A stretch of 64,000 bases of DNA. Source: Membranipora membranacea (lineage: Eukaryota; Bryozoa; Gymnolaemata; Cheilostomatida; Membraniporidae). The notes beneath the pieces were generated by a model. That model was given only the letters and a program-made list of their open reading frames with translations. It made no database searches and had not been told where the DNA came from. The stretch's first letter is position 1, and every line of letters begins with the position of its first letter. The DNA is taken from NCBI GenBank assembly GCA_914767715.1, contig OU612072.1, forward strand, positions 11,346,001 through 11,410,000, in the 5' to 3' direction. Below are positions 1 through 64,000 of this stretch, piece by piece. The position numbers and the translations under genes were made by a program.

Positions 1-897
1 TCTGTCTCCCCTTTTGTTCTCCATATATACAAACCGGATTACATCAAACCTGAGTAATGTTACAATAATTAAGTACGCAGATGACACTTGCATCATAGGC
101 TGCATAGCTAATCAATCAGAGCTCAACTCCTATTTTGATGAAATCCATAGAATTGCTAAACAATGTGCTGATTTAAATCTTTTATTAAACCCTACTAAGA
201 CCCAGGAAATGATGCTATCCACCCAATATGTTAAACCTTCTACCCCTACACTTGTTTTAAATGATACTGCTATTGCTTTTAGTGATAAAGTTAAATATCT
301 TGGTGTATTAGTTGACGATAAGCTGCGTTTTAATGATCATGTGCATGGTATAGTTTCAACCGCCTCTCAAAGGATGTATGTAGTCAGGAATTTTGTATTT
401 TTAAGCTCTAAATCACTATCAAACATGCTTTTTAAAAGTTTTATTTTATCACGAATCTCCTATTGCTTACCCATTATTTTTAAAAGCTTGTATGCTGCTG
501 ACAAGCAACGCCTGTGTAAAATTTTCAAGGACGCTATTAAGTTAGGCATTGAACATCCCGATATTTATACCATGATGGACAATCAGACACGAACACTGGC
601 CTTACGCTATATTCACGATGAGGATCATTTCATCAATGATTTGTTGAGTAAATGTCCATCTGGCAGATACCGTACAGTAAAACATAGAAGCTCACTGGGG
701 AGAGACTGTTTTCTGCGTCATATCACTCTTATTTTAAACGAAATACTTTTTTAGACAGAGATTTGATTTTTTATTCCAAGTGTCTTCGCTTTTTTCTTGC
801 TGATTCAAAGTGCCAGCAATTACACTGTATTTCGCGACTCATTTTTTCTTTTAATAATGCTGTCAGTGATAGTAATAAAATCCATCCATCCATTACG
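1..897 (+). mobile_element. LINE (non-LTR retrotransposon), 3' end, cut by the window edge
   Basis: The left edge of the window lies inside a reverse transcriptase ORF that runs to a stop at 752-754. A short AT-rich 3' UTR follows and ends near 880-897 in tandem ATCC units, a simple-repeat tail of the kind found on CR1/L2-type LINEs. The 5' part lies outside the window. The family call rests on the RT motifs described in the CDS entry. Confidence 0.85.
2..754 (+). CDS. LINE reverse transcriptase, C-terminal part (partial)
   Basis: This is the C-terminal part of an RNA-dependent DNA polymerase that copies element RNA at a nicked chromosomal target. The frame is already open at base 2 and reads LSPLLFSIYTN, the RT motif just before the palm catalytic block. 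KYADDTCIIG follows about 20 residues later; its YADD carries the two metal-binding aspartates. Next come a short LxxNPTKTQ stretch and YLGVLVDDKLRF, the usual thumb-side motif of CR1/Jockey-like RTs. The C-terminal region is rich in Leu, Tyr and Cys. Endonuclease and N-terminal RT domains would lie upstream of the window. No frameshift or stop interrupts the visible part, so this copy may be fairly young. Confidence 0.88.
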   Translation: MSPLLFSIYTNRITSNLSNVTIIKYADDTCIIGCIANQSELNSYFDEIHRIAKQCADLNLLLNPTKTQEMMLSTQYVKPSTPTLVLNDTAIAFSDKVKYLGVLVDDKLRFNDHVHGIVSTASQRMYVVRNFVFLSSKSLSNMLFKSFILSRISYCLPIIFKSLYAADKQRLCKIFKDAIKLGIEHPDIYTMMDNQTRTLALRYIHDEDHFINDLLSKCPSGRYRTVKHRSSLGRDCFLRHITLILNEILF

Positions 898-1475
898 CTA
901 TGCAAAACTCAAAGTAGTTGCTGACTCTAAGCTGGATAACACTTCAGTTTAGGGGAGGTTCCAAGACATTGCTGTAATGATGATAGAGCACAGGCTAAAA
1001 AATAACAGGAACAGGAAACTGCTCTGTAGTATTCTATTTTAGCTGAGTTTGAGCACCTGATGGATGTAATGTTTCACAAGAATTCTGGCTGAAGAATCAT
1101 CCGAATAAGATTTTGTCTTTTTGCCTATGCAGAAGGTGCAATCTGCTATTGATCGATGAGAAGTTGTTTGTAACCTTGGTTGCCCTTTAAGTATGGGGAC
1201 CTAAAATTTGCACGACCCCAATTAATCAAATTTACATCAGGTTTTTACCCTGAATCCGCTGAGATGGTACTCAAGCTAAGTGAATTAATTCACTCTCTGC
1301 CGATCAGATATAAACATGCGATACTGTATCAAGTGATCAGCTGGTGCAATGATATATCTTTGTGGCAGTTGATAGTTTGTGATCACACAGCTGGTGATGG
1401 CGAGTAACTATATTTTAACTTCAGCATACAGAGACATCCTTCCCACGACATCAGACAGTCAAGTTCTTTCAGCTA
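898..1475. other. Intergenic stretch between LINE and tetraspan gene
   Basis: I see no convincing gene here. A 75-codon open stretch at 1180-1407 has no recognisable motif. Part of the segment (about 1190-1245) resembles 50930-50990 in the receptor C locus, so it is probably old repeat or 3' UTR of the minus-strand tetraspan gene. Confidence 0.4.
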
Positions 1476-4400
1476 CTAAGGGTTCTGTAGGCTAGGAGTA
1501 TTACCTCTCACTTGACTCATTTCTACAACCTAGAAGAAAATGAGGTTTTATTTGTTAAATCTATGCTTTTTTTTTAATTTTTTGAGGGCAACTGAGGAAA
1601 TTGCAGTTACCAAGAAAAACCAAGCTTGACTTTATGTTCATAGTTTTTGACCTTACCTGCTCGGCTTCATGTTCCTGCTGAGATGTTTTCATTTTCTTTG
1701 CGACCTCTCTTATTGTGATGATCATAAAAAGTACTCCGATGACATCTAGTAACACGAGACCATAGAGGAAGAGTTCTTCTTCCGATAATCCACGAGCACT
1801 GAAAAATTGGAGCATTGTATATTTATATGTATTTGTCATTGAATTCCATATCTGGAATAGCATCATTAGCTTTCTTTTGCAAAACAAAGGGCTTGCAAAA
1901 ATAGCCAGTCCCTAGTAGCAATCTAGAAATGCCCTAATCATCGACACTGTATGGGGTATAATTACTGTTTGCAATTTTGTAAACAAGACAATTTCTCAGG
2001 CTAATTATTCATGCTACTAGGGACAGCCAATCAGATAACAGTCAGATGGGTCCCTGTGTTTAGTATCCTAACCGTATAACGCTATGATACTATTTCCATT
2101 CTAAGAGAAGAATCTAATTCAGTGGTATTTGTATATAAGGATTAACTTCTTGCGTTTGAAATGTGAATAATATATAGGTTTTGTCTATTATGTAATTGGC
2201 GGTAAATGATTAGATGAAATGGCTATGCAGCAATGAAGACCACCGACCCAATGGATGGTAAACAGATTCTACAATGAAGAAAGGTGACAAGTTTTTGCAA
2301 ACTTGTATATAAAAAATAGCGGGACTTATACAACATCATTTTGACAAATTCATTTTTATTGAACATTTCAAAAGTTTGTAATCAATATAAACCAACAATT
2401 ACTTGTTTACTTCTGGACAATGGGAAGTGATGCATGCTAACCATGGCAGGCAGGTTTACCCATCTGCCAATGAGACTGTGCTTAATTTTAAAGCCAACCT
2501 TCTAGCTAAAATTTTCTAAGATTTCCTGGCTAGAAATAGAATAAATATGACACAGAAAAAGATTGTCAAGTGGTCGGGTTAGGTAGAGAGTCAGGGGCTA
2601 AGCAAAAATATATGGTCCATTCATTTTTGGAAAGCTGTCGCACAACTGAATGCGAAAAGCTCAACACAATTCGCCTTATGATTGGATGAACGAAAAAGGA
2701 GCCGAAAAGACCGTTTTCACCTCCAAAGTGGTTGGTAGAAACAAATACATTATAAGACATGGAGTTAATCATACTTTTTTAGAGTTAGCATAGTCTAAGT
2801 GCACATATGTGATGCGAAGCAACGCGAGCTAGTGGCATTACATAATCAATCACTCATTTCTGTTGACCTCGATACCCCAACTTTTGCAATATCCCTCAGC
2901 CGCCATAGAGGATCAAACCCATAGAAAATAAGTAGCAGATAATGGTAAAACCACTAAAACTACATTGCAGCTCTCTGGGCATTTAGACTAGGGTTAGCAT
3001 TACGTATATAATAGAATAAGCCAAGTAAGACGCACCAACCTTTGCACACGAGAAAAGCCTCTGGACCGATATCTTTGTATCCATTCGTAGCTGTCTCTCT
3101 CTGACTCCCTTATCTTATCCAGAGATATGCAGTTGAAGATCAGTGCTACAACCAGCCCTATAGCCGATATAACTGACCAAGCGATGTCACACTAACAATA
3201 CAATAAATAGGGCATTGTTACTTGGTATCCCACAATGCAATTTCTGGGTTCCCCAATGATACCAGGACAACCATTTTATAGATTTTGCCCTCTTCGTACA
3301 AATTTCTAGGTCAAAGTTGTATAATTGGCGGGATGTTCTTCATAAGTCCATTTTATGATTTAGTACAATGATTGCAATTTGTCCCCCCCCCCCCCTCTAT
3401 CATGCTATTAATAGCCTGTGTACTCACGCCCTCATCCCAACATCATGTGGTCTTCAAACTGGGTTACTTATTGGTACCGGAGAGAAAGGAGAACATCATG
3501 GTTTATTGAATGCGGTTGATAGTGATAGTGAGTTGAGAATGAAATGCAGTACAAATACAAAACGCAAATCTTTGAAATGAAACAATTTGCTTTTCACTAA
3601 GATATCTCAAGAATTTGAGTAAGTTTGGAGCTTGTTGGGATGAAAGTGCCCGACTCCGAGTAAGGAATAGCAAGGCCTGGTAATGAGCGCCACCAAACCA
3701 TTCTTTTGTGGAGATGGTGAGATAGCGTAATCGGTTACCTTGCTCGCTATTCACTGCCTACCAGGAGACGCAGGAGTTGTGGGTTCCAATCCCACTGAGG
3801 CAGCTTTCTAGAATGAATGTTCCATTCCCCAGCACCCTCGGTTATGACAACAACTACTACTCTTTTCCTAGAGGGATAGGCCAGTAAAGTGGAAACCATT
3901 ACAGCTATTCTGGTCTAACTTTTCCGTGTCAATGACAATATCCGGCTCATTACCATGATGTTTAATTTCAAGATAAAATACATGTAAAACTCACCCCGTG
4001 TTTCTTCTTGGCACTTAGCTCGGGAGTCCGACAACAGCCGCTCACAAAGACAACTAACACAAGCTGTAAGGCAAGATTATGAATATCAAAATTTAATACA
4101 TGTTAGAGCTCAAGATTTCAGAATTATCACTACAACAACGCTCGAAATTATCACCACTTGATCTTACAATTAGGAAAACTTGATCTCAAATCGCTCACTC
4201 AGAATGTATTTAGTTCCATCAATGATGAATGAGCGATTCATGAGTGAGACTCTAGCGAGTCTTGCTGAGTGAGTGATCAGATAGCAATTTATGCTCTTTT
4301 AAATGGAAAGACCCCCCTGATTTCCCCTTTTGCTGTCTCTTCGCAATTTTTCATCTGACTAATGAAGAGAGGGTAATTCCTAATTCATGCAAAAGTAAAA

Positions 4401-4921
4401 ACTAGCACTTTGCGTTAAGCTGTATCATCACAGTGACCACAGACTCCACATTTTGTCTCATGGTTAAATGCGTTAAAGTTAAAAGATCGGACAATGCAGC
4501 TCACAACAAGGAAAGTAAATGTCTAGATATGCTGCTTTCTCAAACCAATTGTATCATAATACACCATTATTACAAAATCATACAACATGATGAATATACT
4601 TACCAGCAATACAGCTGCTGCGTTCGCAGCTAGGCAGGCATCGCTGTATGAGATACTTTTGACATTCTTGTACGATGCCGTCAAAACCAGAATAGTAGAC
4701 ATCGCAACAGCTGCAACATTGAATAGAAGTGTTTACGACATTGTATTAAGAATGTGTAAGTATAGCATTCTCTGTTAAAAACTAGTCCTGATAAAAATAC
4801 ATTTCCTAGATTTTTAGAGCACCGAGGACACCCTAGTCAACCAAAGTATGAATGTCACATGTGTGGCGGCAGGTTGTTATTGTTTCTTACCAAGAGTTAG
4901 ATGCACTTTTTCGTTTGCCAT
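1476..4921 (-). CDS. Small four-membrane-span protein, six exons
   Basis: Exons (minus strand): 4891-4921, 4604-4710, 3995-4063, 3040-3191, 1657-1798, 1476-1529. All joins keep phase (1, 0, 0, 2, 0) and all introns are GT-AG. The sum is 555 nt, or 184 aa. The protein begins MANEKVHLTLAVAMS, and the ATG lies in a 31-nt first exon. It has four hydrophobic spans: roughly residues 6-24, 36-58 (ending in a CC pair), 70-93 (CDIAWSVISAIGLVVALIF) and 130-150 (LFLYGLVLLDVIGVLFMIIT). A basic/acidic linker (RESERDSYEWIQRYRSRG) lies between spans 3 and 4. The tail is rich in K, Q and E and ends at a TAG in the last exon. Topology resembles small tetraspan families such as MS4A or MARVEL-like proteins, but no family signature can be claimed. 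A degraded inverted copy lies at 6.75-7.97 kb. Confidence 0.68.
1799..3039 (-). other. Intron 4 of the tetraspan gene
   Basis: This is intronic sequence between the exons at 3040-3191 and 1657-1798. It contains no convincing ORF. An imperfect inverted pair lies around 1905-2035 (CTAGTAGCA near the left end, TGCTACTAGG near the right), suggesting a small foldback element. Confidence 0.45.
3560..4340. repeat. Left arm of an imperfect inverted duplication
   Basis: This segment matches 6750-7440 in reverse orientation, including exon 3 of the tetraspan gene, the SINE-like unit and the run of GAGTGAG-type repeats near 4200-4290 (matched by CTCGCTCAGC at 6815-6840). Shorter matches continue outward: 3400-3510 with 7460-7560, and the terminal exon at 1500-1540 with 7905-7945. 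The arms are separated by about 2.4 kb. Confidence 0.65.
3660..3960 (+). repeat. tRNA-derived SINE-like sequence in intron of tetraspan gene
   Basis: The stretch around 3720-3800 has a pol III A-box-like TAGCGTAATCGG and, some 50 nt on, a B-box-like GGGTTCCAATCCC. The boxes are followed by CACTGAGGCAGC and a unique tail to about 3960. The same unit occurs on the minus strand at about 7195-7320, where the B box reads GGGTTCGACCCCC. A tRNA-related head joined to an unrelated body fits a SINE, not a functional tRNA gene. It lies inside the inverted duplication, so it was present before that event. Confidence 0.5.
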
Positions 4922-5630
4922 TGCTGCTCCTTGTCAGTTAGAGTTTGTAATCCCGCCAGAGATAGTGAGTTGAACTAAAAGTCCGCTCCTAAGAACTAGC
5001 GGGTCACAGTCACAACAGTGTTGTCCACAAGATACAAAATGACTTATATAGAAAATATGGTATATTAGTCCGTGACAAAGATTGTGTGCTGCCAAGTTAA
5101 GAAGCAGGAACTAGTTTGTCTTGGCTATGCTGTTATTGTTGTCCGTTATTTCGATGTCGATTTATAATATAGCTGAATGCTCCTTTGTAAGTGTTTTGTT
5201 GTCTGCCGTTGTTAATACTGTGTATTGTATGCTATGCCTGTAAACCCTCTAGACCCATCAAACCTATCTTTACTACTAGATTCACAACAGATTTTGTTTG
5301 CATTAGACTATAGCATGCGATACACTATCTTTGCCGAGATATCTGTTTACTGTTTACAAGTTGTTATTGTGAAATTACTAACCAATAAGATTCCTGATTC
5401 ATGAGCACTTATATCAATGAACTCCCTGGAGGAAGTTCATTGCTTATATCAAGTATGCGATTTGACTGATAACGTTTTTTTTATTGACTCATGTCTTCTA
5501 TGCTTGAGCACTTGTTTGCAAAATACTCATCAATTGTATGATAAAGTTTGCCAATACGTTTCTTACTTATCGTCTTATCAAAAGTGAAATATATTTGATT
5601 ATGATAAATTAATAATTGACTGATAGCAGG
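4922..5630. other. 5' flank of tetraspan gene
   Basis: This is upstream sequence of the minus-strand tetraspan gene. No gene is seen. A small foldback (ATGAACTCCCT ... GGAGGAAGTTCAT) at 5416-5443 recurs at 8246-8278 as AATGAACTCCCT ... GGAGGAAGTTCATTG. Confidence 0.4.
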
Positions 5631-5633
5631 CTC

Positions 5634-5668
5634 TCTCGCTTCTCGGCCTTTTGGCTAGGATAAAAGTG
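5634..5668 (+). pseudogene. U2 snRNA 5'-end fragment
   Basis: The stretch CGCTTCTCGGCCTTTTGGCT followed by AGGATAAAAGTG is nearly identical to the universally conserved first ~33 nt of U2 snRNA (stem-loop I and the start of the branch-point region). The match stops abruptly after that. The branch-site-pairing GUAGUAUC segment, Sm site and 3' stem-loops are absent, so this cannot be a working U2 gene. It is best read as a 5' U2 fragment, either a retroposed pseudogene or a snRNA-derived SINE head. Confidence 0.7.
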
Positions 5669-6749
5669 CCTCAGCCAATGGATAATTAGTTGTTCCTCTT
5701 TACTTTTTTGTTCCTTGATTATACGATTGATAAGCAAAATCCAATCTCCGTCTTTAAGGAATTGAGGGTTTTGTACAATCTATCTATATCAAATTATTTT
5801 AATCGGACGATAAGCTGAAAACCAAATCTCTGTTTTTCGAGTAATTGAGAGTTTTTTGCAATTTTATTTTAAACTAAATTGATTGATGGGCAAAAACGAT
5901 CTCCTTTTCTTAGGCCCATGCCCACCCACAGTGATGAAAACTTGGTGCATATATAAGCCTGGGTGAACATCAAGGCTGGTCAGTTCATTTTGGCGAGCCC
6001 TCAAGAACATATCACTCTGTACTATTTTGGAGCATATCACACCTTTCCGGAGTTGACAGATTCTTTTCTTTCGCACAGGACACTTTTACAGTACGCTATA
6101 GCTTGTTCTACTTTTTTACGATGATATTTAAATCTGAATCCACTATTCAAGAAAATAAACTCTGATTTAAATGTTTAAAGGCATCGAAACGATGAGTTTT
6201 TAGTAAATTGAGTCAATGCCTTAAAGTGACAAAGTTCAAAAGACAAATATGCTGGATAAAGCTGAGTAGCCAAATGCAACACTTTTTGTATGGAGTTGCC
6301 CCTTCTTAAACAGGAAGGTGTTACTCGATACAAAATAAAAATTAGTAATGACGAGTGAAAGAGGCGTGTGTGCCCCGACCAGGAGCGCCGTCAGACAAGG
6401 CAAGGGCAGGGGGAGGGGGGCTCAGACTAACTCTGTTCTGCTTTGGTCAGTATATGACCTCAAGTGGGTCTATTGTCTGACATTGTTGCCATGGACTAAG
6501 CCAGACGTCTATGAATAGCACTTTGTAAAGAGCTCAAGCAATAAAATAGAAGTGAAGTGAAGCGTATCCTGGGAGTGATAACTGCGCAAGTAATGATATT
6601 ATATGAGCATAACATTTAAAAATATATAATTACCACTAACGAGCTGACCCATAGAAGACAGATAATAAAACCGTTGCATTATGTGATGTTATGAGGTTAG
6701 CCTAGTGGATAGCGGGTTGAATCATTCATATGACGTCCGGTGTTGTTGA
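5669..6749. other. Non-coding spacer of the inverted duplication
   Basis: No gene is recognised. The stretch 6695-6715 (TAGCCTAGTGGATAGCGGG) resembles a tRNA A box, but no clear B box follows, so it is at most a SINE head remnant. A G-rich stretch at 6365-6435 (ending GGGGGGCTCAGACTA) resembles 10265-10315 and, in reverse, 23080-23140 and 52228-52290, which marks a dispersed repeat. Confidence 0.35.
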
Positions 6750-7965
6750 GACAAAAAAAGAGTGGATCAGGAGGGTCTTTCCATTGAACATGGCCTAAAT
6801 TGCTATCTGATCGCTCGCTCAGCATGACCTGCTAGGGTCTCACTCATAAATCGCTCACTTATTGATCGAAGTGAGCGATTTGGGAACAAATTTGTCTAAT
6901 TGAAAGATCAAGTGGTGATTTTTTTGAGCAATGTTATAGTGATAATTTACTTTGGTAAAGAATCGCAGATCGCTCTAATTGAAACACTCTCCCCCCCCCC
7001 CCCCCGGGTCATCATGAACAATTAAGCTAACTAAACATGGTTAGTGGGACTCCCTGCACACAAACTGTAAGTTGCCTTTCTGAGCAGCTGTTGTCGGACT
7101 ACCAAGCTAAGTGTCAATAAAAGACATGTGGTGAGTTCTACATGTGATTTATCTTGAAATAAAACATCACCTGCTGGGGAACGGAACAGTCAACCTTGAA
7201 AGCTGCCTCAGTGGGGGTCGAACCCACGACTCCCTTGTCACCGATTGACTGCGAGGTACCCGCTTGCACATTCTTGTTATCTCGCCATCTTGGCATCACA
7301 ACATCCCCAATTAAGAAGTGGTTGGTGGCAGTATATTGGAAGGCTCACTTTACACTAATTTGAGTCGTGCACTCTCATGCAACAAGCTCCAAACTCCCTC
7401 AATTTCTTTATGTAGCATAGAAATTAACTTTTTTTTGTTATGTATTGCATTTGCAATAATAATTACATACTGACCATGAAACGTTCTCCGTCTCTGGTAT
7501 CAATCGATAGCCAAGTTTAGAGAGTACAAGGGGTAAAGATGAGGCCGTGAGTGGAATTATTAGTTGCTCAATACCTCCATGGAAGATTTTATGGGCTCTC
7601 AGGGTAGTAATAGCTCAGTTAGGTGTTCAAGTTCTAATTATGGTGCTAAGTTATCAGTGAAGCGCTTGAAGAGTTAGCTCAATATCTATAAACATAAAGC
7701 CAGGTTTCTGGCGGGGATGGGTACTTAGGGTCCCAGTACTTATACCCCAGAGCGGATAACTCACTCCACATCAAAAATGATTATGATGTTGTACATAAGT
7801 TCAAACTTGGTTTTTCTTCCTCAGTGACGATTTGCTCAGTTGTTCCTTTCCTCCCAATAAGACTGAAAATTTAAAAAAAGCACAAATCAAAACAATTCAA
7901 ACCTGATTTTCTTCTAGGTTGTGGAGCTGAGTCAATGAGAGTTGTCTTTTCTGACACAACAAGGA
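6750..7965 (+). pseudogene. Inverted, broken copy of the tetraspan gene 3' part
   Basis: This is the second arm of the inverted duplication. Three remnants of the neighbouring tetraspan gene can be aligned on the plus strand. Exon 3-like sequence at about 7068-7128 keeps the GCTGTTGTCGGACT core and a GTGAGT donor but has a stop in frame. Exon 4-like sequence follows an acceptor near 7831 (TTCTTCCTCAG then TGACGATTTGCTCAGTTG). Terminal exon-like sequence at about 7920-7940 (GTTGTGGAGCTGAGTCAATGA) would encode VVELSQ-stop. Exons 1, 2 and 5 are not found. Reading frames are lost, so this is a decayed partial copy. Confidence 0.6.
7195..7320 (-). repeat. tRNA-derived SINE-like sequence (inverted copy)
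   Basis: This is the minus-strand partner of the unit at 3660-3960. Its B box GGGTTCGACCCCC is closer to consensus than that of the other copy, while the A box region is eroded. Body sequence differs in length: this copy lacks roughly 100 nt that the plus-strand copy has between CCCCAGCA and ATGATGTTT. Confidence 0.5.
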
Positions 7966-9082
7966 GATAACTCCTATCACAAATACAAGAATAAATATTA
8001 AGTTTGTATATGAATGGTCCATAAATAGATAACAGCAGACAGCTATATTGTCTGTCATTGCACGATGACAGTTAAAGTATTATCTTAGTATATAAGCTTG
8101 TATTTAAATTGCAAGCGTGAAATAATCTTTTGTAACTGTAACTGAAAGGGAAAGCTTATACTCAGGTACAAATTAAGTAAGGAAAAGCAGTGGGTTGCAG
8201 GACCGATCATTCATATTTGCAAACTTGTTCAGAGTATTTGCTCAATGAACTCCCTCTTCCTGGGGAGGAAGTTCATTGATTTGCTCAACCCAAAATAAGC
8301 TAATACAGTAAACATACAATTCATTTGCTTTCAGTTCCCTAAATCATATTAGTAGCTGGAAGCTGACATAAGAACCTATAATTCAGCTGCATGTCCCAGC
8401 CAGGTAAGTCATTGCTCTCATCGATTTTGAGGCTACTCACATTTCAATTATCTTGGTAATGAAAATTGGTTTGGTTTAAACAACAATAGGTAAAATTGTG
8501 TTGTGGCTGTTCTGTGAGAAATATTGAGACTATTACCTAATAACCACAATAGCATTAAATTCAACAATAAAATGGTTGACTGATTAACTGAGTTAATTCT
8601 TTACATTCCAGACTTTCATGCCAGTAAACAACATAATAAATTTATTGTGAAACTCTCCAATTGACCTTAACAAAATAGCCCCAGAATCTTACACTACTAT
8701 ACCATTCTCAGACTATAATAGACTTTATGCAGGTATGTCATGCTAGCAGTTGTTGACAGGTGCGTGAAAACCCATGAGGTGCTCATCCTTGTATTGCATA
8801 ACACTTGTACTTATTCTTACTTATACTGCATGAAACGCTTATAAGTATATATGTCATTGCATGAATGCTGCATGGATAAGCATTTACAATCATTCATTCA
8901 TTCATTCATTGGACAATACTTATATCAAAGCTTATAAATAAGTCATCGCTTGTATTGTAGGTAGAGTTACAGGTCAAACAGTTTAGTGAGAGCAAGGAGT
9001 AACTTCTTTTCCTCCTTGGTGAGAGTAAACCACTTGCTAACAAGTGTCAACAATTTTATTGACAGCCACTTGTTAGATAAGA
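7966..9082. other. Rh1 upstream region
   Basis: This is the gene-free 5' flank of the Rh transporter. It holds the small ATGAACTCCCT foldback at 8246-8278 and a (CATT)n microsatellite at 8891-8911. A TATAAATA box lies at 8934-8941, about 140 nt before the ATG. The TATA assignment is by sequence and position only. Confidence 0.4.
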
Positions 9083-12000
9083 ATGGCTGCTGATATGGGT
9101 TGCTGCGGACGGAGCAGGTTTGCTGTCATAGTGCTGGTTATTCAGACTCTATTTCTGATACTGTTTGCTGTCTTTGCTGAGTACGGTTATGATGTGGATG
9201 TAGAGAAAAGATGGTTTTACCCGAGTAAGTGTTCTTATATAATGTTGTTTATATACGAAAAATAATTGCCACAGTGATATGATCTTGCTGTTTAGTAAGA
9301 AACAGAAGATTGGGCTGCCCAAGAGAGATACAAGGTGCCCTAAATTCTCATACTGAGAATGTGATACATCCTAGAAAACAAGAATGCATCTTAGATGGGT
9401 GAGGTGTGTGAGAAACGATCAGTGGTATTGTCAGATATTCTAGACTAACTGTGATTACATTGATAAATTTGCAGCCCAATCACCAAAACTGTGCTGTGTT
9501 AATAATTTATGACGCTCAAGATTTACCTGATTATCTTAAATTGTTGCACAATTACACAACAAAATTAATCACTTAGACAAGAAGTGACTGATCCCGCTGA
9601 TGTGGTGTAGCTGCTGGAATGCTAGCAATGAGATAATCAAATCTACTAGACTGTAGAAGATCCATTACAAGTATCCCATCATGCAATGTTCTGGAAAACT
9701 CAGAAACAGGAAGATTACTCATCTTTTAAAATGTACCATTTCGGTTTTGGTTGAGGCAAGGGTAGTTTAGGTAGATTAAATAGATGCTGACCTAAACCTG
9801 ATCCAATTTTGGTCCATTTGTCTGCATTCAGAGTTGCTCCCAATCCACGGGTCACCTCGCAGGCCTGTGGCGTGACCAGTTGAAGGGAACAACTGGAATG
9901 CAGGCAATCGGATTAAACTTGATCTAGCCTGAACCTGAATCCAGTGATTGGTATGTCAGTGATTACTCTATTTGTTTCAGTGTTCCAGAATGTCCATGTG
10001 ATGATGTTTATCGGGTTCGGATTTTTGATGACATTTCTCAAAAAATATGGATATTCCGCCGTCAGCATCAACTTTCTAATTGCTGCTCTTGTACTGCAGT
10101 GGCATATGATTTTCAAAAGTATGTTTCATCTGGAACATGGGAAGTTCAAAATCGGCCTAGTTGAGTAAGTTGAGATCCTATTGATATCATTTCTAGACTT
10201 TCATTATTAACCATGAATTTGAAAATACTGGTTCATATATCTAAAAAAAAGTGCTTGCAATTTCAGTGCCGGGGGTCGTCAGGCGAGGGGCAAAAGCCTG
10301 GGGGGCTCAGACTATTTTCAAGTTGGTGTCTTTCAGATTTTTTGTTTAGCTCTCTTCCTTGATAATTTTCGATGCCCGAATGCCCACATTGTCATTATTG
10401 CTGAGTGTTAAGAAAATCTGTATCAGTACTACCATTATGTGTTAAGTTTCATCTGCATCATACAGTTGGCTGTTAATAGTTATGTAGCTGTTCCCAGCAT
10501 TTTGCGAGGCTCTACTTCCAACAAGTGGGTACCCGCTAACGCCACCCCCCCCCCCCACCCTCTTCCTCCCAGACGGTTAGCCTTAGCACTCATGTTAGCC
10601 CTTATGTAATACTAGTCATCCTATTCTCTTACAGCCTGATATCTGCAGACTTCACCTCAGCGGCGGTGCTGATCTCATTTGGAGCTGTTATTGGTAAGAC
10701 GAGCCCACTCCAGCTTGTATTTATGGCACTGATAGAAGTCATGATATTCTCCGCCAACGAGTACATAGCTGTCAATGTATTTCAGGTTGGTTAGATATTT
10801 ATTTGCACGAGTACAACTTTCAAAAGTTTTTGGACCATGATCCGTAACTGTCACAGTGATCCAACATTATTTCAAAGTCTACCGGCACAGAAACAAGTCT
10901 ATGTATTTATACACAACACCAAACCTGCAAACCATCAGATCAGAAAAAACGGATAAGGGATTGCGAGTTTGTGAAAATTCCGCAATTTTTATAGCAGGCA
11001 GATAAATCTCTCTATTTCTATGTCCTACTGTGATAGAAGGAGGTTGTTTTAAATGAGGTTAAAGTTCATACGCCGCAATGCGAAAAATGCGTTGGAACTG
11101 TCTCAATGAGCAAACTCAGCAGTGTGCTTGGCCGACGGAGTGCACTAGACCAAGTTTGATCGATTTGCCTGCATTCGAAGTTGCTCCCAATCCTCTGGTC
11201 CCATCTTTGCCTGCGGCGTGACCAATAGAAAGGAGCAAATAGAATGCAGGCAATTGGATTGAACTTGATCTAGAAGAGTGCATTAACTTCAATGTATTTA
11301 TATATGTGTCTTTTACCAGGCTGCGGATGTAGGTGGCTCGATGGTGGTTCACGTGTTCGGAGCTTACTTTGGGTTAGCAGTAGCCAGAGTTATATACAAG
11401 CCTGAGCACTCAGAGTCAAGTAATGAGGTGTCCTCGTATCAATCGGATATATTCTCTATGATAGGTAGGTGTAAAACAAGAGCAGACAACTTCCGATATC
11501 CCATGATGCAATTTCTCTTTCTATTTCTTAAAATTACCTTGTCTTGTGTGCTGAACTTTATGCTAGCTGACAAATATCTCCATTCTTATCAGGATTGTAT
11601 TGAGGTTTTGCACTGAAAAGCATCCCCTGTACCAAACTTTTTGCAATCAGGTTGCCCGATTTTGTTTACCAAGGTATCACTTGGTTGATCATATATCTAA
11701 AATAAAGGGCCAAATCTTTTAACTGACTGATTAAAGCGATAAAACCCTCCGCAATGTACCCGACAGCAAACTTGACCCCAGTATGCAGAAAATAATGATG
11801 TGACTCACAACAGGTTGAAGACCGTAATGCAAGCACCTAGCTGATTATCATTCTCGATATTCGTGTTATGTTCTAATATTCACTTTTACTACTATTGTTG
11901 TTTAAGTGACCAGCCTGTTTTGTTGATGGAGCTGGTAAAGGCAGTACTCTGAACATTGTAACATTTGCCCGTCAAATATTGTAATGGTACTCAACAATTA

Positions 12001-15000
12001 ACCCATCCATCATGTTTGACAGGAACGGTGTTCCTGTGGTTATACTGGCCGAGTTTTAATTCCGCTGTCGCTGGCTCCGAACAACAACAGATTAGAGCTA
12101 TAACCAATACTTACCTAGCATTGGCATCGTGTGTCCTTGTTACATTCGCTGTTTCTTCCTTGACTGATAAAAAAGCAAGATTTAACATGGTAAGTGGGTT
12201 ATAAGATCTTAAACAAAAACCATCGACAATCTATGTGCAAATTCACAAATTTCAAGATTAAACCATTGAACCTACCTAGCATTCAAGCATTAAGGAGTTA
12301 CACCGAGAGTGTTAGATTAGACCCCCCCCCCCTCCCCCCGCTGCAGCACACTGATGATGATATTGAGGGAGGGATGATAAACAGCACCCTGTGAAATCAT
12401 CTATTTGGAAGTTCCAGTAAAGTGCATTATGGGATAGGTTTTAATTGTCATTGTAATGTGATTCTGGGGCACATTTCAATATAGACACAATATATAGAAA
12501 GGTCTTTTCATGCATGTTGTTGCACATGTACTGGTTAAATTGGTTTCAAAATAATCTCAAATTTCCTTCTTAGCTTCTCCTGGTTTGTCAGTTTTTGAAC
12601 GCAAAAAGACTGAAGGCACGGCAAAACTAACCAGCATGTTAATTGTTAATTCCTACCATCATTGACAATGTAGTAAATTAGTGTAAATATCGATGTGACA
12701 GTTTCTTGCAATTTCCTGCATCATTAGATTGGTAGACTGTACTAATACATGAAGCTGGTAGTTATCACCGAATAAATAGAATATTCTTGGTTCCTTTATC
12801 TTGAAAATGTAATGAACTCAAAGGAAACCATAGTGGTATTATGTGCTGTGCCAATCCAGGCATTTGCATGCTTCTCATGCCTACACAAAGGCTTCAACAA
12901 ATTATCAAACTGAAAAACTCTTTTGCAGGCTTACCTGAGCGCATTAATTTATAATTGATAATGAATGCTTTGTAATTCATATAAATCCTACCTATGAATC
13001 ATTTTGCATGCATTAAACTCATGATTAACCGAGAAAGTTTTCTATCAGAAGATTTTAAAAATCGGCCAACAATTATTTAACTCAAACAACTCAAAGAATT
13101 TTAACAAAATGGTGAACTTGAAATAACACAGCAGTAATTAATAACAAAAGAGTATAATTTGACCTTATTGGACCGGCAGCCATTTCAGGTCATCTGTCAC
13201 ACTTTCACTGGATGATCAAGCTTACCTGAAGCTGAAGCATGATTAAATTATAAAACCTGGTCAAAGGACTGACTAAATAATAGCTACGCAAATTCATTAC
13301 AAATTCAAATTTATTGATAATACAATAAAAGCATGCATCTAAAGCATGACATTCGGCCCAGTCCATAATAATATAAGCTATCTATTATTTTGTTACATTG
13401 TAAGGGTCATTGAGTAAATTAAAAACAGCATGTAAACTTTCACAGATTCTTTTATTTGAACACAACTGTGACTGTATGAATGAAGCAATACCCTATCACT
13501 CGGCAGCCAATCTACAAATCAAGATTAACCCAAATTCCTCAATATGAAAACGCCTCCATTTGAGTTTTTCAGCAGAGTGGGGCAACTACAAGATCATAGC
13601 AGCCACAGAAATCAGCCAGCTTTCAAAGTTGCGACTGGCATTGAAACAAATTAATTACGAAGATTTATGTTGGGTCAGGATCTTCTGAGGTTGATATGAG
13701 CTGATCTAAAGTACACTTTGTTCTGAATGTGTTATTGTTATCAAAGCTAAAAAGAATTGTAGCCTTGGTAACAGACGATTTGTAGCTTTGTCACATGGCC
13801 AAAAACTGTGGTCGTGACCTGGCTAGTAATAACTATAGAAAATTTTCAGAAATCATGTGGTTTATTAATGAACTCAAAAAAGTTCCCTTGCGGTATATCA
13901 AGATATCTACGCCTGAATTGATGCTCCAGACTATCGTTACTTCAGAGCAAACTTCCGTCTTCCAGTTTGACTCAAACTTTTCTCTTTGCAACTCCTCAGT
14001 TACACTCTCATATCGATATGTATTATTGTGTAATTAGCAATGATTGCCAAATCTCTCTGCTACCATATCTGGTGAATCCACCAGTGTTTGTCTGTCAACA
14101 AATCTTTAACTGGCGCACAAAATTAATAGCAATAACTTGCCAAGTTTCAATAATTGATCTAGTATTGTATGGATCTTAGTATATTTCCCATAATGCACTG
14201 TTTACCTATGCACCGCATTGACCTGAGCTTATTTAATTTCTGGGACAGCGTTACATGCTGAAATGTCATCATCATTCAACCTCGAAATATTAATGTACCT
14301 TTTATTATTGACAGGTTCATGTACAGAATGCTACACTAGCCGGAGGAGTAGCAGTAGGTACCGCGGCTAACTTTATGATACAGCCCTGGGGAGCTGTACT
14401 TATCGGAGCAATAGCGGCCATCTTGTCAGTGGTTGGGTTCACTTATCTCCAGGTAAGACATAAAAACTTTATCATCCATAGACTTAGTATATTAAGACTA
14501 TGGTCTCACCTCAGCAGAACCATGTGGCTGTGTTATCAATCCATTATCAACCATGTGGTTGATATGAGATGCTACTACCAGCTACTACTGGCACAGTTTG
14601 AGCTCTTAAACTACTGGAGGTGCTATTTTGTCTAACACAAGTATCCCGTCAATTTCAAAGTTGTGCGACATCGGAGAGTAAGAAGACAACTCCGATTCCT
14701 GCCTTTCCTTTTTCAGGGAATCTGTATGTTTTATCAGGGTGAAAAGTTGTCCTGAACTGTTTGGTGTTTTATTGCCAACCATGAACATCCCATCAATTTT
14801 AAATTTCGTTGGTATCGGCCATGTCAAACATTAGACTGATCTCATTTCTTGTGAGCACTGTCAACATCAACGCCGTAACCTACCAGTATTTTTTATACAC
14901 AGTTCTTTGATAATTCATACTCCAATCAATCAGAACAAATCACATATTCATTTTAAGGGATTCTCGGCTTATTCATGAAATTATTTCAGAACTACTTAAA

Positions 15001-16678
15001 AAGCTTACCCTGTAAACGCAAATTTTGTCTTAAAATCTTTGAAGTTCAAGATAAAAACAATTCATTGCTCGTTAATTTCTCTTTCCAGCCAGCGCTTGAC
15101 AGTAGATTTGGCCTGCATGACTCATGTGGAGTTAATAACTTACACGGCATGCCAGGCTTACTGGCAGGTGTGATAGGAGCTATCGCTGTCACATTTGCAG
15201 ATACAGCACACTACGGGCATGAGTGAGTAACTACATCAGGATATACCCTAGCGAAATCAAACATTTTCAGGAAGAAAGTTTGCCATTTAGATCTCGCCGT
15301 CTCATGGCTGCTAGCTAACATCGGCATCCTCCATACTTCATAATTATTCCCAACTAGGTCACCCATATATTTACTTTAAGGGTTTTGACTCAAGGACTTG
15401 AAGACTTCTTATAAAAAACAGAGGAATATTTGAAATAACCAGGCTCCCTCAGACACCTGAATAAATAATAATTGGAGTAGACCTTAATGCCGCTTTGTTG
15501 CAAGTCTTAGTGTGCCAAAAAAGGCACTGAGAGTTGTTTTTTAAAAAACCACCCAATTCTTCGATCACAGATAAATTTCAAGAATCCTATATTATGCCTA
15601 TAAATATGCTTTTCATGTAACGATTAATTATTTTCATGTATAATCAGCTAAAGAATGATTAAAATTTATTGAAAACTCTGTAAATTGACCTTGATTTTAA
15701 TACTAGAAAAAAATCCAAGGTTTCAAAACTACCTCAAATTGAAACTGAAAAGGGGAGGAGATCGATATTCTACTATGGTGTTGAGCTGGTATCTGGCTAT
15801 GCTCTGGGTATGCTTGATCTTCCTCTCCAGGCCTTCAAGGGAGTCCTGACGGCTTGCCTCTGGGATGAAGTATCGACTCCGGCTCCGTGAGGGGCCTAGA
15901 TCTGCGGTGGCCTGGGTCGGCCGCATGAAGGATGGACTTCTGGAACAAGATTGCCCCAACTCTAGTATTGGACTATCTGGCACTTTTGTTTTTTATTGTT
16001 TTTCATTTTCAGTCCTACCTACTAAATTTTAATTTCTTTGACAATAAGCAGAGAACAAAAAAAAAAAATTGGGTAGAGAGTCTGTATATGATTATAGATC
16101 CTTACTCTGTGACCTAGGGGTTAGGCTGGCCATCCTCAGATTCATTTCTTGGAAAAAACAAGTCTTATGATTTTACTAACCGCTCACCCTTGTGAAATGT
16201 GACGAAGAAACATTAGAAAATAAAGGAATGTTATCTTTCTGTTACTATGTATCTTATTTTCTATAATATTCCAAAACCAAAATCCAGCCTACATTATTTT
16301 TCAAGGTTGACCGAAGTATTCCCATCTTTGGCGATGCAAACAACAGGAAATGACACGATACCAGGGAGGACAGCCAATCAGCAGGCTGGGTATCAGGCAG
16401 CCACATTATGTGTTACTCTGGTGTTGGCTCTTGTTGGAGGAGCGTTGACAGGTTGGTATAACATTGCACAGTCATTATGAACAATAGTGGCGTCGTTTAG
16501 TCTGTGAAGGGGTGACTTCTCCGGGAAGTCTTGTTTAATTTAGTAGTTCAATAGAAGATGATATCCGCTGGGTACAATGCGATTCAATGAGATTATTGGT
16601 AAGCAAAGTTATAACTAATACGTTTGTTTTGTATAAGTTGCCAATAAAGTTGACTGAAATACATTTTTTTTAAAGTTT

Positions 16679-16709
<31 letters not shown>

Positions 16710-17322
16710 ATTATGTGTGGGGTAATAAAAAGGATACTAAATGGTAAAAAATATATTCAACTGTCAAGAAGTTTATATCATGTTTCATCAGGGAGGTTTA
16801 CATTACTGACATTACATTGTTTACATTGCTGTGACCAGGTTGGTGAGGGTGTCATGTAAACCAGGTTCAACCTTAGCATTAATTTCGCTCATACATTTTG
16901 ATCAATTACTCTTCCGAACTATGTAATGAAAATGATAATAGATAAGAAAAATATATATTCAACCCAAGCAGTCGTTATCAAATTAATTTTAATGTTGTCA
17001 TTAACATTTTCAGGTTGGTAAGGTTGTCTTGCAACCAGGTTCTACATAACAATTACCCTTGCAGAAAAGAATTGAATATTAGCTTTTCCATTTTCCTATT
17101 TTCTTATTATTTCTCATTACAGGTATTTTCCTGAGGTTTGTACCAGGTTTGGACAGCCCCGAATCCGACTACCTGTTTGTAGACAAGAAACACTTTGAGG
17201 TGTCCGACGACTTTCATATGGTTTACAGTCCTGTCGCAACTCAAGTGGCTGAGAATTACAAAGAAGAGCTAGGATCGGCTCTGCTGGTCAACGAAAACAA
17301 ACATGTCAGTGAGGATAAGTAG
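9083..17322 (+). CDS. Rh-type ammonium transporter (RhAG/RhBG/RhCG family), complete
   Basis: Exons: 9083-9224, 9981-10164, 10635-10785, 11320-11464, 12023-12189, 14315-14452, 15089-15222, 16306-16451, 17123-17322. Phases agree at every join. The total is 1,407 nt, or 468 aa, normal for the family. Rh proteins are trimeric plasma-membrane channels passing NH3 (and CO2 in some members), used for ammonia excretion and acid-base balance. Family landmarks are [19 protein letters not shown] after a short first loop, the first pore histidine in [11 protein letters not shown] (H170), [26 protein letters not shown], and the second pore histidine in [15 protein letters not shown] (H328). The N-terminal loop is much shorter than in vertebrate Rh proteins and has no N-glycosylation sequon. 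The 66-residue tail is acidic. Introns 1 and 3 carry foldback repeats; intron 6 carries another. Confidence 0.95.
9796..9930. repeat. Foldback repeat, 'GATCCAATT' family
   Basis: This is an imperfect inverted repeat in Rh1 intron 1. The left arm is CTGATCCAATTTTGG...TCTGCATTCAGAG and the right arm is AATGCAGGCAATCGGATT...AACTTGATC. The same arms recur at 11143-11275, 58381-58494, 62288-62384 and 63768-63855. No coding potential. Confidence 0.6.
11143..11275. repeat. Foldback repeat, 'GATCCAATT' family
   Basis: This copy lies in Rh1 intron 3, ending about 45 nt before exon 4. The arms CTAGACCAAGTTTGATCGAT and its near complement ending GAACTTGATCTAG enclose a GCATTCGAAG/AATGCAGGC pair. It is among the better preserved copies of the family. 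Confidence 0.65.
12190..14314 (+). other. Rh1 intron 5
   Basis: This 2.1-kb intron has no recognised gene. From about 13600 to its end it is homologous to 38045-39405 upstream of the truncated Rh2 copy. That sets the duplication breakpoint inside this intron. The site TTGA at 13691-13694 corresponds to the TTAA where the palindromic element entered the Rh2 copy. Confidence 0.6.
14505..14630. repeat. Foldback repeat, 'ATTATCAACCA' family
   Basis: In Rh1 intron 6, CCATTATCAACCATG lies just before TGGTTGATATG, flanked by CTACTACCAGCTACTACTGG and GCACAGTTTGAGCTCTTAAA. These flanks and the core recur in several other foldbacks in this window (18711, 19051, 40081, 40170, 42179, 57130, 60169, 61493). 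Confidence 0.6.
16660..16710. repeat. (TA)n microsatellite
   Basis: A run of about 12 TA units lies in Rh1 intron 8. It is a simple repeat with no other signal. Confidence 0.9.
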
Positions 17323-17539
17323 TGGGGTATGATCTACTTCATTCATAACCCATACACTTTTTTTTACACTTCCACCAAATTTACAGCTGAAAATAACATT
17401 CACGTTGAGAACAGTGATATGTGACAAGGATATGTGTAGATTATGAATTTCACAACTATTGTAACTTGCCGTTATGCCTGAAATGCATTTTCTCTTTTTT
17501 TTCATTCTGGTTTCGATACCATGCCTTGAATAACAAAAT

Positions 17540-17545
17540 AATAAA
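17540..17545 (+). terminator. Polyadenylation signal of Rh1
   Basis: An AATAAA lies 218 nt after the stop codon in A-rich 3' UTR-like sequence. It is the best candidate for the transcript end by position only. Confidence 0.5.
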
Positions 17546-17769
17546 ACTAGAAACTAAAACTAAAACACCACAAATACCATTTCTCGAATATGATAATAAA
17601 AAAGGATACTAATAATGGTAAAAACTGTTTTCAACTTTCAAAAATATGGTTGTGCAGACCCAATACTTAACATGCCAGTCTGAATTGTCAAAAAGAGTGA
17701 AGAAATTACCAACATCAGAAAAAAATTAATTGGGTTTGACACTCAGAAAATCAGCTATAAGGTATTATT

Positions 17770-18400
17770 TTTGTAATTTGTGTTCACTTTTATACACTTA
17801 AAAAATCAAAGTTAATTTTGCGACAAATCACTAAAGTATTATCCAAAAAACTTTCGGAACTAGTATTCCCTCCCAATACCTTCATTTTGATAAATCTCAT
17901 CTCTAACAAGGCGCAAATTTTATTGGGCCAATGTTGTTTCGCAATTCCTTTATCATCAGTTGGCTGCTGACAATCTGACGACTCAATGAATGACAGTGAG
18001 CAAATGAACACAAATCCAATGCTCAAACTTACAACATGACAACACCCAAATGTTTTGTATACCTTGTGTTAGGTTACATTATTGGAGGGGTTATTTAGAG
18101 ATTTGTCTGCCATAACACAGAAAAATAAACCCTCAGAATCAATGAGCTTGAATAAAAAAAAGGTTAGGGCTAATTTTCAGTAGTTAGTGCTATTGTGGGA
18201 ATTTCAACAGTGCCCATAAAATCGTAACTGTCATTAAAAAGTACTAAGAACGCAAGAGGCATGTGGTCAGAAGGTATGAAGGGTACGCAGGCAGTAAGGT
18301 ACATTAATTAATCCATGATTGTCATGGTATCATGGCAGGAGTTGCATTCCCTTATTACGTGAGGAGACAACTCATGACAACAGGCAAAACAGCAAGCACG
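17770..18400. repeat. Segment shared by the three receptor loci, copy A
   Basis: This non-coding block downstream of receptor A's last exon is homologous to 21800-22165 (copy B) and 44390-44960 (copy C). The best conserved parts are GGAGTTGCATTCCC and GAGACAACTCATG around 18340-18376, and the AATAAACCCT element near 18123. It marks the boundary of the duplicated receptor unit. Confidence 0.65.
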
Positions 18401-18422
18401 ACAGGTAGCCTTGTCGCACTTC

Positions 18423-21273
18423 TCACGCGGTCACAGTTATGGGTTTTTGTGGTTCTACGACTCCCATGTATGTATATGTGATTTGAGTTGATGATGGTTG
18501 GCGAAATAAGTGATATATAGTTTTTAAAAAGGTGATGTATGGCACTTTACTCCGGATACTGCAGAGCTTCATTTATGGCAGTTTTCTCAATAGTCTGAGG
18601 GATAGAAAAAACAAAGCAAACATAAGAAAAGTCAAATACAAAAAAAAACAGAAAAAGCAAGTCCCTCAAGGCACTGCAACTAAGTCAATTAACAATTATC
18701 AAAATTATCCAATTATCAACCACCTTCGGCCTGAAAATGGTTGATAATGGAATTCTATTAGCAGAAATCCCAGCACAATTTGAGCCAATATTGGTTATTT
18801 ACGTACCTGATGCTTGATTTGAGTCTCTTGTGAGTCCATCCTCAGCTGTTCCCCTACGCCGGCATGACGTGCACCAAATTCTAAGATCTGTTATAACTGT
18901 AAAATAAAACAACGCTGCTAGTGTATTTGATGAACGTGACTGGACCTTTGGCAATGTCAATGGGTCACCTACCAACATTTTTGTTTTAACAAGGCCTGTT
19001 TTAACTTTGTCTAAGTGATCAGACGGCGCCAAAGCAAGTTTGTGGCATTACATTATCAACCACCCATTGCCACTGGGTGGTTGATAATGCAAATGCAAAA
19101 CAGTTGATGGTTGTGGATCGTGCAAAACATTGTCAATTTTGGGATATTAAACAGGGTTAAGAGTAAAGCTCATGCACTGAATTGGATTGGAGAAGGAAAC
19201 ATATCTACCTGCGTCTCTAGCACGGGAGAAGGATCCATACTGCTTCACTTTCCTTCTGATACACAATACCAGTATGACCACTACTATCATTGACAGCACA
19301 ATCCACATTGAGTCAGAACTAGCCATGTACCTCTCGAGCTTTTTGAGATTTTTAGGTGGGTCTGTAGTAGATGGTCCGAATGCACTGCTGCACATTCTCA
19401 AGTCATAATCTTCAAATGAGCAATTTTAAATGGTTGGTTCATTTGGTTACAAGATGCGGTGATAATGAAAATATGCTTACGGCACACAGTTACCTGTTAC
19501 AGCAATCACGTTTGAATATTTCCCATTAACTTGTAAGCCGGCAAAAGGATTGTATATTATCAGGCGAGGTGTGTCACGATATGCGGAGAATAACAGCAAA
19601 ATTGGTCTGGTATGTACCATGTGCTGTAAGATTAGCCCTGTTCACACGGCCGTGTGAACAGGGCTACTGTAAGATACTTACCTGGGCAAGCTCTTTTGCA
19701 ATCATATTTCATATGAGGTTTGTCGTGGCAGATCCAATAGCATGGCATCCACTCATTATCAATCTCATCCAGATAGCATAGGCCAGCATAAATAATGTTG
19801 TTGAGTGGACCAAGTTTTTGGCATTGTATTACAGTCACTCGCTTACCACATGGGAGTGCTGTAGATGTATCACAATTAGCTGACGTCCAGATCAGCTCTA
19901 TCACTACCAGCAAAACCAAAGATCTACATTAGAAAGAGAGAAATCTAAATGGGCACAGAAACTGCACTGAGCAAGAGGCTTTGTGAATCGGGTTTGCAAG
20001 ATGACGCCTTTCTGCCACCAGAGACATAGCAGGTTGTGGCTGTTGATGACTTTAATAATACGGATTGTACCTTTATTGTACATTGTAAATAACATTGGAT
20101 GTTGTTTGCTAAATGGATACTACTAGCAAAGATTATTTTTTAAAGGTTGATTAAAATCCGATGTCTTATCACTCGCCCATCCCGAGGCATGGGCGGCGAA
20201 ATATTATTGCCTTATTGGCGAGGCCGCAATATCTGCGCCAATTTTCTCTCTGTTTGCAGGCAGGTCGGAGCACACCTGGGGGACCAACCAATCCCCAGTA
20301 GAAGATGGACTGCAGAGGGATTCGAACCCACTCTAACCAACTGAGCCACCTCCTATAAATGCTACTAGGACCTGCTATTTCTACCCTGACGTAGATGGAT
20401 GACAAAGACCACTGAACAGACTGATACAATATGTGACCTTGAGATGTGACCTTGAGCTGAGCACATATCTACTGACATAAATGGTGAGAGCCGCCAAACT
20501 AACATTATGCCAAGCCATTGTGAAAGAAAATAGCAATCTTTCACTACCTGTTTATTTATTGTTCCCACAAGGCTTTCACACTGGCTCAAAAACACATTAG
20601 CTCGCATAATAATCTGACACTGACAACATGTGTTCTTTCCTAAACGTATAAACACTATGTTGAGAAGAGGGGATTTGAAGTGTTTTGAAAATAAGATAGA
20701 GCTGACAATTATATTCCCACATCCACAGCTGCACTTATGGCTGGTGCACATTGTCCCAGACGACCATCCCAGAAAGCCATCCCTGTCAATGTGAACATGA
20801 AAACGACACAATCCCAGACTGTCTGGATCCGTCTGGGACAGTATCGGGAGAGTTCGTAAGCGTCAAACTTTCCCGATGCTGTCCCAGACAAACCCAGACT
20901 CATTTTACATCTGGGTGCTATGTGTACCAAACATTGATGATCTGGGACGATCTGGGACGATCTGGGAGGATCTGGGACATTCTGGGATGATCTGGGACAA
21001 TCTTAAACAATGTAAACATTATCCCAGCACTATCCCAGACAAAAACCTAATTGCTAGTCTGGGATGAGTTTCATAATGTGAACATAAGACTTGTACCATC
21101 TGGGATAAGCATCTGGGATGGCATCCCAATGACATCTGGGACAACGTGAACCACCCTCTGATCAGACTGTTAAGTACTAATATAGTTTGAATGACCCTCA
21201 ATGAGCAATTCACCATACAAACTCTGAAACTATGAACACACTCCAGTCTATTCACTTACCTCCTCATATCCAT
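18423..21273 (-). CDS. Receptor A: small cysteine-rich type I membrane protein (BCMA/TACI-like spacing)
   Basis: Exons (minus): 21260-21273, 19682-19923, 19209-19409, 18807-18896, 18423-18454. The total is 579 nt, or 192 aa. The first exon carries only 14 coding nt (MDMR plus two bases). Exon 2 supplies the signal peptide core (SLVLLVVIELIW) and most of the ectodomain, whose cysteines include CYWIC-x9-CKRAC. Exon 3 gives the last ectodomain cysteine, a membrane span (MWIVLSMIVVVILVLCI) and RRKVKQYGSFSRARDA. Exon 4 encodes a basic segment with TAED. The last exon (EPQKPITVTA) uses an acceptor shifted 3 nt relative to B and C and is the least certain. Spacing of the second half of the ectodomain resembles the TNF-receptor module of BCMA/TACI, but I cannot prove homology. 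It lies tail-to-tail with Rh1. Confidence 0.62.
18711..18751. repeat. Foldback repeat, 'ATTATCAACCA' family
   Basis: CAATTATCAACCACC faces GGTTGATAATGG across a short loop, in intron 4 of receptor A. TTTGAGCC follows 30 nt on, as in other family members. Confidence 0.6.
19051..19090. repeat. Foldback repeat, 'ATTATCAACCA' family
   Basis: CATTATCAACCACCCA and TGGGTGGTTGATAATG form a perfect 16-nt stem with an 8-nt loop, in intron 3 of receptor A. Confidence 0.7.
19633..19668. repeat. Perfect palindrome
   Basis: TAGCCCTGTTCACACGG is followed directly by its reverse complement, with no loop. It lies in intron 2 of receptor A, just downstream of exon 2. Confidence 0.8.
20330..20372 (-). repeat. 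tRNA-like fragment with fused A and B boxes
   Basis: On the minus strand GGTGGCTCAGTTGGTTAGAG (consensus A box) runs straight into TGGGTTCGAATCCC (consensus B box). The anticodon arm that should separate them by about 30 nt is missing. Such a deletion rules out a functional tRNA. Downstream sequence to about 20150 is probably the body of a tRNA-derived SINE, in intron 1 of receptor A. Confidence 0.6.
20740..21155. mobile_element. MITE with TGGGA-dense interior, copy 1
   Basis: This is a ~415-bp element in intron 1 of receptor A. Ends are GGCTGGTGCACATTGTCCCA on the left and TGGGACAACGTGAACCACC on the right, an imperfect ~20-bp terminal inverted repeat. The interior is packed with TCTGGGA/TCCCAGA motifs, including a short tandem run at 20940-20998. 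A second, inverted copy lies at 54779-55153. No transposase is present. Open frames across it are low-complexity shadows. Confidence 0.75.
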
Positions 21274-22300
21274 TGCCGGGGGTTTAGTCATGAAGCGCTA
21301 TGAATAAAAATATATAACGCTTCACCCGACTTCTGGCTCTGTTAGTTGACATTCAAATGTACCTGATCAATCACCCCATGTGTTGTGAGCATGACTCAAA
21401 AATGGATATAGAAAAAACCAAAAACCAATCTGATTTTTCTTTTGATTCTGATTCTTTTGAGGGCTTTGTTTGATTTGTTGTTTAGAATATATATCACATT
21501 ACACATTTACTCAATCATACTGCCCACATTCATGAAAAACGAATTCAAACAATAATCGTATCAAATTATTCATTACCTATTGAGTCACATATATGTATAG
21601 ATATAGTTGCTAGACGCTAGATTTATACACTAACAATAAACCACAGTCCGAAGCCCTCGTAATAATATGTGCAGTGATGCCTAATCCATTACAACTATTT
21701 CAGTGACGCTCTGTAGGGTTAAATAATGATAAAGAATTGATCCTGCTACACTATTCAATGTTTGCAGGCCTTCAGGCCTTCAAGACCTCCTAAGCTCCAA
21801 CTTACACACCTGACAACCTTGCTTTCGTCTTTGGTAAACTAAGAGCGTGGTTGAAATCATGAAGGAGTCCTTTCAAGCTTAGTCTGCCAAAACACAGAAA
21901 GAGGATATAAACCCTCAAAATTATCATAAAGCTTTGAATTGAACTTGAGTTAATGTTAGGGTTAACCTGTTATTGGCATCGCAGGCATTAGAATAGTGCC
22001 AACAAAATTGTAGCTGTCATTAAAAAAACAAACAACACTGCAAGGAGCTCATGCTCAGAAGGTATGTATTGTTAGCAGGGAGTAAAATATAGTTATTAAC
22101 GATCTGCCTGTCATGGTGGGAGTTGCATTCTTTTAATATGTGGGGAGGCAACTCATGACACCTAGCTTAGGGTACGGGATACACATAGTTTGTTTACATC
22201 GGGACAGGTTTTTATTGCATTGCTATGTCAGCATTTTGTTCTGGATAACAAACATAACACCTTGCTGCGCAAATGGTACACTGATGCACTGATACAGTAT
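21274..22300. other. Receptor A 5' flank and receptor B 3' flank
   Basis: This gene-free interval contains copy B of the shared receptor-unit block (about 21800-22165). A TATATATT stretch near 21308-21317 lies about 40 nt upstream of receptor A's ATG and could serve as its TATA box. Confidence 0.45.
21800..22165. repeat. Segment shared by the three receptor loci, copy B
   Basis: This is homologous to 17770-18400 and 44390-44960. Shared words include GGGAGTTGCATTC, GAGGCAACTCATGACA and the AAACCCTCAAAA element. It lies just downstream of receptor B's last exon, as in A and C. Confidence 0.65.
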
Positions 22301-25300
22301 CTACGGCATCAGCGTTATTTTAGCTTCTACTGTAATGACAATGAAGAAGTCAGATGCACTGTTACAAGTGTTGTTGACAAAACTAGTTAGAGAGATAAAT
22401 AGTTATGGTTTAATTTCATTTCGTTTCAAAATACGTATTGAGTGCTCAAATGGCAAGTTTAACATGTAATTGGTCAAAACAATCAATCAATGGTTCTGTA
22501 ATCACTATTTCTCTGGTAACGTAACATAAGTATATGAGGTATAGAGGGAAGTTATCAAAACAAGTAAGTTTAACATAATAAAAATTCATAAGGAGAGCAA
22601 AATAATGCATATGTAATATATACATACATAATATGATATTTATGATACAATTTTAAGCCAGCTGAGAAATTTGATAAGGTGCAAACTTGATAAATGAACA
22701 GCTAACAGTGAACAGTAAAATATTAAAGTCAAGCAATTTAACCTTTTCACACGGCTGCATTTTGTTTTTAGGGTACCCACCAAAACAAAGAAGTGGCCGT
22801 GTTACAAGGCTACAAGCAACTAGTAAAGAAAGCCTCCCATAGCTGGAGCGGTACTAGTTGGCTATTTTAGAAATGGTTTGCTCTGTGCAAAGTTTTTAAT
22901 TCCAAAATTGAGTTTTGTCTCATAATCTGCATTAGGAGTTGATCTCCAAAACTCTTGGCTGACCTGGTCTCACCATTGACATGACCAGTGATGAAAGCAG
23001 CTTTGAATGTGTAAGAGATCAATTGAAATCTAGTAGTGTAATAACAGAACTGATGTATGGCACTAAGCTTCAGGTACCATAGTCTAAGCCCCCCAGACTT
23101 TTGCCACCCCCCCTTGGCTGTCCCCCGTACCACAGTTATATAGTCCATGTTTATTCTGGAGAAGAATAAGTCCTTAGGACTTGTACCCAGAAAACAGAAA
23201 AATTGATCAAAATATGGTGTAGAATTGAAAAGACATGTAACTAAAAATCAAGAACAATGACAGGTAAAATTACAAAGTACACGCAGGCATTAATTAGCAG
23301 TAAAACATTACACAAGTTAATACACAATAGCTAGGAAAAAAAAATAGAACAATGTAGCAGTAGGCTAAAATGAAATGATAAGAACTGACTCATTAATTGA
23401 GAAGTTTGAGGACGTGGCTCCGAGTGGCATTTTTGAATGTAGCAAGGGATTGACTCAGCTTAACATGATTGGGTAATTCGTTAAACTTCTGAGCACCGAA
23501 ATTAGCTAAAGCAAATCTGAAATTTTCCTTGGATAGTCTAAACCCAGAACTTTTAGCAAGCCGAGTTTCACTAGCTAATTTCTCGGGGAGCAGATTGGTA
23601 TCAATTATTGGGACTAAACTATTAACAATTTTATAAAACGTCAGCAGACACAAATATTCGAAACGCAAAGTTAACACAGGGATGTTCTTTATTTCTGGTA
23701 GTTTTCTCAGTTCTCTGAGGGATAAAGAAAGCAAAGTAATATGATATTGTAGTGTATTCAACTTACATGAGATATGCTGAGGTGTCCAGTATTGGTACAA
23801 CTCCTTTGTCTTCTCTCATTCTCTTCTCCCCTCTATGCCAGCGTCATTATTAATGCCTCTCTCCTGCGCATTCCCGGATGTAGCCTGAGTTCTTATGCAG
23901 CACTCTTATCTGTCTTTCCCTATTTACTACCTGCAGTCTATTATACCTTGCACTACATCCTCCTCTCTTTCTATATTGTTATTGATAGTCTTTGTTGTGG
24001 GTAATATAACCGATACCGAAGTCCTGGTAGTAGAAATCTATATAGTGTATAAGTGTTCCTGTCTAATATCCCTTAGACCTTGATTCTAGTATTCTTCTTA
24101 TTTGTATATCCTTCCTGGCTAATACTATGCACTGTTTTATCCTTCCTGGCTAATACTACGCACTCTTCTTTCCTTCCTGGCTAATACTACGCACTCTCTC
24201 TCAGGTCCCTAACTGACCTGTTCCCTTACTATCTATTCCATTCCTGTCTAATACTCCTTCTGCTATTCCTCCCTCTCAACGCAAATGATTCTAGTACCAC
24301 ACATAATCAGGGTTTTTGACCTTCTTAGCGTTTCTTGTACTTGGTGGCCTAGGGGCACTTGGCTGGATGTTTCGTTCTGTCTCTATTCTCCCTTGATCTC
24401 GGTTGTCGTCCTCATCTGCTGGACTCTCCTCACCCCCTTCTATGTCATCCTTCGGCAATATTCGTAAATGTTTCCTAGTCCTTCTCACAAGTCTTTTGTC
24501 TGTCTCAATCCAATAGCTATCGGGCTCTTCGGCCTTGTATTTCACAATGCCTCTCTTGCCTTTGTCTGCGTGACTAATTTTAACCCATACTGTCTGACCC
24601 TCTTGTAAATCTGCGAAATCTGAAGCTCTCCTCGATTTGTCAAAGTTCCTCTTCTGTCTCTCCTTTAAAGTAGTGTCTCGTTTTCTAAAGCTCTCAGTAT
24701 CACATGTCTTCTGATGCTGGATAGGTAATTCGTTTCGCATTCTCCTGCCTAATAGAAGCTCGTCTGGTCTGCAGCTGCTCTCTAGTGGGGTGGTACGATA
24801 TGCCATCAGGGCCTTATTCTTATCTTCTTCCTTATTCCAAAGTCCTTTAATAGTCTCCACACTCCTCTCTGCCAGACCGTTAGCCTCATGATGATGTGGG
24901 CTACTAGTAACATGGATCACGCTGTATTCTTCCATCAAATCTCTCCACTCTTTAGAAACATAACAAGGGCCATTATCCGTCCTTATCCTATCTGGGGCTC
25001 CATACCTCGCAATAACTGGTCTGAACTTCTTGGCCAATTCCGCCCCTGTTTGTCCACTCATCCCTACAACTTCAATCCACCGGGAGTAGTAGTCAACAAA
25101 CAAAGCATAAACCTTCCCTCTAAACTCAAACAAATCCGAAGCTACGTGACTCCACGGAGCTTCTGGCAGCTCCGTTTGGTGTAATGGAAGATTCCTCATT
25201 CGTCTAAATTTAATACATTTCGGGCATTCTTCTACCATCTCAATGATCTCCTTTCTTATAGACGGCCACCACACCGAGTCTTGACTCCTGCGATACGTTT

Positions 25301-28300
25301 TTACCATACCCTGGTGACCGGAATGTAAGCGCAGCAGCATGTTCTCGCGCATTGCTGTAGGAATGTACAGTCTGGAGTTCATCACAATTAGACCGTCTTT
25401 CTCACTCAGAAGATCCATGTTGCCCTTCACCTTCTTCAGCTCTCCCTTTACTGTTCTTGGCCACCCCTCTTTCATAGCCTTCAAAATCACCTGATAATCG
25501 CCATCTACTTTGGCATGTCTCTTTATCTCTTCCACCAACGCATCTCCTTCCGCAGATATCAAAGTCCTAATGTGCATTTCCACCCTTGCTATCCTAGCTA
25601 CTTCTTGTTCGGTCGGTGGCCTTGAGAGTAAATCTGCAATAAACATTTTACTCCCAGGTGTATGGAAAATTTTATAGTCATATCTCATAAGTCTCATCTT
25701 AAATCGTTGAATCCTCAGCGGCAACTCTGATAAATCCTTAGACCCAAGCAGAGGAATCAATGGCTTGTGGTCTGTCTCTACTTCAAAATGTCTTCCAACT
25801 AGATAAAAGTCGAATTTTTCACATGCCCATGTGATCGCCAGGGCTTCCTTCTCAATTTGACCATATCTCTTTTCAGCATCTGTGAGCTTCCTAGAGGCGT
25901 AAGCCACTGGTTTCAATTCTCCATCTCCCTGATCCTGTAACAGCGCTGCCCCCAGAGAGTGACAACTTGCGTCAGCTGTTACCCTGTGACTTTTATTGTA
26001 GTCAAACAAAGCCAACAACGAAGAAGATGTAATCAGCTCCTTAACCTTATCAAAACTCCTCTGATGTATCTCTAGCCATATCCAATCATTCTTTTTCCTG
26101 TCTAATTCTCTCAGAGGCACCTCAACTTCTGATATGAGAGGGCTGAATCTACCCAAGTAGTTCACCATAGCTAAAAATCTCTGCAACCCCTTCCTATCAG
26201 TCGGTGCCGGCATCTCGCGGATGGCCCTCTCCTTCTCCGGGTCAACCCCTATACCTTTCTTAGTCAGTATGTGCCCCAGGAATTTCACTTCCTGAACTCC
26301 GAATACACACTTCTCTTTGTTTAATGTCATCCCCGCTTCTTCGACTTTCTTCAGAACTTCCGCTAATCTTGCATCATGCTCCTCCTTGCTCTTTCCAACA
26401 ACCAAAATGTCGTCCATCATACACACCACTCCTGTTAGTCCCTCTAATATTTTGTTCATTTGCCTCTGGAAAAATTCCGGTGCAGCCGAAATTCCAAACG
26501 GCATTTTCAGGTACTGATAACGACCAAAAGGTGTTATAAAAGTGGTATACTCTCGTGACTCCTCCGCCAAATCAATCTGCCAGAATCCTGAGTTTGCATC
26601 CATCTTGCTAAAGTATCGACTGCCTTCTAACGATGCAAGGGTGTCTTCCAGATGGGGTAATGGATATGTCTCCCTCATCACACTCTTATTCAGTTGGGTC
26701 AGATCAACGCATATTCTGACCTTTCCATTAGATTTAGGTGCTACCACCATGCCAGAACACCAAGAAGTTGGCTTCTCTACCTTCTCTATAACACCCAACT
26801 CCTCCATCCTTTCTAACTCATCTTTTGTGGCCTTTCTCAATCCTATAGGTAATCTTCGTGGGACGTTCAAGCACAACGGATTTGCGCCCTCCTTGATTTT
26901 TATCTTGAACACATCAGGCAATACTCCCAATTTACCGAATAACTTGGGATGTTTCAACTCTACCTCCTCGCTAATGCCCCTTATTGTCTTCACCAATTTG
27001 AACTTCCGAATCTCTGGCTTTCCTAGTAAATTGTTACGTGCCCCTTCTAGGATGTACGCTTTACCTCTTACTTCCTGACCCCATACAGAGATAAGGGGAA
27101 GGTAAGCCTTGAAGTGAATCTCTAATTTACTCCCATCTGCTCCTCTAAAATCCCTTCGAGTCGGGCGCATATCTAATCCTAGCCTCTGCGCCGTCTCCTT
27201 GTTGATAACTGTCACATCCGCTCCCGTATCCACAATGAATTTAACCATCTTCTTAGAAGATCTCAGCTTGATTTCAAATTCATTGTCTTTCTTCCTTCCT
27301 AGTCATAACGATTCATCGCTGGAGTATCCTGCTACAGCATTTATCTCCCCTTTTCCTGTTTCTCTGCCTGCAAACTTGTTCGGACAGAATTTAGCTATGT
27401 GCGAAGGCTCTCCACACACGTAACATTTTGGGGCCTCCCTTTGACCACTCTTTTCTCCTTTCTCATTCCTCACCTTATCCGCACACGATCTGTAATCATG
27501 ACCCCCGTAGCGTCCGCATGTCCAACAACCCCGGCCTCTGCCCCGGCCTCTGCTACCTCCACGATCTCTGAATCCTGAACTTAAATTACTTGCTCCAACC
27601 CTGTCTATATCTGCTTGCTCTTTACCAACTGTTGAGTTCTCCTGACTAACTTCAACTAGGTCAATTTCTGAAACAGGCTTAGATTCTCCTGACTTGATAA
27701 TTTTGGCTGCAGCCTGGGCTGATTCATATCTACTGCACATGTTTTTCACCTTGTCTAAAGTTAACTCCTTTTTCAACAGCAGATCACCTCTTATCTTATC
27801 TACATGCATTCCTTTGATGACAATGAGGGTGTTCATCTCTTCTTCCAATCCGCCCCATCTGCATGTACTGCCACTCCTTTCTACCCTTTCTATATACTTG
27901 TCTAATCTCTCATCTCTCCTCTGCTCCATGCACAAGAACCTGTGTCTGGTCGCAACTATGTTTTCTCTGCTTGCAAAATGGTTGTCAAACGCCACTTTCA
28001 GTTGCTCATATTGCATGGCATCCACATCACCATCCCATGTCTCAAAGATGTTCATACCATACTCCCCCATGCTATCTAGCAGTAATGCCGCTTTTCTCTG
28101 CTCTCTTTCAAACTTCTCTACTTGACTATCTTCTGCCTTTCTCCTGGACCTAATTCCACCACTGTCCTTGGATCTCAACCCTGCACCAATCACAGCTATT
28201 TCAAAACGTCTGATAAACTTCCTCCAACATTCCAACTCAGCACCATTCTCCATGCTAAACACTGGAGTCTTAACACTCCTTCCAAATTTATTGTCCATGT

Positions 28301-31300
28301 TTGTAACGTGATCAATGTCGGTTATTGATTCAAAGACCTCTCTATTCCTCTCTCTCAAATATGGCCTCCTCTGCCACTCATTAGATCAAAACCTTCACTA
28401 ATACTCTCTAGTTTACTCCTGACACCATGTAGTGTATTCAACTTACATGAGATATGCTGAGGTGTCCAGTATTGGTACAACTCCTTTGTCTTCTCTCATT
28501 CTCTTCTCCCCTCTATGCCAGCGTCATTATTAATGCCTCTCTCCTGCGCATTCCCGGATGTAGCCTGAGTTCTTATGCAGCACTCTTATCTGTCTTTCCC
28601 TATTTACTACCTGCAGTCTATTATACCTTGCACTACAGATATTAGTTACTACCAATAAATCAAGTCTGCCAACAAAACGGAAATTGGAAACATGTTGTTG
28701 ATACTCCAGCTAAATGAATTCACTCTCTAAATATGATATCATGTGATCATTGTGACAAGAAATAGCTTTATACCAGCACAATGACTAATATGCATAAGTT
28801 AGTCACGGCTCACTCACCTGCGACTTGATGGGCGACCGCCGTGAGCGCCTCCTCACCTGTTCCTCTTCGCGAACGTGACATGCACCAAATTCGAATATCA
28901 GTGGTAACTGTGAAATACAACTATTATGTTTTGCTCTATTTTCATGATGAATTTGACTGAACACCTTGCAAAGTCGACTACCACAGTATATGTTTGTTTT
29001 TAACAGGCCATATTGTCACACACTGCGTGTTTTCTAATCTTGCTCAGTGACTGCTACAGGAATAAAACTGTGACATGTTCAGCTTCCCTAAACACACTCC
29101 TCTGATTCTATTATCTGCAAAATTGCTGGTACCAGCTTGACTGAAGCTTGTAAAAAATGCCTAATATCTGTGATGGCAAATATACAGTTGAATTGTAATA
29201 CCCTGCAGCGGAATGCTCCGTTGCTGATGGCATTGTACAAGTATACCCAATGACACAACTACAAAGGAAACAATCAAAATTCCAGCTGCTCGTTGAGTCA
29301 CTCAGTGCAGATAAAGCTGGGTCATATTCTGAAAAGTGGTACACGCAAGGCAGCAATGATGCTGTCTCAATAATTTTAATACAGGGAAATTTTCAATGGT
29401 CTCATCGTTTAAATATTAATAAAGACACATTCACAACATCTTAATACTTCATAATATAGCCAAATTGTTGTGATGTATATATTTCTACTTGCTAAATATG
29501 TCGCAGAAGTATGACCTATGTACTAATTTTCATATGCTGATATCAGCAATTGATTGTGAAAATATGGGCAACCACATTTGACCATCCATACATTGACAAA
29601 AAGGCACTCTGCAGGCTAAAATGGGCCATAATCTTAAAGCCCACACTGTTAAGATGTAAAATACATACTCAAAAGACAACAAAGGACACTCCTGTCAAGG
29701 TAGGTAGCTCTAACTCAGTACACTGTTTAATATCATAAATTGTCCGAGCCTGTCCGAGCCAATGATTAGTAATTGTCATTTATTGACTCGCTACAAAAGA
29801 TGTTAGCATCCCCTTTGTTCAAGTGCGGGCACCAGTTTTGTTTATTTTACTGAATGAATTTATTATCTTATTGATATTCCAGTTAGAGTCATTACCAGTA
29901 TTAGTTTATAAATTGTAAAGGATAAATTTTAACACCCATGAATTATATTGGTTCATTGAAAATTTACATAACCTGCAAATAAAACTTCTTGCTCATTGCC
30001 AGTTTAGCGGAAACTATAATAGGTAAATATTCTGTGTTATTTCTTCTTTTATTCTATCATGCCTCCTAAGAGACTGTTAAACACAGTAAAAGCCAAACGC
30101 CATCGAAAGTACAGAGCTGATGCAAGCCCGAACACCAAAGCTAGATGGAATGCTGAGAGATCAGAGAGAAGGAGGCAGCAGAAGGCAAGAGCTGCAGATT
30201 GCCTTGTAAATAATGATGTGGAGAAGGATAAAAGAGAGAAACATGCCCAAGCCCAAGCAAGTTATATTGCCAAAAAAAAGGCCTCTGCAAGTGCTTCATC
30301 TGAAATTCTTAATGTCCAAGATCCTTTTGTTGATAATGCTGTCTATGCAAGCCCAAACAGTAAGGCTGAGTGCATAATCAAACAGGTTGATAGTGCTACC
30401 CCTCAAACTTCTGGCCTGCTGTCTGCTAGCGGCATTGAAAAGGGTCGTCAACGTACTGCTGATAAAGCTATTGTTTCAGCTGCAACTGAAGCCGTCAGTA
30501 ATGATAAATATGTAAGGAAATCACTGTTCAACAATCTCAAATCATCAAATAAGAAAGCTGTCTCTGAAACACTTAAATCATCGCGAAACATTTTTTACAG
30601 AATCAGCAATAAAGGTTCACACCCAAAACTTTCTGAAGACATCATACTTGCTGTGGTGAATTTTTACCAAGGCTCAGACATCGTTACAACATGCCCCTAC
30701 AAAACAAGAAATGGTAAAACCCTGCGTATAATGAAGTATACCACACAACGCTCATACTCACAGTTTAAAGAGCAGCACCCACATATCTATGTAAGCCAGT
30801 CTACCTTCAACCAGCTGAAACCTGCAGGGATCAAACTCGTGAAGGCCGCCCAATGGGTACAGTGTGTCTGCGATATTTGCGAGAATATTGCATCAGTTAT
30901 ACGTGGAATGATAGCATCTATGCGGCAGACCAACCACACAGTACCAGATATGCTGTTTGGAAAGTTGTAGGACCTAGTAAAGCAGACAGTCTGCAACATG
31001 AACAGCCATCACTGCCTTCAGAGAAAGTGTGGCATCTGTAAGCCAGAAATGGTTCATTACATGTTTGCAGCTTGGTTGGGAGACGATGACGGGGGAAAAG
31101 TATCATGTTTCAGATGGGGCAACGGTGTAGAGGACAACGGGCAAACGTCTAGACACATGAGGAAGTACCCCCAGACATACAGAGGGTGGCAGGCGTATGA
31201 TGAACTTCTGCAAATGCTCTCATCATACCTATATCATCTATATAACGCTGTCAACCAGCTGTCAGCCTACAAGAAATGTAAAAATTCACTGCGAGGGAAC

Positions 31301-34300
31301 GAGGCTATAGTTGTAGTAGACTTTGCAGAAAACTACTCATGCAGGGAGGCTTTAGAAGTCCAGTCTGGCTACTACTGTAGAAATTCCGTCACAATACATC
31401 CAATGGTAATGATGTTTAGAAAAGGGGAGCTGATAGAAAGAGATGCAGTGATTTGCATATCTGCAGATGTTAAGCATGATGCTGCAGCAGTTAAAACCTT
31501 TCTCACATATCTAGACAGTCACATAGCAATCCACCATCAACAAATCAAGCACCTCATTGTATGGTCTGACGGCTGTGCCTGTCAGTACAAAAGCCGCCAG
31601 CCAATGCTAAACATCTCCCAAAGATTTGGGATGCGAGATACAAAATTCACCTGGAATTTCTTCAGATAACGCCATGGAGAGTGTGAGGCCGATGGTGAAG
31701 CGGCGGTAGTAAAAAACTACCTGGATAGAGTGATTAAGGCTGAGGAATTGCCTATCAAGTCCGCATCCGATGCTTTTACTATACTAAATAGATCTGAACG
31801 TAACATTGTGACTGGGAAAAGTCAGAGAAACTTTTACCTTGTGCCTGAGATTGATCCCTCAAAACTATGCAAACAAATACACACATATACGTCAACTGCC
31901 AGTGCCTTGACCGGAGTGTATACAAAATATTCTTTATGATGCTGAAGTTGCCATCTCAACTAATTTACAACACAAACAAACAACCATAGTCATAATAAAC
32001 ATACCAGAAAATTGTATCAAACATCCACAACGACCGACTGCTCTGAAGCAAATGGTCCCTTATTTCAAGTATGGTGAGAAATCAGAAATATCCGTCAACT
32101 TAAAATGTCACCTTAGTGAGTGTTTGTTCTGTAAAATCTGGAGTCAGTCTGGATAGGTATGTGAGTTTTCCATTCAAAGATTTACTTGATACTCAGCGAC
32201 TTATCAGAAACGAAATGCATTCATTTATATGTTTTCAAAACCTGCTGTGAATGGTTGAATGGTTTTGCGAATTCGAAAACTAGAGGACACCACCAGGGAG
32301 GGAATTTAGAACTCTAAATGACATAGCCAAATCTCAACGCCAAATCTTACGTCAGAACCGTATGTAAATTGCTTCTGCAAATGGCGGGACTTAGAGGCCG
32401 ACTTTTAACCTCCAGTCAGTTTTTCCAGAAGCTATATGTGTACACCTTGTACTGAACAAATAACATTAACTCACTTGATGGTTAACATATGAGTAAAAGA
32501 GACAGAATACAACTTATGGTTGAGAGAAACGTGGAAAAAACAAGCTAGCCCGGAAATTTTTTTTCATCACAATGATGTGTTTGCGGTTGGGGTTTTGGCT
32601 TATTTTTATGGGAAAACATAGAAAAATTTTCCAATGGCTGCAAGTGAAAATACCTACAAGTATTTCACATGGTGTGACATGAAAAATTTTCCGGTCAAGG
32701 CACTGGCAGTTGACGTATATGTGTGTATTTGTTTGCATGGTTTTGAGGGAAGGGGGATTAGTGTAGTAGTGTGCAATCCTTTGAAATGACCAGAGTTAGC
32801 ATTTCATACAGCTGTGATTCTCCGTCAGAAAAAATTGATTGATGCTATAAAAATATAAGAGAGGCAGAAGGTGATCTAATGAGCAATGAGGACTGACAGT
32901 AACACCACATCTGACTTTAGCACCAATCTTAATTGATCTTCTTTGACATAAGAAACAAAAAAACTTATTATAATATCCTCAATAAAGTAATGTTATCTGG
33001 AGAGCAAATCTGAATCCGGACTTTATGTACACTGTGACTGAAAATGAGGCAACCTGCAAACTTTTACACCTCCGATCACTTGTTCACAGGCTACTCGTAC
33101 TTGATTTAATAAAAAATAAAAAAAAGCCCATTGAATGTGTAACATATGAGTAAGAGAGACAGGACACAGCTTATATGGCTGGCAAGTGGCAGTAGAAATA
33201 ACAAGCTAGCCCGGTAATTTTTTTCATCACAATGATGTGTTTGCAGTTGGAGTTTCGGCTTATTTTGATGGGAAAATATAGAAAAATTTTCCAATGGCTG
33301 CAAGTGAAAATACCTACGAGTGTTCCGCATAGTGGGCCGTGAAAATTTTTCCGAAAAAATGGCTATAAGCGCTCTAAAACTTAAATTTTCATATCCGATT
33401 CCTAAATTCTCAATGATAAATTATATGATACAGGCACTAGCCATGCACAACCAGATTGCGTCGCGTCATGGATTAAGTAAGACAAAAACTGATGCTATTT
33501 TTGTACACATTGTCCACTCTAGAGTATATAATAACTCTATGGACAACGATGAAGATGAAGAAGATGAACTGAAAGAGGATAATCGGGATGAGGTATGTTA
33601 AAATGCCGCAAAGTGATTTCTGACTCTACCACTACTTGTTACCAAGATCTAATCGCATAGTTTTTTCTCTATCTAATGGATTTATTTTGTTTTGCCCGTG
33701 GCTTGTTATGAGTGAGGAGGAGATAGCATCAGGCGACGAAGGAGACAGAGAAGTTGATGATGAAGAAGGAGCTAATGCCAATGTCACCAGCTTACAACAG
33801 GTAATTTCTAATACAAAAATTCAGTAGTATGTGGCTCACATTTGGCCGAGTTACTATTGTGAAATGACCATACATGTTTCTTTCACCTAATAGCATATTA
33901 TTGCAAAAGGAATTTGTTTGTAGTTTGTTCGCAACAACCCCGACATGTTTGAGGATTTGGATGGAGAGGACTTTGATGCCTGGGAGGCCTTTGACCTTGA
34001 TACGGTGAGTGCTTAGTATATATTAAACATGATCGTTTTACAAGAAGCTTGCCTGACAACAATTGCATAAATGCTAAATCAAGTTGATCAAAAATTGTCA
34101 AGAAGTGTCCTCTTAGTATCCATTAGCCGCACTGCAATCAAATGAAGTTAAATCAACCAATTGTGTTCTTTTGTTGGATGAAGAATTTGGAGCATGAAAG
34201 ATATGATAGACCAGCAACTCAATGTTTTTTATTCATAATTATTTTTGAATAAAAATATTAATTCAAATATATGCTGCCATGTTTAGTTGCTTGGTCGGAA

Positions 34301-37300
34301 TCCAAATTTTTATCAAAGTAAAATTTGAGTTGCCCCTTGCGTGTAATTTTCAAAAGGATCGGATGAGATGTAATTTTGCTGCCGGAAAATCATAATATAA
34401 CAGTATCCCGGCAGCAGGTAAGAAAAATGAAATTTGGAGTTTAGATTCTTTTTATGCACGTCCAGTTGACCCTGGTGTGCAATTTTCGATAGCATCGGAT
34501 GATATTTAATTTTGCTGCTGGAAGATAATTATATAACAGTATCCCGGCAGCAGGTAAGAAAAATCAAATTTGGAGTCCAGATTCTTATTTTGCACGCCCA
34601 GTTGACCCTGGTGTGCTATTTTTGACAAGATCGGAGATGATTTTTTTATGCTGCCACGTTAGGTCGGCAGCGAGCCATGAAAATATTTTTTGATTTCATA
34701 ATCTTGTTGAACAGGCTTTTTTGACCCAGGGGTGTAAATTTCAAAAGGATCGGGGGAACTTTATTTTCCAAACATTTTTCTCTAGAGTGTACCACTTTTG
34801 AGAATATGACCCAGCTATGTTTCCACTCTCAAAACGATGTTGATTTTGTCAGACACACCCTAATTTCTTTTGATAATTGACGAGGTGTAATCAAACATCT
34901 CAGACGACTTGCAATTGTAGAAAATAACATAATACATACCTGCTTCCTTAGCACGAGAGAAGGAGCCATACTGTTTCACTTTTCTTCTGGTATACACTCC
35001 CAACAGACTCCCCAATATTATCAATACTACCGGCAGCGCAAACCAACCTATGTATAAACGAGATATGTGTTTCTCAAATGTTCTGCGTTTATCCCTGCTA
35101 TCTTGCTCATCGGCTTTTAGATTTGCATATACTGGATCAAAAGTTGGTAATGGCCGATACGGTGTAGTGGGTGTTGGGCATGGTCTTTGATCCCAGCCTT
35201 AAAAACAAACAGAGCAGAGTTTCAAAGATTGTAGATGGTGATGAAGTTCTGCCTCAACAAACATCCAGGATGGTTAAAAAATTGATTCGCATACACTGGT
35301 TGGAAGGTACTCTGTATTGTGATATCCGTTGTAGCCGGCTTGGTGTGCCTACTGCCCAGTATATAATAACGGAGAAGAACACCTTGATATAAACATCACA
35401 CATTCATCATCGGAATCGAGCTATTGATCACACGTCTCTCTGACAATTCAAAAGGTTGCGGTTGGATGCTTACTCATCGATAACTATTTTTGGATAATCA
35501 AAGATACTAATAAACAAGGGTACAGCCGGATTACTATTCCAGATAAACGGCATACCCGAAACCTGAGCATATTCGATTTAGTTACATAGCAAAGAGCAAC
35601 AGGGGTAACTCCTTAGAATTAGGTTTATTCAAAAAAAGTGCTAGGACTAGGAAGCACCAGTAATTAAGCGCCATCAGTTGAAGAGGGGTATCTCCATATC
35701 CAAGCAAGTAAACACATATCTTGCCGGCGGCTTTCCTGGGCAATAAGCCTTGCAGACTTCATGTTTGGATTCTTTGATACAGATCCCATAGCATGGTCTG
35801 TACTGTGCAAAATTCTCAAGGTAGTAGCATATGTTCAGATCTATTCCATCTTGACCCAAACATCCACAGTCATATGTAGTCAATTGATTGCCACATGGCA
35901 GTGCTGTAGGTAAAGTTGGATTAGCTGACTTCAGATTTTGCTTCAGGAATATTATAACCAGCAATACCAGAAAGCTATGTAAGAAAGAGAAACATATGTT
36001 AGGGGTACACCGCAACAGCTCTGAGGGTTTGTGAAATAGAGTAGTTCTCAAATTGAAATGTCACGGCTTCCACACTGGAAAAAAAGTTAGATTCTATTGG
36101 GAAAATATGAATGGCCGAACAAGGCCAATATGTAACAAAGTCATGAGCGAAGAGACTTATATCTCAGAGTCGGTTTGCTAGCAGTGTGACAACTCGGTCA
36201 AGCGGCTCTTCGTGAAGTGTTACAAGCAGTCGGCTGTGGCATTACGGAACCTTTGAAACAACCAAATAGAAGAAATGCATCCCTAAAGCCTAACCATGCA
36301 TAAATAGCCATGTGCCTGGCATGCCAGATATGCCTCCTAATCCTTGAATATACATAAGCAATTATCAGCGATAACAGCTGATTGCATTTGCCAGTGGACA
36401 AGGGAACAAATAGTGTATAGGTGTTGACTCAGACTAACATACATTCACTACTCCTTAGTTTATTCCGTTGCTGTTAATTACATCTTACTATCAACCACAC
36501 AAGTCACTACATCAATGATCAGAACAAAATGGATGGACGTGGAAACATGGCACATGAGGTGTTGTGATACCTAAGTTTATCAGACCCTAAGTACATCCCA
36601 ACTGCCACCATGGACGGGCAAAATCTCGAAGTATCCTCAAATGCTAAGTTGCTAGGCATCACAGTTGATCAGAGGATAACTTTCTCTGACCACATTGATG
36701 ACTTATGTGACCGCCTAGCTAGCCGTCTATATGGCATGAGAGAACTGAAAAGACTAGGGCTGAACGCATAAGGCCTCAGACTATACTACACAGCCAACAT
36801 TCGGTCCGTGCTCACTTATGCATGCCCAATGTGGGGTTCACATATTACCAAGCGGTCTCTGGAGAAGGTGATACAGGTAGAAAGGCGAGCGCTGAAAGTC
36901 ATCAACAGTGATATGCACCATGATGATGTTGTACGCCATTATCAGCTGCCGTACATCACAGAGTTTATAGCTCACCTGTCACATAACGCCATGTCCAATA
37001 GGGACACCCACTCAACAAGCTGATAATAAGGAAGAGTGGGCGACAGACTCGGATGTCACTCGCCACCCAGATGCCCCGCTGTCGGACTGAAAAGCTACGA
37101 AATTTTTCGTATATTTTTTAGTACTGCTGTGTATTTTATATTTTACTGCTGTGTATTTTACTGACTTAATTTTTGTTTCTAGTGGAATTCACTCCGGTAC
37201 ATCACACTGTTGATTTTAGGAGGAACAAAAATACGAACATAACATAACATACAGGACATTAGGCAACTGTGGCAACTGTGACAACTGTGACAACTGTGAC

Positions 37301-37466
37301 AACTGTGACAACTGTGACAACTGTGACAACTGTGACAACTGTGACAACTGTGACAACTGTGACAACTGACCACATAATCTGAATTCCCACCTTAAAAACC
37401 ATGAAAGAATGCACTGCGCTAGCAATAGCAAGTATATGACTATAATACTAACCTGCATTTATCCAT
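22301..37466 (-). CDS. Receptor B: small cysteine-rich type I membrane protein with a broken splice donor
   Basis: Exons (minus): 37453-37466, 35736-35974, 34940-35197, 28818-28907, 22301-22329. Spliced length would be 630 nt, or 209 aa. Features are MDKC plus a signal core (FLVLLVIIFL), an ectodomain with CYGIC-x8-CKAYC, a Pro/Thr-rich stalk (CPTPTTPYRPLP), a membrane span (FALPVVLIILGSLLGVY), RRKVKQYGSFSRAKEA, a TGEE motif and the tail VEAKITLMP. All phases match receptor C. The donor of exon 2 reads CCCAG-GAAAGC where A and C have GGTAAG, so GT is lost. Reading on gives a short secreted form stopping at 35674. Introns hold a gypsy element, a LINE, a transposase relic and an oppositely oriented small gene. 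The last 29-nt exon rests on a good acceptor (TCATTACAG), phase and its match in C. Confidence 0.6.
22330..23392 (-). other. Receptor B intron 4, distal part
   Basis: This is intronic, with no gene recognised. GATGTATGGCAC...GCTTCAGG at 23052-23076 also occurs at 50608-50630 (C) and, diverged, at 18535-18555 (A), so it is inherited from the common receptor unit. A C-rich repeat lies at 23088-23135. Confidence 0.4.
23393..23747 (-). mobile_element. LINE C-terminal fragment, interrupted by gypsy insertion
   Basis: Minus-strand frame with LSLRELRKLPEI, LRFEYLCLLTFYKIVNSL and ENFRFALANFGAQKFNELP, the pattern of CR1-like LINE C-termini. It ends at a stop at 23393. The gypsy element entered at 23747/23748. 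Beyond its other end (28643 onward) the frame closes quickly, so the LINE was already 5'-truncated. Shorter pieces of the same C-terminus sit at about 18575-18625 (A) and 50640-50700 (C), so the LINE predates the receptor duplications. Confidence 0.7.
23748..23957 (-). repeat. 3' LTR of gypsy element 1
   Basis: The 210-bp long terminal repeat is identical to 28428-28637. It starts and ends with the TGTAGTG/CACTACA inverted pair. Confidence 0.95.
23958..23972 (-). promoter_or_regulatory. Polypurine tract of gypsy element 1
   Basis: On the minus strand AGAAAGAGAGGAGGA lies immediately before the 3' LTR, the expected place and composition for the plus-strand DNA primer. Confidence 0.8.
24108..24203 (-). 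repeat. Short tandem repeat in 3' untranslated region of gypsy element 1
   Basis: Three units of about 31-32 bp share the word TCCTTCCTGGCTAATACTA followed by (C/T)GCACT. The function is unknown. Confidence 0.75.
24291..27302 (-). CDS. pol: Gypsy element 1 Pol (protease, reverse transcriptase, RNase H, integrase)
   Basis: The open frame runs from just after the gag stop (27303-27305) to 24291. The first in-frame ATG is at 27246-27248, but protease-like sequence (NEFEIKLRSSKKMVKFIVDTGA) begins upstream of it, so a Gag-Pol fusion is the likely primary product. From that Met: protease DTGA at residues 7-10; RT about 130-310 with a catalytic MMDD near 277 in place of the common YxDD; RNase H about 420-540 (VTADASCHSLGAALLQ); integrase zinc finger HSGHQG...CPKC; catalytic core with SDLFEF, TDNGPCYVS and the AERSVE glutamate; a basic C-terminus without an obvious chromodomain. 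No stop or frameshift is seen across 985 codons. Confidence 0.95.
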   Translation of the reverse strand, partial: LGRKKDNEFEIKLRSSKKMVKFIVDTGADVTVINKETAQRLGLDMRPTRRDFRGADGSKLEIHFKAYLPLISVWGQEVRGKAYILEGARNNLLGKPEIRKFKLVKTIRGISEEVELKHPKLFGKLGVLPDVFKIKIKEGANPLCLNVPRRLPIGLRKATKDELERMEELGVIEKVEKPTSWCSGMVVAPKSNGKVRICVDLTQLNKSVMRETYPLPHLEDTLASLEGSRYFSKMDANSGFWQIDLAEESREYTTFITPFGRYQYLKMPFGISAAPEFFQRQMNKILEGLTGVVCMMDDILVVGKSKEEHDARLAEVLKKVEEAGMTLNKEKCVFGVQEVKFLGHILTKKGIGVDPEKERAIREMPAPTDRKGLQRFLAMVNYLGRFSPLISEVEVPLRELDRKKNDWIWLEIHQRSFDKVKELITSSSLLALFDYNKSHRVTADASCHSLGAALLQDQGDGELKPVAYASRKLTDAEKRYGQIEKEALAITWACEKFDFYLVGRHFEVETDHKPLIPLLGSKDLSELPLRIQRFKMRLMRYDYKIFHTPGSKMFIADLLSRPPTEQEVARIARVEMHIRTLISAEGDALVEEIKRHAKVDGDYQVILKAMKEGWPRTVKGELKKVKGNMDLLSEKDGLIVMNSRLYIPTAMRENMLLRLHSGHQGMVKTYRRSQDSVWWPSIRKEIIEMVEECPKCIKFRRMRNLPLHQTELPEAPWSHVASDLFEFRGKVYALFVDYYSRWIEVVGMSGQTGAELAKKFRPVIARYGAPDRIRTDNGPCYVSKEWRDLMEEYSVIHVTSSPHHHEANGLAERSVETIKGLWNKEEDKNKALMAYRTTPLESSCRPDELLLGRRMRNELPIQHQKTCDTESFRKRDTTLKERQKRNFDKSRRASDFADLQEGQTVWVKISHADKGKRGIVKYKAEEPDSYWIETDKRLVRRTRKHLRILPKDDIEGGEESPADEDDNRDQGRIETERNIQPSAPRPPSTRNAKKVKNPDYVWY
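27303..27309 (-). promoter_or_regulatory. Gag stop codon in leaky read-through context
   Basis: Minus-strand sequence reads TCG TTA TGA CTA GGA AGG. Gag and Pol are in the same frame and only this TGA separates them. UGA followed by CUAG is the best known context for efficient stop-codon read-through in animal cells and in several RNA viruses. Confidence 0.7.
27303..28358 (-). CDS. gag: Gypsy element 1 Gag
   Basis: The 351-codon structural protein forms the virus-like particle and binds element RNA. It starts MRERNREVFESITD, about 70 nt inside the 5' LTR boundary. Two zinc knuckles lie near the C-terminus: CWTCGRYGGHDYRSC (C-x2-C-x5-H-x4-C, slightly off the usual spacing) and CYVCGEPSHIAKFC (canonical C-x2-C-x4-H-x4-C). 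Between the capsid-like helical region and the knuckles is a Gly/Arg-rich stretch. It ends at the TGA described above, in frame with Pol. Confidence 0.92.
   Translation of the reverse strand: MRERNREVFESITDIDHVTNMDNKFGRSVKTPVFSMENGAELECWRKFIRRFEIAVIGAGLRSKDSGGIRSRRKAEDSQVEKFEREQRKAALLLDSMGEYGMNIFETWDGDVDAMQYEQLKVAFDNHFASRENIVATRHRFLCMEQRRDERLDKYIERVERSGSTCRWGGLEEEMNTLIVIKGMHVDKIRGDLLLKKELTLDKVKNMCSRYESAQAAAKIIKSGESKPVSEIDLVEVSQENSTVGKEQADIDRVGASNLSSGFRDRGGSRGRGRGRGCWTCGRYGGHDYRSCADKVRNEKGEKSGQREAPKCYVCGEPSHIAKFCPNKFAGRETGKGEINAVAGYSSDESL
28415..28427 (-). promoter_or_regulatory. Primer binding site of gypsy element 1 (tRNA-Leu type)
   Basis: Directly after the 5' LTR the minus strand reads TGGTGTCAGGAGT. 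Its complement ACTCCTGACACCA matches the 3' end of animal tRNA-Leu(CAG) as I recall it, including the added CCA. Confidence 0.75.
28428..28637 (-). repeat. 5' LTR of gypsy element 1
   Basis: This 210-bp repeat is identical to 23748-23957. It should hold the element's promoter. Confidence 0.95.
28908..30058. other. Receptor B intron 3, part before the transposase relic
   Basis: Intronic. The stretch 29180-29320 is clearly homologous to 52325-52450 in intron 3 of receptor C (shared AGCGGAATG(C/T)TCCGTTGCTG and ATTCCAGCTGCTC), confirming that the introns as well as the exons are paralogous. GTCCGAGCC is repeated in tandem at 29742-29761. Confidence 0.55.
30059..32156 (+). pseudogene. Relic of a transposase-like gene with DFAENY and SDGCAxQYKS motifs
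   Basis: One long frame starts MPPKRLLNTVKAKRHRKYR (basic, Arg/Lys-rich N-terminus). It is broken by in-frame TAG at 30968-30970 and TAA at 31667-31669, then by a one-base shift near 31920-31937 that moves it into the frame ending at 32154-32156. Across the breaks the sequence is continuous. It has cysteine pairs (CVCDIC, RKCGIC), VVVDFAENYS, HPMVMMFRKG, IVWSDGCACQYKSR and, after the TAA, an HGE-x-E-A-D-G segment, then a C-terminal CHLSECLFC. Spaced acidic residues in DFAENY, WSDG and the later glutamate/aspartate suggest an RNase H-fold (DDE/D) nuclease, as in a repeated protein family I associate with cnidarian, lancelet and sponge genomes. I cannot name the superfamily. It lies antisense in receptor B intron 3. 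Confidence 0.6.
31861..31913 (+). repeat. Inverted repeat partner of 32692-32746
   Basis: The segment from AAAACTATGCAAACAAATAC to TGCCTTGACCGG recurs nearly unchanged in reverse orientation about 0.8 kb downstream. It lies in the coding part of the transposase relic, so a piece of the gene was copied into the flank. Confidence 0.7.
32478..32703 (+). repeat. ~225-bp direct repeat, first copy
   Basis: This pairs with 33133-33353. Shared words include AACATATGAGTAA, ACAAGCTAGCCCGG, CATCACAATGATGTGTTTGC and AGAAAAATTTTCCAATGGCT. The copies differ by scattered substitutions and short indels. Confidence 0.8.
33133..33353 (+). repeat. ~225-bp direct repeat, second copy
   Basis: The second copy of the repeat at 32478-32703 ends at the start of the small acidic gene, so it may supply that gene's promoter. 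Confidence 0.8.
33359..34197 (+). CDS. Candidate small acidic protein, four phase-0 exons, nested antisense in receptor B
   Basis: Exons: 33359-33592, 33717-33800, 33924-34004, 34117-34197. Every exon is a multiple of three (234, 84, 81, 81 nt), every intron is GT-AG and phase 0, and the total is 159 aa. It starts MAISALKLKFSYPIPKFS. The second half is strongly acidic (NDEDEEDELKEDNRDE, ASGDEGDREVDDEEG, MFEDLDGEDFDAWEAFDLDT). An AATAAA lies 51 nt after the TGA. I do not recognise the family. It could be the second gene of the transposon represented by the upstream relic, or a nested host gene. Exon 2's acceptor (TTATGAGTGAG) is weak, and an upstream exon could exist. Confidence 0.42.
34248..34253 (+). 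terminator. Polyadenylation signal of the small acidic gene
   Basis: AATAAA lies 51 nt downstream of the stop codon in AT-rich sequence, a typical position. Confidence 0.5.
34300..34790. repeat. ~135-bp tandem repeat, about 3.5 units
   Basis: The word ATCCCGGCAGCAGGTAAG occurs at about 34405 and 34541, each followed by AAAAAT and an AATTTGGAGT box and preceded by ATTTTGCTG. Later units are more diverged (GTTGACCCTGGTGTG, GATCGG). It lies in receptor B intron 3, next to exon 3. Confidence 0.75.
35674..35735 (-). other. Read-through extension of receptor B exon 2
   Basis: Past the mutated donor the frame stays open for about 20 codons (ending in EIPLFN) before a stop. The same extension in receptor C is nearly identical but is normally intronic there. 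If used, it gives a soluble ectodomain without membrane span. Confidence 0.5.
36540..37085 (+). mobile_element. LINE RT C-terminal fragment (CR1-like), degraded
   Basis: The plus-strand translation reads KLLGITVDQRITFSDHI, then an internal TAA near 36769, then SVLTYACPMWGSHITKRS and VIQVERRALKVI, which are standard C-terminal motifs of CR1/RTE-type LINEs. The fragment is 5'-truncated and has an in-frame stop. It is a dead copy in receptor B intron 1, unlike the intact frame at the window's left end. Confidence 0.8.
37262..37371. repeat. Minisatellite, 9-bp unit GACAACTGT x ~12
   Basis: This is a near-perfect array in receptor B intron 1. Its CHS and QLS repeat frames on the minus strand are by-products of the 9-bp period. 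The matching place in receptor C (about 55300-55325) has only one unit (CAATTGTAACAACTGAC), so the array expanded after duplication. Confidence 0.92.
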
Positions 37467-37467
37467 T

Positions 37468-37985
37468 GCTGAGCTGTTTTCTTATGCAGTGCAGTATAAA
37501 TAAACAGCTCACGTTTCCACCCAACTGCTAGCTCTGAGAGGCAATAGTGAAATGCAATTATCAATCAGTGAATATCCCACCAATATCACAAATGAGAAAT
37601 TTCAAATTCCCGGAACAAGTCTAGTCGGTTTATATATATTGCTGAGCTGTTATCTTATGCAGTGCGTATAAATAAACAGCTCACGTTTCCACCCAACTGA
37701 TAGCTCTGAGAGGCAATAGTGAAATGTAATTATCAATCAGTGAGTATCCCACCAATATCACAAATGGGAAATTTCAAATTCCCGGAACAAGTCTAGTCGG
37801 TTTATATATATTTCTGAGCTGTTATCTTATGCAGTGCGTAAAAATAAACAGCTCACGTTTCCACCCAACTGCTAGCTCTGAGAGGCAATAGTGAAATGCA
37901 ATTATCAATCAGTGAGTATCCCACCAATATCACAAATGGGAAATTCCAAACTCCCGGAACAAGTCGCGTTTATATATATTGGAAC
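37468..37985 (-). promoter_or_regulatory. Receptor B 5' flank, triplicated 172-bp promoter-like unit
   Basis: Three direct copies start at about 37505, 37677 and 37849 (marker CAGCTCACGTTTCC). Each carries a TATAAATA-like box (37495-37502 for the gene-proximal copy, 29 nt from the ATG; the third copy reads AAAAATAA) and a GGGAAATT block. The third unit reads GGGAAATTCC at 37938-37947, an exact match to the NF-kB consensus GGGRNWYYCC. Receptor C has only one copy of this flank. The promoter role is inferred from position. Confidence 0.5.
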
Positions 37986-38116
37986 AGGTCGGCTTTTGCC
38001 TAATATAATAGCCACAACAAATACCGAATTCCCCACCCCCATCCATCAAATTAACAACTGACATTGAAACAAATTTATTATGAGATTTATGTTGAGTCAA
38101 GATCCTCTGATGTTAA

Positions 38117-38773
38117 AGACTTTGTTTGAGGCTGCTCTTTTGTATCACATCTTATTCTCCATATTTTATTCTATCGTGTGAGCGATTTTCAGCTTTAGAA
38201 TCCAATTATTGAGGATGATATGGCCTCTCAAACTTCCAGGCTGATTGCCTTCAATTGGCATTGGGAATGAGCGGATGTGCCCTTGGGGTATGTCACAACC
38301 ATAAACATGGACATAGACATATTATGAGTTATTAGTTAATACACTAATGATCACACAGATAAGATGATGATCAAAATTCAGACCTGAATGGGAATCGAAC
38401 CCGGTCCCCATACCTACAGGCAACGACGCTACCATCACCCCACTTGGACCAACTAGGTTAGTGAGTAGACAATATAGATCAGTGTTAGCAGCGTTGCCTG
38501 CAAAGCCATTTGGACCTGGGTTCGAGACCGTTACATATCTGAACATTTTGATCATCAAAATATTTATTAGTGTGTCGTAATAAGTATGATGGTTGTGACG
38601 TACCCTAGGGATTACCGGCTGATTCTTACTTCCGATAAATTGCCGTCACCTTGGAAGTTTGAGAGGCCATAACTTCCTCAATATTTGGATTCTAAAGCTG
38701 AAAATCGCTCACATGATAGAATAAAATATGGAGAATAAGATGTGATACAAAAGAGCAGCCTCAAACAAAGTCT
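38117..38773. mobile_element. 657-bp palindromic element with TTAA target sites and tRNA-like arms
   Basis: Outer arms begin AGACTTTGTTTGAGGCTGC and end with the complement, nearly identical for about 110 bp. The homology continues inward at lower identity to the centre, so the whole element is an inverted duplication of one ~320-bp unit. Each inner arm has a tRNA B-box-like sequence (GGGTTCGATTCCC on the minus strand near 38390-38402; GGGTTCGAGACC on the plus strand near 38518). TTAA flanks both ends (38113-38116, 38774-38777). The paralogous site in Rh1 intron 5 is TTGA at 13691, with matching flanks and no element. TTAA duplication is typical of piggyBac and Kolobok-type transposons. Confidence 0.78.
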
Positions 38774-40080
38774 TTAACATGAGCTAATCTAAAGAATGTT
38801 TTGTTGTGAATGTGTTATTGTTATCAAAGCTAAAAATATTGTAGCCTTGGTAACAGACGATTTGTAGTGTTGTCACGCACCAAAAACAATGAACGGGGAT
38901 ATGGCTTGTCAATTTTCAGAAATAATGTGGCTCATAAAAGAATTCAGAAACGAAAACGAAAGAAAAGATATCAGTAACATTCTAAGCCTGAATCGAGGCT
39001 CTGGATTATCATTGTTGTAGAACAAACTTCCATCTTCCGTTTTGACTCAAAGTTCTCTTTTTGGAACTCCTCAGTTTCAATGCTGTATCGATATGCATCA
39101 TAGCATATTTCCTCAAAAAGTTAGCAATGATTGCCAAATCTCTCTTATACCATATCTGGTGGATCTACCAGCGTCTGTCGGTCAAGAAAACTTTTAATGG
39201 TGCTATCTATTGACAAAAGCATGCCAAATTTTAATATAACAGCTAGTATTGTTTTAATCTTAGTGTATTTCCCCAAATGCACTGTCTACCTATTCTCCGC
39301 TTTGACCTGAGCTTGTTTAATTTCTGGGACAGTGTCACATGTCAGAATATAATGTTTTGATCTAATCATACACTCTCAGAACATGACATTGTTTATTGGT
39401 GACAGGTTCATGTGCAGAATGCTACGTTAGCAGGAGGAGTAGCAGTAGGTACCGCTGCTAACTTTATGATACAGCCCTGGGGAGCTGTACTTATAGGAGC
39501 GATGGCAGCCCTCTTATCAGTGGTCGGGTTCACTTATCTCCAGGTAAACACGCTGATCATGTGATATACTATTGTATGTATATCTCTGATTGATAGAGCG
39601 TGAATTTATTCACTTAACATGAGTACCGTCACAAAGAATTCGGTGTGATGACCCGAGTTCAATCTCACTAATTAGGGGCAGGTAAATGTTTGGTACTCGT
39701 ACTAAATTGACCCTACCAATCAGAATACACATGATAATAGTGTAGTCTCAACGTCAGTGTGCCAGGTAAGAGTAAAGAAGTTTCTCACCTCATCAGGATC
39801 ACGTGTCTATCACTATGTTTCCATGGGTCGAATGATCATTCCCATCCTATCCAATGAATTTGGCTTGTTATGTAATCAAAATACAATAACAATAGGATCC
39901 GAACAAATTCGGTTTGTGAATGCGAACAACCTATTGAAATTGAAATTGAGTAGCTTAATTGTTTCTATGTGCCGAGAAAAAGGGCTAAAATCGCCTATAT
40001 GCTCATTTGTACGGAGCATAGAAACATAGTGTATGTAATCAGGGAGTTCGGGACAAATGTATGTCCCAAAGTCACTGGTG

Positions 40081-40330
40081 TTTTAGTTTAGGCTCTCTAA
40101 CTCATTATCAACCACTTTCCCCTGGTGGTTGATAATGCTACTACCGGCACAGTTTGAGCGCTTTAACTGCTGGAGGTGTTATAGTTTAAGCCCTCAAACT
40201 GTGGCAGGGTAGCTGGTAGAGTCATTTCATTATCAAAGTGGAAAAATGGTTGATTATTATAATGAAATCCCTCTACCAGCTATCCTGGCTCAGTTTGAGC
40301 TCTTAAACTACTGGTGATATTAAGTCTAAC
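40081..40330. repeat. Two adjacent foldback repeats, 'ATTATCAACCA' family
   Basis: In Rh2 intron 6, CATTATCAACCACTTTCCCC faces GGTGGTTGATAATG at 40103-40138. From 40170 to 40315 a longer palindrome has arms CTCAAACTGTGGCAGGGTAG / CTATCCTGGCTCAGTTTGAG and GGTAGAGTCATTTCATTATC / TATAATGAAATCCCTCTACC. Confidence 0.7.
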
Positions 40331-40623
40331 ACAACTAGTCCGTCAATTTTAAGGTCGTGTGTCAATGGAAAGTAAGATGACAACTCCGATTTCTGCCTTA
40401 CCATTCGGAAAAATGTGTATGTTTTGTTACAGTGTTATGTTGACTTAAACTTTCTGGTTTTATATTACCTACCGTAAGCATCCCATTAATTTCAAATTTG
40501 TTTGGTATTGGCATTTGTCTCCTTTGTCGAACATTATACTCGTCTCGCATTCTTTAAAGCATTTTCAACATTAATGCGTAACCTATTAGTATTTTTGTGT
40601 ACATATCTTTGATTAGATTTAGC

Positions 40624-41651
40624 CAGACCTGGGTCCAAGTCATCGCAAGTCAAGTCAAGTCATTGTCGATGCTAAGTCAAGTCAAGTCAAGTCACATTTA
40701 CACCAAGTCAAGTCAATTGGTGTCTATTTTTTTCGCCATCAAGTCAAATCAAGACAAGTCATGATTTTTGTAAGTCAAGTCAAGTCAAAGATGGGTGACT
40801 TACAAGTCATGGCAAAGTCACGCTCATTAACCGTGAAAATCAACTCGGAATTTATTTCAATCCCGGGTGACTCCAAATCGTAGAGGAGTTAGTTAGGTCC
40901 TCAGGAGTTGCTCTACTAATCGGGATTTGCTCCCCTCCCCACAAACGAAAGAAGGTATGGGTGTGTACGCAATTCAGCATTGTTACTTAGTTAGTTCACG
41001 ATGGGTGGTGTATGTTATGGAATTGCTTGGAAGTGAATTTCAAAAAAAGAAAGTCCAGCCTTCTGCTGTTGTGAGAAACACAAAAAGAAAAAGTGTGAAA
41101 CATCCTTAGACTAGAAGGATTTCTGTCTGATGATAATGATGATCATGATGTTGATGATGATACAAGCAGTCTTCTGAATAAACCTGCACTATATGATCAG
41201 ACTATATTAATATTGCATCATGGGATACATTTTTCATTTTACTGATTACAAGACAACAAGAGAAGACAACTAATATGTAAGGCAGGAACTCTGACTACTT
41301 ACCCATAGCTGAGAAGTTGGGTTTTCTGTTTCGGAGTTGGGGTTTCAGAGTTGGGGTTTCAGAGTTGGGGTTTCAGAGTTGGGGTTCTCAGTTATGATTA
41401 TCCTTCCTATATCTCTTTCTACATTATGTTATAAAATTTCACACATTGACTTATGTTGACTTGACCAAAGTCAGGACAACTCCCAAGTGAGGTCAAGTAA
41501 AAGTCAATTTTTCGTTAAGTCAAGTCAAGTGTTGTCTATTTGTTTTCGACATCAAGTCAAGTCAAGTCATAATTTTGTTAAGTCAAGTCGTGACTTTGAC
41601 TTGACTTGACTTGAAGATGACTTGACTTACCATGACTTGGACCCAGGTCTG
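40624..41651. mobile_element. hAT-type MITE with AAGTC subterminal repeats
   Basis: This is a 1,028-bp element. The terminal inverted repeat is CAGACCTGGGTCCAAGTCA at the left and its complement at the right. A perfect 8-bp target duplication GATTTAGC lies at 40616-40623 and 41652-41659. An 8-bp duplication with ends starting CAG is the hallmark of hAT transposons. Both sides inside the termini are filled with AAGTC repeats in opposite orientation. The centre has a short minisatellite (GAGTTGGGGTTTC x ~4 near 41333-41390) and a 60-codon frame at 40927-41109 with no recognised motif. There is no transposase, so it is non-autonomous. It is absent from Rh1 intron 6. Confidence 0.88.
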
Positions 41652-42178
41652 GATTTAGCATCACAAAAAATAATACGACGAGGTTGAGACCATGGTCATG
41701 TCCTGTACAATCAGGACTGCTAATTGTATTATTCACAACGCCGTAATGATTTCATTTTAGAACTCCTTCAAAAGCTGTCTATGTAAATGCAAGTTTCGTC
41801 TGAAAACTTTTTTGAAGTTTTTTAAAATAAACGATTCATAGCTTATCAACTTCTCTTTCCAGCCAGCACTTGACAGTAGATTTGGCCTACATGACTCATG
41901 CGGAGTTAACAACTCACATGGTATGCCAGGATTACTGGCAGGGGTGATAGGAGCTATTGCTGTCACAATCGCAGATACAGCACAGTACGGGCATGAGTGA
42001 GTGGCTATATGATATACTCTAGAGGAATCTGATATTTGCAGGAGGAGAGCTTGCCATTTTGAACTAGCCAAATTTATAGCTAGCCCTTACTCATCCTCTT
42101 TACTTCATATTTATCCCCAACTATGTCACTTCTACCAGCTTATATTTATTAAGTCTACGTGCTCAGATGGCTCTAATG

Positions 42179-42254
42179 CAAGTTAGTGCCATTACATTAT
42201 CGACCACTCATTTCCATTTTCATGAGTGGTTGATAATGTAGTGACACTAACTTG
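42179..42254. repeat. Foldback repeat, 'ATTATCAACCA' family
   Basis: CAAGTTAGTGCCATTACATT...GACCACTCA pairs with TGAGTGGTTGATAATG...GACACTAACTTG, giving a ~32-bp near-perfect stem. It lies in Rh2 intron 7. Confidence 0.75.
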
Positions 42255-42434
42255 AATTGGAGCCGTATAATATTTACTCTACCAGGGTTTTTGTTTACAC
42301 GGCTTGAAAACTCAGTAAAAAAAAAAATTTGAAATAACCAGTCTCTCTCCAACGACTGAATAAATAATAATAGAGTATAATCTAAATTGGATGCTCTCTG
42401 AGCAAGAGTCTGTATATAAATGTCGAGGGTGTAG

Positions 42435-42500
42435 ATCATTTCTTCACAGCCTGGGGCTAGCTCGGCAATCCTCAGGTTCGATACTTGGCAGTAGCAAGTC
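42435..42500 (+). repeat. Degenerate tRNA-like (SINE) sequence in Rh2 intron 7
   Basis: GCCTGGGGCTAGCTCGG (A-box-like) and CAGGTTCGATACTTGG (B-box-like) are spaced only ~15 nt apart. The eroded counterpart in Rh1 intron 7 is at about 16105-16155 (ACCTAGGGGTTAGGCTGG ... CAGATTCATTTCTTGG). The unit therefore predates the Rh duplication. Confidence 0.45.
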
Positions 42501-43893
42501 TTAGGATTGTAATAACCCCTCGATTTTGTTGAACAGAGGTTAAAAAAACGATTGGAAATGTAAGGAATATTATCACTCTGCTTCTATTTATCTTATTTTC
42601 TTTGACGTTCTGACATCAATAACCACCATACCTCCTTCTTCCAGATTGACCGAAGTATTCCCGTCTTTAGCAATGCAGACGACAGGAAATGACACAATAC
42701 CAGGCAGGACAGCCAATCAGCAGGCTGGATATCAGGCGGCCACAATATGTGTAACTCTGGTGTTGGCTCTCGTCGGCGGAGCGCTGACAGGTTGGTATAA
42801 CATTGCACAGTTATTTCAAAGAATAGTGACGTTACTTAGACTGTGAAGGGCTGACTTTACAAGGAATCGTCACAAGTAGTTCAATAGGGTGTAATATCCA
42901 TTATATAGGTTAGGGGTGTGTGCATGAGATTATCGGGCTGCAAAGCAAAAGTTATAGCTAACTATACAATTTAAATTGTATAAGTTAAACCTGCTACTAT
43001 TATTTGAGGGATGGAATAATAAAATGACAGGAACTGAGAATGTTGCAAGTTTTTATTTGAAGGCAACATAGGGGTTTGTCTTCAAGCAGAAAATTGATTC
43101 AGGGATGCCTATTTATAGAATAAAAAGATAATAATGAATGCTAAAAGATCTACCCAAGGAGTCAGGAGTTGTCTGAGCTGAGCTGAAAACAAGGCAACTC
43201 CCAACTTATGCAACCAAATTGAATTTTCATTAATCAGATATTCGACTATGTTTAATGATATTGAGCAAAGTTTCTATCAAAACGCTCAAAACTTCATGTT
43301 GTTAGAACCTAAGACCCCAAAAATTTCTCAAATAGGGTTATAACAAGGATGCTAAATGGGAAAAATATAATTAACTGTCAAGAAGTATATTTTTTTATCG
43401 AATGTATCTTATAATTTTCATTGCTCTTAGGTTGGTGAGGGTGTCTTGTAAACAAGGTTCGACAAAATCATTGATTTCTCACAAATGATTTGTCAAATTG
43501 CTTTTCCTAATTGGGTAAAGGAATATAATAATAGATAAGAAAAATATATATTCGCCCCAAGCAGTTGTTACATTTTAATATTTTCATTTACATATCAGGT
43601 TGGTGGATGTTTTGGCACCAGGTTCAACAAGGCACAAAATAATTTAATATTAGCTTTTCCTTTTACCTATTTTCTTATTATTTCTTGTTTCAGGTATTTT
43701 CTTGAGGTTTGTACCAGGTTTGGACAGCCCTGAATCTGAGGATCTGTTTGTAGACAAGAAACACTTTGAGGTGTCTGATGACTTTCACGTGGTTTACAGT
43801 GCAGTCGCAACTCAAGTGGCTGAGAATTACAAAGAGGAGCTTGGATCTGCACTGCTGGTTAATGAAAACAAGCAAGCCAGTGAGGACAAATAG

Positions 43894-45276
43894 GGAGTTG
43901 TGATCTACTTCACTTATAGCATTTACATTTCTTATGTTTCCACCAAATTTACAGCTAACAACACAGTGCGATGATAGGTTGTGTATTGCTAATGTTCAAT
44001 CGAATTTGAGGCGGAAAATAATATTCACCGTGACAACAATGCAAGGGTATGTGTAGATTATGAATTTCACAGTTTTTCTAACTTGCGGTTATTTCTGTAA
44101 TACTTTTTTCTTCTTTTTTTATGCAAGTTCCGAAACTCTCAGGCACTAAAGTTTTTTTTATCTTTGTATAAGGAAATAATATTACAAGTAAATAAATATT
44201 GGCACAAAATAGGGTTGTGCATGTTCGGATCTTAACATGCCTGGAATCAAGGTCGCTGTGTGATTTCTAGCCTGGTGAAATGTCGAAAGGAGTAGGAATT
44301 CCCAAACAAAGGCCAGAAAAAAAAGGGTTTGACAATGAGAAAATCTAACACAAGGCATTATTCTGGTAATCCATAAGCGCTTTTATACATTAAAACAATC
44401 AAAGATAATTATACTGCAAATCACTAAGGTATTACCCAATAGACTTTCTCATCTGGTATCCCCTCGCCCATCCCCCCCCCCCCCCCTTCTTCTATATCTG
44501 ATATCTAACACAGCGCAAACTTTGCTCAGCCAATATTATTTCGCAACTCTATTTTCATCAGCCAACAAAAACCCAAACTACCCAAAGCTCTAACTTACAT
44601 ACATGACAACAACGCATGTGTACCTAGTACTTGGGTGCACTTATGAAGGAATTCTTTCAAGCTTAGTCTTCCAAAACAAATAAAGAGGGAATAAACCCTA
44701 AAAAATCCATAGGGACTTCACAAAGCTTTGAATTGAACTTGAATAAAGGTCAGGGTTAACTTACATTAGGGTCCTGAATTGTTAATGGCATCGTGGGCAT
44801 TTGGATAGAGGCAATAGAATTGTAGCTTTCAATACAAAACATGTATCACTGCAAGGAGCACATGCTCGGTAGGGATGAATTGTAATGTATAGTTAATTGA
44901 TCTGTCTGCTGTTGTGGGAGTTGCATTCCCCCATTACGTGAGGAGACAACTCATGTCAACAAGCAAAATCTAGGGTAGGAGATAAGAGGTTAAGGATTAA
45001 ACATGAGGTGTGAAACCAACAAGATTTCTGTCGCATTGTGATGTCATGATTTTGATGGCATCAGTGTTTTTTTAGCTTCTACTGTAATGATAATGAAGTC
45101 AGATGCATCGCTACAAGTGTGTTGACAAAACAAGAAGTGCAAATAGTTGTAATTCAGTTTCATTAGGAAATATATATTGAGTGTTCAAACGATAAGTTTT
45201 ACTTGCCCCCTATAATTGGTAAAAAAGCGGAAACCAATGGTTCTGTTCATCTTAGTACATTGTACAAAATGTATAA
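43894..45276. other. Rh2 3' flank and receptor C 3' end with shared block copy C
   Basis: An AATAAA at 44191-44196 could end an Rh2 transcript. The block 44390-44960 is homologous to 17770-18400 and 21800-22165 (shared GGGAGTTGCATTCCCCCATTA and GAGGAGACAACTCATG). Receptor C's last exon is at 45044-45081. A poly-C run (about 18 C) lies at 44470-44487. Confidence 0.55.
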
Positions 45277-48200
45277 AGGTATGTTATATTGTATGACATA
45301 ACAACTGTCAAGCTGTCAACACTGCAGCGGCAGCAGTCTCTGTTTATATTTTATACTACCTGTTAGATTCAGTCTTTGCTAGACCTTTGTATAGCTATCA
45401 AGCATACTTTATTACACGCAATAGAAATCTAGAATAATGTAACCTGAAACACAAACTCGTTACTTCTGTACCCCTAACACAGATAGGGGCACACATTATA
45501 ACATGGTGTCAGAACTGTCGATCCATGCTCATCATTGATTCTGTGGATATTATAACTTTTCTGTGATGGCGGAGGGAGGTGGATTACGGCCTCCAGCTAA
45601 TTTCTTCACTAATCTGAACTCAACGAGCAACCCAAGTGAAACCAGCAGGTCATGGACAACCTGGCTGGAACAGTTCGATTTCTATATGACTGCCACAGAA
45701 AAGGTGGATAAGTCCGAGGAAGTACAGGTGGCGACTCTGCTAACGCTTCTCGGGGCTAGAGGTCAAGAACTTTTCCGAACTTTACCGCTCTCAGATCCAG
45801 ATAGAAAGAAGATCGCAGAAGTGAAGGCCGCTTTCACAGCATATTTTGCCCCTCGTGTGAAGGAGGAATATGAACGCTATAAGTTCAATCAGCGTGTCCT
45901 GCAACCTGGTGAAAAGTTTGACACTTACCTTACCTCTTTAAGAGCCCTGCAATCCACATGTAACTTCGCTGATGCTGAGAAAGAGAAAGTAATCAGAGAT
46001 CGCATTGTATTCGGTATACGATCTGATACTGTTCGGGAAAAACTGTTCAATGTGGACATTCTAACGCACGAAAAGGCGATCGCAATATGCCAACGAGCTG
46101 AGGTCACCAAAACCTATATCAAGGATATAGGTAGTACTCCTACTCATCCTGCAAAGGTAGCTGATTCCCTTCACCATCAAAAGCCATTTGACATTAAAAG
46201 TCAAGACAAAAGAGGCAAGTCTAACAAGTCTAACAATACAAAGGACTGTAGATACTGTACCAGAACACATCCTAGAGGAAAAATGTCCTGCATATGGTAA
46301 GGAGTGCCACGTCTGTAAAGGTAAAGGACACTTTGCTAACTCCTTACTCTGCAATAAATCTGGTAAGACAACTCCAAATCGTCAATCTAAGAGCAGAGCT
46401 GACATGGTCGACTCTGCACCTGCTCCTGATGTTGTCTATCAAATTTCCGGCTCTTCAAGCTGCAAGCAGTGGTTCATAGATGTTACATGTAAAAACAGTC
46501 AGCAACCACTGAAGCTTAAAGTTGACACTGGCGCTTTTGACAATGTGATGCCTAAATCAGTTTTTAACGCTCTGATCAATGCAAAACTTGAGAGACTGAG
46601 GAACGAAAAGTCAGTCTGCTCATACAGTGGTCATGAAATGAAAGTTTGTGGCAAAGTTTCACTAGTGATAGAATACCGTAGTGTTTCCTCATTGCATGTG
46701 TTTTCTGTTGTTGATGGAGGTAGTATTACCTTATTAGGTTTACCTAGCTGCGTAAGCATGGGACTTGTTGATGTTTCTGATAGTCTTAAAGTGGTAAACA
46801 ATGTAGCAGCCAGTTTTTCTGACGTTTTTGAGGGCGTTGGACGTTTACCTAGCAAGCATGCTCTGAGGCTCAAAGAAGGAGCTAAACCTGTTGTACAAAG
46901 TCCACGTCGAGTCCCATTTCGGCTGCGTGATAAGCTAAAGTGTACACTGGCTGATATAGAGGCCAGCAAGACCATTACCAAGGTTAGGGAGCCAACTGAT
47001 TGGGTTCATCCTATCGTGAATGTTCTGACGCCTGACCAGTCCTTTAGGATCTGTTTGGACCCGACCGAGTTGAACAGGTGCCTTAGGAGGAGCACTATGC
47101 ACTGCCCACTGCCTCAGAAATCTTCTCTAAATTATCAAAGTCTACCATATTTACGACTTTAGATGCCACATCCGGGTTCTTACAGTTGGAACTGGATAGG
47201 GAGAGCAGTCTGCTCACCACATTTGCCACCCCGTTTGGTAGATATCGCTTCCTCAGATTACCTTTTGGCATCAGCTCAGGAGGTAGGTGCAGTGAAAAGA
47301 GGCATTACTGCACCTAACTGCAGCTCAGCCAGTGAGGTGTTTCACAGGAAAGTCAGTGAAATTTTTCATGACATAGAAAATGTAGAAATATTTTTCGATG
47401 ATATTTTGACACAAGGAGCTTCAAAAGATGACCATGACAAAACTCTGCATAAACTCTTGGAACGATGTAGGGAGGTAAATCTGAAACTAAATCTCAAAAA
47501 GTGTAGATTTGAGCAAGCTGAGCTAAAGTACCTAGGTCATATAATCGGAAGTGGCACTATCAAACCTGATCCTGACAAGGTTAGAGCCATAAAAGAAATT
47601 CCAACCCCAACCAGTGCTGAAGATCTTAGGGGACTTTTGGGAATGGTAACATACCTCTCCAAATTCTGCCCAAATTTGTCCGAGCGGACAGCAGCGCTGC
47701 AGCCACTGATCAAAGATGAGACTGAGTGGGTGTGGGTGCGTGACCAAGAAGCAGCTTTTTCTGACCTGAAGCAATTAATTTGTTGCAATCCTACTCTAAG
47801 AATGTTTGATCCAGAAAAACCTGTCACTCTCAGCGTGGATAGCTCAAAATCTGGCATGCGGGCAGTAATTATGCAAGATGGCCAGCCAATTGAGTATGCT
47901 AGCTGTGCATTGAACCAGACTCAACAAGCATATGCGCAAATCGAAAAAGAATTTATGGCTGTTCAGTTTGGTCTCCAGCGCTTTCATCAATATGTCTATG
48001 GGCAGCCTAACATTACTGTTGAGACTGACCAACTGCCTCTATTGGGCATCATGAAAAAGGGTTGAATGACATAACTCCTAGGCTATTGAGAATGCGGCTA
48101 CGTACACAATTTTCAGCTAGTCCATATTCCCAGGAAAGATCTAATCATAGCGGACACACTGTCTAGGGCTTATCTAGATGAAATAGGCCTATGTGAAGAA

Positions 48201-51200
48201 AACACACAGCTGGATTTTGATCAGGTGCATGCTGTGACTAGCGCGTCTTGCATAACATTTCTTTCCGGCACAGATTTGTTGACGCCACAAATGATGACAA
48301 GTCCATGAAGATTTTAGAGTCATATATCACTAATGGTTTTCCTACGAAGCGGAGCTCTTGTGTAGAACCCCTAAAGCCATTTTGGAATGTAGGCACCAGC
48401 TAACCTGTCACGATGGTTTGATTCTCAGAAGTAATCAGATTGTGGTTCCGACGGACATGAGAAAAACCATTCTTGCTGACATGCATAAGGGCCATCTGGG
48501 TATTAGCAAGTGCATAGAAATAGCAAAGACTGCTGTTTACTGGCCAGGATATCTCAGCATGTTGACAGATTTGATAAGCAGCTGTGAAATTTGCTAACTC
48601 AGGCGAATACATTGAACCCTACCCTGTGCCTGATTATCCCATGCAGACTAATCATATGGATGTTTTCTATCTTGATGGTATTGAATACCTGGCTACAGTC
48701 GACCGCTACTCGAAATGGCCAACATGCTACATGCTTCGTACATCCTCATCACGTGAAATTATCACCTTGCTAGAGAGACAGTTTTTGGATTTTTGGCGGC
48801 AATCTAAACACAGTGCTGTCCTGTCTTAGGTCTACCCCTCTAGGCAATGGTCTGCCGTCACCATCAGTTCTGCTACAAGGCAGAAATTTTCGAGACAATT
48901 TACACTGTACGTCCAACCAGCTCAAAACCCAGCAGCTGGATTTAAAGAAAATTCAGGCTGCAATGGATAATGTTGTTTCAGAGTCACACTCCCAACAACA
49001 AGATAAATTTCCGAGCCAGAGATTTGTGGAGGGCATGACAGTGTGGGTGAAAACCGGTCATAGAAAATGGGAGAAAGCTAGGATTTTAGGTCATGCTGAT
49101 ACGCCCAGAAGTTTTCATGTAGAGATGCTGGAAAATGGTAAAGTTTACAGACAAAATCAATCGTACCTGAAAGTGTACAGGGATAATGGCAGCTTACATG
49201 ATCAGCCTGCTTGCCCTACTCCAGTTACATCATTACCCGCCCTATCCCATGAGCAAAGTGCATCGGCTGGGCATAGTGCGCCACCCCTGGTACCTGTTCA
49301 AGTGCCGTCTGGTTCACCTGATCCACCATCTGGCACGGGTCTCAGAACGAGTACACGAAGTACACAGCCAGTTAAGAGATGGGGGTATGTTAGTGGTTTC
49401 AAACCTGTGGAATAGTCTCACTGCCGAAAGTATCATACAGTATTTTATTATTAGTTCTGATTTGGTGGTGGGTGTTTTATAATTTCATGAATTTATGTAT
49501 TTATGTTTTTGTTTTCAACTTGAATTTGTTTAGCAGTATCTCCGTTGGATCTAACGACTTGTTTTTGTAAAAGAGATGTTATATTGTGTGACATAACAAC
49601 TGTCAAGCTGTCAACACTGAGGCGGCAGCAGTCTCTGTTTATATTTTATCACAGAGTAAGGATAAACAGAGGGGACACTTCAATGATCGTTATAGTGCCT
49701 GCGGGTTTTTGAGCTACTGGGGGAAAATCATCATCTGGCCACCTGCCAATTTTCAAGAAATATATAAGCTAATAAGGGATTTTCTCATACATACATGCCT
49801 ACCTTTGTTGGGCCATCAGTCTTTCTGTGTTCATCCCAAAGACTGATTTCCAACTTTTTTGAAATGTCCAACTTTCAAGCTATACACCATATTGTTGTCA
49901 TTTTTTGCTAGGATACATAGGCTATGATTTATATGGGTTTTTAAAATGAGTTATATCATAAAGATTAACAAGCGGCTTGGGTCAGTACACGGACATTTCC
50001 TAATTTTGATGACCAGCCATCCATCAATTGTCACATGTAAATCTATATGGAAAGTCTTTGGGATAAATACAGAATGAATTATGACCTATCAAAGGTAGGT
50101 ATGTCTGCCTAAAACCTCATATTGTAACTTATATAATTATTGAAATTTGCAGGTGGCCAGATTGATGATTTTCCCCCAGTGGATCAAAACCGCAGGCACT
50201 ATAACGATCATTGAAGTGTCCCCTCTGTTTATCCTTACTCTGTGATTTTATACTGCCTGTTAGATTCAGTCTTTGCTAGACCTTTGTATAGCTATCAAGC
50301 ATACTTTATTACACGCAATAGAAATCTAGAATAATGTAACCTGAAACACAAACTCGTTACTTCTGTACCCCTAACACAGATAGGGGTACACATTATAACA
50401 AGGTACAAAATTACAGTACAGGGATAATATCAAATGAACAATAAAAAGGATAACTGCTAATAATGGATTTTAATTTAGACGGGCAGGTAGAAGATGCCAA
50501 ACCGTATTGAATATGGATTGATGTTTTTCCAAGAAGTTATCTTGTAGCGTTTATCATTTCCAGACATATTTCGCAACCTCTCTATAATCTAGCTGCGTAA
50601 TACCAGTGATGTATGGCACCCAGCTTCAGGAACTGCAGTGCTTCATTAATGGCAGTTTTCTCAATAGTCTGAGGGATAGAGAAAGCAAAGCAAATATAAA
50701 AAACATAAATATAAGCTATTGTTTATGTGAGTGCTCGGGTGATGGCATGGGTTTTATATAACTTCTGCTTTGTTCTCATTTCTGCTCTAAGTGGTGTTCA
50801 ATGATCAACTACCTTCTTTTAGTTAAATATATTATGGAATGCAATCATCAGCATATTGGGTACTTGAATCCACATCGACATCAAGACCACACCATTAGCT
50901 TGCGTATCTCCGATCATTAGAGTTAATTTCACATGAGGACCTTACATGTGCCCGCCCCTAATTTATCAAATTTACATCAGGTCTTCACACATTCGATGCC
51001 AGTGATGGTCCTTATTATATCACGTGATCATTGGGTGCTGAACTAGCTTTAGCCCAGCAAATTGACGCCTAGATGAAACCAAGGAGTAACAGCTGTTAAC
51101 CTTGATGAAACTGGTTTAAAATAAATAAAACATGACACATAAGTAATAGATATATTGGTTATTCACCTACCTGATGCTTGATCGGTGTCTGTTGTGAGCC

Positions 51201-54200
51201 CCTCCTCAACTGTTCCTCTTCGCCAACGTGATGTGCACCAACTTGTTAAATCTTTGGTAACTGAAAAACATAATCATTATGTTTGGCTAAAAATAGTTTT
51301 GATGAATGGGACTGAACTCCTGGGAAAGTCAATTACCACAATTACTCATGTTTTAAACGGGCCATATCAACAAGAGTAATCCTTACTCGATGATAATGAT
51401 ATCATCACAGAATGTCATTATCTAGTCGGATTGAATAATTGCTAAAAAATGGAAATCATCAGTCAATCTTCAACCTTGTCAGTTTTTCTAAACCCTGTTT
51501 ACAAACATCCAACTGGTCTGCCACTACCAACTAGAAAACTTGAAACCTACAGGCTCGACTTCAAATGTGAAATCAATTGCAGGTGGTAATGAAAGCTGCT
51601 TGAAGTGAAGAAAGGAAAATGCAAAAGCTTTGAATTCTAAGTCAATAACAAATTTTATATAAACATGTTTCCCATTATAAAGCAGTATTGATTTTTGAAC
51701 CGAAAGACGCAATACCTAAGCAATTCGGAGTTGTCTTCCCTTATATCAGTGGTAACTTTGAAACACAACAATTATGTTTTGCTCTCTATATTGATAGGAT
51801 GAATTTGACTGGACACCGGGGTAAGTTGACCACCACAATACACGCTTGTTTCAAACAGGCCGTATCATCACACACTGCAGTTTTCTGATCTTGATCAACT
51901 ATTGCTACGGGAGTTAAATTGTGATATATTCAGTTTCTTTAATCCCTGTTTAAAAACATCCCTCTGATTTTATGATCTGCAATACTGCTGGTACCAAGCT
52001 GACTGACGTCTGAAACCAACAGCCTATTGTTTCAATGTGATGGTTATCATAGGCAGTAGTGAAAGCTGCCTGAAGTGAACCCTAATATTCAGAAAAACTA
52101 GCATGGACAATGCTAAATATTCAAGTCAAGTCTAAGCCCTGTCCTGTCCTTAGTGTTTGAAAATAAATGTCAGATCAATTATTGTTTCCTGATGTAGCAA
52201 GTGCACAGCGACTAAAAGAGGGTATCTGGTAGTCTAAGCCCCCCTCCCAGACCCTTCCCCCCCCCTGCTTGACGGGGCCCCCTGGCTATGTTTGTTAAAC
52301 AAAATCTACTCTCTGTGATGACATACATACAGGTGTATTGTAATAAGCCGAAGCGGAATGTTCCGTTGCTGCCGGCATTGTATAATTATGCCCAACACCT
52401 CAACAACCAATGAACAGTCAGAATTCCAGCTGCTCATCGAGTTACTCAGTGGAGATATGATATGAATGATATGAATATGATATGATACTCTCTGCTCTCA
52501 AACAATATTGATTATGTAAGAAGAACCCTAATTTCATTTGATAATTGACAAGGTTTAATCAAAAAGCTCAGACGACTTAAAATTGTAGAAAATAACATAA
52601 TATATACCTGCTTCCTTAGCGCGAGAGAAGGAGCCATACTGTTTCACTTTTCTTCTGGTATACACTCCCAGCAGACTCCCCAGTATTAACAATACTATTG
52701 GCAGCGCTAACCACCCGAATTTGGAAAGAGATACGTGTTTTTCAAATGTTCTGCTTTTATCCTTGCTATCTTGCTCATCGGCTTTTAGCTTCGCATATAC
52801 TGGATCAAAAGTTGGTACTGGCCGATATGGTGTAGTGGGTGTTGTGCATGCTCTTTCAACCCAGCCTTAATAACAAACAAAGCACATTTTGAAAGATTGT
52901 AGATTTTGTCAATGATAGGCAGCAAGTTTTGTTCTGGGGGAAACATGACAATAAACGAATCATGATGTGCCTAAAAAAAACATCTGAGTGAGGTTAAAAA
53001 GCTGTTTTGTGTACACTGGTTGGAAGGTACTCTGTATTGTGACATCAGTTGTTTCCGGCTTGGTGTGCACAGTACATAATATAACCAAGGGGTACTTGTA
53101 CCAGTTTAGCATGTTCTATATGGGATGAGAGTTGGTTCGGCAACGATTATCTTTATTGTTAGAAGTTTGTACCAAATTATTTGCCCTCTCATAGCCTAAA
53201 TAATGCGTTACTAGATAGTGATGTATAGTTAGAATATACTGGAACGTGGCTTCACTGAGTAGAGCCATGCTCCGCATAAACATAAATCCGTGATGCTATA
53301 GTTGAACTACATGTTGATCGTTTGCTTAATACACATGTAGAAAGGACTAATGTATAATATATTGGATATGATATTCTGTAGAAATAAAATCAGCTGCAGA
53401 CTTTATCAACTGACTTGATTGCTGCCGGGCTTGAAAGTGGCCTCAGGTTGACCTGATAATAGCTATTTTTAGTCCTGTGCGGGTTTTAAGAACTAGAGAC
53501 CACACAAAGGATAGCGGTAGAAATAAACAAGGTATTACCACAAGGGGTCAAAGGACAGTAAAACAGGATGTAACTGTGTAAATGCTTGCAATAAAAAACT
53601 ATGGCATGAATCAGATCACTGATACTGATACAGTACTCCTTGATATAACCATCACACATTCATCATTTTGGAATCAAGCTATCAAGCTATTGATCACATG
53701 TCTCTCTAACAATTCGAAAGGTTGCGGTTGGATGCTTACTCATTGATAACTATTTGTAGATAATCAAAGATACTAATAAGCAAGGGTACAGCCGGATTAC
53801 TATTCCAGATAAATGGCATACCCGAAGGCCGAAACCTGAGCATATTCGATTTGGTTACATAGCAAAGAGCAACAGGGGTAACTCCTTAGAATAAGTTTGT
53901 TCAAAAAAGTGCGAGGACTAGGAAGCACCAGTAATTAAGCGCCATCAGTTGAAGAGGGGTATCTCCATATCCAGGCAAGTAAACACATATCCTGCAGGCA
54001 GCTTACCGGGGCAATAAGCCTTGCAGACTTCATGTTTGGAATCTTTGATACAGATCCCATAGCATGGTCTGTACTGTGCAAAATTCTCAAGGTAGTAGCA
54101 TATGTTCAGATCTATTCCATCTTGACCCAAACGTCCACAGTCATATGTAGTCAATTGATTGCCACATGGCAGTCCTGTAGGTAGAGTGGGATTAGCTGAC

Positions 54201-55422
54201 GTCAGATTTTGCTTCAGGAATATTATAACCAGCAAAACCAGAGAGCTATGTAAGAAAGAGAACAATCTGTTAGGGCAAACCACGACTGCACTGAGGGTTT
54301 GTGAAATAGAGTAGTTCTTCCGCCTTCCACACTGAAAAAAAGTTAGATTCTGTTGGGAGACGGAAATGGCCGAATAAGGCCACTTTGTAACAAATTCATG
54401 AGCGAAGAGACTTGTATCTCAGAGTCGGTCTGCAAGAAGTGAGACAACTCAGTCAATTTGCTTTATAGAAGTGTAACAAGTAGTCAGCTGTAGCATTACT
54501 GCATTACATTTGCACCAAACAAATAGAAGAAATGCGTTCCTAAAGCCTAATCATGCATAAATAGCCATGTGCCCATAGGCATCTGGAGTTACAAGCATGT
54601 CCAGTATCAACCACCCCCTTTCCCTCTCGGGAAAGGGGGTGGTTGATACTGGACATGCTTGTAACTCCAGATGCCTATGCATGTGCCTGTCAGTTATGCT
54701 CGTCTAATCTTTGAATATAACAGCTGAATGCATTTGCCAGTGAACAAGGATACAAATTGTCTATAGGTGTTGACTGATAGCTGGTTCACATTGTCCCAGA
54801 TGACATTGGGCTGTCATCCCGATGCTTATCCCAGATGGTCCCAGTCTTATGTTCACATTATAAAATTCATCCCAGACAAGCAGTTAGGTTTCTGCCTGGG
54901 ATAGTGCTGGGATGATGTTCACATTGTTTAGGATCGTACCAGATAGTCCAAGATCGACCCAGATCATCCAAATGTCTGGTTCACATAGCACCCAGATGCA
55001 AAATGAGTCTGGGTCCGTCTGGGATAGCATCAGGAAAGTTTGACGCCTACAAACTTTCCAGATACTGTCCCAGACGGACCCAGACAGTCTGGGATTGTGA
55101 CATTTTCATGTTCACATTGACTGGGATGGCTATCTGGGACAATGTGCACCAGCCATAAGACTAACATACTTTCACTACTAATTAGTTTATTCCGTTGCTG
55201 TTAATTGCATCCTACTATCAACCGCACAAGTCACTACATCAATGATCAGAACAAAATGGATGGGCATGGAAACATGGCACGTGAGGTGTTGTGATACAGG
55301 ACATTACTCAATTGTAACAACTGACCACATAATCTGAATTCCGCACTTAAAAAACCATGAAAGAACACCAGTGTGTCAGCAATAGCAAGTATATGTCTAT
55401 ATACTAACCTGCATTTATCCAT
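45044..55422 (-). CDS. Receptor C: small cysteine-rich type I membrane protein (BCMA/TACI-like spacing)
   Basis: Exons (minus): 55409-55422, 54007-54245, 52608-52865, 51171-51260, 45044-45081. The total is 639 nt, or 212 aa, with phases 2, 1, 1, 1. Features are MDKC plus a signal core (SLVLLVIIFL), an ectodomain with CYGIC-x8-CKAYC and one further cysteine in exon 3 (ERACTTPTTP), a span (WLALPIVLLILGSLLGVY), RRKVKQYGSFSRAKEA, the motif TVEE and the tail VEAKKTLMPSKS. It is much closer to B than to A. Unlike B it keeps the exon 2 donor (CCCCG-GTAAGC) and has seven cysteines in exon 2 instead of B's eight. Intron 4 contains gypsy element 2; intron 1 contains a TGGGA-type MITE and a 106-bp hairpin. 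A partial repeat of the exon 4 region (51730-51900) lies in intron 3. Confidence 0.65.
45282..45503 (+). repeat. 5' LTR of gypsy element 2
   Basis: The intact 222-bp LTR is bounded by TGTTATA and TATAACA. Confidence 0.9.
45504..45520 (+). promoter_or_regulatory. Primer binding site of gypsy element 2
   Basis: TGGTGTCAGAACTGTCG starts at the base after the LTR. The leading TGG pairs with a tRNA CCA end. The first eight bases equal those of element 1, but the rest differ, so the tRNA species is not certain. Confidence 0.65.
45563..46330 (+). pseudogene. gag: Gypsy element 2 Gag, frameshifted at the zinc knuckle
   Basis: The open frame starts MMAEGGGLRPPANFF and carries a capsid-like region (WTTWLEQFDFYM, YERYKFNQRVLQPGEKFDTY). 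It ends prematurely at 46298-46300. The first knuckle (CRYCTRTHPRGK) continues in the +1 frame as CPAYGKECHVCKGKGHF, so one extra base, probably in the A run at 46278-46282, breaks gag. A programmed +1 shift is possible but less likely given the other damage in this copy. Confidence 0.8.
46280..49415 (+). pseudogene. pol: Gypsy element 2 Pol, multiply broken
   Basis: In order: protease (LKVDTGAFDNVMP, 46515-46553), RT start (SFRICLDPTELNRCL), a frameshift near 47093-47100, RT core in another frame (LDATSGF, LPFGISS) to about 47280, a 49-nt insertion at about 47280-47329, then RT palm (IFFDDILTQGA), thumb and RNase H (LSVDSSKSGMRAVIM) to 48065. After further shifts come the integrase zinc finger (HKGHLGISKC...CEIC, stop at 48595-48597) and the start of the core (TNHMDVFYLDGIEYLATVD). 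The rest of the DDE core is deleted near 48800-48830, leaving a C-terminal domain (VWVKTGHRKWEKARIL) to 49415. It cannot transpose by itself. Confidence 0.88.
49577..50400 (+). repeat. 3' LTR of gypsy element 2, interrupted
   Basis: LTR halves 49577-49649 and 50252-50400 add up to exactly the 222 bp of the 5' LTR once the insertion and its 7-bp target duplication are removed. Confidence 0.9.
49650..50244. mobile_element. 595-bp long-TIR MITE inside the LTR
   Basis: Ends are CACAGAGTAAGGATAAACAG and its exact complement. Inverted similarity extends about 110 bp inward (AATGATCGTTATAGTGCCTG, CATCTGGCCACCTGC). The target ATTTTAT is duplicated at 49643-49649 and 50245-50251 (7 bp; if the terminal T/A pair belongs to the element, the duplication is 5 bp TTTTA). 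There is no coding capacity. The 5' LTR of the same element is the empty site. Confidence 0.88.
50406..51170 (-). other. Receptor C intron 4, part next to exon 4
   Basis: Intronic. It carries the LINE C-terminal remnant at about 50640-50700 and GATGTATGGCACCCAGC at 50608-50624, both also found in A and B, and a segment (50930-50990) that resembles 1190-1245. Confidence 0.45.
51730..51900 (-). repeat. Partial tandem duplicate of the exon 4 region in receptor C
   Basis: TATCAGTGGTAACTTTGAAA through CACACTGCAGTTTTC matches the sequence next to receptor B's exon 4 (28897-29035) better than it matches C's own exon 4 flank. Only the 5' splice-acceptor end of the exon is included, so it is not a usable exon. 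Confidence 0.5.
54574..54679. mobile_element. 106-bp perfect hairpin element with 8-bp target duplication
   Basis: The arms run from CATAGGCATCTGGAGTTACA inward to CAACCACCCCCTTT, then a 10-nt centre (CCCTCTCGGG), then the exact complement. CATGTGCC is duplicated at 54566-54573 and 54680-54687. The matching place in receptor B (about 36309-36322, CATGTGCCTGGC) is empty. The inner arm ATCAACCACC links it to the 'ATTATCAACCA' foldback family. Confidence 0.88.
54779..55153. mobile_element. MITE with TGGGA-dense interior, copy 2
   Basis: This is an inverted relative of 20740-21155, in receptor C intron 1. Ends are AGCTGGTTCACATTGTCCCA and TGGGACAATGTGCACCAGCC. The paralogous site in receptor B (36425-36440, TTGACTCAGACTAAC) lacks it, so it inserted after the B/C split. 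Confidence 0.78.
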
Positions 55423-56368
55423 TGCTGAGCTGTTTTCTTATGTAGTGCATATAAATAAACAGCTTACATTTCAACCCAACTGCTAGCTTTGAGAGCTGTT
55501 TGTCGAATGCAAATCTGAATCACAAATTATCCCACCAGTGTGACAAATGGGAAATCCTAAATTCCCCATGACAAGTTTTTTCCTGCTTCGCATGTATGAT
55601 AAATGGGAAACCCCAAAACATTCTTGCTTGGCTGGGTATAGTTACGAAATAGTTAGAATTGAATGAATTTATGAAAACATTGAATACCATTGGAGTCATT
55701 TTGGTTATCGACTTTAAATATATTTAGTATTTAGAAGCATCGTAAAAATAACATAAGCATATAAAGAACATTTCAGAAGTAACACATATACACATGTTGA
55801 CAGCTGTGCATTGATGAAACCTTCATCAAAATGAGACACGCTACCACAGAGAAAACATTTTTTATCAGAAAACACTTAAACAGAAAATATTTAACACAGA
55901 AAATTATCCTTTTATAACAAATTCTGAATACCATTTTATGGCTAATGAACAGTATGTATAAATGCAGCCTGCCTAGGCTAGATACCACATATGAGCAACA
56001 TATGATGCAAAACAAAATGATAGCTTTTTGCAACATTTCCATATTTATCGTCCAAAAAAGGTGATAAGACAAATTAAAGAGAATTGCTGTATGGTCAAAC
56101 TTTGCAGAGAGCATAGAATAATTGTTGATGGCAATATTGAGATACGGACATTAAACAATAGAACATTATACAACTAAACGTAACTTGAGATAAAAATATC
56201 AGCTGTATTTTTTTAGAGTTTGTGACGGCAGAAAAATTGTCACTGCAGGTAAAAATCATTCTTACTTTGGAGAATGTTTCGTTACTGAGCCTTCAGCTCT
56301 GAATGTTTAGTTGTTTACACTCTGCATTTATAGTTGTTTCCAGATCATTCATGACAGTCACAGCAGAT
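55423..56368. other. Receptor C 5' flank and CUB gene 3' flank
   Basis: A TATAAATA box lies at 55450-55457, 28 nt from receptor C's ATG. GGGAAACCCC at 55605-55614 matches the NF-kB consensus. No gene is seen from 55650 to 56368; the 113-codon frame on the minus strand there has no recognisable motif and is probably chance in AT-rich 3' UTR. Confidence 0.45.
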
Positions 56369-59300
56369 TTAGGTCGGTACAGGGGTCATAAGTTCAGATA
56401 GTCTGTTGTAGCCGGCACCACGTCGTCTCATTATACAGCTTATAATGATAGTAGTGATGATTATACCGAGTACAAACCCGGCCAGGATACACAGAGCCAC
56501 TACCCACCACTTAGCTCCCTCCTTAGTCACTGCTGGGGCTTTAGTTGTAGGGGTGTTACAGTCTACAACAGGAGATAGAGTACTGGCTAATATTCTGTAG
56601 TTGCCTTAGTTGCTTGCTTCCGTTGCCTGGGTTAGCATCATTACATTATTCAATTACTCAAACAAAAAAATTACGATTCATTATTGGGATTTGGGAATTT
56701 TTCAGGGACTTGTATCCTGGGTGTCATTCTTAAAATAGCTACATGTTATGCAAGGACGCTTGGATAGCAAAAGGCTAGGAATTTTCCTATCATATTCTGT
56801 GACTGCACTGGTCGCTAGTAATAAAGTTTGTCCCGCTTGTAAGAACCAAATAGTCAATAATCATGTGTAGAATAATCACTGCCAATCTGAATGCCTAGTT
56901 ATCTTTGCTATGAGGAAGCTAGCGGAATTGGTTAATCCAGTGCACTACAGGCCTCATAATATGTACATTTAATCCATCAGAACTATCACAGCTGAGAATC
57001 GAGTCTGCTACAAAATGGTATCACATACAGATCCAAAGTACTAAGGCCTCTCAGATTAAGCAAGTCCTCCTATCTAAATTGCCTATGGCTTTATGACAGT
57101 CAGATTCTATATACCCTCACACCTTATAGTGTTTTAAGAACTCAAATTGTGTCAGGATAGCTGGTAGCGTTTCATTATCAACAGCTGTTGGGAAAGTGAC
57201 TGCTACTACAAGCTATCCCGACACAGTTTAAGCGCTTAAACTGAATGAATATTTAGTCTATCGATTACTTACTTAGTTCATCCTTTCCGTCGACACATTG
57301 ATACTTGTTATCACATCTCCAGGTAGAAGGTATACACACAGTCTCATTGGTCTGTAACATACACTGAGCTCCACTCGCACATTCTACAGAACACAGAGTG
57401 TGGTGTTACGTTGACATCAATAAGCAGAAAGAAGGAAAAACATAATAATGGTATGCCATGCATGTCTAGCATATCACACCATTGGGTTTAGTATTGTATC
57501 CAAATTAATTTGCAAAACCACATAGTTATCTAACTGAACTGGGCACAAAAGAATGCACATTCTACTGGCAGCAGAGACAGTTTGTCTCCAATATAAATAG
57601 AAAACAAAGAATTTTTTGGCTGGATTATTGCCAGGAAAAATGCAGGTATAAAGATGTGTTCAGTATCTCCCTTTTATTCCTACGGCTATATCTAACTAGC
57701 CTCACATGACACTAACATACTGCATCAGTGGCAGGCTTACATCCGGCATTTGTTATTGGGACATCTAAGAGTTACATCCATTTTCAAACGAAAACAAAGC
57801 CTTTAGATAAGCATAACAGAGCCTACACATGATTTTTGTTGTAAATCAAAAGATTCAATAGAAAGCCTCCATAAAAGAATGCTAAGTATACAATAATCTG
57901 AAGCAAGTTTTCCATGTGTCAGCAAAATTGAAACTTTTGGTAGTTATGTGAGGGTAATATAATTGTTAACAGCTATAAGGTCTACTGTAAGCAGATCTCA
58001 TGAATACCTTAAATCTGAGAGGCCTTATAAGCTCTTTCACATTTTGTGACATACAAAACGTTTTTTGGCAAGTTAAACCTTATTGCATAACAAAATCAAG
58101 GTACAATAATATCTCCATTATGATCAGCTCAAAAACTTTTACAAGTAACTCTGTCATAGCCGATGTGGACAATTTTCTAAATGCAAAATTTTGCATGGGT
58201 TGTCAGCGGCCTATAACAACTTGAGAAACGTTTGATGGTAATGTTAGAAATCAGTGATTCCCAACTATAATGTACCAGCACCATATCACAGTGCATCTTT
58301 TCATGTACATCAGAAGGGTCATATACCTCCATTAGAGGTAGACCAAGAATACCTGTTGTGATACGTGAGGTCTGACATTAACCAGACCAAGTTTGATCCA
58401 GTTTGGCCAGCATTCAGAATTGCTTCTCCACAGCCGACTTATCAGTGGAAGGGGAGCAAAACCCAAATGCAGGCAAACTGGATCAAACTTTGATATGTTA
58501 TGTTATGTCCTATCTGTACTGATCTGATTTGCGAACTCTGCTGGAATGAACACTTGATAACTCAAAAGATCCTAGACATATGCGATTGAGCTAGTACAAA
58601 ACGTTTGTAGAAATCAGCATAATCTGTAGTATAACTTATACCCTGAGCAAATGTAGGCAAACACACTAGACTCATTCCAAAACGTACCTTTTGGTTTGAT
58701 CATTGCGTTGAAGGGGTTGCCCCTCTCCACAGTCTTATTGCCGACTTTAGGTCCCTTAGTATAAGTATAGGACATATAGAGGTGGTTAGAACTGGATATC
58801 ACTGTGTACTTATCCTCTAACAGAGAGGTACGGCTAACTGTGTGAATCAGTACCGGGGCAGCTGAACTTAAACCGTCTCTGAACATCAACCTAAAGAAGA
58901 GAGGAAATAGATTACAGCTTTGGGGAAACAAAGCAACAATACAATAAAGGTGTGTTTATGCCTGGACTAGTAATCTTGGCAATTTTTCATACCAGAAAAT
59001 GTGGTATAGACATAGACTTAACAATTAAGGTTTATTATTAAAGAGGTAGGAATCGAAGGGGGTGCACGGGGATTAATCATGTGAAGTGACAGGCAAGACC
59101 ATTGGCTGATCAATGTAATTAGAGGCGGAGAATGGCCTTGGTCTCCGCCTCTAACAGCCAGTCCACGTTGCATTCTCAAGTGGTCAAGTGTGTTATGTAA
59201 GAAATTGTGATTCGCAGACACCCATAAATAAAGTTGAATAGAAGCTATGATATAGCTATTGTTGTGTTGGCTCATCACTTTTGGGATTATAGGGTTTAAT

Positions 59301-62300
59301 TACACCGGTCAATTTCAATCTTGACAACGGTATCTAGGCAACCTCTAAAACCATAAATCATAACGTCAAAATTGACCAATAAGAGCTCGTATATTTTGTA
59401 GCGGATGATTTGAAATCATCGGAACTGGGCAATTTCGTATGACATCAGTCATATTTTCACCACTTTCCAATGCCATTATTGGAATGAAAATTTATTGGGC
59501 ATGTGTATCACACAATTCCGCATCAGCTTGTCTGATTCCCATTAAAAATAATTCACTGCTTCTCCTCTTAATTCCGAAAAAGCAGGAGGAATTTGAATGC
59601 TGCTAACCCCATTTGAATTTGATATGGCTGGGTGATCGCTTTACATTGACTGGCCCTTATATACCGGTCGAGGCACTTTAAGTCTATGGGTCCAGATTAA
59701 AACGGGATGAGTTTTACAAGCCTTTTTGCCTGGCCGATTTTCAGTGAATTACCATAAACATAGTAATATAGTGTATGTGAATTACGAATTGAAACACAGA
59801 TTCTCTGACAAGACTGCAGCTGCATACTTTGCAATTCAGCCGTTTTATTGCCTGGGCATATTGATTAGTCATGTTGGATTCCCGCCAAATTTAGTAGTTT
59901 TCAAGTCAGGCATAGACCCAGAATTAAGATGGCATAGTAATGGCACCATATCTCTATTGGCAACTTATTGTGGATGAATATTAGGCTGCATAGCAATATT
60001 AAATATGATGCAGAAATTAAACAAGTGAACGTGATAGAAGCCTCATCAGTTTGGTAAGAAGTATTAAAAAGTTGGTTGCTCTTATACAAAGTGGCTGGTG
60101 CGTTGCATCGATAAGTTCCCCCTCCCCTAGGTTCATTTGATTTGATGGCTTTCAGACCCATGACTAGTGTTTACTTGAGTGCTCAAACACTACTCGGGTT
60201 GCTGGTAGTGACATTTCATTATTGACAACATCCCTTCCGTGGTCGGAATGTGGTGGATTATAGAATAACGCTACCAGCAATCATGTCAGTGCTTGACCAC
60301 TTATGCTAGCCTAGCATGGAATACAAGGTTATGAGCTGGGTATCGTCAGTTGTGTACGTGTAGAAATTTATGACTCATGTGTATTCACAGGCCTATTGTT
60401 CAGGCTCAGCTCAATTATTGCTTATTCATGCAATCAGCATAAATGATCAGCTATCAATGACAAGAGTTGTTTTTGTTTGCTCAAAAAACTCAATATGGGG
60501 ATCAACATCTGACTAGAAACCCTGGCTTTTTGTGTTTCATTGATAGAATACAAGCAACAACAACCTACTTAGTGACATTTAAAATAAACTAAATGAATAT
60601 CACTGCTGACTCTGAATGGCTCCCAGACTGCCATTCCCAAAGATTCGCATACTGAAAGCACGATTTGCACTCTAAAGGGCCTGCTATACAGGCCGATGTT
60701 TGGCATCTATTAGCATCGACATAGGCTACGATGGGATCAACCTGTGCGCAACGATGTGCATCGTATGCATCTATAGGCAACACCGGTCTGTTGGTGTTTC
60801 AGTCGACTTAGTCGGTCGATCATCTCTTTTCATTGGCTGATGGGTTTATAGCAGTAACGCCCAAAAAGTATATGGACTATTATTGTCTGTGATTGGTTAA
60901 TAATGAGTCATGATTGTTAAATGGCCATACTGGGATATATAATCAGTCGACCACAACGTTGGCTGCATCTGTATGTGTAGCACATGTTACGATGTTAGCA
61001 TCGAGCACAGGTTGTTTGTAAGATGCAAAACATCGGCCCATGTAGCATGGCCATAAGCCACATGTAATACTTACGGAGTCAGGGAATGAAAACAATCAAT
61101 CTTTCAATACTTAGTTGGCCAACACTACAAACACTTCTGTGACAAAGAGAAAGTGCTAAGCAAATCCAGTAGGTACAGCGACACATAGCAGCACACCACT
61201 TACTTGGTAGAGTTATTAGGAGCAAATGTTATCTGTGCGTTGACTTGTTGTAGTATACCCTTACTATCGTTCTTATCTACAGAGAACACCCACGTGGCTG
61301 TGTAACTATCATTCAGTTTGCTGGGGTAGCCTGGGGTCCTTACATCTAGTCCAGCCATCATAACTGATGTGTTGAATCCGCCATCTAAAAATTAAGGGGT
61401 GTGTGATGATAATCAAATGTAGTATTAGCAACAGCATACAGCTGATAAATACAACTATGATAGCTTTGATAGAACCATCATTCTATATTCCGCCAAAGTG
61501 CTCAAACTGTGCAAGGATAGCTGGTAGTAGCATTCTATGCTTAACCTCTTTTCCCACTTTTACCAGCTATCCTGGCGTAGTTTGAGCTCAGGATAGATAT
61601 ATATGACTATGTCGAGCCCAAAACAAAAATAAGCCATATTAGTTGGAATTGATGGAATTACGATCAAGGAATATTCTTGACCAGCATATAACCGAATCCA
61701 GATTCATAACAAATAAAAAGCCACAAATACTTCACATAACAAAAACAACTGATTTATATTCACGAGACAAAAATATGTGCACTTTTATACCAGCTAGTGG
61801 GGGGAGGTCAGAAGTTATGGTGGCTAATATCGCACCAATAAAACCAGTTATAATAAGTATTGAAGGGGAGAGATGAGATTTGTGACAACTAATATGATGT
61901 CGCCCTCATACGAAAAGAAAAATATAATATAATTATGTATATATATATCTTATCCACAGCAAACAATTTTGGGATAGGCCATATATAAATTTTAGGTTGT
62001 AAGTTAACCAAAGCGAACAAGCCTGCTAGATGTAACATTCCAAGCCATTCAAGTTGATGATGCTGCTCATGGCCTTTTATGCCATCTTATTTTCGGCATC
62101 AGGTAAGAATCATCCAGCTACTAGTTTACTAAACATGGGGTTTCAAGAGAGCATTGTAGTTGAGGGAACTCGTATTAATCAACAAGCACATAGCGTTGCC
62201 GCCTTTCTATGCTGTGCCTAGTTGAAATATAACTCATCTGGGCTACAGAAGAATTGAATTTCACTCAATCCCACTGAATTCAGATTGAAACGAATGATCC

Positions 62301-63716
62301 AATTAGCCAACATTTCGGTTAGTCCCATTCTACCAGCTCAAAACTCCTAATGCAGGCCAATTGGATCATACTTGATCTCTAACACGTACCGAGTATTTGG
62401 TAGTACATCTTGACACCAGTAAGTGTGGTCTGATTGTAAGTGACCAGAGTTACAGTAATAGGCATACTCTTATTTACGCTTGTGTTGTTCAGAACTATGT
62501 CAGCGGGGGCAGCCATCAGAGGTCCTGTGGGAAGAAAAAAGTAAAGTGAAGCATCAATTATCAATGTCTGTGCTTATAATCACAGTGTCTATAAATATCC
62601 CACAATGGGACTTCCCGATTATCCCAATTGGTATCTGATAAAGGAAAGTTTGAGCCTCCCGAACCCTTGACCATGCCCAGCAGCCTCATGGCCAGGAGAG
62701 ATAAATGATGGCATCCAAGAGATTAACCTGATCAATAAAATTAAAATTGCATCATGGGAAACACGAAAATCTTCCCCATATCAGCATCATCTTGAAAAAC
62801 AAGAAGAGTCATGCCCTGTTATTGCTGCTTATGGAGCTTGATATTATTGTTAGGAAACAATAACGAAATCATGTACCCTCAAAGCTACATTGAAAGATAT
62901 ATTTCAATGATAAACTGTGGACGCACTGCTGATGGCGGCTAATGACGATCACAAATCATGAGTGGACTAATTTCAAAAGTAACAGCCCACTATGAGATTA
63001 GACAGCCTTAGTAAAATTTGAGACACAGGATTTGTAGGAGATATAACTTGCCATTCCATAAGGGAATATTTAACGTTGAATTGACAGAAACAGCTAAGTC
63101 CACCGCAGGAAAGAGCTGAGGTGAGACAACTCTTAATAGTTCAACTTTCTCAGCAAAACATGGACGGCAGCAGTTTTAGACTCGAACCATAATATAAGAC
63201 AGATACACCCTAATTGGTAATTTTTTAATATCAAATTAAATAATTTACGGAGAAGCTTTATTACAACATATGGAGCATAATTGATAAGTTGAGTATTTGA
63301 TTGCTGACAAATGTGATGACGGGTGTCAAGAAGGACTCTGACCAAAATACCTTCTGTGCCCCTAACAAGCTGTAAGGTCACTCTGCTAGCACCCGCCGAA
63401 ATGAGAGTAATCCATCTTCTCACACAGCTTGCTTCAAATCATGCTCGTATACAATATACTGTTCATGATATAGAGCATAAACCAATGAGTTTTATTAAAT
63501 AAAACATTCAATACCAAATCAGTTTACTAGTCTATTCACTGAACTGACCCTCTCTAATTCCTGACTTACCTGTTATATTGAGGAAGGTGTTGTTATATTT
63601 CATCACTTGTATATAAGACATACTGCTCAGTTCGAAAGTCGTATCGAAGGTGAGATGTAGAGATTTATTAGCCGGTACTGTCATCATCCACTGCTTCTTA
63701 GTATCCTGTGGTGTTC
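56369..63716 (-). CDS. CUB-CUB-LDLa transmembrane protein, 3' six exons (5' part beyond window)
   Basis: Exons (minus): 63570-63716, 62390-62524, 61204-61384, 58688-58890, 57273-57383, 56369-~56594. Exon lengths and phases (1, 1, 2, 1, then 1 or 2) fit. Exons 63570 and 62390 form one CUB domain (WMMTVPANKSLHLTF ... PITVTLVTYN). Exons 61204 and 58688 form a second (RTPGYPSKLNDSYTATWVFS ... DGLSSAAPVL ... ISSSNHLYMSYTY ... GNPFNAMIKPK). Neither has the usual CUB cysteines. The 111-nt exon is an LDL-receptor class A repeat (ECASGAQC ... CIPSTWRCDNKYQC ... DGKDE); its sixth cysteine must come from the next exon (VVDC). The last exon has a Thr/Pro stalk, a membrane span, RRR and a tail ending GYNRLSELMTPVPT. 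Several N-x-S/T sites are present. The role is unknown; such receptors bind extracellular ligands. Confidence 0.82.
57130..57242. repeat. Foldback repeat, 'ATTATCAACCA' family
   Basis: Arms TTTTAAGAACTCAAATTGTG / CACAGTTTAAGCGCTTAAAC and GGATAGCTGGTAG / CTACAAGCTATCCCG lie in the last intron of the CUB gene, ending about 30 nt from the LDLa exon's donor. Confidence 0.65.
58381..58494. repeat. Foldback repeat, 'GATCCAATT' family
   Basis: CAAGTTTGATCCAGTTTGGC and GCAAACTGGATCAAACTTTG form the terminal stem, with CAGCATTC/CAAATGCAGG inside. It lies in a CUB gene intron. Confidence 0.7.
59040..60165. other. CUB gene intron, central part
   Basis: This is the non-coding interior of the intron between 58890 and 61204. 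It holds a strong hairpin at 59120-59157 (TTAGAGGCGGAGA ... TCTCCGCCTCTAA). An 83-codon frame at 59726-59977 has no recognisable motif. Confidence 0.4.
60169..60302. repeat. Foldback repeat, 'ATTATCAACCA' family (diverged)
   Basis: GAGTGCTCAAACAC...GGTTGCTGGTAG and CTACCAGCAATCATG...AGTGCTTGACC pair as arms around a diverged TTCATTATTGACAACA core. Confidence 0.5.
60678..61053. mobile_element. MITE-like inverted repeat element, ~375 bp
   Basis: The left end GGCCTGCTATACAGGCCGAT...TTTGGCATCT and the right end AGATGCAAAACATCGGCCCA...GTAGCATGGCC are imperfect complements over about 30 bp. Further inverted words lie inside (CAACCTGTGC / GCACAGGTTG; TCAGTCGAC / CAGTCGACC). No clear target duplication was found, so the exact ends are uncertain. 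Confidence 0.5.
61493..61588. repeat. Foldback repeat, 'ATTATCAACCA' family
   Basis: GTGCTCAAACTGTGCAAGGA...TAGCTGGTA and TACCAGCTATCCTGGCGTAG...TTTGAGCTC form a ~30-bp imperfect stem. The loop lost the ATCAACCA core. Confidence 0.6.
62288..62384. repeat. Foldback repeat, 'GATCCAATT' family (diverged)
   Basis: AATGATCCAATTAGCCAACATT and AATGCAGGCCAATTGGATCA form the arms; the copy ends 6 nt before the exon at 62390. Confidence 0.55.
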
Positions 63717-64000
63717 CTGTAACAAAATAAACAGTTATGACTTCAGTAACAACACCTCAGATTTAACTGGATTGCCACGAATTGGAGTTACTCCCTCTCG
63801 AGCCGTGGGAGCAAAACGTAGTATAGAGAAATTGGATTAAACCTGATGTAAGGTTTGATTGGGTGCTGCATCAAGTTTGACGCGCTTCTGAGTAATCTCT
63901 GATCTCCCTCGACTGATCGGCTGCTTGTGAAAGGTTTATCTTGAAAAGGGAGAATTCTTAAAGTCCACACATTTTATCAGTTTTATCATTGCCTCTGATG
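63717..64000. other. CUB gene intron at right window edge
   Basis: No further exon was recognised. A diverged 'GATCCAATT' family foldback lies at 63768-63855 (ATTGGAGTTACTCCCTC ... GGAGCAAAACG ... AATTGGATTAAACCTGATG). Confidence 0.45.

Follow-up and report, generated by a model that had tools for sequence, protein, structure and literature searches.

The genes A, B and C are a real tandem family of coding sequences under selection. We consider it likely that they arose by duplication of a single gene, whose product would be a small membrane protein of type I and most likely acts in adhesion or as a receptor at the cell surface. In the 64-kb stretch of bryozoan DNA that holds the family, here called the window, the genes are arranged as Rh1 - A - B - Rh2 (3′ part) - C, with Rh1 and Rh2 being copies of an Rh ammonium transporter gene. 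No fourth family copy was found within the 64-kb window in translated searches with A, B and C.

Scripted splicing of five exons per gene, all on the minus strand (Table 1), gave a protein of 184 residues for A and proteins of 202 residues for both B and C, with a protein identity of 82% between B and C and 48% between A and C. The 14-nt first exon and intron phases of 2/1/1/1 are common to all three genes, and GT-AG borders were found at 11 of their 12 introns. The exception is intron 2 of B, which starts with GA. The shared five-exon plan of the original prediction, with its 14-nt start exon and equal phases, thus holds for A, B and C, except that the lost donor of B had been overlooked. A and C look intact. 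The call of A exon 1 rests only on its start codon, length and phase, and self-comparison revealed no DNA match to B or C around it. Reading exon 5 as TIEKTAINEALQ... was rejected because it would call for phase 0 after an exon 4 that ends in phase 1.

The domain order that had been proposed was recovered as well. A signal-peptide-like start and a cysteine-containing ectodomain in exon 2 are followed by a stalk, a single hydrophobic span and a basic tail; the signal peptide and the span were judged by eye. The stalk is rich in Pro and Thr in B and C, as originally described. Judging from these sequence features, the products of A, B and C are probably single-pass membrane proteins.

Table 1. 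Exons of genes A, B and C and copies of the Rh gene, with positions in the 64-kb window.
Feature	Position	Strand	Observations
Gene A exon 1 (start codon)	21260..21273	-	14 nt; ATG and GT donor; length and phase as in B and C
Gene A exon 2: putative signal peptide, ectodomain C1-C7, one extra N-terminal cysteine	19682..19923	-	AG/GT borders, phase 1
Gene A exon 3: C8, stalk, putative membrane span, juxtamembrane tail	19209..19409	-	Spliced model
Gene A exon 4: tail	18807..18896	-	63% protein identity to C across the exon
Gene A exon 5: final codons and stop codon	18587..18594	-	Homologous to C, flanks included (self-comparison)
Gene B exon 1	37453..37466	-	Spliced model
Gene B exon 2	35736..35974	-	Followed by GA, not GT
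Gene B exon 3	34940..35197	-	Spliced model
Gene B exon 4	28818..28907	-	Spliced model
Gene B exon 5	23707..23714	-	Beyond the Gypsy element in intron 4
Gene C exon 1	55409..55422	-	Spliced model
Gene C exon 2: putative signal peptide, ectodomain C1-C7	54007..54245	-	Spliced model
Gene C exon 3: C8, Pro/Thr stalk, putative span, juxtamembrane tail	52608..52865	-	Spliced model
Gene C exon 4: tail	51171..51260	-	Spliced model
Gene C exon 5: final codons and stop codon	50661..50668	-	Spliced model
Rh1 ammonium transporter gene, complete, nine exons	9083-17322	+	Pfam PF00909
Rh2 copy, only equivalents of exons 6-9 found	39406-43890 (duplicated region 38779-44465)	+	Self-comparison

Self-comparison of the window revealed how the copies are related. 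The region of B at 34.8-37.6 kb matched that of C at 52.5-55.6 kb in pieces at 83-94%. Exon 2 is 96% identical between B and C and exon 4 only 77% (78% between A and C in exon 4). This contrast makes recent gene conversion between B and C across exons 1-3 likely. The duplication of the Rh gene starts inside Rh1 intron 5; piecewise matches of about 77-81% link the 3′ part of Rh1 (13.7-17.9 kb) to 38.8-44.5 kb. Mutual matches were also seen among short segments near 18.3, 22.1 and 44.9 kb. The Rh transporter copies that had been announced next to the receptors are one complete gene and one copy of which only the equivalents of exons 6-9 turned up. The closest match of the Rh1 protein, in a search that scored the 7989 candidates sharing most words, was found in Watersipora subatra, with an identity of 69% and an E value of 4.8e-194. 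Of the best 120 of 4651 matches, the 119 that follow it were all at or below 58%, beginning with the second at 58% (E 3.3e-160). Judged by this one gene, a bryozoan other than Watersipora is the most likely host.

Several other features accompany these genes. Intron 4 of B holds a Gypsy-type LTR retroelement (23748-28637, minus strand) with open gag and pol frames, and its 210-bp LTRs are 100% identical, which indicates a recent insertion. A second retroelement (45348-50404, plus strand) lies between Rh2 and C; it contains reverse transcriptase and RNase H, its flanking repeats are 98% identical, and its gag gave only a sub-threshold PNMA match. Two long open frames in B intron 3 (30023-31669, plus strand), for which Pfam gave no match, probably belong to a mobile element. 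A repeat of 360-390 bp, rich in CTGGGA/TCCCAG and MITE-like by eye, is present in intron 1 of A (20767-21153) and of C (54782-55139) in opposite orientation, the two being about 84% identical. The neighbouring multi-exon gene at 56380-63700 (minus strand) encodes an LDLa domain (PF00057); inspection by eye further suggests a span of the membrane, CUB-like exons on the extracellular side and GYNRL in the tail. Rfam at gathering thresholds identified no family in the window; a sequence at 5638-5680 (plus strand), below this threshold, resembles the 5′ end of U2 snRNA.

The tail is under purifying selection. Among the three pairwise comparisons, which are not independent, A-C gave a dN/dS of 0.25 for the tail (dN 0.147, dS 0.588) and 0.67 for the ectodomain (dN 0.704, dS 1.045), and A-B gave 0.28 and 0.69, respectively. 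For the span, A-C gave 1.53 on 16 codons, and the stalk was saturated in this pair. With the much younger pair B-C, values of 0.78 (tail) and 0.61 (ectodomain) were obtained, and constraint on the tail is thus not seen in all pairs. Since the A-B tail ratio is still 0.28, the faster change of the tail between B and C is no proof of tail decay in B. The first part of the tail, RRKVKQYGSFSRA, is identical in A, B and C, and the 5 of its 13 codons that differ between A and C all do so silently.

In the ectodomain, the cysteines are what is conserved. The mature part of A exon 2 shares only 41% identity with C. Of the residues aligned between the two ectodomains, A retains every one of the eight cysteines of C but just 19 of the 60 others; at this rate, retention of all eight would have a chance of about 1e-4. 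The gaps between the cysteines of C are 8-12-11-3-8-3-7. The last four cysteines of exon 2 are spaced C-x3-C-x8-C-x3-C in B and C and end in CKAYC, and in A the loop is x9 and the end CKRAC; these are the spacings and the CxxYC end that the original prediction had given. It did not include the four further ectodomain cysteines of C, three before this module and one in exon 3. A and B have nine cysteines each, the extra one being N-terminal in A and located after C2 in B. The C2-C3 gap is x12 in C and x14 in A. A six-frame scan of the 64 kb for C-x3-C-x(6-10)-C-x3-C returned three matches, which are A, B and C. When eight cysteines were placed randomly in 69 residues, exact 3-8-3 spacing occurred in 0.15% of the trials and 3-(6..11)-3 in 0.9%, rates that the true background exceeds because paired-cysteine helices favour C-x3-C. 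The module spacing in A, B and C is more than chance.

These observations suggest how the proteins might work. The ectodomain would be a fast-changing single module of eight conserved, presumably disulfide-bonded cysteines, presented on a stalk, and it may bind a changing partner at the cell surface. The constant tail, in which Pfam detected no domain (death domain included) in A, B or C, would couple this binding to one intracellular machinery. Close to the membrane, the tail contains YGSF (found by eye), which we take to fit the YxxPhi endocytic or sorting motif and which could serve as an endocytic signal.

Database searches with these proteins gave no family assignment. In a collection of 5.8 billion proteins, no homologue was found at E ≤ 10 with C as query or with the A/B/C alignment, among 212 and 2431 candidates scored, respectively; this search needs shared 5-residue words, which may itself explain the missing homologues. 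No Pfam family came near its cut-off in A, B or C, and weak matches to Herpes_UL49_5 (E 0.08), GPR180-TMEM145 (E 0.2) and DUF6514 (E 0.05-0.22) were discarded as far below the cut-offs. PDB sequence and profile searches returned either nothing or only a designed protein and four Pygopus entries (E 0.23-0.37), which we took as noise. They listed no TNF receptor (TNFR), but their sensitivity is low, as TACI is retrieved with BCMA as query only at E 0.14.

To model the ectodomain, AlphaFold was applied to the exon-2 sequences in two runs (C first, A first), leaving out C8, which is coded in exon 3. Mean pLDDT values were 51.2 for C and 58.2 for A, with 10 of the 65 residues of A at 70-90. The low-confidence model of A has three beta strands and one short helix, that of C is all beta, and a helix-loop-helix appeared in neither. 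The models would thus agree with another known beta-rich cysteine fold, e.g., a Ly6/uPAR-like or EGF-like variant, with the C-x3-C-x8-C-x3-C pattern being coincidental. We consider this unlikely: both models are below useful confidence and gave no Foldseek match at E ≤ 1, and EGF and CD59 scored at shuffle level in the profile comparison described below. Moreover, Ly6 proteins carry a CC pair, which is absent from A, B and C. A TNFR chain was not present in the best 50 of 58 and 50 of 115 Foldseek matches, nor in the 50 VIA-align matches listed, and the models are too poor to judge by.

Having lost its exon 2 donor, gene B may be a pseudogene or the source of a short secreted form. If exon 2 is translated beyond its end, the frame stays open for a short distance before a stop and adds one more cysteine. 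An AATAAA lies 107 nt into intron 2 (about 35629), whereas A and C have none in the 400 nt that follow exon 2. Together with the high identity that exon 2 of B still shares with C, this could mean that B alone is a truncated secreted decoy of its neighbours, produced by intron retention and the downstream AATAAA, and not a plain pseudogene. This appears unlikely to us. A nearly identical read-through ORF follows exon 2 of C despite its GT donor, so the extension in B may be chance, and B combines an odd number of cysteines with a Lys that, by eye, occupies position -3 relative to the putative cleavage site of the signal peptide.

The original prediction proposed that A, B and C resemble the TNF receptors BCMA and TACI, and we examined a broader form of this, in which they are divergent single-module TNF receptors of the BCMA/TACI or Grindelwald kind. 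C4-C7 would then form a helix-loop-helix module, C2-x12/14-C3 a beta-hairpin module, and C1-C8 an extra closing disulfide. Trimeric TNF-like ligands would cluster the receptors, and the tail would recruit TRAF through TVEE (C) or TGEE (B), which we take to fit the TRAF-binding motif [PSAT]x[QE]E. On the whole we regard this reading as distinctly unlikely, for reasons that emerge from the spacing, the profiles and the tails.

The spacing agrees in part. The gaps are 12-2-3-8-3 in BCMA and 14-2-3-6-3 in TACI, so the C2-C3 gaps of C and A correspond to those of BCMA (12) and TACI (14), and the C-x3-C...C-x3-C module recurs in both as well as, with a longer loop, in Grindelwald as described in PMC8024323. 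The human BCMA letters used here match PDB chain 4zfo_F along all 54 positions (1-54, E 1.6e-34); those of TACI CRD2 are identical to 1xu1_R over 42 of 43. On the other hand, C departs from the frame 12/14-2-3-6/8-3 by an inter-module gap of 11 instead of 2 and by one extra cysteine before the frame and one after it. The DxL motif at the hairpin tip, described in PMC8024323, is present in the BCMA and the PDB-checked TACI letters. It is absent from the corresponding position before the second module in our proteins, which reads CYYLENFAQYRPC in B and C and CYLDEIDNEWMPC in A.

Profile comparisons weakly suggest a BCMA/TACI-like ectodomain. At the default settings of the tool, the A/B/C profile matched BCMA+TACI+Fn14 with a probability of 17.4% (P 0.0014), against 71% for BCMA with TACI+Fn14 in the same comparison. 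With first-row match columns the score was 22.07 (P 0.00039). None of 200 shuffles of all columns attained it (best 19.2), nor did any of 200 in which only the non-cysteine columns were shuffled (best 21.69), the latter by a thin margin. When 19 single cysteine-rich domains were ranked, BCMA came first (21.86, with 1 of 50 shuffles as high) and TACI second (16.04, 2 of 50). The other 17 scored 11.64 or less, including Fn14 (6.03) and a TNFR1 piece. These top ranks point to a slight similarity that is specific to BCMA and TACI, in a test that was not blind because BCMA had been chosen for its matching spacing. The Pfam models for BCMA, TACI and BAFF-R (PF09257, PF09305 and PF09256) matched none of the three ectodomains at E ≤ 10, a range in which the HMMER filters drop most matches above about 0.1, whereas BCMA and TACI cross-match at 5e-4 to 8e-3. 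PF00020 (TNFR_c6) had no match in any of the three proteins, which is a weak test since BCMA and TACI also lack one.

In the tails, the candidate TRAF-binding motif occurs in B and C, but A has TAED instead. When the tails of B and C were shuffled, 8-12% of the shuffled sequences carried the motif. A TRAF2 transcript has been reported in the bryozoan Fredericella sultana according to the account in PMC7460649, so such an adaptor is present in the phylum. A literature search by title and abstract gave no paper on bryozoan TNF receptors. We take kinship with the human BCMA and TACI receptors as possible, and consider highly unlikely the more elaborate proposal that single-module TNF receptors expanded in tandem in a bryozoan and took on a new layout (A1-like hairpin, C2-like helical pair, long linker, C1-C8 disulfide), with one copy turned into a secreted decoy by donor loss.

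If the tandem duplicates are indeed a family of receptors that combine a fixed tail with a fast-changing cysteine module, they could be a recognition system in a phylum of colonial animals. Should they be related to TNF receptors, single-module receptors of this class, known in arthropods and vertebrates, would be extended to bryozoans. This would bear on whether a single module came first in TNF receptors, as is suggested in PMC6684607.

Compared with known systems, A, B and C share with CRD2 of BCMA (TNFRSF17) and TACI (TNFRSF13B) one small cysteine module, C-x3-C-x6/8-C-x3-C preceded by C-x12/14-C. BCMA and TACI are short single-pass proteins, and BCMA has no signal peptide, whereas one was recognized by eye in A, B and C. 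The bryozoan proteins further differ from both in the x11 linker in place of x2, in having eight or nine cysteines and not six, and in the lack of DxL and of a Pfam match. Fn14 (TNFRSF12A) likewise is short, crosses the membrane once, has one cysteine module and ends in a short tail that carries a TRAF motif, but its profile is not similar to that of A, B and C. Grindelwald of Drosophila differs, as far as a comparison by description goes, in its loop of x11 instead of x8 or x9 and in a C2 module formed by the last four cysteines, after which A, B and C have one more (PMC8024323). In the description given there, it has in common with them eight cysteines, a C-x3-C...C-x3-C module, the absence of DxL and a single pass, and it shows that single-module TNF receptors are nothing new among invertebrates (PMC8024323).
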